Shown here: piece after piece, positions 1 through 64,000 of the stretch | How positions within the stretch are numbered: position 1 is the first letter of the stretch | Layout of the letters: every line of letters begins with the position of its first letter | From: Muricea muricata | Lineage: Eukaryota; Cnidaria; Anthozoa; Malacalcyonacea; Plexauridae | Reading direction: 5' to 3' | DNA: 64,000 nt | Assembly (NCBI GenBank): GCA_963855995.1 | Contig: OY979716.1 | Coordinates: forward strand, 49,857,379-49,921,378 | Made by a program: the position numbers and the translations under genes | Notes under the pieces: model-generated | The model's input: only the letters and a program-made list of their open reading frames with translations | What the model was told of the DNA's origin: nothing | Databases searched by the model: none

Positions 1-701
1 ATTTTGTATATACAGATTTTATTAATGCCATGGCTAATAAATTACTACAAATACCAGTCAACTCATTATGCTGCAATGCAACCTTTTGTGCTGTATATTA
101 ATATCACTAAATTATTAAGCCTAAAAATATATATTGATTCATAGAAATTAATTTACAATAAACGCATACATCATTTGGTCAAGCCCAACAAGATTAATGT
201 TATTGATAAGTGTAATCATGTTGAGAAATTAATGAGTCATGCAACAGTAAGGTGGTACAAAGTGATTTGGCTGAAAGTTCTCATTCTTTCCAGGAAGAGT
301 ATAAATAGCATCAGTATGGTGGCCGAGAGCTGCCACTGGAAATTCTTACGACACTTTTTCTATTTTTTTTTGTTTTTATTTTCGAATTTTTATTTTTGTT
401 TTTTAATTTAAAAAAAATGCGGGTGGCCGAAGACTCCCACTTGGCCGATCGCTGTCAACTAGTTTCCAGGCAATTAATTAAAATTCGTCTCTCTCAGAAC
501 CTATATAACTTGTAAAATGATTAAGAAATTGATCAAATAAATTGCCAAATGTTAGAAAATAGATCTTCACTTGATCAATACTACGTCCGAGGGTGGTATA
601 TGGTGATATAAAACTGTAAAGTTTTATAGCGCCCCTGGTCAAGCCCTGGTCATCCACAGTCTAGTGTTCACTATAAGTCCGATGCCAAACACGTGCGTCA
701 T
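1..701. other. Non-coding AT-rich stretch
   Basis: No convincing coding region, RNA gene or repeat boundary is visible. The open frame near 175-411 has low-complexity composition (T-rich runs around 355-410) and no recognisable domain. The stretch leads into the fold-back repeat starting at 702. Confidence 0.4.
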
Positions 702-866
702 ACCATGGGCGTCCCAAAAATGTCTGGTAGTTTCGTGCACCGCAACCGGCGAGCGGTAGTGTATTGTTTACATATATAACATATGTATATTATATATGTA
801 AACAATACGCTGCCGCTCGCGCTTACGGTGCACGAAATTACCAGACATTTTTGGGCCGCCTATGGT
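702..866. repeat. Fold-back MITE with AT-rich tip
   Basis: The two halves are inverted copies. Both arms contain CAAAAATGTCTGGTA, TTCGTGCACCG and GTATTGTTTACATATATA, and they meet at a short AT loop near 779-790. Outer ends read ACCATGGGCG and, reverse-complemented, ACCATAGGCG. The trinucleotide CAT lies at both borders (699-701 and 867-869), a possible 3-bp target-site duplication. No coding capacity. The whole unit would form a hairpin of about 165 nt if transcribed. Superfamily not assigned. Confidence 0.75.
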
Positions 867-1231
867 CATACTTTAGTAAACATAACCGAAGCGTTGAGAA
901 AATTAAATCAGAAAATAAAAGAAAAGAGACCGAAAAAAGGAGGCCAGTCATATGGAGGGTAATCACCGCCAAAATTAAAAACAAAATTTTGTACTTCTAT
1001 ATGCTCATTTTGGTGTTCATATCATGCGTTATGATGTTACATTTTTGAATTTTGATGTTAAAGAATTCAATTTTGATGTTCATTATCAGCCTTTGCACTT
1101 CTGTTTGCGCATCCTCTTCTCAAGCATTCCATTGTGATGACGTCACATTATGCGTGACACTCAGAACACAATTTTCGACAGTATTTAATATGATAATTTA
1201 TTTCCCAGAAAAAACTATAATTTTAATGTAA

Positions 1232-3175
1232 ATGACTAAATGTGATGGTATAAGCAATATGGCGGAAAACGTCGATCGTCAAGAGTTTTTAAATCTTCTT
1301 CGAGATACTATTGTGAGCTGTATTGCAGATTTAGAAGGCAGTCCAGATAGAGACTACAGCAATTATTGTATTGACTCGCTTTATCAAACTACTTTAAGAT
1401 TTGCAGAAACATTTAAATTAGATGAATCTGTAATAAGTTTAATTTCAGAAGCAAGGGACATGGTTTTTGACAGTCATATCGATAACGAGTTCCTGAACAC
1501 ATTGGTATGTCCACAATTATTTACCGGTTACCCCGGGCGCCCAAAATTTGAAATGCCAGAAGAGATTCTGCGTTTCTTGTTTGATAAACGATTTACAGTC
1601 TAGGAAACGGCGACTCTTCTTCGAGTTAGTCAACGAACAGTCGAACGGAGAATGAATGAATTCGGAATACGCATTGGCAACAGTTATTTAAACATTAACG
1701 ATCATGATCTAGATACTGTAATAAGCAACATAATTTGTGACTTTCCCAATGTTGGGTATAAACGAATGTCGGGATTGCTATTGTCCAGAGGGTTGAGAAT
1801 CCAACAAAATAGATTACAGGAAACGATGCGCCAAGTGGATCCTCCTGGAACGTTGTTTCAAGCTCTGTCTCTGAGAGTCGTCCATAGACGAAGATATCAC
1901 GTACCCAGTCCACTCTCTCTTTGGCATGTTGATGGCAACCATAAATTAATAAGGTGGGTTTAGTTATCTGCAGCATAAAACAACTTCCTGGTGCCTACCC
2001 CTTGTCATTCAGGATCGCAACTCAGGATTTGTCGAATCAGGATTTTGATTTTTGCCAACTGCTATTAGTGCAGCATGATGGCCTTTAATGGACTATGTGT
2101 GCAGTCTGAGTCTAACATTTAAGGAATTGTTGAAAACACTCTCTCCCCTTCGGTGTCATGTTTCCACACAATTTCTCGTTTTTCCAATTTCCACTGGTGT
2201 TAATATAACTGTATATCAACACAGAAAAATGTTTTATTTATTTATAATATAGCAATGTCAAAAGCTCGAAGGACATGCAAATTTTCCATGTTTACATTGA
2301 GTTATGTAAACACGGCTCCTAACCAATCAGCATTCACAATTCACAAATGCTATATTATAAGTATTATTAATAAACTATTTGCTCTATTCCAAAAATCATT
2401 TTCTTTTGAGAAACCAACTTAGGCCATCACTATTTTTTAATGGACATGGTCATTGCCATGATCATTTGTAATTCTTTATCACTAATAGTTTGTTAAAATG
2501 CTTCAGTTTTCCTTTTTTAGATGGAGGTTTGTTATTCATGCTGGAATGGATGGGTACCCTTGCATGCTTGTTTTTATTCACTGCAGCACAAATAACACAG
2601 CAGAAACAGTGTTGGGTCTTTTCCAAACTGCTGTTGATTCATTTGGATTGCCTTCAAGAGTAAGGACTGACAAAGGGGGGGGGAGAATGTTGGTGTGGCC
2701 CGATATATGTTGAACCATCCTTTGCGTGGCCCTGGAAGAGCCAGTCGTATCACTGGACGTAGTGTCCATAATCAGAGGATTGAACGATTTTGGAGAGATC
2801 TCTTCTCTGGCTGCACACGTTTATTTTACCACCTGTTCTATCACATGGAAAGCTCCGGGATATTAGATTCTTCAAAGGAAGAGCACTTATTTGCACTGCA
2901 TTATGTTTTCTGCCCTATTATCAACCGAAATTTGGCCATATTTCAACAAGGCCACAACAGATCTCCAATTAGGACTGAAAGAAATTTGTCACCCGAGCAG
3001 TTATGGATACAAGGTCTCTGTACAAATGGTGCTGCAGAATCAAGGATATCACAAGAATTTTCATCATTGGTACTGTTAACTGTAATTGTCAAACTTTTCC
3101 AACAACATATGATCATATCTTTCAATAATGTAGGTTTTACCTTCGGGATTTTCATTGTAAGAAAAACCCATTGAT
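1232..3175 (+). pseudogene. DDE integrase-core protein, two exons, disrupted
   Basis: Exon 1 (ATG at 1232 or the better-context ATG at 1259, to 1953) and exon 2 (from 2521) join through a phase-2 GT..AG intron, giving [16 protein letters not shown]. The protein has a helix-turn-helix stretch (TATLLRVSQRTVERRM) followed by an RNase H-like integrase core with the acidic residues in LWHVDGNH, VRTDKGG and NQRIERFW. This matches a transposase/integrase-derived family (often annotated 'integrase core domain') that is common in cnidarian and fish genomes. Two lesions are visible: an in-frame TAG at 1601-1603 just before the HTH, and a run of nine G at 2675-2683 that throws the frame (conserved residues downstream continue in another frame from about 2695 to 3045). 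Family identity is from motif memory. I see no terminal repeats, so it may be a domesticated relic or a solo transposase. The C-terminal 40 residues look unconserved. Confidence 0.75.
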
Positions 3176-4339
3176 GTAAAAAGCAAACTTAGGAAAAAGG
3201 CACTTTTTGGAAAAGACACCCACTGTAAAGGCATCAATTTAATTTTTGACACAGTCACTTGCAATATTCATGCCATGTTAAGGCAGTATATGACAGTGTT
3301 TTTTTACACCCCTTGTAGATCAACTTAGACCTGTCCAATTTCAACGAGCAAGAAAGAAATGGTGACTGTGCATCACAACAAGTAACAATTCCGCGAGTCA
3401 ATTTTTCATTAAAGGTAGGTTACAGTCGCTTCTGTGCATGTGCGATCGGTTTGTTATGAGAGGCCTCCACATAACAAGTTTCCAGTCCCATGGCGTAAAT
3501 GAAAACACACGCGGTCGTTTAAATCGTTTTCTGTTGTATTGCAAGGAGCGATGGCGCATCAAGTCCTGGCATAAAAATTGTTGCTTTGAGAGTTTCAAGA
3601 TCAAACAATTATAATTGGATTCTGGAAACGCGGCAAATCGCGTCGCCTAAAGGTTTAATTATTCACGTTCGTTAGCTTTTGCTTCAGATGCTGTGGGTTT
3701 CGTTTGAGACTTCGAGTTTGCACTACAGAATATTCACGAGTCACGACATGATGCTCACAGGCTCTGTCATGCAATGTGGTAAGAAATATATTGTATTACT
3801 TTTACATAATAAGGAAATGTTAAGCTAGTTACCCTAGCTGAGTTCTACTAATAATATTCAGGATGTATTTAGAAGTTGACAAGTATGTTTAAAACATGAA
3901 ACAGTGTAGATAGGAACCTTACATGCAATCAGAATTTTGGCAGAGAACAGGGGCGGATCCAGCGTGTGGGCTGACTGATGCATAAATCCAAAACCTCGCA
4001 AAAGTAGGGGGGTCCGAGGGTATCCTCCCTCAGAAAATTTTGAAATCTAGGGCCTCCGAAATATGATTTCCAGCGTTCTGAGCGCACTTTTTATTAAAAT
4101 TTTGACTCCAAAATTTTGAAAAAAATGCTGAATTTTCTGAAAAAAAACCTAACACTGCGTTCGCATTCCATTTGCGTTTCGAAAGTGCTCCATTTGCGTT
4201 CCGAACGCGTTCCAAAATGCGTTCCAAAATGCGTTCCAAAGCTTTCCAGTGTATACCAGCTAAAAATGTTTCAAAGACATACATGCTACATTTGAAAGAG
4301 ATGTTTATCTGAGTCGTTTTATTGAAAATGTTCCATAAT
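3176..4339. other. Non-coding region with transposon-end-like motifs
   Basis: No gene recognised. Two sequences resemble transposon ends: TTAAAGGTAGG plus TTACAGTCGCT near 3410-3432, which matches the TTAA-bounded MITE ends at 46553-46772, and CAGGGGCGGATCCAG at 3948-3962, which resembles hAT ends. I could not find a partner end for either. The remainder is AT-rich and unremarkable. Confidence 0.4.
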
Positions 4340-4371
4340 TACTCGCTGGGGCACTTGTGCCCAGGCGAGTA
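4340..4371. repeat. 32-bp near-perfect palindrome upstream of the Helentron
   Basis: TACTCGCTGGGG at the left pairs with CCCAGGCGAGTA at the right around GCACTTGTGC, forming a GC-rich stem of about 15 bp with almost no loop. It stands out in AT-rich surroundings and lies about 270 bp upstream of the first Helentron ATG. It could be part of the 5' terminal structure of that element or an independent cruciform; the sequence does not decide. Confidence 0.6.
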
Positions 4372-4614
4372 TAAGGTTTCGGCTTTGTCGAATCTTGGAT
4401 CGTCGTCGATAGCCACAAAATAGAATTTTAATTAGCTATCAAAGTTTTACCGTAAATGTTCATTACGATCCATATCGCCTGTGCTAAATTTTATCGAAAT
4501 TATCCATACGTAACACTGCTTCTTATATCGAAACACTGATCTTGCGGTCTTGCGGACATTTTAGTCAGTTTTAACTTAATCAAGAATTAACAGTAAAGGC
4601 GCGACGACACAGCG

Positions 4615-5439
4615 ATGTTTACGGTAAGTAAATGCAGTTTAAAATCAGAAATGCTCATCTCTCATGACTCTGCACCTATTCATGGTAGACCTACACTAAA
4701 AGATGCTGAGCAATTTCGAACCGGGTCGATAATCCACGAATACAATCATGCCTTCTGGTACACAAAAAGTTGCTTAAAAAGTTCCAAAAAATTCCAAGAA
4801 CATTGTATAAAAAGTTGCCAAAAATCTCACGTAAAAGGTGATACAATTTATAACCTTGACAATACAAATAATACTCAAAGAAATCTTGAAAATCGTGAAG
4901 AAAATGTGCTGAGTTGTACTGTAAACAAGCACATGGTCAACATGTCCCCCTGTAGCAGCAACAATGAGGGCAATGAAATGTCTAATAAACAGAGGGAAAC
5001 GATGAGCGAAAATGATTTGAAAAACAGGAGTGTGTCGTCAGATCAGTGTATGTCAGGTACAAGTGTATTTAACAATTGTATTCGTGAATATTCTAAATTT
5101 AACCGCAATAAAATAAAAGGTCTTTCTAAGAAGTTTGTTCAGCGTTCACGTCATGCATTATTTTACGCTTCGATACAAGGGCATGCTGTTGACTGTATTG
5201 CCAATTCTTGCCACTTACGTCACCGCGACCGTGAACCCAGTAGAATACAGGTGAAATGGTTAACTAGAAAGTTTAGGAAAAGTCGAGCATTCAGAAAATA
5301 TTTAAGACATAAAATCAAAAGATCTGTGCCAAGATCCTCTCATCTGCATAATGTTTTAAGCCATATTATGAATTGTCGAGATTCTCGATTAAGGTCTATT
5401 TGTGATGTTGACTGTCCAAACATTTTTGCAAAGTGCTGA
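4615..5439 (+). CDS. Helentron N-terminal basic protein upstream of 2A
   Basis: The ATG at 4615 opens 274 codons, then a TGA at 5437-5439. The same frame stays open beyond it into the 2A motif, so the TGA is probably a single-base lesion inside a longer polyprotein. The product is rich in Lys, Arg, Ser, Asn and Cys/His (for example QKSHVKGD and FRKYLRHKIKRSVPRS) and has no recognised domain; the C-terminal third is strongly basic. Because a 2A-like site follows, this segment would be released as a separate protein of about 330 residues. A nucleic-acid-binding role is a guess from charge only. Confidence 0.6.
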   Translation: MFTVSKCSLKSEMLISHDSAPIHGRPTLKDAEQFRTGSIIHEYNHAFWYTKSCLKSSKKFQEHCIKSCQKSHVKGDTIYNLDNTNNTQRNLENREENVLSCTVNKHMVNMSPCSSNNEGNEMSNKQRETMSENDLKNRSVSSDQCMSGTSVFNNCIREYSKFNRNKIKGLSKKFVQRSRHALFYASIQGHAVDCIANSCHLRHRDREPSRIQVKWLTRKFRKSRAFRKYLRHKIKRSVPRSSHLHNVLSHIMNCRDSRLRSICDVDCPNIFAKC

Positions 5440-5763
5440 ACAAACCCTGCAGCAAGGAATTTCAGGTTTTATGTTCCTGATGGAATTCTTGCAGATATAT
5501 TCTATTTATCAGATGGGATGTATTTTACACATAAACAGGTTTACAAAAATGTTAACCATATAACGAATGTCTGTGAATCAGCATTATGTACAGATATTGA
5601 AACAAACCCTGGACCTGTATTTTATGTTGATTCTAGTGAAACAATCAGTGCACCTTATAGTCAGGGTAATCAGTATATTTTTGGTGAAACAGCAGGACAG
5701 CAATGTTTAGCAATGTGTTTATGTGCTCTTATATACAACAAACAACAGAACATATGCTCACCA
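5440..5763 (+). CDS. 2A-like junction and start of protease-like domain
   Basis: Same frame as the upstream basic protein, continuing after its TGA. It contains TDIETNPGP (2A-like), then GETAGQQCLAMCLCALIYN, which resembles the Cys-containing first motif of OTU/C76-like cysteine proteases (candidate nucleophile in QQC). The frame is cut at 5763 by the insertion 5764-8900 and resumes at 8901. If the insertion is removed and one copy of the CCA duplication is kept, the frame reads through without a stop. Confidence 0.7.
5593..5616 (+). other. 2A-like ribosome-skipping motif DIETNPGP
   Basis: Codons at 5593-5616 encode DIETNPGP, an exact fit to the D(V/I)ExNPGP core of 2A-like sequences, preceded by a short hydrophobic/cysteine stretch (SALCT). 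In known cases the ribosome fails to join Gly to Pro and continues, giving two proteins from one frame. Such motifs are documented in picornaviruses, some animal non-LTR retrotransposons and some animal NLR genes. Here it lies between the basic N-terminal region and the protease-Rep-helicase part of a Helentron. Activity is inferred from the motif alone. Confidence 0.8.
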
Positions 5764-5865
5764 CACGATGGTCAGTTGCTATGCAAATTACTCCCGGAAG
5801 CGCAGGCTCACATTGTCAGCAGAGTAAGCCATTAATATTCAAATTTCCCACCAAAATATTCAAAT

Positions 5866-6237
5866 ATGGCGGCAAGCGATGTCTCTTCGAAGCTATCAAA
5901 CCTTAACTTGGGCAAAGATAACAATGAAACGGAGAGGCCAAAGCATTTTTGGAACCGAGCTTTGGTGGCCACGAAGTTTAGTTTTGAGCCTATCTGGCTT
6001 GATGCGGCATGGAAGGCCGAACAGAAACCAAATTTCGGAATGCGAAATTTGGAAGCTGTTCTTGAAGAGCGATGCTCCCTCAAACTGGAGATCACTGGGC
6101 CCCTCATCGACAGCTATTTGAAGGAGATCGAACGGGCATTTTGGGCAAAGCTTGGCCGATCGAAGTGTACTGGTCTAATGCCTCCAATAAAGTCTCAAAA
6201 CTTGCAACTTCAAAGTCTTTGTAACTCAGTTTCATAA
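5866..6237 (+). CDS. Unidentified 123-codon open frame in the insertion
   Basis: The ATG context AATATGGCGG resembles an animal start site. The product begins MAASDVSSKLSNLNLGKDNN and continues with an acidic/amphipathic composition (EIERAFWAKLG). I recognise no family. It could be the first exon of the gene carried by the surrounding 3.1-kb element, with later exons lost, or a chance frame. Confidence 0.35.
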   Translation: MAASDVSSKLSNLNLGKDNNETERPKHFWNRALVATKFSFEPIWLDAAWKAEQKPNFGMRNLEAVLEERCSLKLEITGPLIDSYLKEIERAFWAKLGRSKCTGLMPPIKSQNLQLQSLCNSVS

Positions 6238-6904
6238 TTTGCATTTTAATTTTACAGTGTACAGTAGAACCATTTTAAAAGGTAATGTGCTGTGAAAGCT
6301 GTATCATTGCTCATAAACATAGGAAATTACATTTGCACAACTTTATATATTTCAAATTGAAGTGATCACTTTTAACCACCTAAGCTGAACCTTTGATTTT
6401 AAGAATCAGTGCATTTGTATTGCCTTCACAGCACTGCCTATCTATGACCTGTGAATTTATTATGTTGAATTGACTAACCTGACACTTGTTTCATATGATA
6501 TATACTATACAAACGTCTGCAAGCAGGCTAATAACCTTGCACTGGTGGTGGGGGTGTATCGAGGCAGAATTTGACACAAATGTGTTTATAAATTTCCCTG
6601 CAGTGTCACCAAATTCAGTTTGTATTCATCAACAAACATGGCAATACATGCTCCTGGAAAGTTTGCCACCTTGGCTGTACAGCCTTGCTATCATGATTGG
6701 ACGATGACTTTAACTAATGTCACACACATGACAATGAGGCTCTGTAGACAAAATGGCATGCTTTCCAGAAGGGAAGTCTTTATCCTCACTCCAGCCTAAG
6801 AATATCAATTGCAAACTTGAAATTTAAAAAAAACATCTCTTTTTAATTAATTTGAATATTTCATACCATGCATATGTCACAGTCTAATAGTGCACAATGA
6901 AGTA

Positions 6905-7570
6905 TAGCCCCTTCCTGAATTTGCTTGAGGGCATGTGATACACAATATCAAGGCTAGAACCAAACTATCAGCCTTGTGCTAATTTATATCATGTGCACTT
7001 GAGCAAATTGACGAAGTAGCCATTAACACACATAGTGCAAAGTTTATTTTACTTCCATTCAAAATTAATGAACTTGAGTCTACAATTGTAGCCCTCAAGA
7101 TGTTGATATTATTGTGAGAACTAAACTGTTGTAAGCCTGGGTTATGCTTATGATTTTCAGGGCACTGTACATTACATACTGTATACAATGCAGCTACATG
7201 ATCAATATTAACATAACCCAGGTTTACTTATTCATCTTTAGCCCCTTCCTGAATTTGCTTGAGGGCATGAAATACACAATATCAAGGCTACAACCAAACT
7301 ATCAGCCTTGTCCTAATTTATATCATGTGCACTCAAGCAAATTGGAGAAGTACTAGCCATTAACACACATAGTGCAAAGTTTATTTTACTTCCATTCAAA
7401 ATTAATGAATTTGAGTCTACAATTGTAGCCCTCAAGATGTCGATATTATTGTGAGAACTAAACTGTTGTAAGCCTGGGTTATGCTTATGATTTTCAGGGC
7501 ACTGTACATACATACTGTACACAATGCAACTACATGATCAATATTAACATAACCCAGGTTTACTTATGTT
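6905..7570. repeat. Two-copy tandem repeat, period 334 bp
   Basis: Both copies begin TAGCCCCTTCCTGAATTTGC (6905 and 7239) and run in register through CTACATGATCAATATTAACA to GGTTTACTTAT, with only scattered differences. It lies inside the insertion 5764-8900. Open frames on the minus strand here (6979-7188, 7313-7522) are the same repeat read twice and are not genes. Confidence 0.85.
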
Positions 7571-8900
7571 TATTAATATATACTGTAAATACTTTGTTAG
7601 TCATATTAACTATATTGAATTGGTTCCGGCATGACATTTGCTAGAAATTACAGTAATAATATATACTGTACATATATAATGCTTCATATAATATATATCT
7701 TTATATAATGCTATCTATATTCCATAATGTGGTTTTCTAATATTAGTTTTGTCTATAATGTTGTCTACAACTTTTTATGACTATTTTATATTTATCACAC
7801 AGTAGTGTTTTCCATTGCTCCTCAGGGCATGCTCAAAACATTGAAGGTTATTTTATGTTTTTCATACAGTTGTATCATACAGCCATTAAGCCATTTAGTG
7901 GTAGCATTCTCCTCTTGATGAGTAAAATTGTTTGGTGTTCTCATATAATTGCAAATAATTCAACTAACTGGCTATAGATGCTTGTTTTTCAGCACATATT
8001 GCAAACACTTCTAGTTCCTGCCTTTTGAACGTAATTTGATAGTCGGCTTCATTTAAATTCGCTTCCCTACATTGAATTTCCTCCCTGTCTGATCACTTCA
8101 GCTTGACCTATCTTGAGGTTGTACACAGAAGATTTCTCCCAAAACTTGTGAGACTGCTTTTCAGAATTACATTTTCCTCTGTGATTTGGACTCTTATTAC
8201 ACCTTTTACTTTTTCTGCATGTAGATAATGGGCTGGAAATGTCAATATACACATATATATATAAATGAAAGTTAAAGACATACTCGAGACGAAGGATTTC
8301 AATATGGCGAACGCATATTACCTGAGTATGCAAATGAATCATGATTTCGAACGAAGTTTCTTACCTATTTCCTGAGCTTGATGCCAGTTTAAATGAAAGA
8401 ATATAACATGATTTCTAACTTTGATTTTAATTATTCTTCTGAGAATGAGATTTAACAAAGTTACTGCGATTATTCGGGAAAAGTATGGCGAGATTTCCGG
8501 TTTTGTTACATTTGCACGGAATATATACACTACCAAGGGGGAGTATAAAAGTGAAAGAGTGTTATTTGACCAGTCCTTCCTTAGGGAGCCCTCCATGGTA
8601 TAGTTTGTCGCACACAGTCGCCATAGAAACCCAAAATTTGTCTCAAGATAGGGTCGGTTTGTGGGGTATTTTATAACTATTTCGCAACATACTGGGAAAT
8701 TTAACAATGAATACCACTCTCCAGAGGGTACGTTGAAATTTTAAGACATTTAAAAAACAATTTTACTGCGAAACAAGCTTGAAAAGCTCGCAACAAAATT
8801 TATCTATTGCGCCACTCATAAATTAGTTGCGCCATTGCTTACGCGTCACGTGACCAAGCAGTTGATGCGGGAGTAATTTGCATAGCGACTGACCATCATG
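7571..8900. other. Non-coding right part of the 3.1-kb insertion
   Basis: AT-rich, with dinucleotide-like TATATA stretches at 7655-7700 and 8250-8270. No gene or further repeat boundary recognised apart from the terminal repeat ending at 8900. Confidence 0.4.
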
Positions 8901-9660
8901 CCACAGGACCTGGTTAATATAATGAATATTGGTAATGAATTATACTTACACTTGTCATGTTTAGCAGGACAATCACTTTTAATGTTCCCAGAGTTGCCTT
9001 CGGAACTTACAGTATTTGACAAAGATTTTCATTTTGAGTACAGTGAGAGTTACAGCGGAAATGTAATTGGAAATAGTTTTATTGAAGGGTATCAGTACTG
9101 TGTTCCATTTCACAGATCATTTGAAATTCTTCTGAGAGAAAACTATCATGCGTTTGTTTTAACAATTAATAGCAATGCTGTTTGCATATTTCGTACCAAT
9201 GATGACAAGTACAAAATTTTTGACTCACATGCAAGAGATATTTATGGAAGAAGTCATCCACAAGGTACATGTGTTTTGTTAGAAGCAGCAACTATCAACC
9301 ATGTAGTTCTGCATTTCCAGTCTCTATATAGTGATAATAGTCAATTTGAGCTCAAAGGGGTAAATATTGATGAAGTACCTGTACAACTTGCTAGCTTGCA
9401 GAACCTGAACAACAATGTAAGAAATGATGAACTATTAGATAATACCCTGCAGGAATCTGAATGTGCTGGTGTTTTGTGTTTATGTAGACAATGTTGTGCA
9501 ATTTCTCTATATTCAATATGTTATTCTGTTATTAAACCATGTAATTAATGGGATTCAAATACAGTGGCTGCAGTTGTTCACTTTGGCACTACTTTGTATA
9601 ACAACACTAAGATAAGTATTCCAAGAGACACCTCAAAAAATTCAAATACATGGAACAGAA
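8901..9660 (+). pseudogene. Helentron C76/OTU-like cysteine protease domain
   Basis: Resumes the domain interrupted at 5763. Visible motifs are YCVPFHRSFEILLRENYHAF, then KIFDSHARD (Asp-Ser-His, the expected His/Asp motif of UL36-type/C76 proteases) and GTCVLLEA. Together with QQC at about 5697 the Cys-His-Asp set is complete. A TAA at 9546-9548 interrupts the frame, which continues as WDSNTVAAVVHFGTTLYN; near 9610-9650 it shifts to the frame used from 9673 onward. Proteases of this type are known passengers of Helitron polyproteins; the substrate is unknown. Confidence 0.65.
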
Positions 9661-10365
9661 ATTGTTGTAAAATTGAAAGCAAATATTAAAGGAGTAATTA
9701 CTGATAAGGTTGAAAGCAAACTAAACATTGAAAGTTTTATACCCCATACTAATGAAAACACAGGTTTTTTAATTTGGTTTGGGAATTACTGTATTTCTTG
9801 CATCTTTCAAGCAACATCAATTAATAGCATGTCATACTCAATATTAGCATATGATGATGATACCTCTTGTAATGCACATTACATCAAAAATATAAAAGAC
9901 AAGTCTACTTTAGTTGATTCTCTGTTTAACATAGTAAAGATGAAAATTGGAGGTAAAGTTGTAAATTATACAATTCAATTCTTGTCTTGTTTTTCTCAAT
10001 TGACAAACTCTGAAAGGAAAAGGGTTATGAACAATCACAGGCAAAGCTACATTAATGACAATATTGCACCAGCTGTGAAGCGACAAAAGTTTGAAGCTAA
10101 GCAATTGAAATACAAAATGATGAGTCCATCTGTGAAACAACAAGTTAACGTTAAACATGTAAATGATTACAAATGTATGCTTAAGGAGAAAAAGCAACAA
10201 ATATTGAAAAAAAGAAGGACAAAATATCAAACAATGGATCGGTCAAAGAAATTTGAAATATAAAAAAACAAGGAGTAATGAACAAAAGGAAAACGTATTG
10301 AAGAATCATAGAATTAAATATGCAACAATGGGTCAATCTAAGAGGCAGGAAGTACTTACTAAAAA
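9661..10365 (+). pseudogene. Helentron linker with basic repeats
   Basis: The frame from about 9613 to 10263 (196 codons after the TTG at 9673) carries VVKLKANIKGVITDKVE and then a Lys/Arg/Gln-rich C-terminal part. Short degenerate repeats (KYQTMDRSKK, KYATMGQSKR, YRKTMTKGQK) span 10220-10400 across a frameshift at about 10259-10263. These repeats are typical of the region before Rep in Helentron-like polyproteins. The stop at 10261-10263 and the frame changes make this part inactive. Confidence 0.6.
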
Positions 10366-12027
10366 ATGAACTACAGAAAAACAATGACTAAAGGACAAAA
10401 GCAGAAACATAGAGAAAACAAAAGAGTAAAATATCAAGCAGTAAATGTATCACATATAATTCCTGACATTGACACGTACATTGAAGAATTTAAAAAACAA
10501 GTTAAAGCTGGTCCATTTTACATATGTTGTGTCTGTAACCGAGCATTGTATAAAAAGTCTGTAATTATTTTACAGGCAAATAAATATTCTAGCAAGGATT
10601 ATTTTATGATTCAAAATTCTTTTGATGGCAAAGAGTACATTTGTAAAACTTGCTATGCCAAGCTACTTAAAGGTCAACTACCTGCTCAAGCTGTGGTAAA
10701 TAATCTCTTTGTTGATGAAAGCCCCATTGAACTTTCCGCTTTAGAGAAACTTGAACAAATTCTTGTTGCACAAAGAATAGTTTTTGAAAAAGTTGTTATA
10801 ATGCCAAAAGGCCAACAAAGAAAAATTAAAGGTGCAATATGTAATGTACCAGTGGAATGTAGTCAAACATGCAATGTTCTACCTAGACCACCTGACAGAT
10901 CAGGCATAATTTTACTTAAATTAAAACAAAAACTACAGTTTAGAGGTCATGTTTACTTTCAAGCAGTTCGCCCTCAGTTTGTCATTAACGCATTAAACTG
11001 GCTTGTAGAAAACAATCCTTTATATAGGAACATTCAAATTCAGTGTCACAATATTAGCTCAGACTTAACTGAGTTGAACTGTTCTGCTACTGACCAAGTT
11101 AATGTAGCTAGGCAATTGCAAAGTGATTCAAATGAACCGCTTATTGACGATGTTGAAGAACAAGATGATCCATTAAATGAACATCGTTCAGCTGCAAGTG
11201 AAACCTGTATTCAGTCTATCTTGCCTAATTATCCTGTTAATCTAGGCAATACAGACGGTAATAACTCAACTGGTAGAGAAATCTTTAACATAGCTCCTGG
11301 TGAAGGTAAACATCCAGTATCATTAATGACTGATAAACTGTGTGAAGAACTTTCATTTCCAGTGCTGTTTCCTGAGGGACGCTTTGGTTATACCACTGGA
11401 CGCGACGTAAAATTATCTCCAATAAAATATTTTAATGCTCGCCTTTTGCATTATAGTGGGAAATTTGCAACCAATCCAGAGTATCTATTTTTTGCCCAGT
11501 TCATCATGGAACAGAAAAAGATTTCAGATAGTATAAATGTAGCTCTTAAGAAATTACATGGGCAGTCTGTCAAAGCATCACAAGTGAAATCAAACAGTCA
11601 AGATTTTCAAAATCTTCTTTTACAGGATCAAGCATATTTGTTTTTGCGACAAATTTCTGGCTCACCTCCATACTGGCAAAAATTCATGTACGAGGTTGTA
11701 GCAATGGTTAAACAGCTTGGGATACCTACATGGTTTATGGCATTATCATGTGCAGATTTAAGGTGGCCTGAGCTATTTCAAATAATTGCCAAAACAAAAG
11801 GCAAAAGCATGTCTGACAAAGAAGTAGAAGCCCTTTCCTATCATGAACGATGCTCAATGCTAAATCTAAATCCAGTTATTGTCGCTAAACATTTCCAATA
11901 TAGAGTTGAAACATTTTTTAGAGAGGTTTTGCTCACAAACGCCAACCCTATTGGTAAGATAGTATACTCTGCACTCCACATCGAATTTCAAATGCGAGGT
12001 TCACTACATTTGCATTCTTTGATATGA
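10366..12027 (+). CDS. Helentron Rep domain, N-terminal part with HUH motif
   Basis: 553 codons in one frame. It starts with a Cys-rich segment (FYICCVCNRALYKKS, YICKTCYAKL), likely zinc-binding, then the conserved block PRPPDRSGIILLKLKQ, and the Helitron-like N-terminal region (ELSFPVLFPEGRFGY, PPYWQKFMYEVVAMVKQLG, PTWFMALSCADLRWPE). It ends in the HUH metal-binding motif RGSLHLHSLI. A TGA at 12025-12027 replaces what is normally a Trp after this motif; the frame continues immediately. Rep nicks and joins DNA at Helitron ends in rolling-circle-like transposition. Confidence 0.85.
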   Translation: MNYRKTMTKGQKQKHRENKRVKYQAVNVSHIIPDIDTYIEEFKKQVKAGPFYICCVCNRALYKKSVIILQANKYSSKDYFMIQNSFDGKEYICKTCYAKLLKGQLPAQAVVNNLFVDESPIELSALEKLEQILVAQRIVFEKVVIMPKGQQRKIKGAICNVPVECSQTCNVLPRPPDRSGIILLKLKQKLQFRGHVYFQAVRPQFVINALNWLVENNPLYRNIQIQCHNISSDLTELNCSATDQVNVARQLQSDSNEPLIDDVEEQDDPLNEHRSAASETCIQSILPNYPVNLGNTDGNNSTGREIFNIAPGEGKHPVSLMTDKLCEELSFPVLFPEGRFGYTTGRDVKLSPIKYFNARLLHYSGKFATNPEYLFFAQFIMEQKKISDSINVALKKLHGQSVKASQVKSNSQDFQNLLLQDQAYLFLRQISGSPPYWQKFMYEVVAMVKQLGIPTWFMALSCADLRWPELFQIIAKTKGKSMSDKEVEALSYHERCSMLNLNPVIVAKHFQYRVETFFREVLLTNANPIGKIVYSALHIEFQMRGSLHLHSLI

Positions 12028-13306
12028 ACATCTGACTGCCCAGAATTAACTAAGGATAGTAAAGATTCGTATATAGATTACATTGACAAACATGTTCATG
12101 CATACCTCCCTGACAAAGAAACAAATCCTCAACTTTACGGCATGGTTAAAACATACCAGACACACAATCACAGTAAAACCTGCAGAAAGTATAAGAATGT
12201 TGCATGTAGATTTAACTTTGGACAGTTTTTTACAGAGAGAACAATCATGGCCGAACCATTAACTGAAGATCTTGAGGACGAAATTAAGTCAAGTATTTTG
12301 AGCCAACGAAAGGAAATTTTGACTAAAGTTAAACAAAAAATTGACGATGTGCTTAACCCAAGTAAATCTACTTATGACTCACATGCAACTCCTATTGGCG
12401 TTCTGAATGATATAGGTATTGCCGAACAGGACTATCACTGGGCTCTATCAATATCAGCAGACTCTGATTTTGAGTTGCATCTCAAAAGAGCCATAGACAG
12501 CTGTTTTATTAACAATTATTTCATAGCTGGCTTGAAAGGATTTGCCGCAAATGTTGACTTACAACCAGTCTTCAACCATTACAAGTGTATCACATATGTT
12601 TGCTCTTACTTTACAAAGGATGAAACCGAATGTTCACAAGCCATAATTAATGCAGCAAAAGAAGCTAAACAAGCCAACTTGAATGTAAGAGATGGCCTGA
12701 GAAAAATTGGCGCAGCTTTCCTTTCGACTCGTGAAGTCAGTGCTCAAGAATGTGTTTACAGGTGCATGCCTGAACTCTGGCTAAGAAAAATATTTCCGAA
12801 AACTGTCTTCATTAGCACAGATTTTCCTGAAAATCGTGTTCGATTTGCAAAAAAACAGGAAGAACTTGATGAGTTAGATGATGACAGTACTGAAATTTTT
12901 AAATCTAACATTATAATTCGTTACAGTGACAGACCAAGAAACATTCCAATCATTAATCGTATGTGTTTGGCTCTATTTGCTGCTCACTATTTTAAAGATT
13001 ACAAACTTGATTTTAACGAAGTATCTGATTCTCAGCCTGATGTGTTAAGCGATGATGTCACTGAATTCAAAAACGTCGAAAATCATGGCACTGAACTTCC
13101 CAATCGAATAAAATTTTTGAACGCCAAAGAAGTGATGAAGTGCAGGAAAATAAAGGCTGTGACACGTTATCACACTCCAAACAAACGAAAAGAGCCAGAG
13201 AAATATTTCCATCATCTTCTAATGCTGTATTTTCCATGGCGTGATGAACAGGAACTGCTTGGTCAAGACCAGACATATATATCTAAATTTTATGAGCCAG
13301 ATGTAT
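12028..13306 (+). CDS. Helentron Rep domain, C-terminal part with catalytic Tyr pair
   Basis: Same frame as 10366-12027; a usable ATG lies at 12142. The sequence KCITYVCSYFTKDETE (about 12583-12633) carries the paired Tyr expected of Helitron Rep, followed by ECVYRCMPELWLRKIFPKTV. A later block, RYHTPNKRKEPEKYFHHLLM followed by LYFPWRDE, is the conserved linker toward the helicase. The frame ends at EPDV where the insertion starting at about 13307 brings in a stop; it resumes near 15697. Confidence 0.85.
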
Positions 13307-15695
13307 AAAAAAATAGGTACGCTAAAGCGTACATGTGTCTACTGTGACTTGCAAGCAAAAAGAGATGAATGTGGATATGTGATATGAACAAGATACAGCT
13401 AAGTGATTTAAGGTTGACATCCAAATAGTCGAATGCACAATATGAGCAACAAAAATTGATGTAAATAATCAAAGTTTTACATACTTTTGCATGCAAATGT
13501 AAAAAAGAATATCCTGTAATGCTAAATACAATGGTTGCAATTCCGTAAGGCCACTGATTTGTTGAACGTATTTAAAAATACATTTCCCCATAATTTGTCA
13601 GTTGCTTATTTTGCGCAGACCATGACTGGTGTTGATGTCAATAATTAGAATAGGTATATTCAATGGTGTTTACTAATAACAGTTGGAAAGGGGAAATATT
13701 CATAATGCTCATGCTCTGTAAACACCTACATATGAATATCCCCCCCCCCATCTAGTGCCACATGCCACTGAAGACATTAGATAAGTATCAAAACTGATCT
13801 AAAATGAAAATTACTTTCAAACAAATTACAAAACTAACATATATACATAGTTAAGTTTGGCAATGTGGTTAAGCCTAGTCCCCATTTAATCATAACTGTC
13901 ACAGCAAAGCCATTCTCAGCAATGTGAGATAGTTTGGATCCACCTCTTCTCTTGTTGCCTCCATTTAACAGCCTCGTATCCAGGCGCTTTTTTGTTATGA
14001 AAATATTATCAGTTAATCAAGTAAGTTATATTATCAGTTAATCCAGTAAGTTATATACAGATCAGATGCAGATTGAGCGAGTGCGCAAGAATCATATTAC
14101 AATTTACAGTAACATATAGAGTGCAGCTAAAAGCGCAAGCAACAAGGGGGGGGGAGTATGGTTAGTATATAACTTACTGCATTAACTGATAATATTTTCA
14201 TAACTAAAAAGCACCTGGGTACGAGGCTGTCGATTTAAATTGGTCATATTAGTCATAAGTGTAGATTGATCTACACATTCTATCAGATCGGTTACTTTGA
14301 TATTCACAACATTTAAGATTAAATGGAAGCTAGGCTTTAGTGTGTGGAAATTTTAGTTAATATTTCAATTGTTAAGCAATGCCAAGTCATTTATTCATCA
14401 TGTTGTACCCAATTGTTCAGGTAGGGCAACGTCTATAGCCCGAACAGGTCTTAAAAATTAATTTTTGTTTGAGAATATTGTTGCTGTTACCAGTTGTCTT
14501 GTTCAGCTTTGAAGTGAACAAATCAATGGTCCTGTTCTTTCTTTTGATGACGTGAAGCAAATATCTTGAAACGTAAAGTATTTTCTTGTGACCAAGACCA
14601 TCCACACCTGACAGTAGAATTGTTGTTTAAGGTTTCCAGGAAACCAATAATCATTGGCAGTAAATTATTGGAAGTGATCTTTAGCATTGAATATACTGCA
14701 AGGGAAAGTTTATTTATAAACTTAGGACTCTCCCTGTGACCCATGCACTCTCACAAAGTAATAATAAAATATTTCATAAATCTGTGATTCAAATATTTTT
14801 TGGTTATTAAATTGTATAAATAGTTTGTTCACATGCTGTTTATACAGATAGAAAACCAACATGGACTATTAAGTAAGTGACAGAGCTGATCTACTTCATA
14901 ATGAATTCTCCAAGTGACAAATCATCAAGTTATAGTGATACAGAAAAATCTCTGACAATGACAGAACTCAAGAGTTGTCAGGTTCTGCCATTAATTCATC
15001 ATTAAATACGGCATTTTTTTCTTACAACTTGCAGTGTACTTTAATGGGCCGATATCTGACATGCAAACAGTACTAGAAGTCGGAAGAAACTAGAAGACTT
15101 TACATTTTAATATATAACAGTATAGTCCCCTGCCAAGGAGTCATTACAGTAAATCCCATCTCAGACATAGGCAGCGTTCTATTTCCAATTTAAATCTCCA
15201 GAGGAGAATTTTCCCAAGGGAACAAGCCGGAGTAAAAGTGGCTTGGATAAACACTTGAGATTCACGAACTTTGCACAAGTAGATTAATTTTGTTCAAACT
15301 GAATACACATGCGTGCATGATCGAGATTATACTATCACAACAAAGACTTTGATAAAATAATCTATCTCACCTTAATACTGCAGACATCTGTAGATGGTAA
15401 GATGGCGATAGTATGTATTAAATGACGATCAAAATATTCCAGCATACAGAATTCACAACAAGAATATCAATATTATACACAAATATCAAAATATGTGCAC
15501 AAAGCTTGCATGCCTACGGCGAAACTCGATAGCAGCCGGTCCTTAGCCGACGCTTGATGCTGAAGCCATATTTGGGCTTATACGTAAACGTGCGGAATAT
15601 GGAAACTTACGAAATTAGAATCCTCGTATAGATACAAACAACAAATTGCGCTCACACGATGACATATGTGTCTACTTACAGTAGACACAAAAACC
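13307..15695. mobile_element. 2.4-kb insertion between Rep and helicase
   Basis: Coding sequence stops at EPDV (13306) and resumes at QRNKDIFEPDGDA (15696 on). Joining the two restores one continuous conserved stretch, so the interval is an insertion. GTA occurs at both borders (a possible 2-3 bp duplication). The borders share only TGTGTCTACTGT in opposite orientation (near 13335 and 15685), so the ends are not firmly set. No coding region is recognisable inside. It contains the nested MITE at 13969-14229. Confidence 0.6.
13969..14229. mobile_element. 261-bp MITE with 9-bp duplication (Mutator-like)
   Basis: Ends read CAGCCTCGTATCCAGGCGCT and, reverse-complemented from the right, CAGCCTCGTACCCAGGTGCT. 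The inverted match continues through TTATGAAAATATTATCAGTT for about 60 bp. The flanks TCCATTTAA (13960-13968) and TCGATTTAA (14230-14238) form a 9-bp target-site duplication with one mismatch, which points to the Mutator superfamily. Its terminal motif CCTCGTACCCAGG is shared with the larger element at 54900-57063. It also carries a short direct repeat of TTATCAGTTAATC-AAGT at 14007-14050. Confidence 0.8.
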
Positions 15696-17513
15696 GTACA
15701 ACGTAACAAGGATATATTTGAACCTGATGGTGATGCTATTAGTGATGCATTAGAAAGTTTATGAAACTTTGACGATGTGCCAGTTCACTCTTATGATCCA
15801 ATAAATGGCCAAGAAAATGAAGATTTGCGGCAACGTTTACCAGACGACCTCGATGACACTGGGTCATTCAACGAATCATTGCCAGAACATCTAGCGCCAA
15901 ATCCAGAATCTGTTCAACAACCTTCTGGAATAATTGCTTACAATCAACGCTCAGAAATTAGTGACGACGATTTGCGAAAAACGATAAGATCATTAAACAA
16001 TGAACAGCGCTATGCATATGACTGTGTTCTGTCATGGTGTAGAGATAAGATGGCAAGCCTGAATACTCTTAAACCTTTTCGCGTAGACCCGATACATGTT
16101 TTTGTCACTGGAGGTGCAGGGAAATCACACTTAATTAAGGCTTTATACCAGACCGTTACAAAAACATTTAGACATGCTCCGTTTAATCTCGAATTACCAT
16201 CTGTCTTGGTTATGGCTCCAACTGGTGTAGCTGCCATTGATATTAATGGAACAACTATACACACTGCTCTAGCAACTCCCAAAGAATGTGGCAATAATGT
16301 GCCTGCAATGTCTGACCAGAAAAGAACGCAGATGAGACTGTCGTTGGGTGAATTAAAACTAATCATAATTGATGAAATTTCAATGCTCTCCATTTCAATG
16401 CGCTCCATATTCACCAGAGACTGAAAGAAATATTTGTTACACCTAAACAGTGAGCTTTTTGCCGGATTCAGTATACTTGCTTTTGGCAACTTCTTTCAGC
16501 TGCCACCAATTCGAAGTGCAACAGCCTTTTCAAACTATAAAAATGATACATTGAACCTTTACCATCCATGGCATGTTTTTAAAGTAGTGGAACTAACACA
16601 GATCATGAGACAAAAAGAGTACCTCGCCTTCACTCAACTGTTAAACAGAGTACGCACTGCTTCGCACACAGACGATGATATCAAGTGTATTAAGTTAAGA
16701 ACAGTAACTCCAGATGATGAAAATTATCCATCTGATGCGTTACATATCTTTGCAGAAAACACACTAAGTAGATCAGTACAATACTGATCGCCTGGAACAA
16801 ATTCATTCACCGCAATACGTTTTGAAAGCTTTGGATCAATTCCCACCCCATATTAAAAAACAAGAGGTGGAAAGGCTGTGTCTAAAGGAAGATCTGAAAC
16901 TAGAGGACTTCACACTGAAGTTTCAATCAAAGAAAATGTGAGAGTTATGCTTACAACGAATGTGGATATTAGCGATCGACTAATCAATGGTCAGTTAGGT
17001 ACAGTAGTAAAAGTTTCCGTTCGTAATGTTACCAATAAACCCTCCACAATTTTTGTTAAGTTTGATGACAATAATGCTGGAGCATCTGCTATACGAAATT
17101 CTTCCTTTAATTTTGCAAGAGAAAACACCCTTGTCTCCATACAGCCTGTTTTAGCCAGAATTAAAGTCAGGCCAGGAAGGGCATCATCTCCTGAAATACA
17201 AAGGTTACAATTTCCTTTAACTCTAACATGGGCGTGCACTGTGCATAAAGTACAAGGATTAACTTTAGATAACATTGTCGTCAGTTTTGATTTAAGGCAG
17301 CAAAGGTATTTTAATTACGGTCAGGTGTATGTAGCACTTAGTCGAGCAACGTCTTTAAATGGTCTACATATTTTAGGAACATTTGAAAGCAAACATATAC
17401 AAGCTAATCCTAAAGTTCAAGAAGAATACGACAGATTACGTAAAAGTTCGAGTCTTCGCCTTCAAAGTACCGCTGATTTATGTCACAAAGAAACTATCTC
17501 AATTTGTGTTTAA
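15696..17513 (+). pseudogene. Helentron Pif1-like helicase domain, frameshifted
   Basis: Superfamily 1B helicase motifs appear in order: Walker A VFVTGGAGKSHLIKAL (about 16100), motif Ia VMAPTGVAAIDINGTTIH, Walker B KLIIIDEISMLS (about 16355), then GNFFQLPPI, VELTQIMRQ, RVMLTTNVDISDRLINGQLG, and the C-terminal TWACTVHKVQGLTLDNIVV and YVALSRATSLNGLHI. It would unwind DNA during Helitron transposition. Lesions: TGA in the frame near 15762, frame changes near 16405-16450, and frame breaks around 16787 and 16870. The last segment (16878-17513) is intact and ends at TAA 17511-17513, beyond which the frame continues into the endonuclease. Confidence 0.9.
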
Positions 17514-18125
17514 AATATTAGATTATTAAAGAAACATAGTCTTGACATAAGTAACGACCCAATCTTATCAAATTGTGACACTCTGGCTTTTACAGAAACT
17601 CAGCTGTTGACCAGTGTACCAAATGATGACATAAACTCAATTCTTAACGATTTTTCTATACACAGGCAAGATAATTCTGACAAGTTCTTAAGCCTAGCTG
17701 TTTGCTACAAAAACACTATTACTCTATGTGATGCAGAATATTACACTTCCACGAATGGTTTAGGATTTTCATCAAAAAATTCAGGTGGAAATAGTTTATC
17801 CTGTCTTTTAATTTATCGTAAAAATGAACCTAACGTTCAGCAGTTCATTGAATGTCTTCAATACGTAATCACTAACTCTGATATTGACGTCATATTCGGT
17901 GATTTTAATATTGATTACTTTAATGAAAAGGATATTTCTCAATTAAAAGAACTTGTCCACTCCTTATACTACGTGCAACTTGTAAATAAGCCCACATTTA
18001 TTTCATCTGGAAGTCTTCTTGATCATGTTTATGTAAAACAGTCAATAAGCAACAAAGTGGAAACAAACGTTGTCAGTGTATATTATTCTGATCACGAAGG
18101 TGTTAAGTTAACTGTAAAATTTTGA
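17514..18125 (+). CDS. Helentron C-terminal endonuclease (EEP) domain
   Basis: In frame after the TAA at 17511-17513. An endonuclease/exonuclease/phosphatase fold is indicated by the ordered motifs LAFTETQL (metal-binding Glu), VIFGDFNIDYF (Asp-x-Asn), LLDHVYVK and YSDHEGVKL (Ser-Asp-His). The domain is about 190 residues, as in other Helentrons, where it is thought to derive from a non-LTR retrotransposon endonuclease. It ends with a TGA at 18123-18125. Its presence defines the element as a Helentron rather than a classical Helitron. Confidence 0.85.
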   Translation, partial: NIRLLKKHSLDISNDPILSNCDTLAFTETQLLTSVPNDDINSILNDFSIHRQDNSDKFLSLAVCYKNTITLCDAEYYTSTNGLGFSSKNSGGNSLSCLLIYRKNEPNVQQFIECLQYVITNSDIDVIFGDFNIDYFNEKDISQLKELVHSLYYVQLVNKPTFISSGSLLDHVYVKQSISNKVETNVVSVYYSDHEGVKLTVKF

Positions 18126-18270
18126 CATTAAAGTTGTACGATAGAGCCAACTAAACTTATGCTTTTATATTGTAGAACTCTATCTGTATATTGAAAAAAT
18201 TCTAAATTAAACCCAATTAACATGGAAACTAGGATAGGGGATCTTGGTGGATCCTCCAAAACACTTGTAA

Positions 18271-18287
18271 GGAGTCATGTATACTCC
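18271..18287 (+). other. Candidate 3' hairpin of the Helentron
   Basis: GGAGT and ACTCC pair around a 7-nt loop, about 145 bp after the polyprotein stop. Helitrons and Helentrons carry a short hairpin close to the 3' end. The stem is only 5 bp, so this is a weak call. Confidence 0.3.
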
Positions 18288-18815
18288 ATGTGAACAAGGT
18301 ATGTATCAAGTTAATCAAATTTATTTACTTTAATAAATGTGTAATAAATATTGACAAAAACTGTATGGCTGGTGCAAACAACGAAAATGTGCATTATAAT
18401 AAATAAAAATCTCTTTTTTTACAGTCGAAAGAAAAAATCCAACGATTCGGCGTATTGTTTAATTAAGTGTTGCAAGGTATGTATAAAAGAATTTGACTTC
18501 CAACAGACCCTGCGTATTGAGAACTATTAAAGCTCAATCGTATAGCAACTGGCAAGTATTTGCTTATTTTTTCCCTCCCCCAATTCTCCAATAATACGTT
18601 TCGACGCCCGGAAAGATATTCTGAGCTAATGATACACATAGCACAAAGCCTTTTTCACTGGGACCTCAAAGCAAGTGTCTCGCAGTTTTGTTTTTTCGCT
18701 CTTAATTAGTTGCGTTTACATTCTGTAGGAATATTTACCATATGATGTTTACCAGAAGTATATTGTCTGCAATGGAACGCTATCTTTTACATTATTTTTC
18801 CAATTTACGACATGT

Positions 18816-19208
18816 ATGCCAACTAAAGTGTTCCTATTAAATCGTGTGAACATTCTTCCAATCACGGACTTGTATCGAGACAACGACCAAGTTGAAACAG
18901 CTCAATGCTACACAATAACTAGAGAGGTACTGCTGTGGATCGATATTCACTTGGTATTTGTACACGAGGTTGACGATTTATTTAAACATCTGCTGTTCAC
19001 TAAATATAGAACATCGCTAATCGAAAGGGAATATTGTCGAGGTAACAGAAATTCTGCAAAGTACTTTGAACCTCGTTCCTCATATAGATGTTATGCTGCG
19101 CATTTACCAGATCAGTTGCCCAGTCATCACGCAAGACCTTGTCTACCAATACCCTTAAATGGAAGTATTTCAAATCGAACATGCCGATCATTCATGTGTA
19201 TGTTGTAA
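18816..19208 (+). CDS. Unidentified 130-codon open frame
   Basis: ATG-initiated frame beginning MPTKVFLLNRVNILPITDLY, rich in Arg and Cys toward the end, with no recognised motif. It lies between the Helentron and the KDZ element with no visible partner exon. Possibly a chance frame or a fragment; reported because the surrounding 2 kb otherwise holds nothing coding. Confidence 0.2.
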   Translation: MPTKVFLLNRVNILPITDLYRDNDQVETAQCYTITREVLLWIDIHLVFVHEVDDLFKHLLFTKYRTSLIEREYCRGNRNSAKYFEPRSSYRCYAAHLPDQLPSHHARPCLPIPLNGSISNRTCRSFMCML

Positions 19209-19700
19209 AGATATGATGAGAAGTAAAGTTTAGATAACTGTACGAATAAATAATGTCAAAGAAACGTTGAGAAATTTTTATCAAAACATAGAGGAAGGGT
19301 ACAATATCTTTCTGTGATACAAACCAATTATCTATTGACTTGATAACTTTTGGAACATTTTAAATATTCTCGTTATATTTAACTTCGAATTTCTAGACGT
19401 TAATATAATCTGATAAATTGCTCACATGGATATCTATATATAAGCTGTAATGGTAATAAAAAGTGTAAGCAAATTGTGTACAGTTGTGCATAGCATAAGT
19501 ATTTGAATCTGGTCTAAAGAAGAATCGAAAGCGCTGCAGATAGAAAATTGTGAAATTAGACATTTGAACATCGCTGGGAAAATGCATTTTGAGACCTTTT
19601 CCAAAGGCAAAGCGCCTTTGCTTCGTATCTTTTGCATAATATATTGTTCGTCGAACATCATCCCTCCCTACCCCAAGTTTGTCGCCCTTCACGTGGGCAA

Positions 19701-19845
19701 GGGGTCTCTGTAAAGAACGAAACCTAAATTGACCGCGTAATTTCACGCATAAATTAAAATTTTTGCCAATTTTATGCAGGAAATTAGGCGGTCATTTCCG
19801 GTTTTGGTCGTTTCCGTTCCGCTTTCCGTTCTTTACAGAGGCCCT
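19701..19845. mobile_element. 145-bp hAT-type MITE with perfect 8-bp duplication
   Basis: Left end GGGGTCTCTGTAAAGAACG; right end reverse-complemented AGGGCCTCTGTAAAGAACGG. The octamer GTGGGCAA flanks both sides exactly (19693-19700 and 19846-19853). An 8-bp target-site duplication suits hAT or P-type transposases; the short GGG-type end and small size suit an hAT MITE. Confidence 0.8.
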
Positions 19846-19853
19846 GTGGGCAA

Positions 19854-20357
19854 TATACGTTTCTGGATTCTATTTATAATCCTGGCTTAAAAGGATTTTT
19901 GCTACATGGATCAAGCTATTTCTTCATTTTTTTAACCTTCATTTTCCTAGGTTGGTATTATTATCAGGAATATGTATCCAGTTATATTTTCAGACAGTCA
20001 ACTTTACATTCGTCCCTCGCTGATACTGCCCGCTCCCTCAGCTAACAAATTTTTGTGAATGTTTCTTGAATATATAGAAAGCTAACACTCTTCATTATAA
20101 ATATGATTAACTCTCTTTTATTATATCTTTCGAAAAATATGAACTAATTAATGTCAACTGGAACCCAAAAACACTTCCATAAAAACCCAAATTAGCATGT
20201 TCAAATTAGCCTTTGCCTCTTTTCTGCATCTGAGATAGTACACTAGAAAATCTGAGACTTTGTACATCAATTGTGGAATCAAACCAAAAATGCACCAAAT
20301 TTTAGAGGGCATCCTGACTTATTTTGCAAGCTAAAATACATTTTAGTACTAAAATAC
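19854..20357. other. Non-coding left flank of the KDZ element
   Basis: AT-rich, with no gene or repeat boundary recognised. It ends at the 7-bp duplication CTGTATT that borders the KDZ element. Confidence 0.5.
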
Positions 20358-20364
20358 CTGTATT
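20358..20364. repeat. Target-site duplication, left copy (CTGTATT)
   Basis: CTGTATT immediately precedes the left terminal repeat. The identical heptamer follows the right terminal repeat at 45994-46000. Confidence 0.8.
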
Positions 20365-20457
20365 CACCCGTGTCACAAATTCTCAACCTCTATTATAGCA
20401 AATTTCTCAATTGAGAAACTGTGTATTATAGGCCTTAGATGGTCATCTGAGCCATCT
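20365..20457 (+). repeat. KDZ element left terminal inverted repeat (93 bp)
   Basis: Begins CACCCGTGTCACAAATTCTC and ends in GTCATCTGAGCCATCT. It contains the perfect 16-bp palindrome TTTCTCAATTGAGAAA and the inverted pair AGATGG/CCATCT, either of which could be a binding site for the transposase or the HMG/homeodomain protein. The start codon of the HMG gene lies 188 bp inside it, so the repeat may contain or adjoin that gene's promoter. Confidence 0.85.
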
Positions 20458-20644
20458 GGCACACAACGCTCCGATGTATGAATATTATACCAAGTATAGG
20501 TGCGTTCATTATATCAGTTTCATTCTTGTTTTCTTGTATGCATTTGTAAGTTCATTTGTATCAATTTTATTATTGTTTTCTTGCTTATCCGTTATTTTAA
20601 ATTTCTATATTACTTCTTAATCTTTCGTGATCACTGATATAAAC

Positions 20645-23600
20645 ATGAGCAGCAGCGGTCGAAATAGAATTTCTGGTGGCCAAAGGAATGTTTTGGAAGC
20701 TATGTACAATGCAGGCATGGTCGGCAGTAGTTTGCTGTACAAGACAAAGATCGACAAAGCGGTAGAAGAAACTGGTTTGACTCCATCCCAAGTCAAGGTA
20801 TCTTTGTTAAACGTTTCTGTCATAAATGCCAAATAGTATGCTTGTTTTCAGAGGTTAATTTCTTACCGATGCTTGTATGTTTGTGTGCATAATTTCCGCG
20901 CGGATACACAATTAACTGATATTCTTATGCAAATTTTACTGTAAATCATGGCGATTTTTTGCGTGTTCACTGTTTGTCGACTTACAATCGCCATATGTAT
21001 TGCAGTAGCTCATAAATTAATCGAATTTAAACGTTAAATAAAAATTACATTGACACTAACAACAAATATATATACAGTTAAAGTACAGTCTGGTATGAAA
21101 AACTAGATTCATGAAGAAACCCGAAGATGCGAGTTCAAATCCCGCTCGAGACAACGAATTTTTCGTTGCTTAATATGAATCTAGTTTTTCATATCTCTGA
21201 GGATGGTTCTGAAATAGAGTTGAAACACTGGGCATCCTCAAAGACAAGCATTAAGTCGTCGTGAAAATATTGGATAAGACTTGCTACCCATTCCAGTTGA
21301 CTCGATAGCTCAATTGGTAGAGCTTTCTTTCTAGAAACCCGAAGATGCGAGTTCGAATCTCGCTGGAGACAACGAATTTTTCGTTGTTCTTTGCAGTTTC
21401 AGATTAATATGAATCTAGTACAGTGTGGAATGAAGTATTTTGCTGCATTTCTGTGCACCACACAATACAACCAGCTGTTTATGTTGTGCCCTACCTGCCA
21501 TACACGTGGTCTTTGGGGTCATTCCCTGTACAGTTTTATTCTGTTCAGTTTATGATTCTGCTGATTCTTCATTGGGTGATACCGCCATAGGGGTCATTGA
21601 TGTACAGGCTTAGAAAATGTTTTTTGCTTAACTATTTAGAATAATTTTTGCCTACTTTGATTTGAGCTTCAAATTTGAAGCTTGCCTGAGGGTCAAGGAG
21701 CAAGTTCACCAGAATATTTCACAAAAAATGCTATTTCCATTTGTGCGCCATTGGAGCACCAAGACTTTTGTGCACCAATATGGTGCACCTTTTGCCTTCA
21801 TTCCATACTGGGTTAAAGTATAATTTTTCAGAAACACCACTTAAATTTATTATTGTAAAGCATTATAATTATTGGCAAGTGGGCAAAAGGCATTGCTAGG
21901 TTTATCCTAAGTCTAAGCCCAATTGATAGTAACTGACCTGTCTCTCTGATTTGGACTTCATTATAATTGATGCTGAATGGTAGCCAAATGTTAAACATCT
22001 GACCTAGAAGTTAGATGTCTTAACAAAGTTTTTAAATACCTGTATACATGTGCACTTATATACCATACGGTACTGTATATATTTTGCAGAAATGGATTGG
22101 TAATTACAAACATGGGAAGAATGTAAATAACCAAGAGAAAGAATGTTCAAGCAAGACCATGAAGAAAGCTAAAGCAGCTAGAGGACCAAGTAGTTTCAAT
22201 TTGTTCTGTAGTGACTTTTTCAAACGTGGTAAGATCATATCATATATGCTAATTTCCATTTTGTTATGATATAATTTGTAATTGTCTTTTATATTGTCTG
22301 TATTTTGAATTTTTTGTTATATGTACAGTTTAAATGTAGCAGTTGAGCTAAGCATCTTTGAAATGAGGAAATTTTAAATACCCATATGTGAGCAAAATAG
22401 CATATGGAAGTAAATTGCACACATTTATTTATGTTCAGTTCTCTTAAAAATTATTTCATATAATTTCTTTGTTTACCTAATTAATGTTTGATACTGTACT
22501 GTACTTGATAATTTTGCAATACCAATAGTCATGAAAAATTCTAGATCCCTGTTAAGAATTTGTTGCTTGAGTCCATTAACAATTTATAGACTAGTCTTGA
22601 CCTATTTGCCCTTGGCCGAGCCTGAAATAATTTTAAAATTTGTCCAGAACAAATACAATTTCGAAATCAAATTTGATCGGAAAATTTCAAATTTGAACAG
22701 GGTATGTTATTTTAGTTTTATCCCCCATTTAATTCCATAAATGATGATTTTGCTCACAACTTTGTATAACTATTAATAGTTTTGTCAAATTTCTTGAGAA
22801 ACTAATCAGTGTGGAAATTGAAACCATTGGCTGTTGAATTTAAAAAGTTTTTAAATTTTTAAAAGATATTGATAACACCAAACATTAATTATAGTATGGA
22901 GGTTAGTAGTTCAGTTGGTATGTACAGTAGGTTGATGGTACAATAATCTCAAGTTAAAATTTACTCTCCTGTTTTATTACTCCAGGTACTGTATGTAAGT
23001 ACCAATGTTGTGCATATTCTACGTACTGGTACATATTGTATTGTTGCAACCAGAAGGCGAGCAGGCAATGAAATCATATTTTATTTTTACGTATTAAAAA
23101 TTTGATTAGTCTTTAAAAATGGGTCAGTGTTAATTATTAATGTAGCTAGTGTTGTTCAATATATCATGAGCTGCACTAGTGTAATGCAGATCGGACAAGT
23201 CTTCATTGGAAGATTATATATGGGTCAAGTTAGTTGCTATAACCATTACTGGTAGTCTGTTATGTACATTTACAGTTACAAGTACTTACTATTTATTTAC
23301 AATTTCACCCAGACTAAATGTGTCTAGGGTTAAATTTTAGGTAGCCAGGCACAGCTCAGCATAGTGGATAACTGTAAGGTGGTATACCTATCACAATTTT
23401 TTTAACTGTTGAAGTCGCTTATAGGGTCTAATATACCTTGTGGTATATGACTGAGAAGAAATTTTAGGAAATGACTGTATATACCAGACCTTGATGTATT
23501 AATTATTAATGAATGAGTATTGCATATACAGATATTTCTAGGTGATACTGACTCATTCGTTCATTTCGGACTACACTGTATTATTAATGGTAGTTAATAT

Positions 23601-26600
23601 TCATTTACTCAGCTTTATGACTTTGTCATAGATGAGTGTAAAGATCTTTCCCATGGTGAAAAAGTACAGAAAGCAGCCACTGAATGGAAGGAAATAAGTC
23701 TTCAAGTAAAGGAAAAGTACGAAAGGTTGTCAACCAGTCTCAAAAATATTGAAGTTGACAAACTGACCGATCTCCAGAAAGACAAGCTAATCTTGCGCCA
23801 CACGAAACGGCTTGTTGAAGAAGTAAGCAATGTACAATGATGTAATAATTCCAGGAAACATGTATAACAAGTGCTCCATTAAGTGTTCTGGAATACTGGT
23901 ACTGAAAGTTTTGTGCCAGTATTTGAGTGTTTTCATGCAAGTGACAGCCAGGAAAGCCTTAGCATAACTTTGGCTTCAACATGATACTGGTACACCAAAT
24001 ACAATATCATTTTGGTTTCATTAATGTACTGGTCAAACTAATGAAGCAGGGAGCTAAATTTACGTTTAATAGCAGGGGCGGCAGAATATCGTTAAATGAG
24101 GGGGCATATTCATATATTCCGGCTTACAAACGGTAAAAACAATCAATTTCCAAAGAAATGAGGTACAATCAGAATATATGAATATGGGCCCCCTGAATTA
24201 ACGATCTTCTGCTGCCCCTCTTTAGTAGCAAACCAACAATAAATTCATTCAATCCGTTCCTTTTTTTTATACTGTTCTACGAATTAAATTTATCTATACA
24301 ACATCAATCCCTAAAGCAGATACATTTGTATACATTTTCGAATAGATAAATATATTGGCAGACCTGGGTTGTGAAGTTTCAACTTTGGTTGTAGACAACA
24401 ATGGCAAAGTCTTGCAAGGTGGATCAAGCGATGGCAACAAATTTCTGTCATCTAATCCTGAGATTGGCATCAAATTTCGTGAATATTTTGGTAAGATTTC
24501 TCTGATGCCTTGTGGGTCGTACATTTAACATAATAAACTACTAACAGTACCTATAGTATTTGGTGTAAAAGTGCTCTTATTAATGCAGTGTGTCCCAGAA
24601 AAAATCCCCCCTTTAGAACTGACACTATTGTTGTTAAATGTGCGTTATTATGTCTCTGGGAATTTGAATTATCTTCTACATGTAAAACGAAGCGCAACAC
24701 AATAATCACGTCAAATTATAACAATGAAAATACTTCTGCCATTCATGTAGACAATTCGTTTAAATTCCCAGAGGCATAATAACACAATTTAGACCCCGTT
24801 TTATTATTTTAGATCCGCATGGTCACGATATCAAATTGAATAGTTCCACGACAAGTGTGGCTCTTACTCTTACGATAGTACTGGCTGTATTGCAGAATTT
24901 AACAAGTACAGTAGTCATAGAAAAAAGTGGTGGAAGAAAACATGACCGCAAACTACCCGAACTCGATGTCGTGACCAAGCGAATCCGGTATCGTCTGAAC
25001 GGGGTCTTAAGAACAATAGAGTGATTTCTAAAGGGACTTTTTTTGGGGCACTGTATATTGGTCCTCTCAAAGTCTCCTTGTGGCGATTTCAAGAACACGT
25101 TTTTGTAAGACTCAGTTTAGTATATGTGCCTGATACTTTCATGTTTATAATGCTTTATTTTTTGTTGATTGCAGGTGACTCGAAACGAAGCTATACCCGG
25201 CAAGATGTGCAAAAACTTTTCAACAGAAAATATAGTGAGTAAAATTCTATTTCAATGTGCAGGATGATACATTCACGATGAGTCACTTTTATCAGGGGTC
25301 ACAGCCGTCAAGATCCATTTCGTTACAATAGAATATATATTTGAAATTTTCTTACAGTAGAACAATTTGATAAACGTAGTGCAGACCGGTCAGTCATTAA
25401 ATTAAACATGCATTAGGCCCTATTTCCTAGTTAGGCCCCCATTTTCGATTCACGCTTTTCCCAGTTTCTCTTGTAAGCCACCATTAACAAGGTTCAAAAC
25501 GAATAATCTCCCTGAATGTTCCGGAATATTAAAGCGCATATGACACGAATCATTCATTTCAGAATCATAAGATTCTTCGTGCAGTGATTATATCGTAGTG
25601 TGCTAAAGAGAATGTTTGGAAGTTTGAAATCGTAGCCATGAGGCAAAAAACTCCTATGCATAGGAACAAATTTGCACCAAACTGACGTCATACTAACGTC
25701 ACTGGCTTTTCCACGAGCTAAATTCAGTGATTGAACGGAACTACATCTCATCAGTGACGTAATTTTGGTGCAATTAGGTTCCCAGGCATAGAAGAGTCTT
25801 TTACTCACGGCTACATGTTTTGATTTTAAAGGATGCAACAGTCCTCTTAGTATCGTGTTTTTCAAAAATAAATGACACTGTGATAATCACTGCCCAATGA
25901 ATTATATATGACTCTGGAAAAAAACTTTTTGAGTCATGTGCACTTTAACAAATATGCTATTCAAAATTGTTCTATAATAGACTCGTTTCTATAACAACTG
26001 ATATTTAATTTAAAGCAAGAAAGGATGGGGAGGCACAGTACGATCTGTATATATTTCAGTGAAGCGTTATTTCCAACACTAGGCCGTTCGCCGTAGTTCC
26101 AAAATGTGGCTAGAAAACAAATTTCATTAAGCATGTCGTGGAACTGAGGTAACTTTGCAGAACATAACTTTTTCAAACACGGGGAGTATGAATCTGAAAA
26201 GTTGCCGCTCCTCTGACCCGCAGTTTTTTCATAAAATCCATTTTAATTCTCACTCTTTCAACACGCTTCAAATAATCTCCCGCCATTTTGAATTCTTCAA
26301 TATTCCGTTTGCAATCGCTCAGAATGGTGATTATTCTGTCCCATGTCCCTCAACTCGCGGTAAATTGTCATTCTAACCGATGGAATTGCTAAAATCATTC
26401 ACTTTGTAAACACATGGCTTCTTACAAAGCTGCTAGTCATGTTTGTGTTGTGAAGTCCATTTCCACGGCAAATGCAGAAATAAAAGAGCTACCAAAAGGG
26501 ATATATTAGCAAAAAATATTGAGACATAAGAAAACAGTGCTTAAACCTATTTTTATCATATAAAAAACTCACAGAAGTCAACGATTCAGGTAATATAAGT

Positions 26601-29600
26601 AAGCTTGAGAGACCTAAAACCACCCTTGCCAATGCTGGTCGAAAACGTTTGTCAGAGGAAAGCATCGGACAACCAGAAAAGTATAACTAATAATAAGTTA
26701 TCAGCCATGTTGTGCTTAAGAGCCAAGTATAACTGCAGCAAAAATGTTGCCTTTGGCTTTGACCAAAAATAGGTAAAATCAATAATAGTGCACCTTCATC
26801 ATGCATTCATTAACTGTACATAACCTCCCAGGATAAATAATTAGTTGACAATTTTTAAATATCAGAGAGTTTTGCAACAATTGTTTTCATGTATTCATTA
26901 AGCGTTAACGCTTGAAACTTCTGTTTTAAATGTTTTGCTCCTCACTTTCCAATAATATTATTAGAACTACAAATAAAATATATATTGTCTTCAATGTGTC
27001 CAGTTACTTCAGTGCACAAGAAACATGAGGTCTGAAACACCAACAGTAACATGCACTAAAACACTTATCAACCTAAGTTGAAAATAAACAGACAGAACAA
27101 TCTTCAATAAAGGGGGTTTTCATCCATACCTCCCATAAAAGAGACACAATTTATAGCTCACTAAGTGACCATTAATTTCACTAAGAGGCTGCTCAATATA
27201 TATAAACAATGCCTGTTCAATATATATAAACAAGGTGACAAAATAGTGCACCGAATATCGTTTTTACAATGGAGTGTTATTGCAGCAGTTGCGATATCAC
27301 TGGTGGGGTAATACCCCCCAGTTACAAGTTGCAAGAGGGTTATCTCTCAAGCCAATGCCTAATTAAATTTTCCTGGAAGGTATCTAGAAGTGAGAGGTGT
27401 TTCCAACATGTTTCCAACCTATGTGTTACATTAGAGTCACATATACAATTGACCCTAATAACAACTGATTTTAAAAGGGAATTGTTGGTGTCCCTTGTGC
27501 ACATTTTCTTCTACTCTTGGCAGGCGAAGTGAAAGCTCTAGCAGGCGTCTTGTTCCTGTTTATCAAAATAATCGAGTTTTTTTTTTGCATCAGAAAAAAC
27601 CAGTAGCAGCTCTACAGTTCTATGCTGGCTATGAAAAGCATGCTATTGTAATACTTTTATCATTACATTATCCCCGAAATCAGAAATCGCTTTTAATAGT
27701 TACAGTCTGAGATACTATGTTGCATTGTGACAACTTCCATTCAAGGTAACCCAGATTGAAAAAAGGCAGATGGAAATGTCATATCTGTGATGTCTAAAGC
27801 CCCGGGCTGTTTACAGATTGAGCAAATTTAGGGAAAAACATTTGAAGATGGATAAGGACAAATAATCTATTACCTTTTTCAGAACTGGAAATAGAATGAA
27901 TTTGTCCGTTGCTTTCCTATTACAAACGTTTTCGTCCAGCATTGGCAAGGATGGCTTTAGCTCTCTCTCTTTAGTTTACTTGTAATAATAGTAAACTTGT
28001 CTGAATAGTAGACTTTTGCGAGTTCTGTTTATGATAAAGACGTATGTAAGCACTGCTTTATTATGTCTCAAAAAATTTTGCTAATATCTCTTCTAATTTC
28101 TCCATTTTTGCCGTGGAAATGGACTTCACACACACAAACATGACTAGCACCTTTGTAAGGAGCCATGTGTTTACAAAATTAATGATTTTAGCAATTCCAT
28201 CGGTTAGAATGACAATTTACCGCGAGTTGAGGGATCTGGGACAGAATAATCACCATTCTGAGCGATATCAAACGGGATATTAAAGAATTCAAAATGGCGG
28301 GAGATTATTTGAAGCGTGTCGAAAGAGTGGAATTAAAATGGATTTTATGAAAAAACTGCGGGTCGGAGGAGCGGCAACTTTTCAGATTCGAACTCCCCGT
28401 GTTTGAAAAAGTTATGTTCTGTAAAGTTCCCTCAGTTCCACGCCATGCTTAATGAAAGTGAACGATATCGGGTCACGGCGAACGGCCTACACGCGATATT
28501 CTTTGAAAAACCTTTGCATCTGATGAAAAAGCTACTTATGTATACACCAACATCCGCGTGATAACATATATACATGTAGAGAATATTACTCTAAACGTTT
28601 GGTGGATCGATGCATATATAATATTCTTGCTGCATTCGTTTGTGAAATATTGTTTTCACCAACTCATATTTCCGAACCATCCTTATAAAATGTTTCTTAG
28701 AGTATTATATGACTGGCTCATTCTTTGAGCGGTAATGAACAACATATGAATGATATTTAGCTCTTTAAAAGAGTTATTAAAATTTTAAAAATGACATTAA
28801 AAAGCTAAAAAGTATTTTACATAATTATAACAAATACCGATGTATTACACATGATCACTAATTTTACCTTTTACAGGTGAAGCCACTGGTAAAACATGCC
28901 GCGTGCCGTATTTAAAAGGAGGTTTTGATGTTGTTGGTATGCCAGAAGGCATCGAATTCAAAAAACCTTACAATTATGGCGCACACCAGCTAAGGAAGAT
29001 TATGGAATCCTCCGGTGATATAGCATTTATTATAAACGAATCCGAGGAATCGCATGAGACAACGTCGTTTCCACCATCCGACGAAATCTTTATGGAAAGA
29101 GTGAAAAACCTCCTACAAAAAATCACGGGACTCGATTCGGCGAAAAAGGCTTTGCAGGATGAAGGGGAAAAGATTTTAGAAGATGTTGAAGTTGTCAACC
29201 TCACTTTGACAGACGAAGAAAAAGCAGTTCTTTACACTGGCGGCTCCGAATATTTCTCGCCTGATGCTTGGCTTGCTGTGGGCCATAATATGCAGCATAC
29301 AACCTGTGCAAATGAACTCGTTTTGCCCATCTACACCGAATCTGAAGAAAAGTTTTGGCTTTTTTTTTTGTCAACGAGAAACCGTCAAAGATATCAAACG
29401 CGGTGTTTTCAACAAAAATAAAAGGAAAATGGCTGGATCTGGGTACCGATGGAGAATACACGGTGATCGACCGTTTAGAAACAATAGTAGGGAAAAATAT
29501 TGTGCGTACTGCTCATGGCCCGTTGTATTTTAATGCTAGTCTAACGTCCGAGGGTAAATATAACTTACCAGATTCTTCAAAGAGTGCAATACTGACAGTA

Positions 29601-29633
29601 CTTAACACGACGGTATTTGATCAATTATCATAA
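20645..29633 (+). CDS. Homeodomain-like plus HMG-box protein of the KDZ element
   Basis: Six exons join in phase: 20645-20797, 22090-22228, 23632-23822, 24346-24490, 25175-25234 and 28877-29633, all with GT..AG borders. Exons 1-2 encode a homeodomain-like helix-turn-helix ending in GLTPSQVKKWIGNYK, where helix 3 resembles the homeodomain WFxN motif. Exons 2-3 encode an HMG box (ARGPSSFNLFCSDFFKR joined to DECKDLSHGEKV, then EWKEISLQVKEKYERL). Exons 4-6 encode an uncharacterised region with TRQDVQKLFNRKYSEATGK, RVPYLKGGFDVVGMPEGIEF and YGAHQLRKIM. A ten-T run at 29360-29369 shifts the frame late in exon 6; conserved-looking sequence continues to the TAA at 29631. Divergent HMG proteins accompany fungal KDZ transposons; a role in binding element ends is an inference. 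Confidence 0.8.
21097..21425. repeat. tRNA-derived interspersed repeat (copy 1)
   Basis: Contains a tRNA-like unit at 21300-21373 (GACTCGATAGCTCAATTGGT = A box, GAGTTCGAATCTCGC = B box) and a second, partial B-box unit at 21115-21150 (CGAAGATGCGAGTTCAAATC). Both are followed by GACAACGAATTTTTCGTTG. Bordered by TATGAAAAACTAGATTCAT and AATATGAATCTAG. The anticodon arm does not fold well, so it is a SINE-type relic, not a working tRNA gene. The longer relative is at 61741-62249. It lies in intron 1 of the HMG gene. Confidence 0.75.
24074..24219. mobile_element. MITE in intron, CAGGGGCGGCAG ends
   Basis: Left CAGGGGCGGCAGAATATCGT and right, reverse-complemented, GAGGGGCAGCAGAAGATCGT are inverted copies; both run into CATATTCATATATTC. 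Flanks are similar (TTTAATAGC and TTTAGTAGC) but offset by one base, so the duplication is not clean. The core GAATATATGAATATGGGCC is shared with the MITE at 40183-40335, giving at least two family members in the window. Confidence 0.6.
24587..25049. mobile_element. Mariner-like MITE containing a smaller nested repeat
   Basis: Outer ends CAGTGTGTCCCAGAAAAAAT and, reverse-complemented, CAGTGCCCCAAAAAAAGTCC resemble Tc1/mariner termini, with TA after the right end. The arms stay inverted through ATTGTTGTTAA/ATTGTTCTTAA, then GACCCCGTT. The left arm is split by a smaller fold-back unit (about 24641-24787) whose arms share TTATTATGTCTCTGGGAATTT. The element lies in the intron between exons 4 and 5 of the HMG gene; the open frame 24836-25024 inside it is not an exon, because exon 4 joins 25175 in phase without it. 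Confidence 0.65.
25533..25944. mobile_element. TTAA-bounded MITE (copy A)
   Basis: TTAA at 25529-25532 and 25945-25948 flank AGCGCATATGACAC and, reverse-complemented, AGTGCACATGACTC. TTAA target duplications suit piggyBac or Kolobok-type transposases. The ends resemble those of the element at 37067-37542. Confidence 0.65.
26080..28489. mobile_element. 2.4-kb element with about 600-bp terminal inverted repeats
   Basis: Left arm 26080-26680 and right arm about 27900-28489 are inverted copies from TAGGCCGTTCGCCGT at the ends to GAAAACGTTTGT inside, with several small indels. Shared blocks include AAGTTGCCGCTCCTC, GAATGGTGATTATTCTGTCC and GTGAAGTCCATTTCC. CAC flanks both ends (a possible 3-bp duplication). 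The 1.2-kb interior contains no recognised gene. It sits in the last intron of the HMG gene and would make a very large RNA hairpin when that intron is transcribed. Confidence 0.75.
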
Positions 29634-29900
29634 TAGCAAACTTCGAATACGAATCAATTTTTTCCCACACGAGTTAAGTTCTCTGAGGCCCCACCCATAC
29701 TACCAGGAGAAATGTAAAAACGCAAAAATATTGAAAAGCATTTGTACTTCGAGTACTATCACCATTTTGCAGAATACATAAATGTGAAGATCATAAAAAC
29801 GATTTCATAATATTTCTAATTCAATATAGTATAGTTTGGCGAACAAATTTTGCGTTTTAGTACATGTTTGTCAATGGACCAGGGGAGGTTAAATTTAGTT
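29634..29900. other. Non-coding stretch downstream of the HMG gene
   Basis: AT-rich, with no polyadenylation signal that I can single out and no other feature. Confidence 0.35.
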
Positions 29901-29904
29901 CATA

Positions 29905-30365
29905 CACGCGTAAAAACGCACGGGTTGTTGCAAGTTGTTGTTGTTGTTAAAAACTGTAATGCCAATTGTAACAAGTTGTAACAAGTCTGTTGACAAGTTG
30001 TCAACAAGCTGTGTTCGCACTGCTTGTTCCGTGTTTGTTGGAACAAGTTTACAACAACTTTTAACAAGCTTGATGGCATTATCAGACCTGTTACAAGGTT
30101 GTCCTAATAGTCCGTTACAGTTACGATTTAATTAGAATGTCACAAGGTTGACGAAACAAGGTCGTAACAATATTGTTGTATCGTGATTGTAACAGATTTG
30201 TTGGATCAACCTTGTGACAAGTCTAAAAAAATCAGCAAGGATGTTACAAGTTGTTAACAAGTTGTTCCACACTTGTACCAACAACTTGGGACAAGCAGTG
30301 CGAGCACAGCTTGTTGACAGTTTGTATGCGGACTTGCTACAAGTTGCAAGATTTTTCAGTGTGTA
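29905..30365. repeat. Inverted repeat rich in ACAAGTTGT/ACAACTTGT words
   Basis: Dense in ACAAGTTGT and its complement. The left half (TTGTTGCAAGTTG ... TGTTGACAAGTTGTCAACAA ... CACTGCTTGTTCC) and the reverse complement of the right half (CTTGCAACTTGTAG ... CTGTCAACAAGCTGTG ... CACTGCTTGTCCC) match, so the unit is a fold-back of about 460 bp with internal palindromes. No coding potential. Confidence 0.65.
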
Positions 30366-31138
30366 GTCATACGCCTAAACTGCATGCGAGCTAGTATATT
30401 TCTAATGTAACTACAGAACACCGATGTCAAAATATCATTTCAGTTGGATATTTTTTTAATATTTTAGGTTATACGAACTTTAAGTTGTGGTTTATATGAC
30501 GTTTTGTATAATTATACTATTGATAGGTGGCTCGATACAGTTTTGAAACAAATTGACTATAGTAGCTTAACATCTTTAATTTTCACGCTGTTAAATTTAA
30601 ATATATGCGTATTCATTTTTTCATGTATTTTAACAGTTTTGATGACCAATGCCCCATTGCTATGGCAACACTCGCGTATGAAATTCACTGAAAAATTATT
30701 ATCTGCATAAGTCATTATACAAGCACCATAGGCTAAATTTTAAAAACTCTGTAATGCCAATTTTTTAAACTGCGAAAATGCTGTTTTCTTGAAAAAGTTT
30801 TTTGGCATCACAGAATTTTTATTTTTTGAATTATACAACATTTTTTTGGTACAATACTGCCAGCAAAATTTGAAGATAGGTCACCGTGCAAAATAAGGAG
30901 ATATAGCATATTAAAATGACGTCAGTAATTAGAAAATCCACATGCAGTTTGCATGCCTTTTTTTATGCGCGAAGTGGCGTCAACATCTCGCATGAAAAAC
31001 AATATTCAATGGTTCAAATACCAAGTCTTTTCGCTGTGTCACTGGCCTGAAAAATAGCTCTTTTAACGCGATCAAGGTAGTTAAAACAAATGTAACGCGA
31101 AGCCAACGTAACGGTTAAGACGACACTAAAATAGAATA

Positions 31139-31564
31139 GGGCCATTTATACGAGCGAAAATAAGCCGCGGCATAAATAGGCCGCGGCTTAAATAAGTCGA
31201 GAACGTCTGTATAAACGTACAATTTCTTTGCGACTATAAAATAAGCCGCGGCCAATTTAAGCCCAGGGTTCGGGCCTCGTCTTAAATTGGCCGCGGCCAG
31301 TTTTAGGTGGGAAAACCTTGTAAAAACGCTTCGTTCGCGACCAAGGCATGTCTATTTATACGATGTCTATTAATATTATTTATTATTAGTTTAGTTTATT
31401 AATATGATGTTCGCGACCAAGGCAAGTCTGTTTATATGATGTGCGAGTGTTTTGGGCAATTTTAATAAATTTAGTAAAACTGGCGTATAAAAGGCTGTGT
31501 TCTCGACTTATTTAAGCCGCGGCCTATTTAAGCCGCGGCTTATTTTCGCTCGTATAAATGGCCC
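31139..31564. mobile_element. 426-bp MITE with TA duplication
   Basis: Ends GGGCCATTTATACGAGCGAA are identical in inverted orientation and continue through AATAAGCCGCGGC, AGGCCGCGGCTTAAATAAGT and CGAGAAC. TA lies on both sides (31137-31138 and 31565-31566), as for Tc1/mariner-type insertions. The arms contain repeated CCGCGG palindromes, a conspicuous GC feature in this AT-rich region. The interior also holds a second inverted pair around GGCCGCGGCCA. Confidence 0.75.
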
Positions 31565-31904
31565 TAATGTTGCCGATGGGTTGCTTGTAGAAGACTTACG
31601 AATGGATCAATCGTAAATAACTTTTAAGTAGATCAAGAGGATATGTTCACATGTAAGCAATTATTTCTCAGCCCAAAGACATAGCCCAAAGACTTGACAT
31701 TAATGTGTCCTTGTGATTTTATACAGCTAGAGCCAGAACAGATGATTATAAAAAGTGATTTCTTTATCTTGCCAATGTTGTAGTCAAAATATGCATTGGT
31801 TACATCTAACGAGCTTAAAATTACATAATTCAGAATAATCCAAGCAAAACGGTCTTTTGTTAAATGTGGAGACTGGTTCACAGGAATTAGTCATTTTAGT
31901 GTTA

Positions 31905-33650
31905 CAGATACCTACAGTATGACCTACCACCCACACTTGAATACACTACTGCTTTTTCACCATAGTTCATGATAAATTATATTTCGAAATGAGATGCTGA
32001 AAACTAGTTCTATTTCTCGTAAAAAGCGGTACATTGTTAGTACTACAGGTACGTACAGCATGAACTACCACCCATACGTGAATACATTACCGCTTTTTTA
32101 ACCAAAGTTCATACATTCTCTCCAATTAAAAATAGCAGCACTATTTTAAAACAGTCTTTAATTTGAAATCAGATGCACTGTTTTGTCTTATCATGTCTAT
32201 TTTGGTTGAAAACTAGTTATATTTCTCGTAAAAAGCGGTACATTGTTGGTACTACAGGTACTTACAGCATGAACTACTACCCATACTTGAATACATTACC
32301 GCTTTTTTACCAAAGTGCATACATTATATATTTCGAAATCAGATGCACTGTTTTGTCTTATCATGTCTATTTTGGTTGAAAACTATAGTTCTATTTCTCG
32401 TAAAAAGCGGTACATTGTTGGTACTACAGGTACTTACAACATGAACTACCACCCATACTTGAATACATTACCGCTTTTTTACCAAAGTTCATACATTCTA
32501 TCGAATTAAACATAACAGAACTAAAAATAGTCTTTAATTTAAAATAAGATGCACTGTTTTGTCTTATCTTGTCTATTTTGGCTGGAAACTACTTCCAATT
32601 CTCGTAAAAAGCGGTGCGTTGTTAGTATTACAGGTACATACAGCATGAACTACCACCCATACTTGAATACGTTACCGCTTTTTTACCAAAGTGCATACAT
32701 TATATTTCGAAATCAGATGCACTGTTTTGTCTTATCTTGTCTATTTTGGTTGAAAACTAGTTCTATTTCTCGTAAAAAGCGGTACATTGTTGGTACTACA
32801 GGTACTTACAGCATGAACTACCACCCATACTTGAATACATTATCGCTTTTTTACCAAAGTTCATACATTCTATCGAATTAAAAATAACAGAACTAAAAAT
32901 AGTCTTCAATTTGAAATGAGATGCACTGTTTTGTCTTGTCTATTTTGGCTGGAAACTACTTCCAATTCTCGTAAAAAGTGGTGCGTTGTTAGTACTACAG
33001 GTACTTACAGCATGAACTACCACCCATACTTAAATACATTACCGCTTTTTTACCAAAGTTCATACATGCTATCGAATTAAAAATAACAGAACTAAAAATA
33101 GTCTTTAATTTGAAATGAGATGCACTGTTTTGTCTTATCTTGTCTATTTTGGCTCGAAACTACTTCCAATTCTCGTAAAAAGCGGTGCGTTGTTAGTATT
33201 ACAGGTACATACAGCATGAACTACTACCCATACTTGAATACATTACCGCTTTTTTACCAAAGTGCATACATTATATTTCGAAATCAGATGCACTGTTTTG
33301 TCTTATCATGTCTATTTTGGTTAAAACTAGTTCTATTTCTCGTAAAAAGCGGTACATTGTTGGTACTACAGGTACTTATAGCATGAACTACCACCCATAC
33401 TTGAATACATTACCGCTTTTTTTACCAAAGTTCATACATCATATCTAATTAAAAATAACAGAACTAAAAATAGTCTTCAATTTGAAATGAGATGCACTGT
33501 TTTGTCTTATCTTGTCTATTTTTGTTGAAGACTAGCTCTATTTCTCGTAAAAAGTGGTACATTGTTAGTACTACAGGTACATACAGCATGAACTACCACC
33601 CATACGCGAATACATTACCACTTTTTACCAAAGTTCGTAAAAATTCATTG
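31905..33650. repeat. 1.7-kb satellite of alternating 170- and 205-bp units
   Basis: About nine units, each with TTCTCGTAAAAAGCGGTACA, a TACTACAGGTAC core, CATGAACTACCACCCATACT and CATTACCGCTTTTTTACC. Starts of the GCGGT block fall near 32028, 32238, 32411, 32615, 32783, 32980, 33185, 33353 and 33560, so intervals alternate mostly between about 170 and about 205 bp (higher-order period about 375). Long units end with ATCGAATTAAAAATAACAGA; short ones with ATTATATTTCGAAATCAG. Within every unit AAAAAGCGGTA and TACCGCTTTTT form an inverted pair about 90 bp apart. Serial open frames (MHCFVLSCLFWL...) are repeat shadows. Confidence 0.85.
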
Positions 33651-34590
33651 CTACACATTGATGAATTTAGTAACACAAAACCACGCGCATCTACGCCTGC
33701 CCCCTTTTTTTTTGGCGGGGGAGGGGCAAAGCCATTAACCCCCTTCCCCCCTGACTTAAATTTTATCAACTAAATAAATGTGTAGATCTGTGCATAGTTG
33801 TTATGTTCAGACTGAAAAGTTTATGTTGCTTGTGGTCTATGGTTCGTAAATTTGTTTGATATTTTCGGCTTATAATTATCCACTGATTAAACTGGCAGGA
33901 AATATCCGGTTGCATAAATTGCCGCCACTTGGCGCGCAAATGCCGTACTCAATTTGGTTATAAGACACTCGTAAACAAATCATTCTGAAATAATACAGTA
34001 TTTTAGCTGCTTTTAGAGTTTTAATTTTAAGTCTTGTTCGGTATAGGATACGGATTTTGTGGTTTTTGAAATAGGTGACGAAATCTGGACAAAGGTATAT
34101 ATGTTTTGTTGATATTCAGACATTCTAACTTGTTTAAATAGCCTGTTATATTACTTATATGTTTATTTGTGATGAAACAAGTATGGGTTTTTTAAATATC
34201 AAAATTCTCATTATATTTAACCTCGTGTATTTTTGAAATAGAGAATTGTAAACGAAGAATTGCTAATTTATGTATATATGCTTATATGAGTTATATTAAT
34301 TCCATTGATATTGACACAGTATAGGTGTTTCAAGGTAATCAGTTTTATAAAGTAAACCATGCTTGCCCAAAACGAACAAAATTATGTACAGTAAAATATT
34401 AAGTTTAGTGCCCTAATATCAAGTCGAAGACGTCAAATATCAATTTCATTTCTCAAATAGCAAGTCCGTCTTTGCAAATAGAGAGCTTAAGCAAGCGACG
34501 TTTTTGTCAACACGGACGCCAGCCGGAAGTAAGTTACGTCGTTATAGATGACGAATGATGGCGTCAGCCGTTTTTATTTGAAATGATGAA
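33651..34590. other. Non-coding spacer upstream of the Cys-rich gene
   Basis: Contains a C/G homopolymer-rich patch at 33699-33752 and otherwise AT-rich sequence. No domain or repeat boundary seen. The promoter of the Cys-rich gene presumably lies in 34300-34590. Confidence 0.35.
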
Positions 34591-34595
34591 CGTGA

Positions 34596-35339
34596 AAGTT
34601 GACTGACTGCCGTTGTGGTAACGGAGAAGTTTTTGGTAACGTATCTCTCTCTTTCTTACAAAACGTCTACGTCAAACGCTGCAAACTGCTAAGTTATTAC
34701 AGAAGACTTGGCTGTTATCCCAATGAAGGAGGAAGAAGAGTAGACACTTGCCTGGCATGTGGCAAAAAGAATGGCAAATGTGATTGCCCCAAAACATCGC
34801 CTTCGTTCTATGTTTATTGCAGGTATCACTGTCCTTTGAAGTTTGATTGCAATAAATGTAAGAAAACATCCGCCGAAAAGAAATTTCACGATTGCTTCGA
34901 CTTTTTCTTTTGTAAAACATGTGATGAATATTATCGAACAACTAAAATGTCGTCATCATGTTTATCGTTATGGAAGGGTATGTAGGGTTCTTGAGTATTT
35001 TTGTAATTTTTTGTTGACATGTTACGTTTATTACATAACTTCAGCGCCACGATTTGTTAAACGTCATACAGTAGTTACAGATTTAGTTACTCTGTAACAA
35101 GCAATATAATTTGAATAATTTAATTATATATTATAATATTATAGTATAATTTGATTACAGCAACTGTGTTAGTACCGCTAGCTTTTATCACTGATATGCT
35201 AAACTTGATGATTGGTAATAGAGTACATACGCTACACACACCCTCGTCCTCTATCGATTCGGCTGTCAGTCAGTATCGTTGCAGTAATCACAGTCATGCA
35301 TCCAAAATGTGTCAACTTTCTCATCGTCACAAGCAGTGA
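34596..35339 (+). CDS. Cysteine-rich (zinc-binding) protein of the KDZ element
   Basis: An open stretch after a TGA at 34593-34595 encodes a protein with many Cys/His pairs: DTCLACGKKNGKCDC, YCRYHCPLKFDCNKCKK and FHDCFDFFFCKTCDEYY, about 125 residues to 34977, consistent with several zinc-binding knuckles. A GT donor (G|GTATGT) joins in phase to an exon at about 35161 that ends in TGA 35337-35339. No ATG is in frame at the beginning, so a short upstream exon is likely or the first ATG is lost. The 3' end overlaps the coding 3' end of the transposase gene on the other strand. Function unknown; possibly a DNA-binding accessory factor. The second exon is less certain than the first. Confidence 0.55.
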
Positions 35340-38300
35340 GAAAGAATGTTTCAGTGGCATTAGAAACGGGAGTGTCAATGATATCTGTCCAGGTATCATG
35401 TAAACTCTGCAGATATGTCTTGTGCATAAGCTGTTTTCTAAGCAGGCAACAGTGTAAGCCTTTGTCGAATGAATTTTCGCAAACGCCTTTTGAAACAACA
35501 TACTTTTCAATTTCTGCAATTTGATACTGGATAAAGTTCTCCAATGTTTTCATTTCCTCCTTGACCATGGACAATTCCTCTTCACATCTATCTTGCAAGT
35601 GCGTCAATTCAACAAGCCTTTTCTTTATGGTGGTTGATACACAATTTCCATCTGGTTCGTTTTCCAGTAGAGAGGAATAGATTGGAAATTGTGGATCTTT
35701 TATCTCCATAAAATCTACCTTGTTTTCACACAAGTCGTTAAAACTGCTAAGCAATCTTTTCATTTCGTTTACTACCTTTCCGATTTGATTCGAAATCTTA
35801 ATGGCAATTGCTTGCCCATCTGAAAAGAAATTACAAGGAATGTTAAAGTGCCCTTGTAATGACTTTAGAGCTGTTAAATTGCTGGCCATGATGTTAAAAA
35901 AGGAAGCGTGTTCCAATAAAAGAAAAAAAACTAATTTGAATTTGACATCATGTCCGTAACTTTAAAGGCTAATAAATACATCAAGACGAATTTCCTGATA
36001 AACTATTTTGCAAACTTTCTCAGAATACCCTAAACTTTAAAAATAAGCAATTTTTACAACTAAAATAATCATGCCGTGAGTATAAAGATCCAATCTAAAA
36101 ACTAAAAAGTGACATTAAATCTGAAGTTATAACGTATATGACATATATCAGTACCTGCTTACTTTGACTTGAGTTCAAGAAGAAACAATCGCTCGGATGC
36201 CATGCGCTGAAGTGTTACTAATATTTTTTGTTTTTTCTTTTCAACTAGCCTCTTCCGTGCATTTTTGAACTGTATGTCATCTTTCACCCATGTCTCCTTC
36301 AACCCGTGAACTTTTTCAACGTTGCTTATTGCTTTAAGATTCCTATACATAATGTTGCAATTGGGTTAAAAAACTGTTTAACCATCAATTAAAAGAAAGT
36401 AAATATCAAATAACGACTTCTGCCCAAAGGCTGCTGCACTATACCTGCTCATCCTGCCTTCAAGATTAGCAACTCATTCTGGCTCTTCTTCTTTGGCGTA
36501 ACGAATCTCGTTGCTAAGAAAACAAAAGTATGCGAAAACGTAACTGAGTAAGTCTTCCTGAGGACATATATGAAGTCTATCTCAACTTACCGGAGTTTTT
36601 TTTTTCTCAAGTAACAATTCCACATAAGATTCGTCCCATTCGTAAGCATCCAGCCCTGGTAAAATAGTAAAATTCTGTTTGTACCAATTGTACGTCTTGA
36701 GAAAAAACTGATTGCTAGTCTTCCTAAATAAATTGTGGTACTGTAGCTGCAAGCACTGAAAATTGTACCTTCTTGTGGTATGACTTCTGTCATCTCTTTA
36801 TCCAGCCACTGTCGCACAGTTTCCTTGTTCACGCCGCCTTCAAATTAATTAATTAATAAGAAATCTCATACTGTACTTTTACATATATACGTATGTACAA
36901 CATTGTAGTACTGTCAAAAGGTGCCTGAATGTACAGTAGCGTACAGTATGCTGCACAAAAAGTGGCAGAAAAGTTACCCATTAAAAGCAATGATATAGAA
37001 TATGTGCATGAGAGGGTATACTTGGAATACGGCGTGGTACATTAGTACATGATACATGAATGTTAAAGTGCCCATGACACCAAAATTTTTATTACATGAT
37101 ATGAAAGAGTATTTAAAACTGTAATACAAGTTCTTTTAAACGTTTGGGCTGCAACGTTTTGTTGATGAGATAGTTCAGTTTGAATTTTTTGTTTTGTCGG
37201 CTAATTACGTCACACTTTGCATAATGAGTTGCTGTTGAATACCAGTTATCTATGTCTTCAATGAGCAAAATTCTCATAATATTGAAAGGATATGTAGATT
37301 AAGGACAAACATAAGCATCCCATTAATGTTGCACGTCGTCTTTTTATAGGAAAACAACTTTATAATCTACTTTCTGATGCCTCATTATGCAAAGTGTGAC
37401 GTAATTAGCCGACAAAACAAAATATTCAAACTGAAATATTTCATCAACAAAACGTTTCAGTGCAAAAGTAGAAAAGAACTTTTATTGCAGCTTTAAATAC
37501 TCTATCTCATTATGCAATAAAAATTTTCGTGTCATGGGCACTTTAAGACATAAGACAGATCATAATTTTTACGTCATTATGTATTTTTCTTGCCACATTT
37601 CTCAGAACTTTTGCCACTATTCCTTTATGGTCAAGCATTGCTGTTACAGTGAGCGTCCTGCTTTAAATACTTACCTGGGAGTTTTGACAACAAATCTTCT
37701 ATTTCACTGTTAACGGTGATACCAAGCGAAGTAGCCTTTTCATGCTTGACCTTCAACGAAACACCTGAATAGAGAATCGTTTCGAATGAATCCACCTAGC
37801 ATTTTACTGTAAAAAACCCTTAAAATAAGAATAAAATAAATACATACCAAAACGCTTAAACAAGTGTTCACCATAGTGTACAGCGGCGTCGGTCAGTACA
37901 TCAGTTCTCTTATCTATCGACATCTCTTTTGTCATTTTTGCAAACTGACCCATAAATGACCATAATCTCTCAACACCTTCTCCATCTGTCAAACCTACAT
38001 TCTTGGATCTTCTTGGGCTATACTTCATCTTGAAAAAGAAGCATATTACCATAAACGTGAATGTGGTATGACCATTGATCACGACGTTTTATCATGTATT
38101 CAAAACTACGATTGGCCTATAAAGTCAGCAATGCATTTTACCTGGCAACTAGCTTTATGGCCATAGCAGTGAAATATCGAGATTGAAAGACTTACACCCT
38201 CCAATAAGTCCTGTCTATTCGAACTCTGTGTCAAGAAAAACATGCATAGTTTAAAACGTACAGCAGTAAATTATAAATCATACAATAAAAAGATTATAAA

Positions 38301-41300
38301 ACAGTGCATGTTTTATTACAAGCCTTTTCATTGGTTGAAATATTCAGGGTTCGTACACCCCTGAAAACCATGGATTTTAATTTTAGTCCTGAAAAACCCT
38401 TGAAACCCTGGAATTCTAAAGTTATTCCTGGAAAACTGGTCGAGTAAAAGAGTGAAAAAGTTCTGGAAAACACTGGATTTTTAAAATTATGAAGGTGTAC
38501 GAACCCTGAATACTTATACAGAAATAACGTCTAACGCGTATGCGAGATGATACACGAATGTTTTGTGTGTAGATTTTACTGTAATTAGAATTTGGTGGAT
38601 ATACTCAATGGGTTATTTGAGCACTTGGAAAGTTGGTAGAGTCCTCACTGTTTAGCACGAGTTGGTCTCGGCTACAGTCAATGCAAAGACGAGGTACAGT
38701 ACAGTACAGTAAATTAAGGTCTTGTACTTATAATGAATACGTCACTGTATTCTGAATATAACATAAACACACACACACTTACGATTAGGTGGTTTGACAG
38801 TATGCATGCAATATCATACATCAGCACGATCTTAAAATTTTTCGAAGACGCTTTACTTCTCAGATTTTCCAGTTCGTAAACTGAATAAGATATTCTACAA
38901 AAGAAGTAAAGTAGCATTTTGCAATGGACCATTCCCCTTTTAGACAAACTTTTGAATAAGGAATATGCATTAGCACAGGTGGAAAGAGCATCCTAAATTT
39001 AGTAAAATGGTGAAGTTTAGTACAAAATATTGCAATATGTGGAAAATATAGTCCTGTGAAGTTTGTGTACTTTTGTATTATGCGCAGAAAAGTGCAATCA
39101 CATTTCGAAAACTGATCACTTGTGGTATCATAATTTAGCTATACTTGCTAACCTCTCTCCATGCTTGATATTCAGAAAACTTTTAGGAAAATCGTGCCTA
39201 CAGACTCTTCCAAATACCCCCTTTTCATCGAAAAGATCATTTTTCCCCTTGCTTCTTAATGCATGGAGAACCTCCCCAGCATGAAATCTGTTACAATCCT
39301 ATCAAACAAAAACCACAGTGTAAAGTTTGATTATTAATTCGATAAAAGAAACTTAATAACCATCATGGAAGTACTACAGTACTACCGTAATGCAGGGTCT
39401 ACCTGAATGGATGTTTTCCCCTGTTTCATATGATAATTATTAACATAATTATCCACGTCATCTTGATCACTAAAAAGGAGAGTACCATTCCTTGGAGCAA
39501 TACTCATCTGGTTGTTATTTCTTTTTGTGACAATCCAAAACAAGCATCAACACATTCAATTAACACACCACATTCCTTAATAATGAAATATAATTGCAAA
39601 AATAAAGCACTTGTATTTTATCTTTAACTCTTTTTGTGTCAACACATAAGCAAGACTAATCTAGTTTAGTTGTTGAGCACTGCAACGCACTGGTGATCCA
39701 GTTTTGGGGCCACTGGAATGCAAATCAGCTTGTGCAAAACAAACCTTGGGACATAAAGGGCACCATTGTGTAAATTTGGTATGAAATGGTCGAGATGCTC
39801 CAGCTTATGTTTAAAATTCCTGGAATGAAAAACCAGATCTTTAGTTTTACGTTTTGCTAAAAAAGTTATAAACAACTTTATATTATGTTTAATCACCAAG
39901 TTTCAACTACAGTATGATTTCAATTCTGTCAACATCATTATTTTACCTATATTCTTCAAAACATCCAGCATTAAGAGTCCTGTATATAGAGGGTATCTAA
40001 ACACAAAAAATGTATAGTAAGTTGCCGAGGACAAAAGAATGGAACAAACTTTAATACTATTATTATATATACTGTGCTAAGTGTCAAAGTTCAATTATAC
40101 TTGCTTCTTATTGGTCAAAAGCATATCATGTAATGGTGAAGATCTCCCTAACAACACATTTGAGTGGTGGACATTACTTTTACAGGGACTGCAGAAGACT
40201 GGTCATTGAGGGGACCAATATTCATATATGTATTATGATTCTGCTCATTAATTTCTTTTGAAAATGATTGTTTTTTCGGTATGTGAACCTGAATATATGA
40301 ATATGGGCCTCAATTACCCATCTTCCATGGTCCCTGTTTTAATCACCGGTGAATAACAAGTTGACACAGCTAAAGTTATGTTTTTCTGTTAAAAACCTTA
40401 ATTAACTGTACATTTTGTGATGATTTGTTGTATTTTTCTTCTTCTTTGACACTTAGGATATAGTAAATACTTATTGACTGTACCCAAGAAAAACAGTATA
40501 GTCAACAAAACATACATACTGTTTCCCCTAGGCACAGTCAGTAAGTATTAACTGACCTAATTAAAGTTAAGCTTCAACTAGCCGCCCCTTTTGGTAAAAT
40601 AAATGTTGGAGTGTTGTGTGTGAAGGTTGTACAAAGTCAAGCCAAAACAGTGCATGTTGCTGGTTGATGGGTAAACAGTTATGCTTTTCAAATATTCATT
40701 CCCAGTATGCATGAAAAGTTACAATTATAAAGAATGCATTTTCTGTGGCATAGCTACCATAAACTTTACATCATATGGTATAATTACAGCACTGGTATGT
40801 GTAGATTGGGCACACACCAATCTAAAAAAGGTACAGCATTGATGGAGCACTGTGGTTTAAAGACTTTTCACAAATGCAAATACCTCCGCAACTTACAGAA
40901 ATCTAGTGTTTGGAGGTCAGCACAGAATTTACCACAAAGTGTAAAAATATTTACCAGTATTGGCTGTAATTTTGGGGCAAGTTCCATGATCATTTCTGCA
41001 AAATCTCTCAATGGTACTTGGTTGTGGAGAAATAAAACAACAGCAAGGTCCATCAACTTGAAATGAAATCCAACCATTGTTTTCTCAGGTGTTCCAGGCC
41101 AATAGTTTGCACAGATCAATGTTTCAGCATGGCTTTCACAGTTACAAACAGCAACACGCTTTAAATGCTGATTTCCTGAAATAAAAAGAGACACATGGAT
41201 AGTTAGTATTATTACACAGTATATGCATGTATCAGTGATGTCTCTGTTGACATTTCGTTGTTAAAAATGGGTTATTAATTAAGTATGCTGTATATTTGGT

Positions 41301-44300
41301 ACATTTGTAAAAAGTATCTTCACTGAGTTGATAGTCTAAATACATCAGTATAAATCATCCCCCATGCCAGCATCTGTAGAATAAACCAGTACCTTTAAAA
41401 AGCTGTTGCAATTAGGCAGTTGCAATAATGAAAAAATATTGAGTATCAAAATTGAGAATCAACAAATTAATATCAATATTTCTGATTTTAATCATGCCCA
41501 GAAAGTTGAGCACAAAATTATTGCAACAGCCTACAGATTAATAATTATATAATTTACGGTATTTATTCACTTACCAAACTCATCAATCAATTTGAATAGT
41601 TTTAAAAATTTGGAGTCACATTGATGCCCATTGTCTATGACACCATGGTTAGGATACAGTGGTAAAAATTTGTTGTTCTAAAGCACAGAAAAACTTGCAT
41701 GAATATGAAATGCAGTGATAATACTACTTAGCATTAGAGCTACACACAGTGGACAAGGCGCTGATTGAAGTAAGGTCCTTGACTTTGTAAATTAATCAAG
41801 TTGCCCTAACTTATTATTAACACATGCCATAAGCAAACACAATGATTACTGTATTTCACTTTGCTTTTCCTGTATTATGAATTGTACATACTGTCGAGTT
41901 GGGTTTTTTTCTTAAATTCATCAAATAACTTTGTATTTCAAAACTCAATGTATGGCAGGGCTCGAAATAGTCAACTGCTAATGGCCAAAACCAAATTATA
42001 TTTTAGAAATAGCAGGTAAAAATAAAGCTGGACTGCCAAATGAAAATAAATAGATAAGTTTGATTTCATTTCACTTCACTTCATTTGATTATTATAATTT
42101 AATTCCTAAAATTGTGTGAGATAATCACTGAGAAACATTAAATTCTTAGCTCAGTAGAAATCTAAATGGTTTTGCTGTCTAAACATGTTTACCTTTGCAC
42201 TTAAATCCAAGATTAGTATTAGTCAAATACAGCAGTTGAGCAGGGAAATAAAAATAAATGTCATGAAAACCCTCATTACCACAATAACGAAGATCTCACC
42301 ATTTTGGCAGTTAAAAATTGACAGGCTAAATGGTATTTAAACTGCAAAAAAAATTACTGTAGCTTGGCAGGTAATATTTTTTTCTCTATGTATTTCAAGC
42401 CCTGGATCAGTTGTTCAAAGCTGGGTTTGTGCTAACCATCCTAACCCTGGGTTAAAGTTTAACCTAATGTTTTAGTTTCTGTATTTCTACAGCTCCGTTC
42501 ATTTAAAAACTTCATTAGCCAAAACTAATATTCATCCAGACAAGGTTTCCAGGTTTATCAATAAGCTGCCGGGACATTTCCTTTGATTTTTGCGTTAACC
42601 CAGGGTTAATCTAACCCACTTTTGAACTCGGCCTGATGTATGGTGTTATTTTTATATTGCAAGAGCAACACACTAATACGTATACAGAACCATGTGAAAA
42701 TTTGTGTGAAATTATAATTGCATGAAGTCCTACTTACCGTCCACGATAGATAGTGTAATGAGAAGGATAGGAAACTGGGTCCTGGGGCGAGAAAATGTTA
42801 TTGTTATAAAAATTTACCAGTCACGTGATCTTAAGGCGACACAAAGTGTTGACAGACCTTAAGCATATATGTGGTTTTAAGTTACAATTTTGTCCTTCGC
42901 TGCCTTTTCGAAGGTGTTTTGCAAATGAAATTTTAAATCTCGACGATGGATCGTAATGAAGAAAGCTCAAGCAATGAAGGAGACGTAATGGAAGCAATGG
43001 TGAATGCGTTAGCAGGAGAAAGCGACCAGAATTTTGACTTGGAAGAGCGCGTTAACTAGGGTGTCGATGAGTGTAATCTCACCAAAAGCTTTCCATGTGG
43101 GCTTTGTTCTAAAGTTTGCAAATCCAAAGGTGGTGACTGTTCCTGCATATGACTGTTCCCGCATACAATTTAATATTGATCCAAATCCCAGATCTACTTG
43201 TCGGATTCTACAAGCGTGGTAACATGAAGGAGAAGCTTACTGACATAAAACCTATAAAGAAACCTGAGTTTGGCCCCAGCCCCCTTGTATGTTGCTGGAT
43301 ATGTCATTTCAAAGATGTATCGCAAAAGTAAAGTTCCTGCTAAGAAAGATATTCCAGAACAACTGGAACTTCAATACCTGCTGTTGAGCATGAAGTCGTT
43401 GCAAGACAATGAATATAATCAATATATAGATTCTGTTTCTGGGGGAAAGCTATGGAATCCTTGTGAGAATTTGTTGGCTATTACTGCTGAATGTGAAAAG
43501 GTGCTCAGGCAACACAGTGCTGGCTTGGTTCGTGAAATCCCACTTCAGCAAGTCAGGGCAGATATTTTGCAAAAGCCCAAGGTCAAGTCTGCATGGGATG
43601 CTATCCTACTCAATGCTAGTTTGGCTAAAAGCAAGACATCTGTGACTGATGTATGCTCGGAAAATATTGTTATGTTGTATGTTTGTGTGCAATCCTTCTC
43701 CTACTCAAAGGATGTTGTTACTAAAATGACCATTAAAGAAGGTGAAATTTCATAAGCAGGCCCTGCGAAAAACACTTAAGACACAAGCAGAGTCAGCTGC
43801 AGTTAAAAGATGTTAGAACATTTTTATTAATGAAATTTTTTTGTTTCAAAACACTATTTTTAAGATGAACAACCCTATAAAATATTAGAATATATTACAG
43901 TATATACATTACAATGCCTGTCTACCATTTCATCACATACACTAGATTGCTACAATGTTTGAATTAAATTAATTACCATATGCCATATTGATGGGGGGTT
44001 TTTTACAGTGGCATAGCCAGCATGATAACCAGGGACCCAGTTTTCATGTTTAGCACAATTCATCTATTTTGGAATCAATTGTTTTTATAGTCTCATTCAT
44101 CTGTAAAGATAAATACATGAGTATGCTCCCCTGCTTGTCAAGCTGGCTATGCCACTGAGCTCTCATTTTGATGCAACCAAAAAGTTTTAGCAAAGTGAAT
44201 AAGTGATCCTCAGTAATTACAACAATGGCATAACATACAATTTCCATATCCTATTTAGTAAAAAAATGTTCAATAAAGTTTTGTAGTCTTTAGAGGCAAG

Positions 44301-45850
44301 TACACTAACTATATGACATTGATAGCATGACAACTCTTGTAATTTAATAAATTGTTTTCAAAGAGAAACCAAAATGTTTTTGTGAATATCAGGCCTAAAA
44401 ATTATCAATTACCAAAATACATACCAACAATATTTCCTTCATCGCAGTTCATGCAATAATGCTAATTATCTCATACTGCAAAAATGTTTCAAGAATGCTT
44501 TAATTACAATCCGAGGCAGATTTTTATACTATTCAGGTATGGAGGGGTGGAGAAATTTTAGGAAGGTGACCAATCAATGGAGATTGAGGTGGTCACTCAT
44601 TGGTTGCTTTTTTGCCTGGGGGGCAGCAGGTGGTTCAAAATATTTTTAGTGAAGTGTTGACAGATTTTGGGAAGGAAGTGTGTACTCCCCCTGGAAATCT
44701 GTCCACAATTGACCGTAAACGAAAAGATAGCAGCAGATACCAAGCAACGTATCCAACTGTTTGACTGGCAAATTCAATGTCGGAACTGCTCCCGTCTGCA
44801 ACCTCTTTCGTACTTTTTCATTGCCATCTTTGTCCGTAAACGGAAAAGTGTCGACAAACTCTGCCTCAAAATGATGCTCACAAAGATATTGTTTTTTTTT
44901 CAAATCGTTCTTTGAGCTCTTTTGTCGGTCAAGTTCGTAGAATGACAGTTTTCCAAGCGTCGCTGGCCTCAGATTTAATTTGTGATGTGTGCTCCGAGTC
45001 CGATGATTTTACATTTAAATAAACTCAAGCCTTCGTATCTTCTGCTCTGCGGACAATTGATTAAAGCGCAGTTTTCTGGCATAACTAGTTTCTTCAGGAC
45101 GACTTTGACGCCAATAATGCCGAATATTAAGCAGGAACATGAATATGTATTATTATACGACAAAGGACAATATATCATTCATGTATACAATGCTTTACAA
45201 TCCTTCTTTGTGTCGGCTTAGGATCATGTGACTTCTCTAATCGGAAGTATCAACATATTAGCCTGCGTATTAGGGTTTATTAAGGAGTTCCTATCCTTCT
45301 CATTACACTATCTATGCGTCCACTTTTCCATCACGTGAAACTGGTTTCTGTCCTCGTGCAGTGAATACGCACAGGTTTCGCAAAAATATTGTCTCGGTCC
45401 ACAGTAGGGACACCGGATCGAAGCGGGCTGGACAAGGCAAGCAACACAAATTTGGTCATCGTTCAGACAATTCTCTTGCAGAAACGCACTCAATATTCGC
45501 GATCGAAGCTTCTCCCAGTTGCAAAACAAGCTTATGTTTCTTTTGGTGTTAGCTGAGCCTTGTTCGCGAAGAGCTTGATGAGCTCCACAGATAGACATTT
45601 CACAATCATCCACGACGTCATTATTTGAATTCGCGCATTCTTGCTCCGTGTTTGTATTAGAACTAGAAACATTCATTGAAGCCTTTCCGGACCTTTCAAC
45701 ATTGAGATCAGTGTGAGTTATAAACGTTCTTTTTCTATCAAAGACTTTTGTTTTCACAGACAGTTGCTGAAGGCACTTCATGATTTCATATAAAAAGACA
45801 AGTTTATTTTTATACAAAACGCTATAAAGCCGCCATTTGCAATTTTTCAT
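35266..45850 (-). CDS. KDZ transposase, about 16 exons
   Basis: Exons on the minus strand: 45850-45317, 41677-41575, 41175-40955, 39996-39947, 39819 to about 39660, about 39574-39403, 39298-39153, 38894-38783, 38225-38142, 38028-37848, 37764-37675, 36837-36769, 36655-36591, 36513-36445, 36342-36163 and 35881-35266. The phases join. Diagnostic KDZ blocks are a CxC-type zinc domain (CVACLVQPASIRCPYCG, FCETCAYSLHED, FHVMEKW), ANYWPGTPEKTMVGFHFKLM, VDACFGLSQKE, GVFGRVCRHDFPKSFLNIKH, VLMYDIACILSNHL (RNase H-fold Asp), IFHCYGHKASCQ and PRRSKNVGLTDGEGVERLWS (catalytic Glu region), then a C-terminal coiled coil. Lesions: insertion 42745-45315 at the exon 1 donor, a frame change in exon 6, a ten-A run in exon 13, and a TGA in exon 14. 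Exon 5's 3' border is unsure. Confidence 0.85.
37067..37542. mobile_element. TTAA-bounded MITE (copy B)
   Basis: TTAA at 37063-37066 and 37543-37546 flank the inverted ends AGTGCCCATGACAC. Long arms share TTGTTTTGTCGGCTAATTAC and CACTTTGCATAATGAG. The end motif resembles the copy at 25533-25944. It lies in an intron of the transposase gene. Confidence 0.75.
38343..38510. mobile_element. hAT-like MITE with TTCAGGGTTCGTACAC ends
   Basis: Left TTCAGGGTTCGTACACC and right GGTGTACGAACCCTGAA are exact inverses. The interior is purine-rich with repeated CTGGAAAA/CCTGGAA words. About 168 bp, intronic, non-coding. The AGGGTTCGTAC end type is common among hAT-derived MITEs. Confidence 0.7.
40183..40335. 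mobile_element. MITE related to the one at 24074-24219
   Basis: Left CAGGGACTGCAGAAGACTGG and right, reverse-complemented, CAGGGACCATGGAAGATGGG. Both lead into CATATTCATATAT. Shares GAATATATGAATATGGGCC with the other copy. The flanks are T-rich and the duplication is unclear. Confidence 0.55.
41956..42404. mobile_element. hAT-like MITE with CAGGGCTCGAAATA ends
   Basis: CAGGGCTCGAAATA at the left and TATTTCAAGCCCTG at the right are inverted with two mismatches. AGCAGGTAAAAATAAA near the left end pairs with TGGCAGGTAATATTTTTTT near the right only as a direct motif. About 450 bp, non-coding, in an intron of the transposase gene. No exact flanking duplication found. Confidence 0.5.
42411..42630. 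repeat. Short inverted repeat element
   Basis: TTGTTCAAAGCTGGGTT at the left and AACCCACTTTTGAACTCGG at the right are imperfect inverses; inside, AACCCTGGGTTAA (42453) and GTTAACCCAGGGTTAA (42593) form a second inverted pair. It abuts the preceding MITE. Superfamily unknown. Confidence 0.5.
42946..43815 (+). pseudogene. Zinc-finger plus AGYVISKMYRKSK-domain protein
   Basis: A start ATG at 42946 opens MDRNEESSSNEGDVMEAMVN to a TAG at 43057. In another frame, FPCGLCSKVCKSKGGD (about 43090-43140) is a C2H2-type zinc-finger N-terminal half of the CKSKGGL type. From about 43275 a conserved block follows: YVAGYVISKMYRKSK, YIDSVSGGKLWNPCENLLAI and VQSFSYSKDVVTKMTIKEGE. This block occurs, as far as I recall, in animal transposon-related proteins. 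Near 43748 the frame changes and continues HKQALRKTLKTQAESAAVKR. Several frame breaks make it a pseudogene. It is the plus-strand gene of the THAP-bearing element, convergent with the THAP reading frame. Confidence 0.5.
44646..45082 (-). pseudogene. THAP domain, degenerate
   Basis: Minus-strand start at 45082 gives MPENCALINCPQSRRYEGLS, matching the C-x(4)-C opening of a THAP zinc-binding domain. After frame breaks around 44975-44900, SDAWKTVILR and then ISLCEHHFEAEFVD (the C-x2-H part) and KRLQTGAVPTLNLP (the AVPT motif region) follow. THAP domains are DNA-binding modules typical of P-element transposases and of some host factors. The catalytic region expected downstream is not visible on this strand. 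Confidence 0.65.
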
Positions 45851-45900
45851 AAGCGCATAATAATAATGTAGTACTCAGGACCTCGCGCATTTCTGACGTG

Positions 45901-45993
45901 AGATGGCTCAGATGACCATCTAAGGCCTATAATACACGATTTCTCAATTGAGAAATTTGCTATAATACAGGTTGAGAATTTGTGACACGGGTG
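45901..45993 (-). repeat. KDZ element right terminal inverted repeat (93 bp)
   Basis: Reverse complement of the left repeat with three mismatches; it ends GACACGGGTG at 45993, directly followed by CTGTATT (45994-46000). The transposase start codon at 45850 lies 51 bp inside it, so the transposase promoter is probably within or overlapping this repeat. Confidence 0.85.
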
Positions 45994-46000
45994 CTGTATT
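45994..46000. repeat. Target-site duplication, right copy (CTGTATT)
   Basis: Identical to 20358-20364. Confidence 0.8.
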
Positions 46001-46412
46001 TCAATTTGTTTACACTCACCCGCAATTGTTTTTGCATAATATTATATTATGCTACTAGGAAGCTTTGGGCAATTAAGTTATTTTTGTACCTTACACACAC
46101 AATGATGACAAAAAGAGGAAATACATCTATTTTCAATGATTATATCATTTGAAATCCATTCTTGAAAGCATTGCTATGAAAGAAACAGCAAAATTTTGTT
46201 TGGGCACGTACACTATACATGTGCAAGTACAGTGTATACGGCGAAATTAATGTAAGTTGGTCGATTGTTTGCTTGTTTTTAGCGCACAAAATCTGATTTC
46301 TATTACAATCTATACTGCTTTGTAAATTTTAAAAACTACTGCATATTTGTCTATCGTTTAGCCTGTGATCGCCCTCTAAAATTTAATTTAATAATAATAG
46401 AGTTGATTCCTT

Positions 46413-46482
46413 GGGCATAAATACGTTTTGGCCCCGTTTCACAACTAATTGTTATAAGCCGGGCCAAAACATATTTATGCCC
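46413..46482. repeat. 70-nt imperfect hairpin
   Basis: GGGCATAAATACGTTTTGGC (46413) and GCCAAAACATATTTATGCCC pair with one or two mismatches around a loop of about 26 nt. The size resembles a microRNA precursor or a tiny fold-back MITE; nothing here decides between them. Confidence 0.5.
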
Positions 46483-46552
46483 CCAACATCAGTAATAGGA
46501 CCTAAACAACTAGTTTGCTAACAATAACATGTCAACAACTTTATGTCTTTAA

Positions 46553-46772
46553 GGCAGCTTACAGTCGCTAATGTACACAAACGCTTTGTTTACATTTTGA
46601 GTGGCTATCTTTGTAAAATTTGATTGAAGTAACTGAATATCTGACACCTTTTGGGTTTGCTAAGCTCCTAATGAAATATAAACCAGCGTTTTTAAAAATG
46701 CAAAATTTGGACAATGTGGTCCACTATTTGTTATTAGTAGATTCGATGCGCAGAAGCGACTGTAACCTGTCT
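46553..46772. mobile_element. TTAA-bounded MITE with TTACAGTCGCT ends
   Basis: TTAA at 46549-46552 and 46773-46776. Inside, GGCAGCTTACAGTCGCT and, reverse-complemented, AGACAGGTTACAGTCGCT. A lone end of the same family appears near 3412-3432. The interior is non-coding. Confidence 0.65.
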
Positions 46773-47139
46773 TTAACAATTGAGTGTCGAAAATTGTTAG
46801 AACAACAATTCTGCAGTAACAACAATATCAATACAACTTTAACAATTGAATGTCAAATGTCGAATGTTAGAATCAGTTAGAACGACAATTCAGTGACAAC
46901 AAATGTATTTGTGTTAAATTTTATCTTTAACTCTTCAAACCCTAGCAGAGCCTCTGCTACTCCTTCACTATCAAAGTCACCTTTGATCACACTTTGCAGG
47001 GCATTTTGGAAAATGGTCAAGCTGATCTGCTCACCTTCATGTATCTCCACTACAACTTTTGCACACAATTGAGGTCAGCAGTCAGAAATCCTCAGCGTAG
47101 CCCCACATCTGTCACAACGGACGATCTTTGCATCGGTAG

Positions 47140-47448
47140 TGTAGAATTTGTTACATGAAGTATGAGCATAGTGATCGCGGGCGTGAGAGTTTTGGCGCGA
47201 AGAAGGAACAAAACAAAACATCGGTTATAAACGTGAACTAAAATTGTCGTAATAATTTGATTAATTCATGAATAAAGGTGTCACAATAACTTGTAAGTAC
47301 TGAACAGTGTTCTACTTGTTATATTTAATGTATACTTGAGTAGGTCTAACGCCTTCTACTGTAATAATTTGTACTTTAGCGAATCTCTCGTATACGCTGA
47401 AATATGAGCGAATAAAGTTTGTGACAACGTAGGCATTTGAAGATAACA
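47140..47448 (+). repeat. BEL/Pao 5' LTR
   Basis: Starts TGTAGAATTTG. The first 133 bp are identical to 53833-53965. Polyadenylation-like AATAAA occurs at 47271 and 47433. The right edge is a guess at ...AACATCA (TG..CA), because the 3' LTR does not cover this part. A possible primer-binding site starts near TTTGGTCGAC at 47463. Confidence 0.6.
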
Positions 47449-47486
47449 TCATTCGAAGTTATTTGGTCGACAAGTAGTCTTACAAT

Positions 47487-48785
47487 ATGGGAAATCAGAG
47501 CGAAGAATCAGAGGAAACAGGTATTTCTCTCGAAGAGAAAGTTTCTGCAAGGTATGAAAGATCAAAATGCCTTAAAGAGCTACAAAAAGAGTTAAGTAGG
47601 TTACAACAGTTGTTAAAGAATTTTGAGACTAGCCAAGAAGAAGTTAGAGAAAGTCAAGACAGCTACGAAATAGCGTTTCATGAATTTGTGAACAGTCACG
47701 AGAATTACATGAAGTATGAGGAAGATGCAGAGAAAAGAGAGATAATGTCTTACGACTACAAAAATCAGCTAGATACGAAACTTCAGTTAGATACCATGGT
47801 TGATGTGTGGAGAAGTAATAGAGAAAGATTTAGAAACCCGCCATCAATATCTGGATCGAGTTCCAAATCGCACAACAGTCGTAGAAGCAGGTCATCTAAT
47901 AGAAGCAGTGTGGTTGAAAGACTGAGAGCAGTGGAAGAAATTAAGTTGAAAATGCATACCCTAAAGGAAAAACAAGAGTTAGAACGCCAGCTGGAGTTAG
48001 TCCAACAAAGGCGAACTGAACTCAATCGAAAGATTGAACTGTTAAATCTAGAATCAGAACTAAAACAAGCAAAAATTGACCTTGTTATTGAACAAATACC
48101 AGACGACGGAATTGATGGCATGGATGAATATTTGGATAAGATACAGAACGAACATCAAACTCAACCCACCTTAGAGACTAGTACGGCCCCAGAGCAGCCT
48201 TACCCTACCCAAGACGAGCGATTCTCGACCACTAGAGAAACTTATTCTACACCAGTAAGAACTCACCCAAACCTGTAACAAACTTATTCGATCTCCGAGT
48301 ACCCTCGTCCAAGTCTTGATGGACATCATGTCTTCACGCGTCAGATTCAAAGAGCCATACCTGTCTCGTGCCCAAATACGGTATCGTTATCCCGACAAAT
48401 GATAAGCCCACACCTGACCGTTAATCCTGACCGCCCTAATCCGACGACCTTCCCCAATCTGAGCCATAAGTCTGTGTCACACAGCAACAAGCGACACCAA
48501 GCTCACACCATCGTCATTCGCCGGTCCTGCAGCACAGTACACTCAGAGAAAGAACCGAGACGAACTCGTCTCACGTTGGTGGAACCGAACAGAGTAGAAG
48601 CGTTGCAATAGACACCGCATCTAAGGAATTTGTTCCCGAGGACCGTATTCAGACCACAGGAAACGTAGCCATTCAATCTATGCAAAATTCATTAGAGCAA
48701 GGAAACCATAATCAGATGGATGTGTGGAACTCCATAGCACAAATAATTAAGGAAGGACCCTCCTTACCAAGAGTATGTAGAATTC
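47487..48785 (+). pseudogene. BEL/Pao gag N-terminal region
   Basis: ATG at 47487 opens 263 codons beginning MGNQSEESEETGISLEEKVS, with heptad-like coiled-coil segments (KELQKELSRLQQLLKNF and ELERQLELVQQRRTELNRKI). It ends at a TAA near 48276. Proline- and threonine-rich sequence continues in shifted frames through 48399-48611 to the next long frame at 48786. Gag coiled coils are usual in BEL elements. It forms the particle core around the RNA. Confidence 0.65.
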
Positions 48786-50684
48786 ATGACAAACTTTAAG
48801 GACAACATAGAGTCGCAAGTAAAGGACGAATCACAGAGATTCACTCGGTTATTAGCACAGTGCACCGGGAAGGCGAGAGATGCTATTAGGAGCTGCGTTA
48901 ACTTAGATGCGAATCAGAGGTATAAGGAAGCAATGAAAGTACTTCTTGACAACTTTGGCCAACCACACATGATAGTAGAGGCTCATACGAAGAAGCTTAG
49001 AGAACTGCACATAAAAAAGTCTGATGCAACGGCCTTAATGGCATTCGTACGGCAACTAGAAGATTCAGAAAGAGCTCTTAAAAGAATGGGAACAAGTTAC
49101 TCGAATAGACTGGACAACGAGGATGTCATAGTAATGTTGATGAAGAAGCTCCCTGAAGATAGTTTGAAGAGAAAGTGGGCGGACAAAGCTGGAGATATTA
49201 TTAAGAACAAGGGACTGGTAACCTTTAACGATTTTGTAAGTTTTGTGAAACGTATCGCCGGACGACTTAACAACCGGTACGGCAGAGAGCTCAAACTGGC
49301 AAACGAGTCCACGAAGTCGCAGATGTATAAGTCTGGATCCGATCGAGCAAGAGGAATTTATGCAGGTGCTACGCAGAATAGAGTTGAGGACGAACGAAAA
49401 ACACCGAAGCTCCGCAAATGTCCACAGTGCTCTGGCCCGCATGGCATCTGGAGATGTCAAGCGTTTAAATCAGCCGAACTTGAAGATCATTTGAAAACTG
49501 TAAAAGAACACAAACTCTGTAATATATGCTTGGATGAAGGTCATTTCGCAAGGTTTTGCAGAAGCGGGTTCACCTGTCGCGTAAGTGGATGCGGAATGAA
49601 TAATCATTACCTCATTCACAGAGAACAAAGTCCGACGAAAGACGATCTAATGGGCAAAGATGACTATAACAAGCTTGAAGAGCAGATTCCAGGTGGGGAT
49701 GATGAAGTCACACGAGGAAACACTTCTGAAGGGGAACAGAAGCTAATTAACGCACATCTGTCAGCATCTGTGCTCGAACGCCCTCCGCATGAGCTGATCA
49801 ACGTTAATGCCATTCGAGCTAGTCGTCCGCGTGTTTGTTTCAAGGTCGTCCCCGTGAGAGTGAGCGTTCCCACCAGTCAGAAAGAATTTATCACGTATGC
49901 ATTTCTGGACAGCGGATCTGACGCAACTCTTTGCTTAGAGAGCCTTGTTCAAGAACTCTCAATAGACGATGCTAAACCAGTGAAGTATACGATGACCACG
50001 GTCAATCGCGAACAAGAGAAAGTCGGTTATGAAGTACATCTGAACATAGGATCGATATCAGGCAGTGAGAAGTTCGTGTTGGAGAACGTACTGACTACGG
50101 ATAATCTGCCGGTGACTCCAAAGCATGTGGCAAAAAATGACGAACTTCATGAATGGCAACATTTATGGGACTTGGTTTTGCCCAAAATCGAAGATAAGCA
50201 TGTTACGATATTAATTGGTAACGACCGTCCAGACATAATCGATAGCTGTCTCGATAGGCGAGTTGGAAAGAAAGGAGAACCCTGTGCTGTCAAGACATCT
50301 TTGGGGTGGACAGTTTACGGCCCGATGGGAAACGCCGACGATGGAAAGGTCTCAGTCAGTTTCACTCGTTCAGAATATGACGTGTTGGACCGCAAGATGG
50401 AGTGTATGTTTAATGCTGAGTTCGACAACATTAAAGACTTGGAAGAAAGTATGTCTATTGAAGATCGGATAGCAAAGCAAATAATGGTTGAAACGACAAC
50501 ACTAAAGGACGGCCACTACCAGATTGGATTGCCATTCAAACACGACCCACCACACCTTCCAGATAGCTTACCCACCGCAAGGAAGAGACTAGAATATCTG
50601 AAGTCGAAAATGGTAAAGGATCCCGTGTTTCACGAAAGGTACAGTACGGTGATGAAAAAGTATGAAGAGGAAGGCGCAGCTTGA
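48786..50684 (+). CDS. BEL/Pao gag-pol: Gag core, zinc knuckles, protease, RT start
   Basis: 632 codons. A Gag core of the DUF1759 type (CTGKARDAIRSC, LRELHIKKSDATALMAFVRQ) is followed by Cys-rich knuckles (CPQCSGPHGIWRC and CNICLDEGHFARFC, the latter fitting C-x2-C-x4-H-x4-C). The aspartic protease active site is in YAFLDSGSDATLC, then KTSLGWTVYGPMG and the beginning of the reverse transcriptase region (YQIGLPFKHD, ARKRLEYLKSKM). It ends at a TGA at 50682-50684 where coding similarity continues, so the stop is probably a mutation. Confidence 0.85.
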   Translation: MTNFKDNIESQVKDESQRFTRLLAQCTGKARDAIRSCVNLDANQRYKEAMKVLLDNFGQPHMIVEAHTKKLRELHIKKSDATALMAFVRQLEDSERALKRMGTSYSNRLDNEDVIVMLMKKLPEDSLKRKWADKAGDIIKNKGLVTFNDFVSFVKRIAGRLNNRYGRELKLANESTKSQMYKSGSDRARGIYAGATQNRVEDERKTPKLRKCPQCSGPHGIWRCQAFKSAELEDHLKTVKEHKLCNICLDEGHFARFCRSGFTCRVSGCGMNNHYLIHREQSPTKDDLMGKDDYNKLEEQIPGGDDEVTRGNTSEGEQKLINAHLSASVLERPPHELINVNAIRASRPRVCFKVVPVRVSVPTSQKEFITYAFLDSGSDATLCLESLVQELSIDDAKPVKYTMTTVNREQEKVGYEVHLNIGSISGSEKFVLENVLTTDNLPVTPKHVAKNDELHEWQHLWDLVLPKIEDKHVTILIGNDRPDIIDSCLDRRVGKKGEPCAVKTSLGWTVYGPMGNADDGKVSVSFTRSEYDVLDRKMECMFNAEFDNIKDLEESMSIEDRIAKQIMVETTTLKDGHYQIGLPFKHDPPHLPDSLPTARKRLEYLKSKMVKDPVFHERYSTVMKKYEEEGAA

Positions 50685-51668
50685 GAAGTTCCCGATGAGG
50701 AGCTGGCAACACTCAAACCACTGTAGTACCTACCTCACCACGCTGTTTGGCATCCCAGAAAACCTGAAGAGCCAAGAGTCGTTTTTGATTGCGCGTCCAA
50801 AGCTGAAGGAGTTTCATTGAACGACAAGCTATTGAGAGGTCCTGAAAACACAAGCACATTGTTGGGTGTAATTTTAAGATTCAGAGTAGACAACCTGGCA
50901 GTTACCGCTGATGTGAAGAGAATGTTCCATCAAGTTTACGTCATACCGAAACACAGGAGCGCACTTTGCTATCTCTGGTGGCCAGATGGTGACTTGACGA
51001 AAGAGGCGAAGACCTACCAGATGCTCGTTCACATATTTGGCGCTAAATCTTCTCCGAGCGTTGCTGGTTATGCACTCAGAAGAACAGCAACAGATAACAG
51101 TCATGATTACTCCCAAGAAACTTTGGACGCCGTCCTTCGTGATTTTTATGTGGATGATTTACTGAAGTCATTTTCTGAACCCGAAGAAGCAAAAAGAGTG
51201 AGCAAGGAGTTGGAAAGTATGCTCGCCAAAGCTGGATTCCAACTGACAAAATGGTGCTCAAATTCACGCGAACTCTTACAAGAATTTCCAGTGGAGGGAA
51301 GGGCACCGACAGTCAAGAATTTAGATTTGCAATCGGAAACATTACCCATGGACCGCGCGCTTGGCATCCGTTGGAATGTCGAAAGGGATACGATTGTGCT
51401 AATCGTGGAAGACAAGAAAGAGCAGAATAACCGCAAAGGCGTGCTGTCATCGATAGCAACAGTCTACGATCCTCTTGGATTTGCAAGCCCGCTGATGTTA
51501 CCAGCTCGAGAGATTAACCAAGAGCTATGTCGTCTGAAAGTGGATTGGAACAGCGAGTTGCCTTGTGAACTGTCCACGCAATGGAAGAAGTGGAAAGAAG
51601 ATTTAGTCGACCTACGCTCATATGAAATGCCCAGATGTTTTAAACCGCAAGGCTTCGGACGAATCTGA
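50685..51668 (+). pseudogene. BEL/Pao reverse transcriptase
   Basis: After the TGA, conserved RT sequence continues in shifting frames (PRVVFDCASKAEGVSLND at about 50768-50822) and then in one frame from 50817: VTADVKRMFHQVYV, SALCYLWWPDGD, FGAKSSPSVAGYALRRTA, then the catalytic FYVDDLL and GFQLTKWCSNSRELL. YVDD with the surrounding pattern is typical of BEL/Pao. It copies element RNA into DNA. The frame ends at a TGA at 51666-51668, beyond which it continues in frame as QIELHPFADAS. Confidence 0.85.
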
Positions 51669-53577
51669 CAGATAGAATTGCATCCTTTCGCCGACGCATC
51701 GCAAGAACACGGTTACGGAACCGTATTGTACTTACGCTTTATGAACGAGAAGGGAGAATTCCACGTAAGTTTCGTGATGGGGAAGTCCAAAGTCAAGCCT
51801 CTCAACAAAGCAGTCACCGTCCCCAAGTTGGAATTGACAGCAGCAACACTGGCTACGCGTGTGAACAAGACTATTGTAAAAGAACTGAAAGGAAGACTCG
51901 AGATAAACAGAATCGTGTATTGGACCGACTCTATGATCGTTTTAAAGTACATCATGAACGAAACAAGAAGACTCGTCACTTTCGTGGCAAATCGTGTCGC
52001 TGCTATCAGACAAGAGTCGACGCCAAGTCAGTGGCGATATGTTCGATCAGACCTAAAACCTGCAGACTACGCGTCAAGAGGAATCAAAGCCTCTGAGACG
52101 AATAAGTTGGAACGTTGGAAAAAGGGTCCTGAATTTCTTTGGCAGCCGACTGAAAACTGGCCTGCTCAACCTTTAGATCTGACAGAAAGCTTGAATGAGA
52201 ATGAAGAAGGAGTAAAAAGAGAAAAAGTCGTAGTCGGTGGAACAAGCGTAAAGGATGAATTCTGGAGCGATCTATTGAAACGGTTCTCCACGTGGGAGAG
52301 GCTACGAAGAGTCGTTGCCTGGCTTGTTAGAGTATTTCGAGGACGAAGACCTAAGAAACAATGCGATGCGAAGGAACGATCATGGGGCGTCACGAATGAA
52401 ATAGAGCAATTAACCGTATCGGAATTGGAAGAAGCCAAAAGAAAGATCGTCAGACAAGTCCAGGAAGAATCGTTTCCAGGGAATTTGGAGAAAGTGAAGA
52501 AAGGACGTTTAGCGAAACTTAAACCTTTTCGTGAAGACGGACTATTACGTTTAGGAGGAAGATTGAATCGGTCGAGCTTGGATCACGATTCAAAACACCC
52601 ATTCATCCTCCCAAAAGACAACATTGTATCTGAGTTGATCACTCTTCACTACCACGGCCTCAATGGTCACGCTGGAAGTTACCAAACGCTGTCAGAAACC
52701 AGGAGACGTTTTTGGATGACGAACGGAATATCTTATGTTAAACGAGTTCTCAAGAAATGTCAGATCTGTAAACGAGAGAACGCGGAGTCAGGTGAGCAAG
52801 TGATGGGCCCGTTGCCAGCTGTGAGGACATCATCAGACGAAGACGGTGTGGTGTATCCATTTGCAGCTGTTGGCATAGACTACTTTGGACCACTTTTCAT
52901 GAAGTTGGGTCCAAGGACGAGGTCAAAGAATCCTGCGTTAGCAAAACGATATGGATGTATCTTCACGTGTTTATGTATCTTTCGTGGGCCGAAGAGGGCC
53001 ACCTCGGGTTATCTATAGCGATAAGGGCACTAACTTCAAGGGCGCTGAACTGGAAGTTATCCAAGCCCTAAAATCGTGGAACCTCGAAAAGATCCAGGGA
53101 TCGCTCTCTCGCAGAGGTGTAGAGTGGATCTTTAATCCTCCATGCGCTAGTCATCAGGGCGGTGTTTGGGAATGTCTGATACGGTCAACCAAAAGGATTC
53201 TGCGATCTCTAGTCGGTAACAGGGAGCTCAATGATGAGAGTTTACGAACATTTTTGGTGGAAGTAGAAAAGATCATGAATGATCGACCCATAACTCCCAT
53301 CTCCAGTGACCCACGAGACTTAGAGGCACTAAAACCAAACCATATACTCCTGATGCGCCAGAATCCGTCAACATCTGCAAAGGCGTCCGATCAAGTAAAT
53401 AACTACAAAGCAAGATGGAAACATGTCCAATCATTGGCAAGTATCTTTTGGGAAAGATGGATGCGCAAGTACTTACCAACCTTACAAGCAACACAGAAGT
53501 GGTTGAAAAAGAAACCCAATTTCAGTGTCGGAGATCTAGTGTTAGTGGTAGACGAAGACGTACAACGAGGTCGATGA
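51669..53577 (+). pseudogene. BEL/Pao RNase H and integrase, internally deleted
   Basis: RNase H motifs: HPFADASQEHGYGTVLYL, VPKLELTAATLA and RIVYWTDSMIVLKYI. Integrase: zinc-binding H2C2 (LHYHGLNGHAGSYQTLSETR ... CQICKR), then catalytic residues in AVGIDYFGP, IYSDKGTNFKG and GGVWECLIRS (D, D, E). Near 52973-52985 the frame changes and roughly 25-30 residues normally lying between CLC and FVGRRGPP are absent, so a small deletion separates the first and second catalytic Asp. The C-terminal domain ends at a TGA (53575-53577), with similarity continuing to about 53750. Confidence 0.85.
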
Positions 53578-53832
53578 CCAAAGGGACTTATAGAAGAGGT
53601 ATTCCCAGACACCGAAGGAATCGTCCGCAGAGTAACCGTCCGAACGGCGAACGGAACTTATCAGCAGGATGTATGCAAGATATGTTTGTTAGAAGAAAAC
53701 CTTTTGGGACAAAGGTCGGTTGAACAAAACCTAACTCAGAACTGTTAGAGACTAAGTGCTGAGTAAATAATTGATATTAGTTAAATTTAAGTTGGTAGAA
53801 AGACTCCTTACTCGTCTTTCAAGGGGGGAGCG

Positions 53833-53971
53833 TGTAGAATTTGTTACATGAAGTATGAGCATAGTGATCGCGGGCGTGAGAGTTTTGGCGCGAAGAAGGA
53901 ACAAAACAAAACATCGGTTATAAACGTGAACTAAAATTGTCGTAATAATTTGATTAATTCATGAACAAAGA
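53833..53971 (+). repeat. Truncated BEL/Pao 3' LTR
   Basis: Identical to the first 133 bp of the 5' LTR (to 53965), then CAAAGA and the duplication TGCATC. About half or more of the LTR is missing although the duplication is intact. Confidence 0.75.
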
Positions 53972-54157
53972 TGCATCTTTACTCTTAGCCACTTTGCTAG
54001 CAAAAGCTAACTGTGTCTTTTTCTTTGTGTCCGAAGTGCTTTTTTTGATGACATAACTGTATTCTTCAACATATAGCAACATACAATGCACCAACTGCAC
54101 AAACCTGTTAGGTGTCAAAGAGGTCGACCACGAGCGAACAAGAAAATATATACTCAT

Positions 54158-54890
54158 GGCGAAACGTAATCAAAACACGTGACACAAATTTTCACCAATA
54201 AAATCGTCTTAAGAATTGCGTTACTTCCTGTCTGTAGCCTCAACTAGACAATCATAAAAGAAATTCGAGAAATACATGTGCTAAAGAACAAAGTACAATG
54301 CATTGGTTACAACAATTTTACTAAATGTATTTATTTTGTTCATTTTTTCTACATATATTGGCTGTTTTTACCGAAATTCGTCCGAATTTGAGCTTTCAAT
54401 AGTGCTTTTTACTTTCTACAGCATAAAAATAGGCTGACGGGTTAAGAAAGGGGTTAAATTTACACAGTTAAAAAAGAGTTCATTAAATTTCGTGACATTA
54501 CTAATTTTTTACCTGTGAAATGTGAAATGGCTGTTTTTCCTCTCGTGAAACGTGATCCGAACCTCCCCCTTTACCACCCTCTTTACAAGTGAGTACAAAA
54601 TAAAATTGATGATGAAATCATGAGCCTAAATTTTTAATAAACTATCACACTATAAAAATAGGGCTAATTAACATACTGCCTATGGTCTCTGGACGAGGCA
54701 TACAGCCCAATATAATGGAACTGAACTCATGCTTGCAAAACCTCAATCATTTATTTAATATGATTGCCTATTTTCAAAACATTTGCCTATAATTTATAAA
54801 ACACCATGCATAAATTGCAACAAATCAAATAGACAATCCAGCAAAAACCCAAACTAAGGCACTACTAAATTGTCTAGCAGGTAAATCCAG
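54158..54890. other. Non-coding region between the RPA-like exon and the MULE
   Basis: AT-rich, with no gene or repeat boundary recognised. Any upstream exon of the RPA-like gene would lie here or beyond 57 kb, but I could not identify one. Confidence 0.35.
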
Positions 54891-54899
54891 GATCCCCCC

Positions 54900-57063
54900 C
54901 AACCTCGTACCTAGGCTCTTTACCTACGCCCGGCGCTTTGGGAAAGACTCTGGTTGGAGCTGGTCACATGAACCCCAAGATTTTAGGGGTAAATCGAATT
55001 AGCGCCTTTTAGCAACTAAGGGAGGAGTGGTAGAGGAGCATACGCGTTTCTCGCGTATAAGAATTACAACATTTGTTAAATAAAAATAATTTTCAGCAAG
55101 AAATTGGGGAGAATGTTAATCAAAAATTGTATTTTTGCTGTTGTGATTTTTTTCTGTGCATGAAACGTGTATTGGGTTACACTTTGAGCACAAATGTGGA
55201 TCAGATTTCAACTTGTCATACATCGCAGCAATTATGTCGAGGAGAAAATACTTCTATAATCTTTGGATTCGTGTTGACGGCGTTTGCAGTTTGTTCCTTA
55301 AACTATATATGATAAGAGATACTAAAGGACGCTGATCCGGGATTGTTAGTGCGAAATACAGAGAAACAAGTACCGCGCAAAACGATGGCAAAATGTGTAA
55401 ACAGTGTTCTGAGTATACTGAGACGTATCGTGATGAGGAAATAATCCATGTTATCATGTTTGCTATAACGGCGACAAAAATAATTTAGAGATAAGTCAAA
55501 GACTCGTCTATACGCGTATACTGTATTTAACAATACAATTCCCAAATTGATCCGATATGGCTGCTAGTATGCGCTGTATCTGTGACACACGTAATACACA
55601 TAAAACATTAGACAATACAAAGCATATAATATATACTGATTTTGATAGATATCCTTTTATGTAGAGGATTACTGTTCTTGAACATTTTTAAAAGAAGTAT
55701 AGGTCTAGAAGTAATGATTTTTTAAACATGTTGCGAAAAATTAGTGTGTAACGTATGTTTAATACATTGTAATTGTTTTTGTATTTACAATGTAAAATTT
55801 CTGTGCATTGTTTGCAAGTCGCTCCTTTATTTTAAAGATACAGAATATGTTGTTTCTTTTGACATCTGATTATTTTTCCCTCGTATGTATGAGCTGTCCC
55901 AATTACGACAAAGTTTATGTCACCAATTCAAAATTTTCCCGAACAGGGCCTTACAATTTCTTACTTCATATGCATGCATTGCTGTTATTATAATACAAAT
56001 ATTGTATGTAATATAACAATGAACAATGTGCAAATTTCTGTTGCAAAAGGAGATATTTCACTGCATGGGGCTTATGTTGGACATTCATCCTTTTCGTATT
56101 AAATTAAATTTTGTAGAAATTCTTCTGTATCTTTCCCTTTTACATCCCAGTATTCAAGTTTGGCTGTGAACATTGAAGATAAGTAACACAGTAGTTATTG
56201 CAAAGCAGTTTTACATGGTTTTTGTGTGATTCAGAGTTTCATAAAGTCAAAATGTTTATAAATTCGCTTATCTATTGTGCCCTGAGCAACACTGACATTT
56301 TGAAGTTCGCAGATGCTTTGCGTTACAGGTACACTACATTATACTTGCATCGGTGCAAGCGTCAACATTCTAATGGAATGTTCAGAGGTTATGTAATATT
56401 TTAGGCATAAATTGTATGCATCAGCGAATAAAGCAATTATGAGAGCTCGTTTTAATGCCTTTTAAAATAAACACAACGAAACACCTATAAACTTAGGATC
56501 ACTTGACAATTCCCAACACCTAACATAGTTTCCTTATCGACACTCGTGCTTTCGAAATTCAAACGCTAACAATAATAAATGAAATGAAACACACAAAATA
56601 GACAAAAATCGATAATTTTAGATCGAAAAGTTTATATTGTCGTTCATAGCAACTAAATCTCACTCCTTGCATTTGAAATGGATCGCTTGTATGTGGAAGC
56701 ATGTAATTTGATACTTTCTCCACCCTATGAAGTAACGGATTTTTTAGAGTCACGTCACAGTATAGGGAATAAACAGTAGGACCACTCAGCAGTGCAACAT
56801 GTCCCCCTATTTTTATGCAATTGACTGGCCAGAATAATGGCGGAACGGCCAGTTCAGCGTTCCTATTGGCCAGAAAAGGCAATTGACTGGCCAGAACCTG
56901 CATAATGAACATGCGTAATGAGACATGCGTGGCGACACAAACTTCAAAGGCTCCGACTGGAGTGGTCTTTCTGTTTATTTCTATTCTGTGGTCACGTGAT
57001 CAGCTCCAACCAGGGTCTTTCTCGAAGCGCCGGGTGTAGGTAAAGAGCCTGGGTACGAGGTTG
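54900..57063. mobile_element. 2.16-kb Mutator-like element with perfect 9-bp duplication
   Basis: Ends CAACCTCGTACCTAGGCTCT and, from the right, CAACCTCGTACCCAGGCTCT run inverted for about 70 bp (including TTTACCTACGCCCGGCGCTT and CTGGTTGGAGCTG). GATCCCCCC flanks both sides exactly (54891-54899 and 57064-57072). The 9-bp duplication and long end repeats indicate the Mutator superfamily. No transposase is recognisable inside; small open frames (55808-56404 plus, 56559-56912 minus) match nothing I know. It is therefore a non-autonomous copy, related at its ends to 13969-14229. Confidence 0.8.
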
Positions 57064-57173
57064 GATCCCCCCATCTAGGGAATATTTTTGCCAGTAATTT
57101 TATATAGTGCACAGATAAATAATATTATATATAGAATATAAAATGGTTTAAACTACAGAGGACCTTCACTTAC

Positions 57174-57564
57174 TTTAGAGCCCTCAATTCTCCACACAGC
57201 TGCCAATCCTGGACAATATGTTTGGGAATCAACAATTCAGTCAATTTATCCCTTCCAAGGCTTCCATTCTTGCCCCTCAAGAATGAATTCCAAGCTTTGG
57301 TTTTCGAATGAAATCAGTAACTTTCATTTTACACTGTCTTCTTACCGCTCCGATTTCAAAGGCTTTTTCGTCTCGAAGTAAGTACAATAGATCGTACTTC
57401 ATTTGCATATCTTGGTTGTGCCACAACTTCGAGAAAGCGTGGGTCAAAAGAACAAGCTTCGTGTGGCTTCGGTGATTGTTGACTGCTTCATACGTCACAA
57501 TAGATTCACTGCAAATATACATCAGAGCACCGATGCGAGCGCTCGCAACCTGAACGCGATGCAT
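57174..57564 (-). pseudogene. Unidentified exon-like coding segment
   Basis: Two overlapping frames look conserved in composition: AFSKLWHNQDMQMKYDLLYL continuing to RRQCKMKVTDFIRKPKLG, and, after a frame change near 57300, AWNSFLRGKNGSLGRDKLTE with PKHIVQDWQLCGELRALK ending at a consensus donor (AAG|GTAAGT, 57174). I do not recognise the family. The donor suggests a real exon whose continuation was lost or displaced, perhaps by the Mutator-like element immediately downstream. Confidence 0.4.
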
Positions 57565-58468
57565 CGCTCAGCGGACCTAAATCTACTGTGACGTGGGTTG
57601 AAAAAGGCTACAAAACAATAGTTTTGATGATGTCACAGTAGATACCACGCAGAAAAAGACTCGGGACCGATGCATTCACCGATACATACCACATCAACTG
57701 TGTCGTAGTGATGCATTCGCTTCTACTGTGACGTATTCACTGGCTGTAAAATACGACAGGCAAAAATGGAAAAAATTTTCGCGAATTATTTTACCTTAAT
57801 TTAATCTGGCGCAAAATGACATAAACAAACGATTTTGTCTGCTGATGGTATATTTGCGAGTTGAAGAGGACTTTAATGAATGATCTGGGCATTCTGGGGT
57901 TTGGAATTATATTCATTTTAGTTTTATCGATAAATAGCTCTGTATAATGTAAATTTAAGAAGAGTCGAAGATTCAAATTTGAGTATTTCTGACTGATGCA
58001 TTAGCATCGTTCACATCGGTCTAGATCAGCCCCTGTAAAAAAGGCTAGGGACAAAAGATTACCCTCTGCTAGATTATATGTCGAGGAAGCTTTATTTGAA
58101 AACAAAACGGGAATAAAGTGCTTAAATTAATGTATGTAACTGCAGCATTTTGTAAAGGAAATATACTTAAAAATACTATAATTATTAGGTCAACTTACCA
58201 AATAGCCATACTGGAAAGTTCGTTTTTCGTGCGCCACAGATTTTACGCCAAAAATTTCGCGTCAAAAACAATGCGCCGGCGCAGCGCTTGAAACTGAGAC
58301 GCCAAGCTGCCACGCCCACGAGGGACGGAAGATCAAATACAGTATGAAAATCAACACAAGTAAATGCTAGCTGTTTTTATTCTTCACTTTCTCGTTATGC
58401 ATTTTCTTTACAGCTTTCTAACGAACTACGTACAATATAAAAAAGTCAGTCTCGAGACATGATGAAAG
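57565..58468. other. Non-coding region with repeated CTACTGTGACGT words
   Basis: CTACTGTGACG occurs at 57582 and 57723, its inverse TGTCACAGTAG at 57632, and a variant ACGTCACAATAG at 57463; GATGCAT words lie between them (57560, 57670, 57712). The spacing suggests a small inverted-repeat element around 57575-57735. Beyond it nothing is recognised. Confidence 0.4.
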
Positions 58469-61400
58469 TTATAACAAATAGTTAAAACGTACATCCTCTT
58501 GCCGCAGACGCTTCATTACTTTGCTTTCTCTTCTAAATTTAGCACGATCACCTAAAATTGGTGCTGTATGCCTTGAGAGTTTGCGGTCTTTATCTCCTTC
58601 TAAATATATATTTGCAATCTCTTTTACAGCACGATCTGCATTTTGACAGGATGGTAAACTCCAGTCAATCTTCGTTCTAAAGAGGAAAAATTATCATGAA
58701 TGTTTGTACAAAAATATTAGAGAGGAAAACCTGAAACAAGATGTGAAAAACTAGTATGAACTGACCTCAACGCTAAGGTTTCATTATTTTGACCACCGGG
58801 CATCTTATTTGAGGCCATAACACTGTAATATGACTCTACTACAGCTCCTGTGCCTCCTTTGGCTAGAGCAATGTCTACGCAAATGCAGGCTTCCATTCCA
58901 ATAGCCTCGTAAAGCATCCTGTCTGTGAAGATACTTTTATAAACTGCGTCTTCATTCAAAGATGCGTGAAAGGGTTTTTCGATGTTTCGCATGGTTACAG
59001 CGTACCAATTTGTCACGGAAAATGCATCATCATCATTTGAAATTCGGAGCTCATCTAAACAATCTGTTTCCAGTGTAGGAGTCAAATTAAACCATGATGC
59101 CAATGCTCACTATCGTCTTTCCACAGAAACTGTCTAAGTCCCTGTTTAAACTTATGAAAGACAATATTTGCGAGGGCTGGGTTGAACAACGATTCTTCGT
59201 TGCCTTCAGCATCTTTGAGGCGCTGTATGTGAAGTTGCCTGCGAGCATATTTAAAAAAGTTACAAAAATTCTCGACCCCGTACTTTTCAAGTTCTCTCTC
59301 GCCCAACTCCAGTTTGATTTTCCCTGTCTTGAGTCTTTTGCCACAAAGAAGTTTCATTATGTAGTCTAAATCTAGACATGTATGTCTACAAGAGGCTTAG
59401 ATGAACTGGCTACTTGCACCTCAAAAGATGATTGAAGATCACTCATGAAAACTTTGACATCTTTTTCAACATCACTTGGACTGCGCATTTCGCAGTTATC
59501 CGTAGTTACCATCTTCCCGTCGACTTCTTTTATTTCAGAAGAAACGATCAACCATCCTTGTACCAGTTTTGTATTCTTAAAAGCACCGGCAGTGATATCT
59601 GCGGCATACTTCTTTAGCATTGGCAGATGTGATGACACGTTTTCAAATGAGCATTTATCTTTTATCTTCTCCATGTGCTCCTTCAGCTTATCCCACCAAA
59701 GAACAATCTTCCAACATGGGACACTCAAGCCCTGCAGAGCAACTGATAACTCAATATATGGCTTCAAAATGTCGCATATGCTGCAAAGATCGAGAAGGAA
59801 GTCTATGCCCGCAATTTGAAACTCTTTATCCTAAATGAAATTTGTGTTGAAATGACAATACTTTTATTAATGCAGTAGCAGTTCATACACCACTTTACGA
59901 AATAGCCAATCCAAAAGCCCAGTTATCGACCATTTTCATTATAGATTATTGTATATTTAATTATTTTATATTCTTTTATGTGTATCTTAATAGACTTGCT
60001 AGACCTCGAAATTAAATACCTGAAGTAGGCTTGGAAGGCTTATCAAAACACACAAAATAGAATATTGAAGGCAAAATTTATGTCTGTCTCCATTGTGAAA
60101 CCAGTCTGTACTGAAGAAGTACTGGTAGAATTATTGAAACTAACCTCTGTGTATATTTAAATTCTCGAAACGTTTTGATTTACAGCGGAAGACTGTCGAT
60201 CAGTTTCCGAAATTCGACAGACTGCGAGGCAGAAAACCTTGTACCACATGAACGGCTTGTTAATCTCAACAACAAGTCATCATCACTTTTGGCCATCGCT
60301 ATAGCATGACTCAGCATTTTTCCTCTCCGGAAAATTTGGTCAATAATGCTGGATCACTTAACCACCCGACCAAAAAACTCTTTCGAGAAACCATGTTTGC
60401 CTTCGAACACGTCTTTTAGAGCAATATCGACATAGTGCGGAGGATCCCACAACACTGCGAAAAACTCACCAGTCATCTTTTGGTTACACAGATCTTTTAA
60501 TGTAGACTCAAATTCCGAGGCTTGATACGCACCGTCACAAACCGTACCTTGATACAATCCATTTATCAGGTATTTTGAAAAGGATGGATAAGCACTTTGA
60601 ATTTCGCCATAAAGGCCTTCGGCTAGTTCCTTCGCCTTGGCTCTGGACACATCCCCTGGGTGCCAGAATTTGAATCAGAATACACTTCGGCAGCATTTAC
60701 AGGAATAGCACAATGCTTACATTCGACCATCAAGCATAGCATTATAGCATGGTTTGTTATCCGATGTAGTGTGGACTTGTCGCTAGTAACATAAAAATGG
60801 GGTGGCAAGTGTGTTGCAAGAAGTGGAGTAGGCAGGAATTTTTCAGTGTCTCTATCGATCCACAAATTTGCACATCGCAATATATCGACAAATTGTTTGC
60901 GTCCATGACTAAGTTCTCCAACATCAGAGCCAGCATACGCATGAACCGAGATAAGCGTTTCGTAATGAAGTGGGGCTGCCTTCACTTTGACAACCGTCAG
61001 GGCAATACTAATTAAGTTCTCAGTCACTGTTTGGGCTCGAGTCTTTCTTCTTTTCTGGTCTTGTTCATACTGTAAAAAAAGTTGACTTGTCTAATATATA
61101 TTAAAAAGCAATTAAAATGTGTATGAATTAAACAAATTTAACAAAACGTCTAATGCACTGATAGTTGAAATAGTCCGAATTTTTATATTAAAAGAAATGT
61201 TTACCTGTAGCGCTTTAAAATGTAAGTGGCCTCCTGCGAGAGTGATATGACGTTTAATTGTGCTCTTTAGATAAAAAAATTCTTGGCAGCTGCTTTCTAA
61301 AAGCCGTGTCATTTTTTCTAGGTCAAATACGAGCCCCGTTGCCAGTGATCCACAGTACCTATATATATACAATTGGCCGAAATAACGATTTTAGAAAATT

Positions 61401-63513
61401 TACACCAAAATGAAATTACGTAAAACTAAATTAAATTTGTTCAAAATTTTGTCTCATGTTTAACTCGCCCTCCAAGTCCCTTCTTTGCGATTGTGTCTGG
61501 TTTGATATTCCATTGCCACTAGCTTTTTCGCTAAGTAAAAATTTATAGCACGTCTCACATCGCACAACTGAAAGCACACCATCAATTTCATCTCCAGCGA
61601 AAAACCAAATGTGGTCACAGATATTGACAAGGTCAATAATATTCTTGATTTCAGGCCATTTTATCAAGACTTGAGATTTTCTGGACACATTTCCCATCAA
61701 CTGCTGCCAACAGAGTACTGCCGGTGGTTGTGACTTCTTTTTCAGAGCCATCCTCAGAGATATGAAAAACTAGATTCATATTAATCTGACACTGCAAAGA
61801 ACAACGAAAAATTTGTTGTCTCGAGCGGGATTCGAACTCACATCTTCGGGTTTCTAGACCGCCGCTCTACCAATTGAGCTATCGAGTCAACTGGGATTGG
61901 TACCGAGTCTTATCCAATTTAAGTGCACGAAATATTTTCGTGACGACTTAACACTCAAGACAACGAATTTTTCGTTGTTCTCTGCAGTGTCAGATTAATA
62001 TGAATCTAGTTTTTCATGGTTCTGAAATAGAATTGAAACACTGCGCGTCCTCAAAGACAAGCGTTAAGTCGTCACGAAAATATTTCGTGCACTTAAATTG
62101 GATAAGACTCGGTACCAACCCCAGTTGACTCGATAGCTCAATTGGTAGAGCGGCGGTCTAGAAACCCGAAGATGCGAGTTCGAATCCGGCTCGAGACAAC
62201 GAATTTTTCGTTGTTCTCTGCAGTGTCTAATTAATATGAATCTAGTTTTTTGTGACTTCTTTACCACTCTTTAAATGAAGCTTCAAGTTTCGAATTTCTG
62301 ATGTCAGCATATCAATCTTATGATGCAATGATTTATCCTGACTGGCTTCTCAGTCATCATTTGAAAGTGATGATTGGTCAGTTTCAGGGGCTGATTCAAG
62401 GGATGTTGACTTCATTGCATTGAAAATTGAAGGTACAACATCTTTTTTCGATGACAGTGTTGCTGCTGGAACTTTTACTTGTTGTGTTGTGCTTTTCTTT
62501 TCTTTTACGTTTGCTTTTTTATTATTATCCCACTTGGTTGCATATTCTCGTGCTTTGGAAATTTTCTCATTCTTGTCATTGAATGGAATAAGTACTGACT
62601 TCTTTCCCTGATGTCTGCGTCTGAAATGCCTCACTTTTGTTGATTCGTCCCGTCGACAAACCTTAAAGATATCTGGAGTTTCCCCAGCACTATGAAAAAC
62701 AAAGGACAAAAATATAGTGAATAACCACCATTTGTGAAATATAGACTTTCTCTTAAAAAATAGATTATTATTTTTAGATTATTAATATCATTATTATTAC
62801 TATTATTACTGATGATGATAATCATGTTATTATATAAATATTGAATGACAAGTGTGATATCGTTCTCGCCTAAAACATGTCAAACAAATGCCCCAGTTGT
62901 TTGTTGGGTCCTTTTTAATATCTGCTGCTGAAACTTTTGCTACTTTTGGTTTCATCCACCACGGTTGAATATCTGTAAAATTGAGTAATGTATAAGTATT
63001 TAGTGAATGAATCAACATTAAGTTAATTCCCAAAATCATACAAATAAAAAATTGGTATCTACCAGAAGTTCCTTTTCTTTTATTGTTTCCACAGGTTTTT
63101 GTAACTGTATTAGGACCTACAAGTAAATAAATAAACACTTGAATAATAAAGTTTTAAATTCCTTGGCAATCCTTGCATGAATTTCTGTTTATTGTCTCAC
63201 CTTTGTTTGTTTTTTCTCTGCAATTGTTGCAAATAACACGACTGCCATAACCCTCTTCTTCCCCACCACATATTGCATGTGTTTTTCTTTCACAGACAAT
63301 GCAACTATGGGCACCAGTTGCTTCATTTTCGCACACGCAGCACAAAATACCGTAATCATAAAATTGTTTATTAATTATTCTTTTATTCCCAAATACAATG
63401 TCATATGTGCAAGAAACAAGCATGACCTCGCTTAGTCATTTACCTTTATCTCTGTTTACTTCTCTGATGATATTTTTTTCAACCAGGCTATTTTGCTCAT
63501 TATCAGATTCCAT
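58469..63513 (-). pseudogene. hAT-transposase-like protein with N-terminal zinc finger, nine exons
   Basis: Minus-strand exons: 63513-63444 (MESDNEQNSLVEK), about 63400-63201 (CCVCENEATGAHSCIVCERK, EEGYGSRVICNNC), 63116-63063, 62972 to about 62842 (WGICLTCFRRERYHTC), 62689 to about 61450 (BED-like RHFRRRHQG, FFAGDEIDGVLSVVRCETCY), 61358-61205, 61069-60145 (VYVTSD-like segment, AVLWDPPHYVDIAL), 59830-58766 (GTGAVVESYYSVM, GGQNNETLALR) and 58676-58469 (TKIDWSLP). The WDPxH and VESYYSVM...GGQ..ETLALR blocks match a family of hAT-derived animal proteins (C17orf113-like, by memory). Lesions: the SINE-like insertion in exon 5, a TGA after SLSNDD, TGA/TAA in exon 7 and frame changes in exons 5, 7 and 8. 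A relic transposase or domesticated gene copy. Confidence 0.7.
61741..62249. mobile_element. SINE-like element with two opposed tRNA-derived units
   Basis: A minus-oriented tRNA-like unit (about 61819-61889) and a plus-oriented one (about 62126-62198) share GACTCGATAGCTCAATTGGT (A box) and GATGCGAGTTCGAATC (B box), with GACAACGAATTTTTCGTTG after each. The 13-mer TTGTGACTTCTTT flanks both sides (61728-61740 and 62250-62262), the long duplication expected for LINE-mediated insertion. The linker TTGGATAAGACTCGGTACCA also occurs in both orientations. It interrupts a coding exon of the hAT-like gene. A related copy is at 21097-21425. Confidence 0.8.
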
Positions 63514-63596
63514 TGTGCTATAAAGATGGACATGAATACTGAAATACAAATATTGTTTATAAGAATCATAAATATACTGTACACATTTACAAATTA

Positions 63597-63646
63597 CATA
63601 TGCAGGTTACACATGTAGGTTACACATGTAGGTTACACATGTAAGA
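63597..63646. repeat. Minisatellite, 15-bp unit, three copies
   Basis: TACACATGTAGGT units (GGTTACACATGTA) repeat at a 15-bp period. The flanking region 63514-64000 is AT-rich and shows no gene. Confidence 0.7.
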
Positions 63647-64000
63647 CAATAATAGATAATAAATATGTTTATATTGGAATATCCTCAATACAACATGTCT
63701 AATTTTCTATGCTTGGTTGCACAAAAAGTCGGTACAATAATACAGTACTGGAAAACCAATACCAGCCTGAGCCAACAATTTCAAAAAATATAGTACTAAA
63801 GTCACAATGTATACAAAGTCTTTACACAAGTTGACAGGCCATGATGTCATCCTGGCCTGTCAATTTGTATATTAACATTTAACACCTAGTATATAATGAA
63901 ACTGTAGTCAGTCTGCTGGTGATTTTTAAATAAAATCGAAATAATACTCATTTAATTTTCTTGCTTAACCAATATTTCCGCTTAACGCCTAAACCTCGGA

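Follow-up and report, generated by a model that had tools for sequence, protein, structure and literature searches.

The DNA considered here raises the question of whether a stretch of 25.6 kb of a coral genome, bounded by inverted repeats, is a single mobile unit, and which of the genes lying between its ends belong to it. The window, that is the whole stretch of DNA that was analysed, comprises 64,000 nt of Muricea muricata (assembly GCA_963855995.1, contig OY979716.1, positions 49,857,379-49,921,378, forward strand), and all of the coordinates below are counted within it. A preliminary description had proposed a complete KDZ transposon in which a KDZ transposase, an HMG/homeodomain-like protein and a Cys-rich protein form one mobile unit. 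The borders are as follows:

20365-45993, KDZ element, whole span, 25,629 bp
20358-20364, target-site duplication CTGTATT, left copy, directly outside the left terminal inverted repeat (TIR)
20365-20457, plus strand, left TIR, 93 bp, first bases CACCC
45901-45993, minus strand, right TIR, 93 bp
45994-46000, target-site duplication CTGTATT, right copy, directly outside the right TIR

These borders had been described as exact, and they are confirmed: the two TIR arms are identical, without gaps, at 90 of 93 positions and the duplication is exact at both ends. The termini of the element read CA...TG, and a perfect 16-bp palindrome lies within the left TIR (20403-20418). Across the 64-kb window, the outermost 24 bases of the TIR have two occurrences (at most three mismatches), both of them at the element ends, and they found no match in 100 shuffles. 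A paired-end scan, based on a 14-base terminal repeat (at most two mismatches) combined with a flanking duplication, recovered the outer TIR pair with its 7-bp duplication; in the same scan, the left gene had 17 inner repeat pairs around it, all lacking a duplication of at least 4 bp, and the right gene 25, where the biggest duplication was 4 bp. The flanking 8-mers do not match, and the duplication is 7 bp at this single site. No subterminal motif longer than 8 bp is common to both ends, and no confirmed relative of the element was found in the viral and prokaryote contig collections scanned.

The right gene is read from the minus strand and has the following features:

35266-45781, minus strand, KDZ transposase gene, predicted start 45781 and stop 35266, about 16 exons backed by relatives
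45317-45781, minus strand, transposase exon 1, N-terminal Cys/His cluster, donor now parted from the exon by a nested element
40955-41175, minus strand, CxC1-type exon, Pfam CxC1 1e-4, below the cut-off
39531-39560, minus strand, first Asp motif IECVDACFGL
38795-38824, minus strand, second Asp motif LMYDIACILS
37960-37995, minus strand, Glu motif GLTDGEGVERLW, Pfam KDZ 5.2e-8

As had been proposed, the borders do contain a multi-exon KDZ transposase, whose predicted start lies 119 bp inside the right TIR and whose closest relatives in a protein database search belong to the octocoral Dendronephthya. The best protein matches thus point to an octocoral as the probable host. The Pfam KDZ profile (PF18758, cut-off 26.6 bits) matches one window frame above the cut-off (5.2e-8, 33.3 bits) and another below it (1.9e-5, 24.9 bits), while the aligned relative P0002 matches at 1.1e-36; similarly, CxC1 reaches 22.9 bits in the window frame vs a cut-off of 26.9, and is above the cut-off in P0002 (1e-10). 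An RNase H-like DDE core is predicted from the fold, its D, D and E are conserved in the relatives and the window contains all three motifs; a Foldseek search with the transposase gave no significant match. The PF18758 match, the CxC clusters by the core, the DDE core and the 7-bp duplication together place the element in the KDZ superfamily.

Exon 1 of this gene is separated from its splice donor by a smaller element:

42745-45316, nested element, 2572 bp, own terminal repeats, holding THAP exons (minus strand) and an ORF at 43258-43755 (plus strand)
42738-42744 and 45317-45323, nested-element duplication CGTCCAC, 7 bp

Close to its ends the nested element carries perfect repeats of 28 nt; its insertion point coincides exactly with the end of exon 1 and parts this exon from the donor, so that an effect on splicing would be expected. 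Past it lies a GTAAGT donor in phase 0, the phase of exon 2, with a spacing equal to that of P0002; the nested element is foreign to the KDZ element. Its THAP domain (Pfam 2e-8 for two joined exon pieces) was considered as a part of the transposase and rejected, since it sits within the 2572 bp delimited by their own repeats and by the CGTCCAC duplication. The ORF on the strand opposite to THAP has neither a meaningful Pfam match nor a relative of solved structure in the PDB. A THAP domain and terminal inverted repeats are traits of the P superfamily; P elements make 8-bp duplications and, because the duplication here is of 7 bp, we call the nested element THAP-bearing rather than a P element.

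The left gene converges on the transposase gene, with its start 187 bp inside the left TIR. Its exons are predicted from a gene model and from alignment with P0056, a homeodomain-HMG-GTF2I protein of D. gigantea, the last one from the same alignment and from Pfam:

20645-20797, plus strand, exon 1, start codon and homeodomain-like region, donor gtatct
22090-22228, plus strand, exon 2, end of the homeodomain-like region and start of the HMG box
23632-23822, plus strand, exon 3, remainder of the HMG box
24346-24490, plus strand, exon 4, weak acceptor (score 1.0)
25175-25234, plus strand, exon 5, start of the GTF2I repeat
28877-29630, plus strand, last exon, GTF2I repeat and C-terminal part, Pfam GTF2I 9.1e-8

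The predicted protein thus combines three different domains of DNA-binding type, a homeodomain-like region, an HMG box and a GTF2I repeat (PF02946), and this architecture is common to full-length Dendronephthya proteins. An HMG/homeodomain-like gene had been correctly recognised, and it is multi-exon; it had been seen only in part, and its GTF2I repeat had been missed. The family measures 490 aa, and the alignment of the relatives stops near 29.6 kb. Relatives are also found in hexacorals. Among the family members, P0111 from Exaiptasia has no GTF2I repeat by Pfam, and in P0107 from Desmophyllum the repeat is weak and partial (Pfam E 0.22); this may reflect gain or loss of the repeat in the course of the family's history, or faulty gene models for these two proteins. 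Among the matches to vertebrate GTF2I/GTF2IRD1 (TFII-I) proteins, most show 47-49% identity with P0056, in a section that makes up 13-14% of its length, and the vertebrate GTF2I matches cover 13-26% of P0056, namely the surroundings of the repeat only.

The remaining interior sequence includes an open frame and several repeats:

34596-34985, plus strand, Cys-rich ORF, 16 Cys in 128 aa, probably the Cys-rich protein of the preliminary description
26122-28457, inverted-repeat element, 2336 bp, in an intron of the homeodomain-HMG-GTF2I gene, arms of about 330 bp, 90-95% complementary
31939-33648, intergenic tandem array, repeat units of about 167-372 bp
29972-30346, 31137-31566 and 37063-37546, smaller hairpins
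about 21115-21419, repeat also present in the right flank

The Cys-rich open frame does exist, and its status as a gene finds no support: it has no match in Pfam or in the PDB, it lies outside the region matched by the 490-aa family, which stops near 29.6 kb, and its codon use resembles that of random open stretches (z 0.1), in a test that is weak, as the 11 exons of the transposase and homeodomain-HMG-GTF2I genes score z 0.1-2.3. On these tests, albeit weak ones, the Cys-rich ORF is unsupported as a putative cargo gene, and the proposed unit of three genes is not upheld. No target duplication was seen around the inverted-repeat element at 26122-28457. By summing the coordinates, secondary insertions and repeats occupy about one third of the element span. 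Two predicted tRNA-Ser(AGA) sequences, which face opposite ways (61815-61889 and 62126-62200), fall within the repeat that is also present at 21115-21419, which is possibly tRNA-derived. Elsewhere in the window, long plus-strand ORFs run from 4597 to 18122, Helitron-like with a helicase by eye, and from 47478 to 53720, resembling by eye a BEL/Pao retrotransposon polyprotein.

Both genes are broken in this copy as assembled:

36474-36476, minus strand, in-frame TGA within an exon conserved in relatives, compared with P0001 and P0002
39522-39526, minus strand, transposase frame break at an A-run, compared with P0001 and P0002
39760-39767, minus strand, second transposase frame break, approximate place, ahead of the CPLC motif, compared with P0001 and P0002
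29360-29369, plus strand, frame break of the homeodomain-HMG-GTF2I gene in its last exon, at a T-run

As 93-bp TIRs and a 7-bp duplication enclose a KDZ transposase together with a second gene, the span 20365-45993 is likely a single giant cut-and-paste transposon, and the second gene is likely its cargo; the reading as a whole, drawn from this one locus, we consider probable, with a real margin for error. The most serious competitor to this giant transposon accepts the ends and the transposase as a KDZ element and takes the homeodomain-HMG-GTF2I gene for a bystander, belonging to the host or to another transposon, which nested insertion or chance capture placed between the ends and which contributes nothing to mobility. 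The KDZ element demonstrably contains nested insertions, the relatives of the gene in D. gigantea are without demonstrated KDZ neighbours, and the family extends to hexacorals, where P0111 is without a detectable GTF2I repeat, all of which would suit a bystander. On the other hand, an insertion of its own is not what the paired-end scan suggests, as the 17 inner pairs at this gene were without duplications of at least 4 bp, and the position of its start mirrors that of the transposase at the opposite end. Moreover, all four named anthozoan genera in which the searches listed the family (Dendronephthya, Desmophyllum, Acropora and Exaiptasia) also have a KDZ protein, in a comparison at genus level in which KDZ proteins also occur in anthozoans without a match to the family and the Acropora proteins of the two kinds come from different species. 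On balance, we regard a bystander gene as unlikely, though not to be dismissed lightly. That the 93-bp repeats are instead separate small elements or an accidental pair, enclosing ordinary genome with old transposon debris, is hardly credible: further transposon-like ORFs do occur in the flanks, by eye, but the 7-bp duplication agrees across the outer ends, neither of the repeats has a visible duplication around it singly, and the transposase gene begins just within one end.

The giant transposon would also be compatible with the breaks in both genes being assembly errors, in which case the element would really be autonomous. Two of the three frame breaks fall in homopolymer runs, as such errors might; errors of this kind account neither for the in-frame TGA nor for the nested insertion of 2.57 kb, which has repeats and a duplication of its own, and an autonomous copy hidden by the assembly appears very improbable. 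As assembled, the transposase is not intact, with one in-frame stop, two frame breaks and the nested 2.6-kb insertion, and the homeodomain-HMG-GTF2I gene has one frame break; the element is therefore complete, as had been claimed, in its ends only, and the autonomy of this copy is not upheld. In the working that we propose for the giant transposon, the 93-bp ends would be recognised by the KDZ transposase, for which its Cys/His clusters may serve; the enzyme would then cut the unit out and reinsert it with a 7-bp stagger, and the homeodomain-HMG-GTF2I protein would most likely bind and bend the palindrome-bearing ends or control transcription of the element. This copy would then have decayed: a stop and frame breaks arose, and the THAP-bearing element inserted where exon 1 ends; with its transposase broken in these ways it could move at present only with a transposase supplied by another copy.

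Among known systems, as far as the accessible portions of their descriptions go, the coral element fits the KDZ superfamily. Zisupton, a KDZ group of fish and other animals, makes 8-bp duplications (PMC12730594), and among animals, fish and Pristionchus are reported to have multi-exon Zisuptons (PMC9297572); the KDZ transposase, the multi-exon gene and the terminal inverted repeats are shared with the coral element, whose duplication is instead of 7 bp (PMC12730594, PMC9297572). The portions available of these Zisupton descriptions make no mention of a homeodomain-HMG-GTF2I gene (PMC12730594, PMC9297572). Kyakuja, a fungal KDZ group, is described with 7-bp duplications and CA..TG termini, both found here, and without terminal inverted repeats, unlike the coral element with its 93-bp TIRs matching at 90 of 93 positions (PMC12730594). 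Because it unites a 7-bp duplication, CA..TG termini and 93-bp repeats, the element belongs to the superfamily and agrees exactly with neither of the two subfamilies, judged by those parts of their descriptions. A TET/JBP domain was not detected at E 1 in six-frame scans of 21300-45890, a kind of scan that spliced genes can escape. According to the parts consulted of other reports, oysters also have the KDZ domain (PMC10546077), and F-box proteins of zebrafish contain a Cys cluster of the KDZ type (PMC12062965).

In size, the element resembles algal giants: KDZ elements of Ectocarpus reach 30.3 kb, and for Chlamydomonas an active element of 31.7 kb is cited (PMC12477816). Among the giant KDZ, EnSpm and Sola-1 elements of Ectocarpus, taken together, many families carry extra genes, other insertions lie nested inside, and the transposases are often broken; an extra gene, nested insertions and a broken transposase are likewise found here, in a coral host and with a homeodomain-HMG-GTF2I cargo that is absent from the algal descriptions in the portions available (PMC12477816). 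With 25,629 bp (the giants exceeding 10 kb), a second gene inside its ends and a nested element, the coral copy has these features of an Ectocarpus-type giant. An animal KDZ element of this size with passengers had been held to be poorly described; its presence in an animal is supported, and its size and passengers are less unusual beside the Ectocarpus and Chlamydomonas giants in the available account (PMC12477816).

The pairing of a KDZ transposase with an HMG protein has a fungal counterpart, as Iyer et al. are said to have described, in PNAS in 2014, an HMG-domain protein encoded beside fungal KDZ transposases. An HMG protein gene likewise accompanies the transposase here, in an animal, and differs from the fungal case in that the predicted protein unites its HMG box with a homeodomain-like region and a GTF2I repeat. 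With the GTF2I/GTF2IRD1 family the protein shares this repeat, which by modelling would have the same fold as solved GTF2I domains. PIF/Harbinger elements have a transposase family and a DNA-binding protein unrelated to those of the KDZ element. Nuwa, of PIF/Harbinger, couples a transposase with a Myb/SANT partner, and by working only, a transposase with a separate DNA-binding protein, the coral element would resemble such two-protein transposons, as they appear in the available text (PMC12730594). No homeodomain-HMG-GTF2I cargo was found in the accessible open-licence literature, to which the search was confined.

Since giant algal KDZ elements with nested insertions and HMG-encoding fungal ones were already known, the novelty lies in the animal host and in this cargo, and the coral element likely represents a new form of giant KDZ element, in an animal and with a cargo previously unreported within the literature searched. 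That anthozoan KDZ elements form a class of two-gene giant transposons, whose transposase has the homeodomain-HMG-GTF2I protein as its dedicated partner for end binding, in continuation of the fungal KDZ-HMG pairing, and that such mobile proteins were a pool for the GTF2I repeats of vertebrate TFII-I, is a speculative extension to which we give little credence. If the two genes move together, an animal KDZ transposon would carry a protein with three domains of DNA-binding type, and the KDZ-HMG pairing of fungi would become a candidate old trait of KDZ elements. The GTF2I repeat, best known from the vertebrate TFII-I transcription factors, would in the same case be placed on a mobile element in corals. 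The giant KDZ elements of algae, with their extra genes, their nested insertions and their broken transposases, would thereby gain an animal counterpart, which would offer a concrete system for asking whether broken copies move only on the transposase of other copies.
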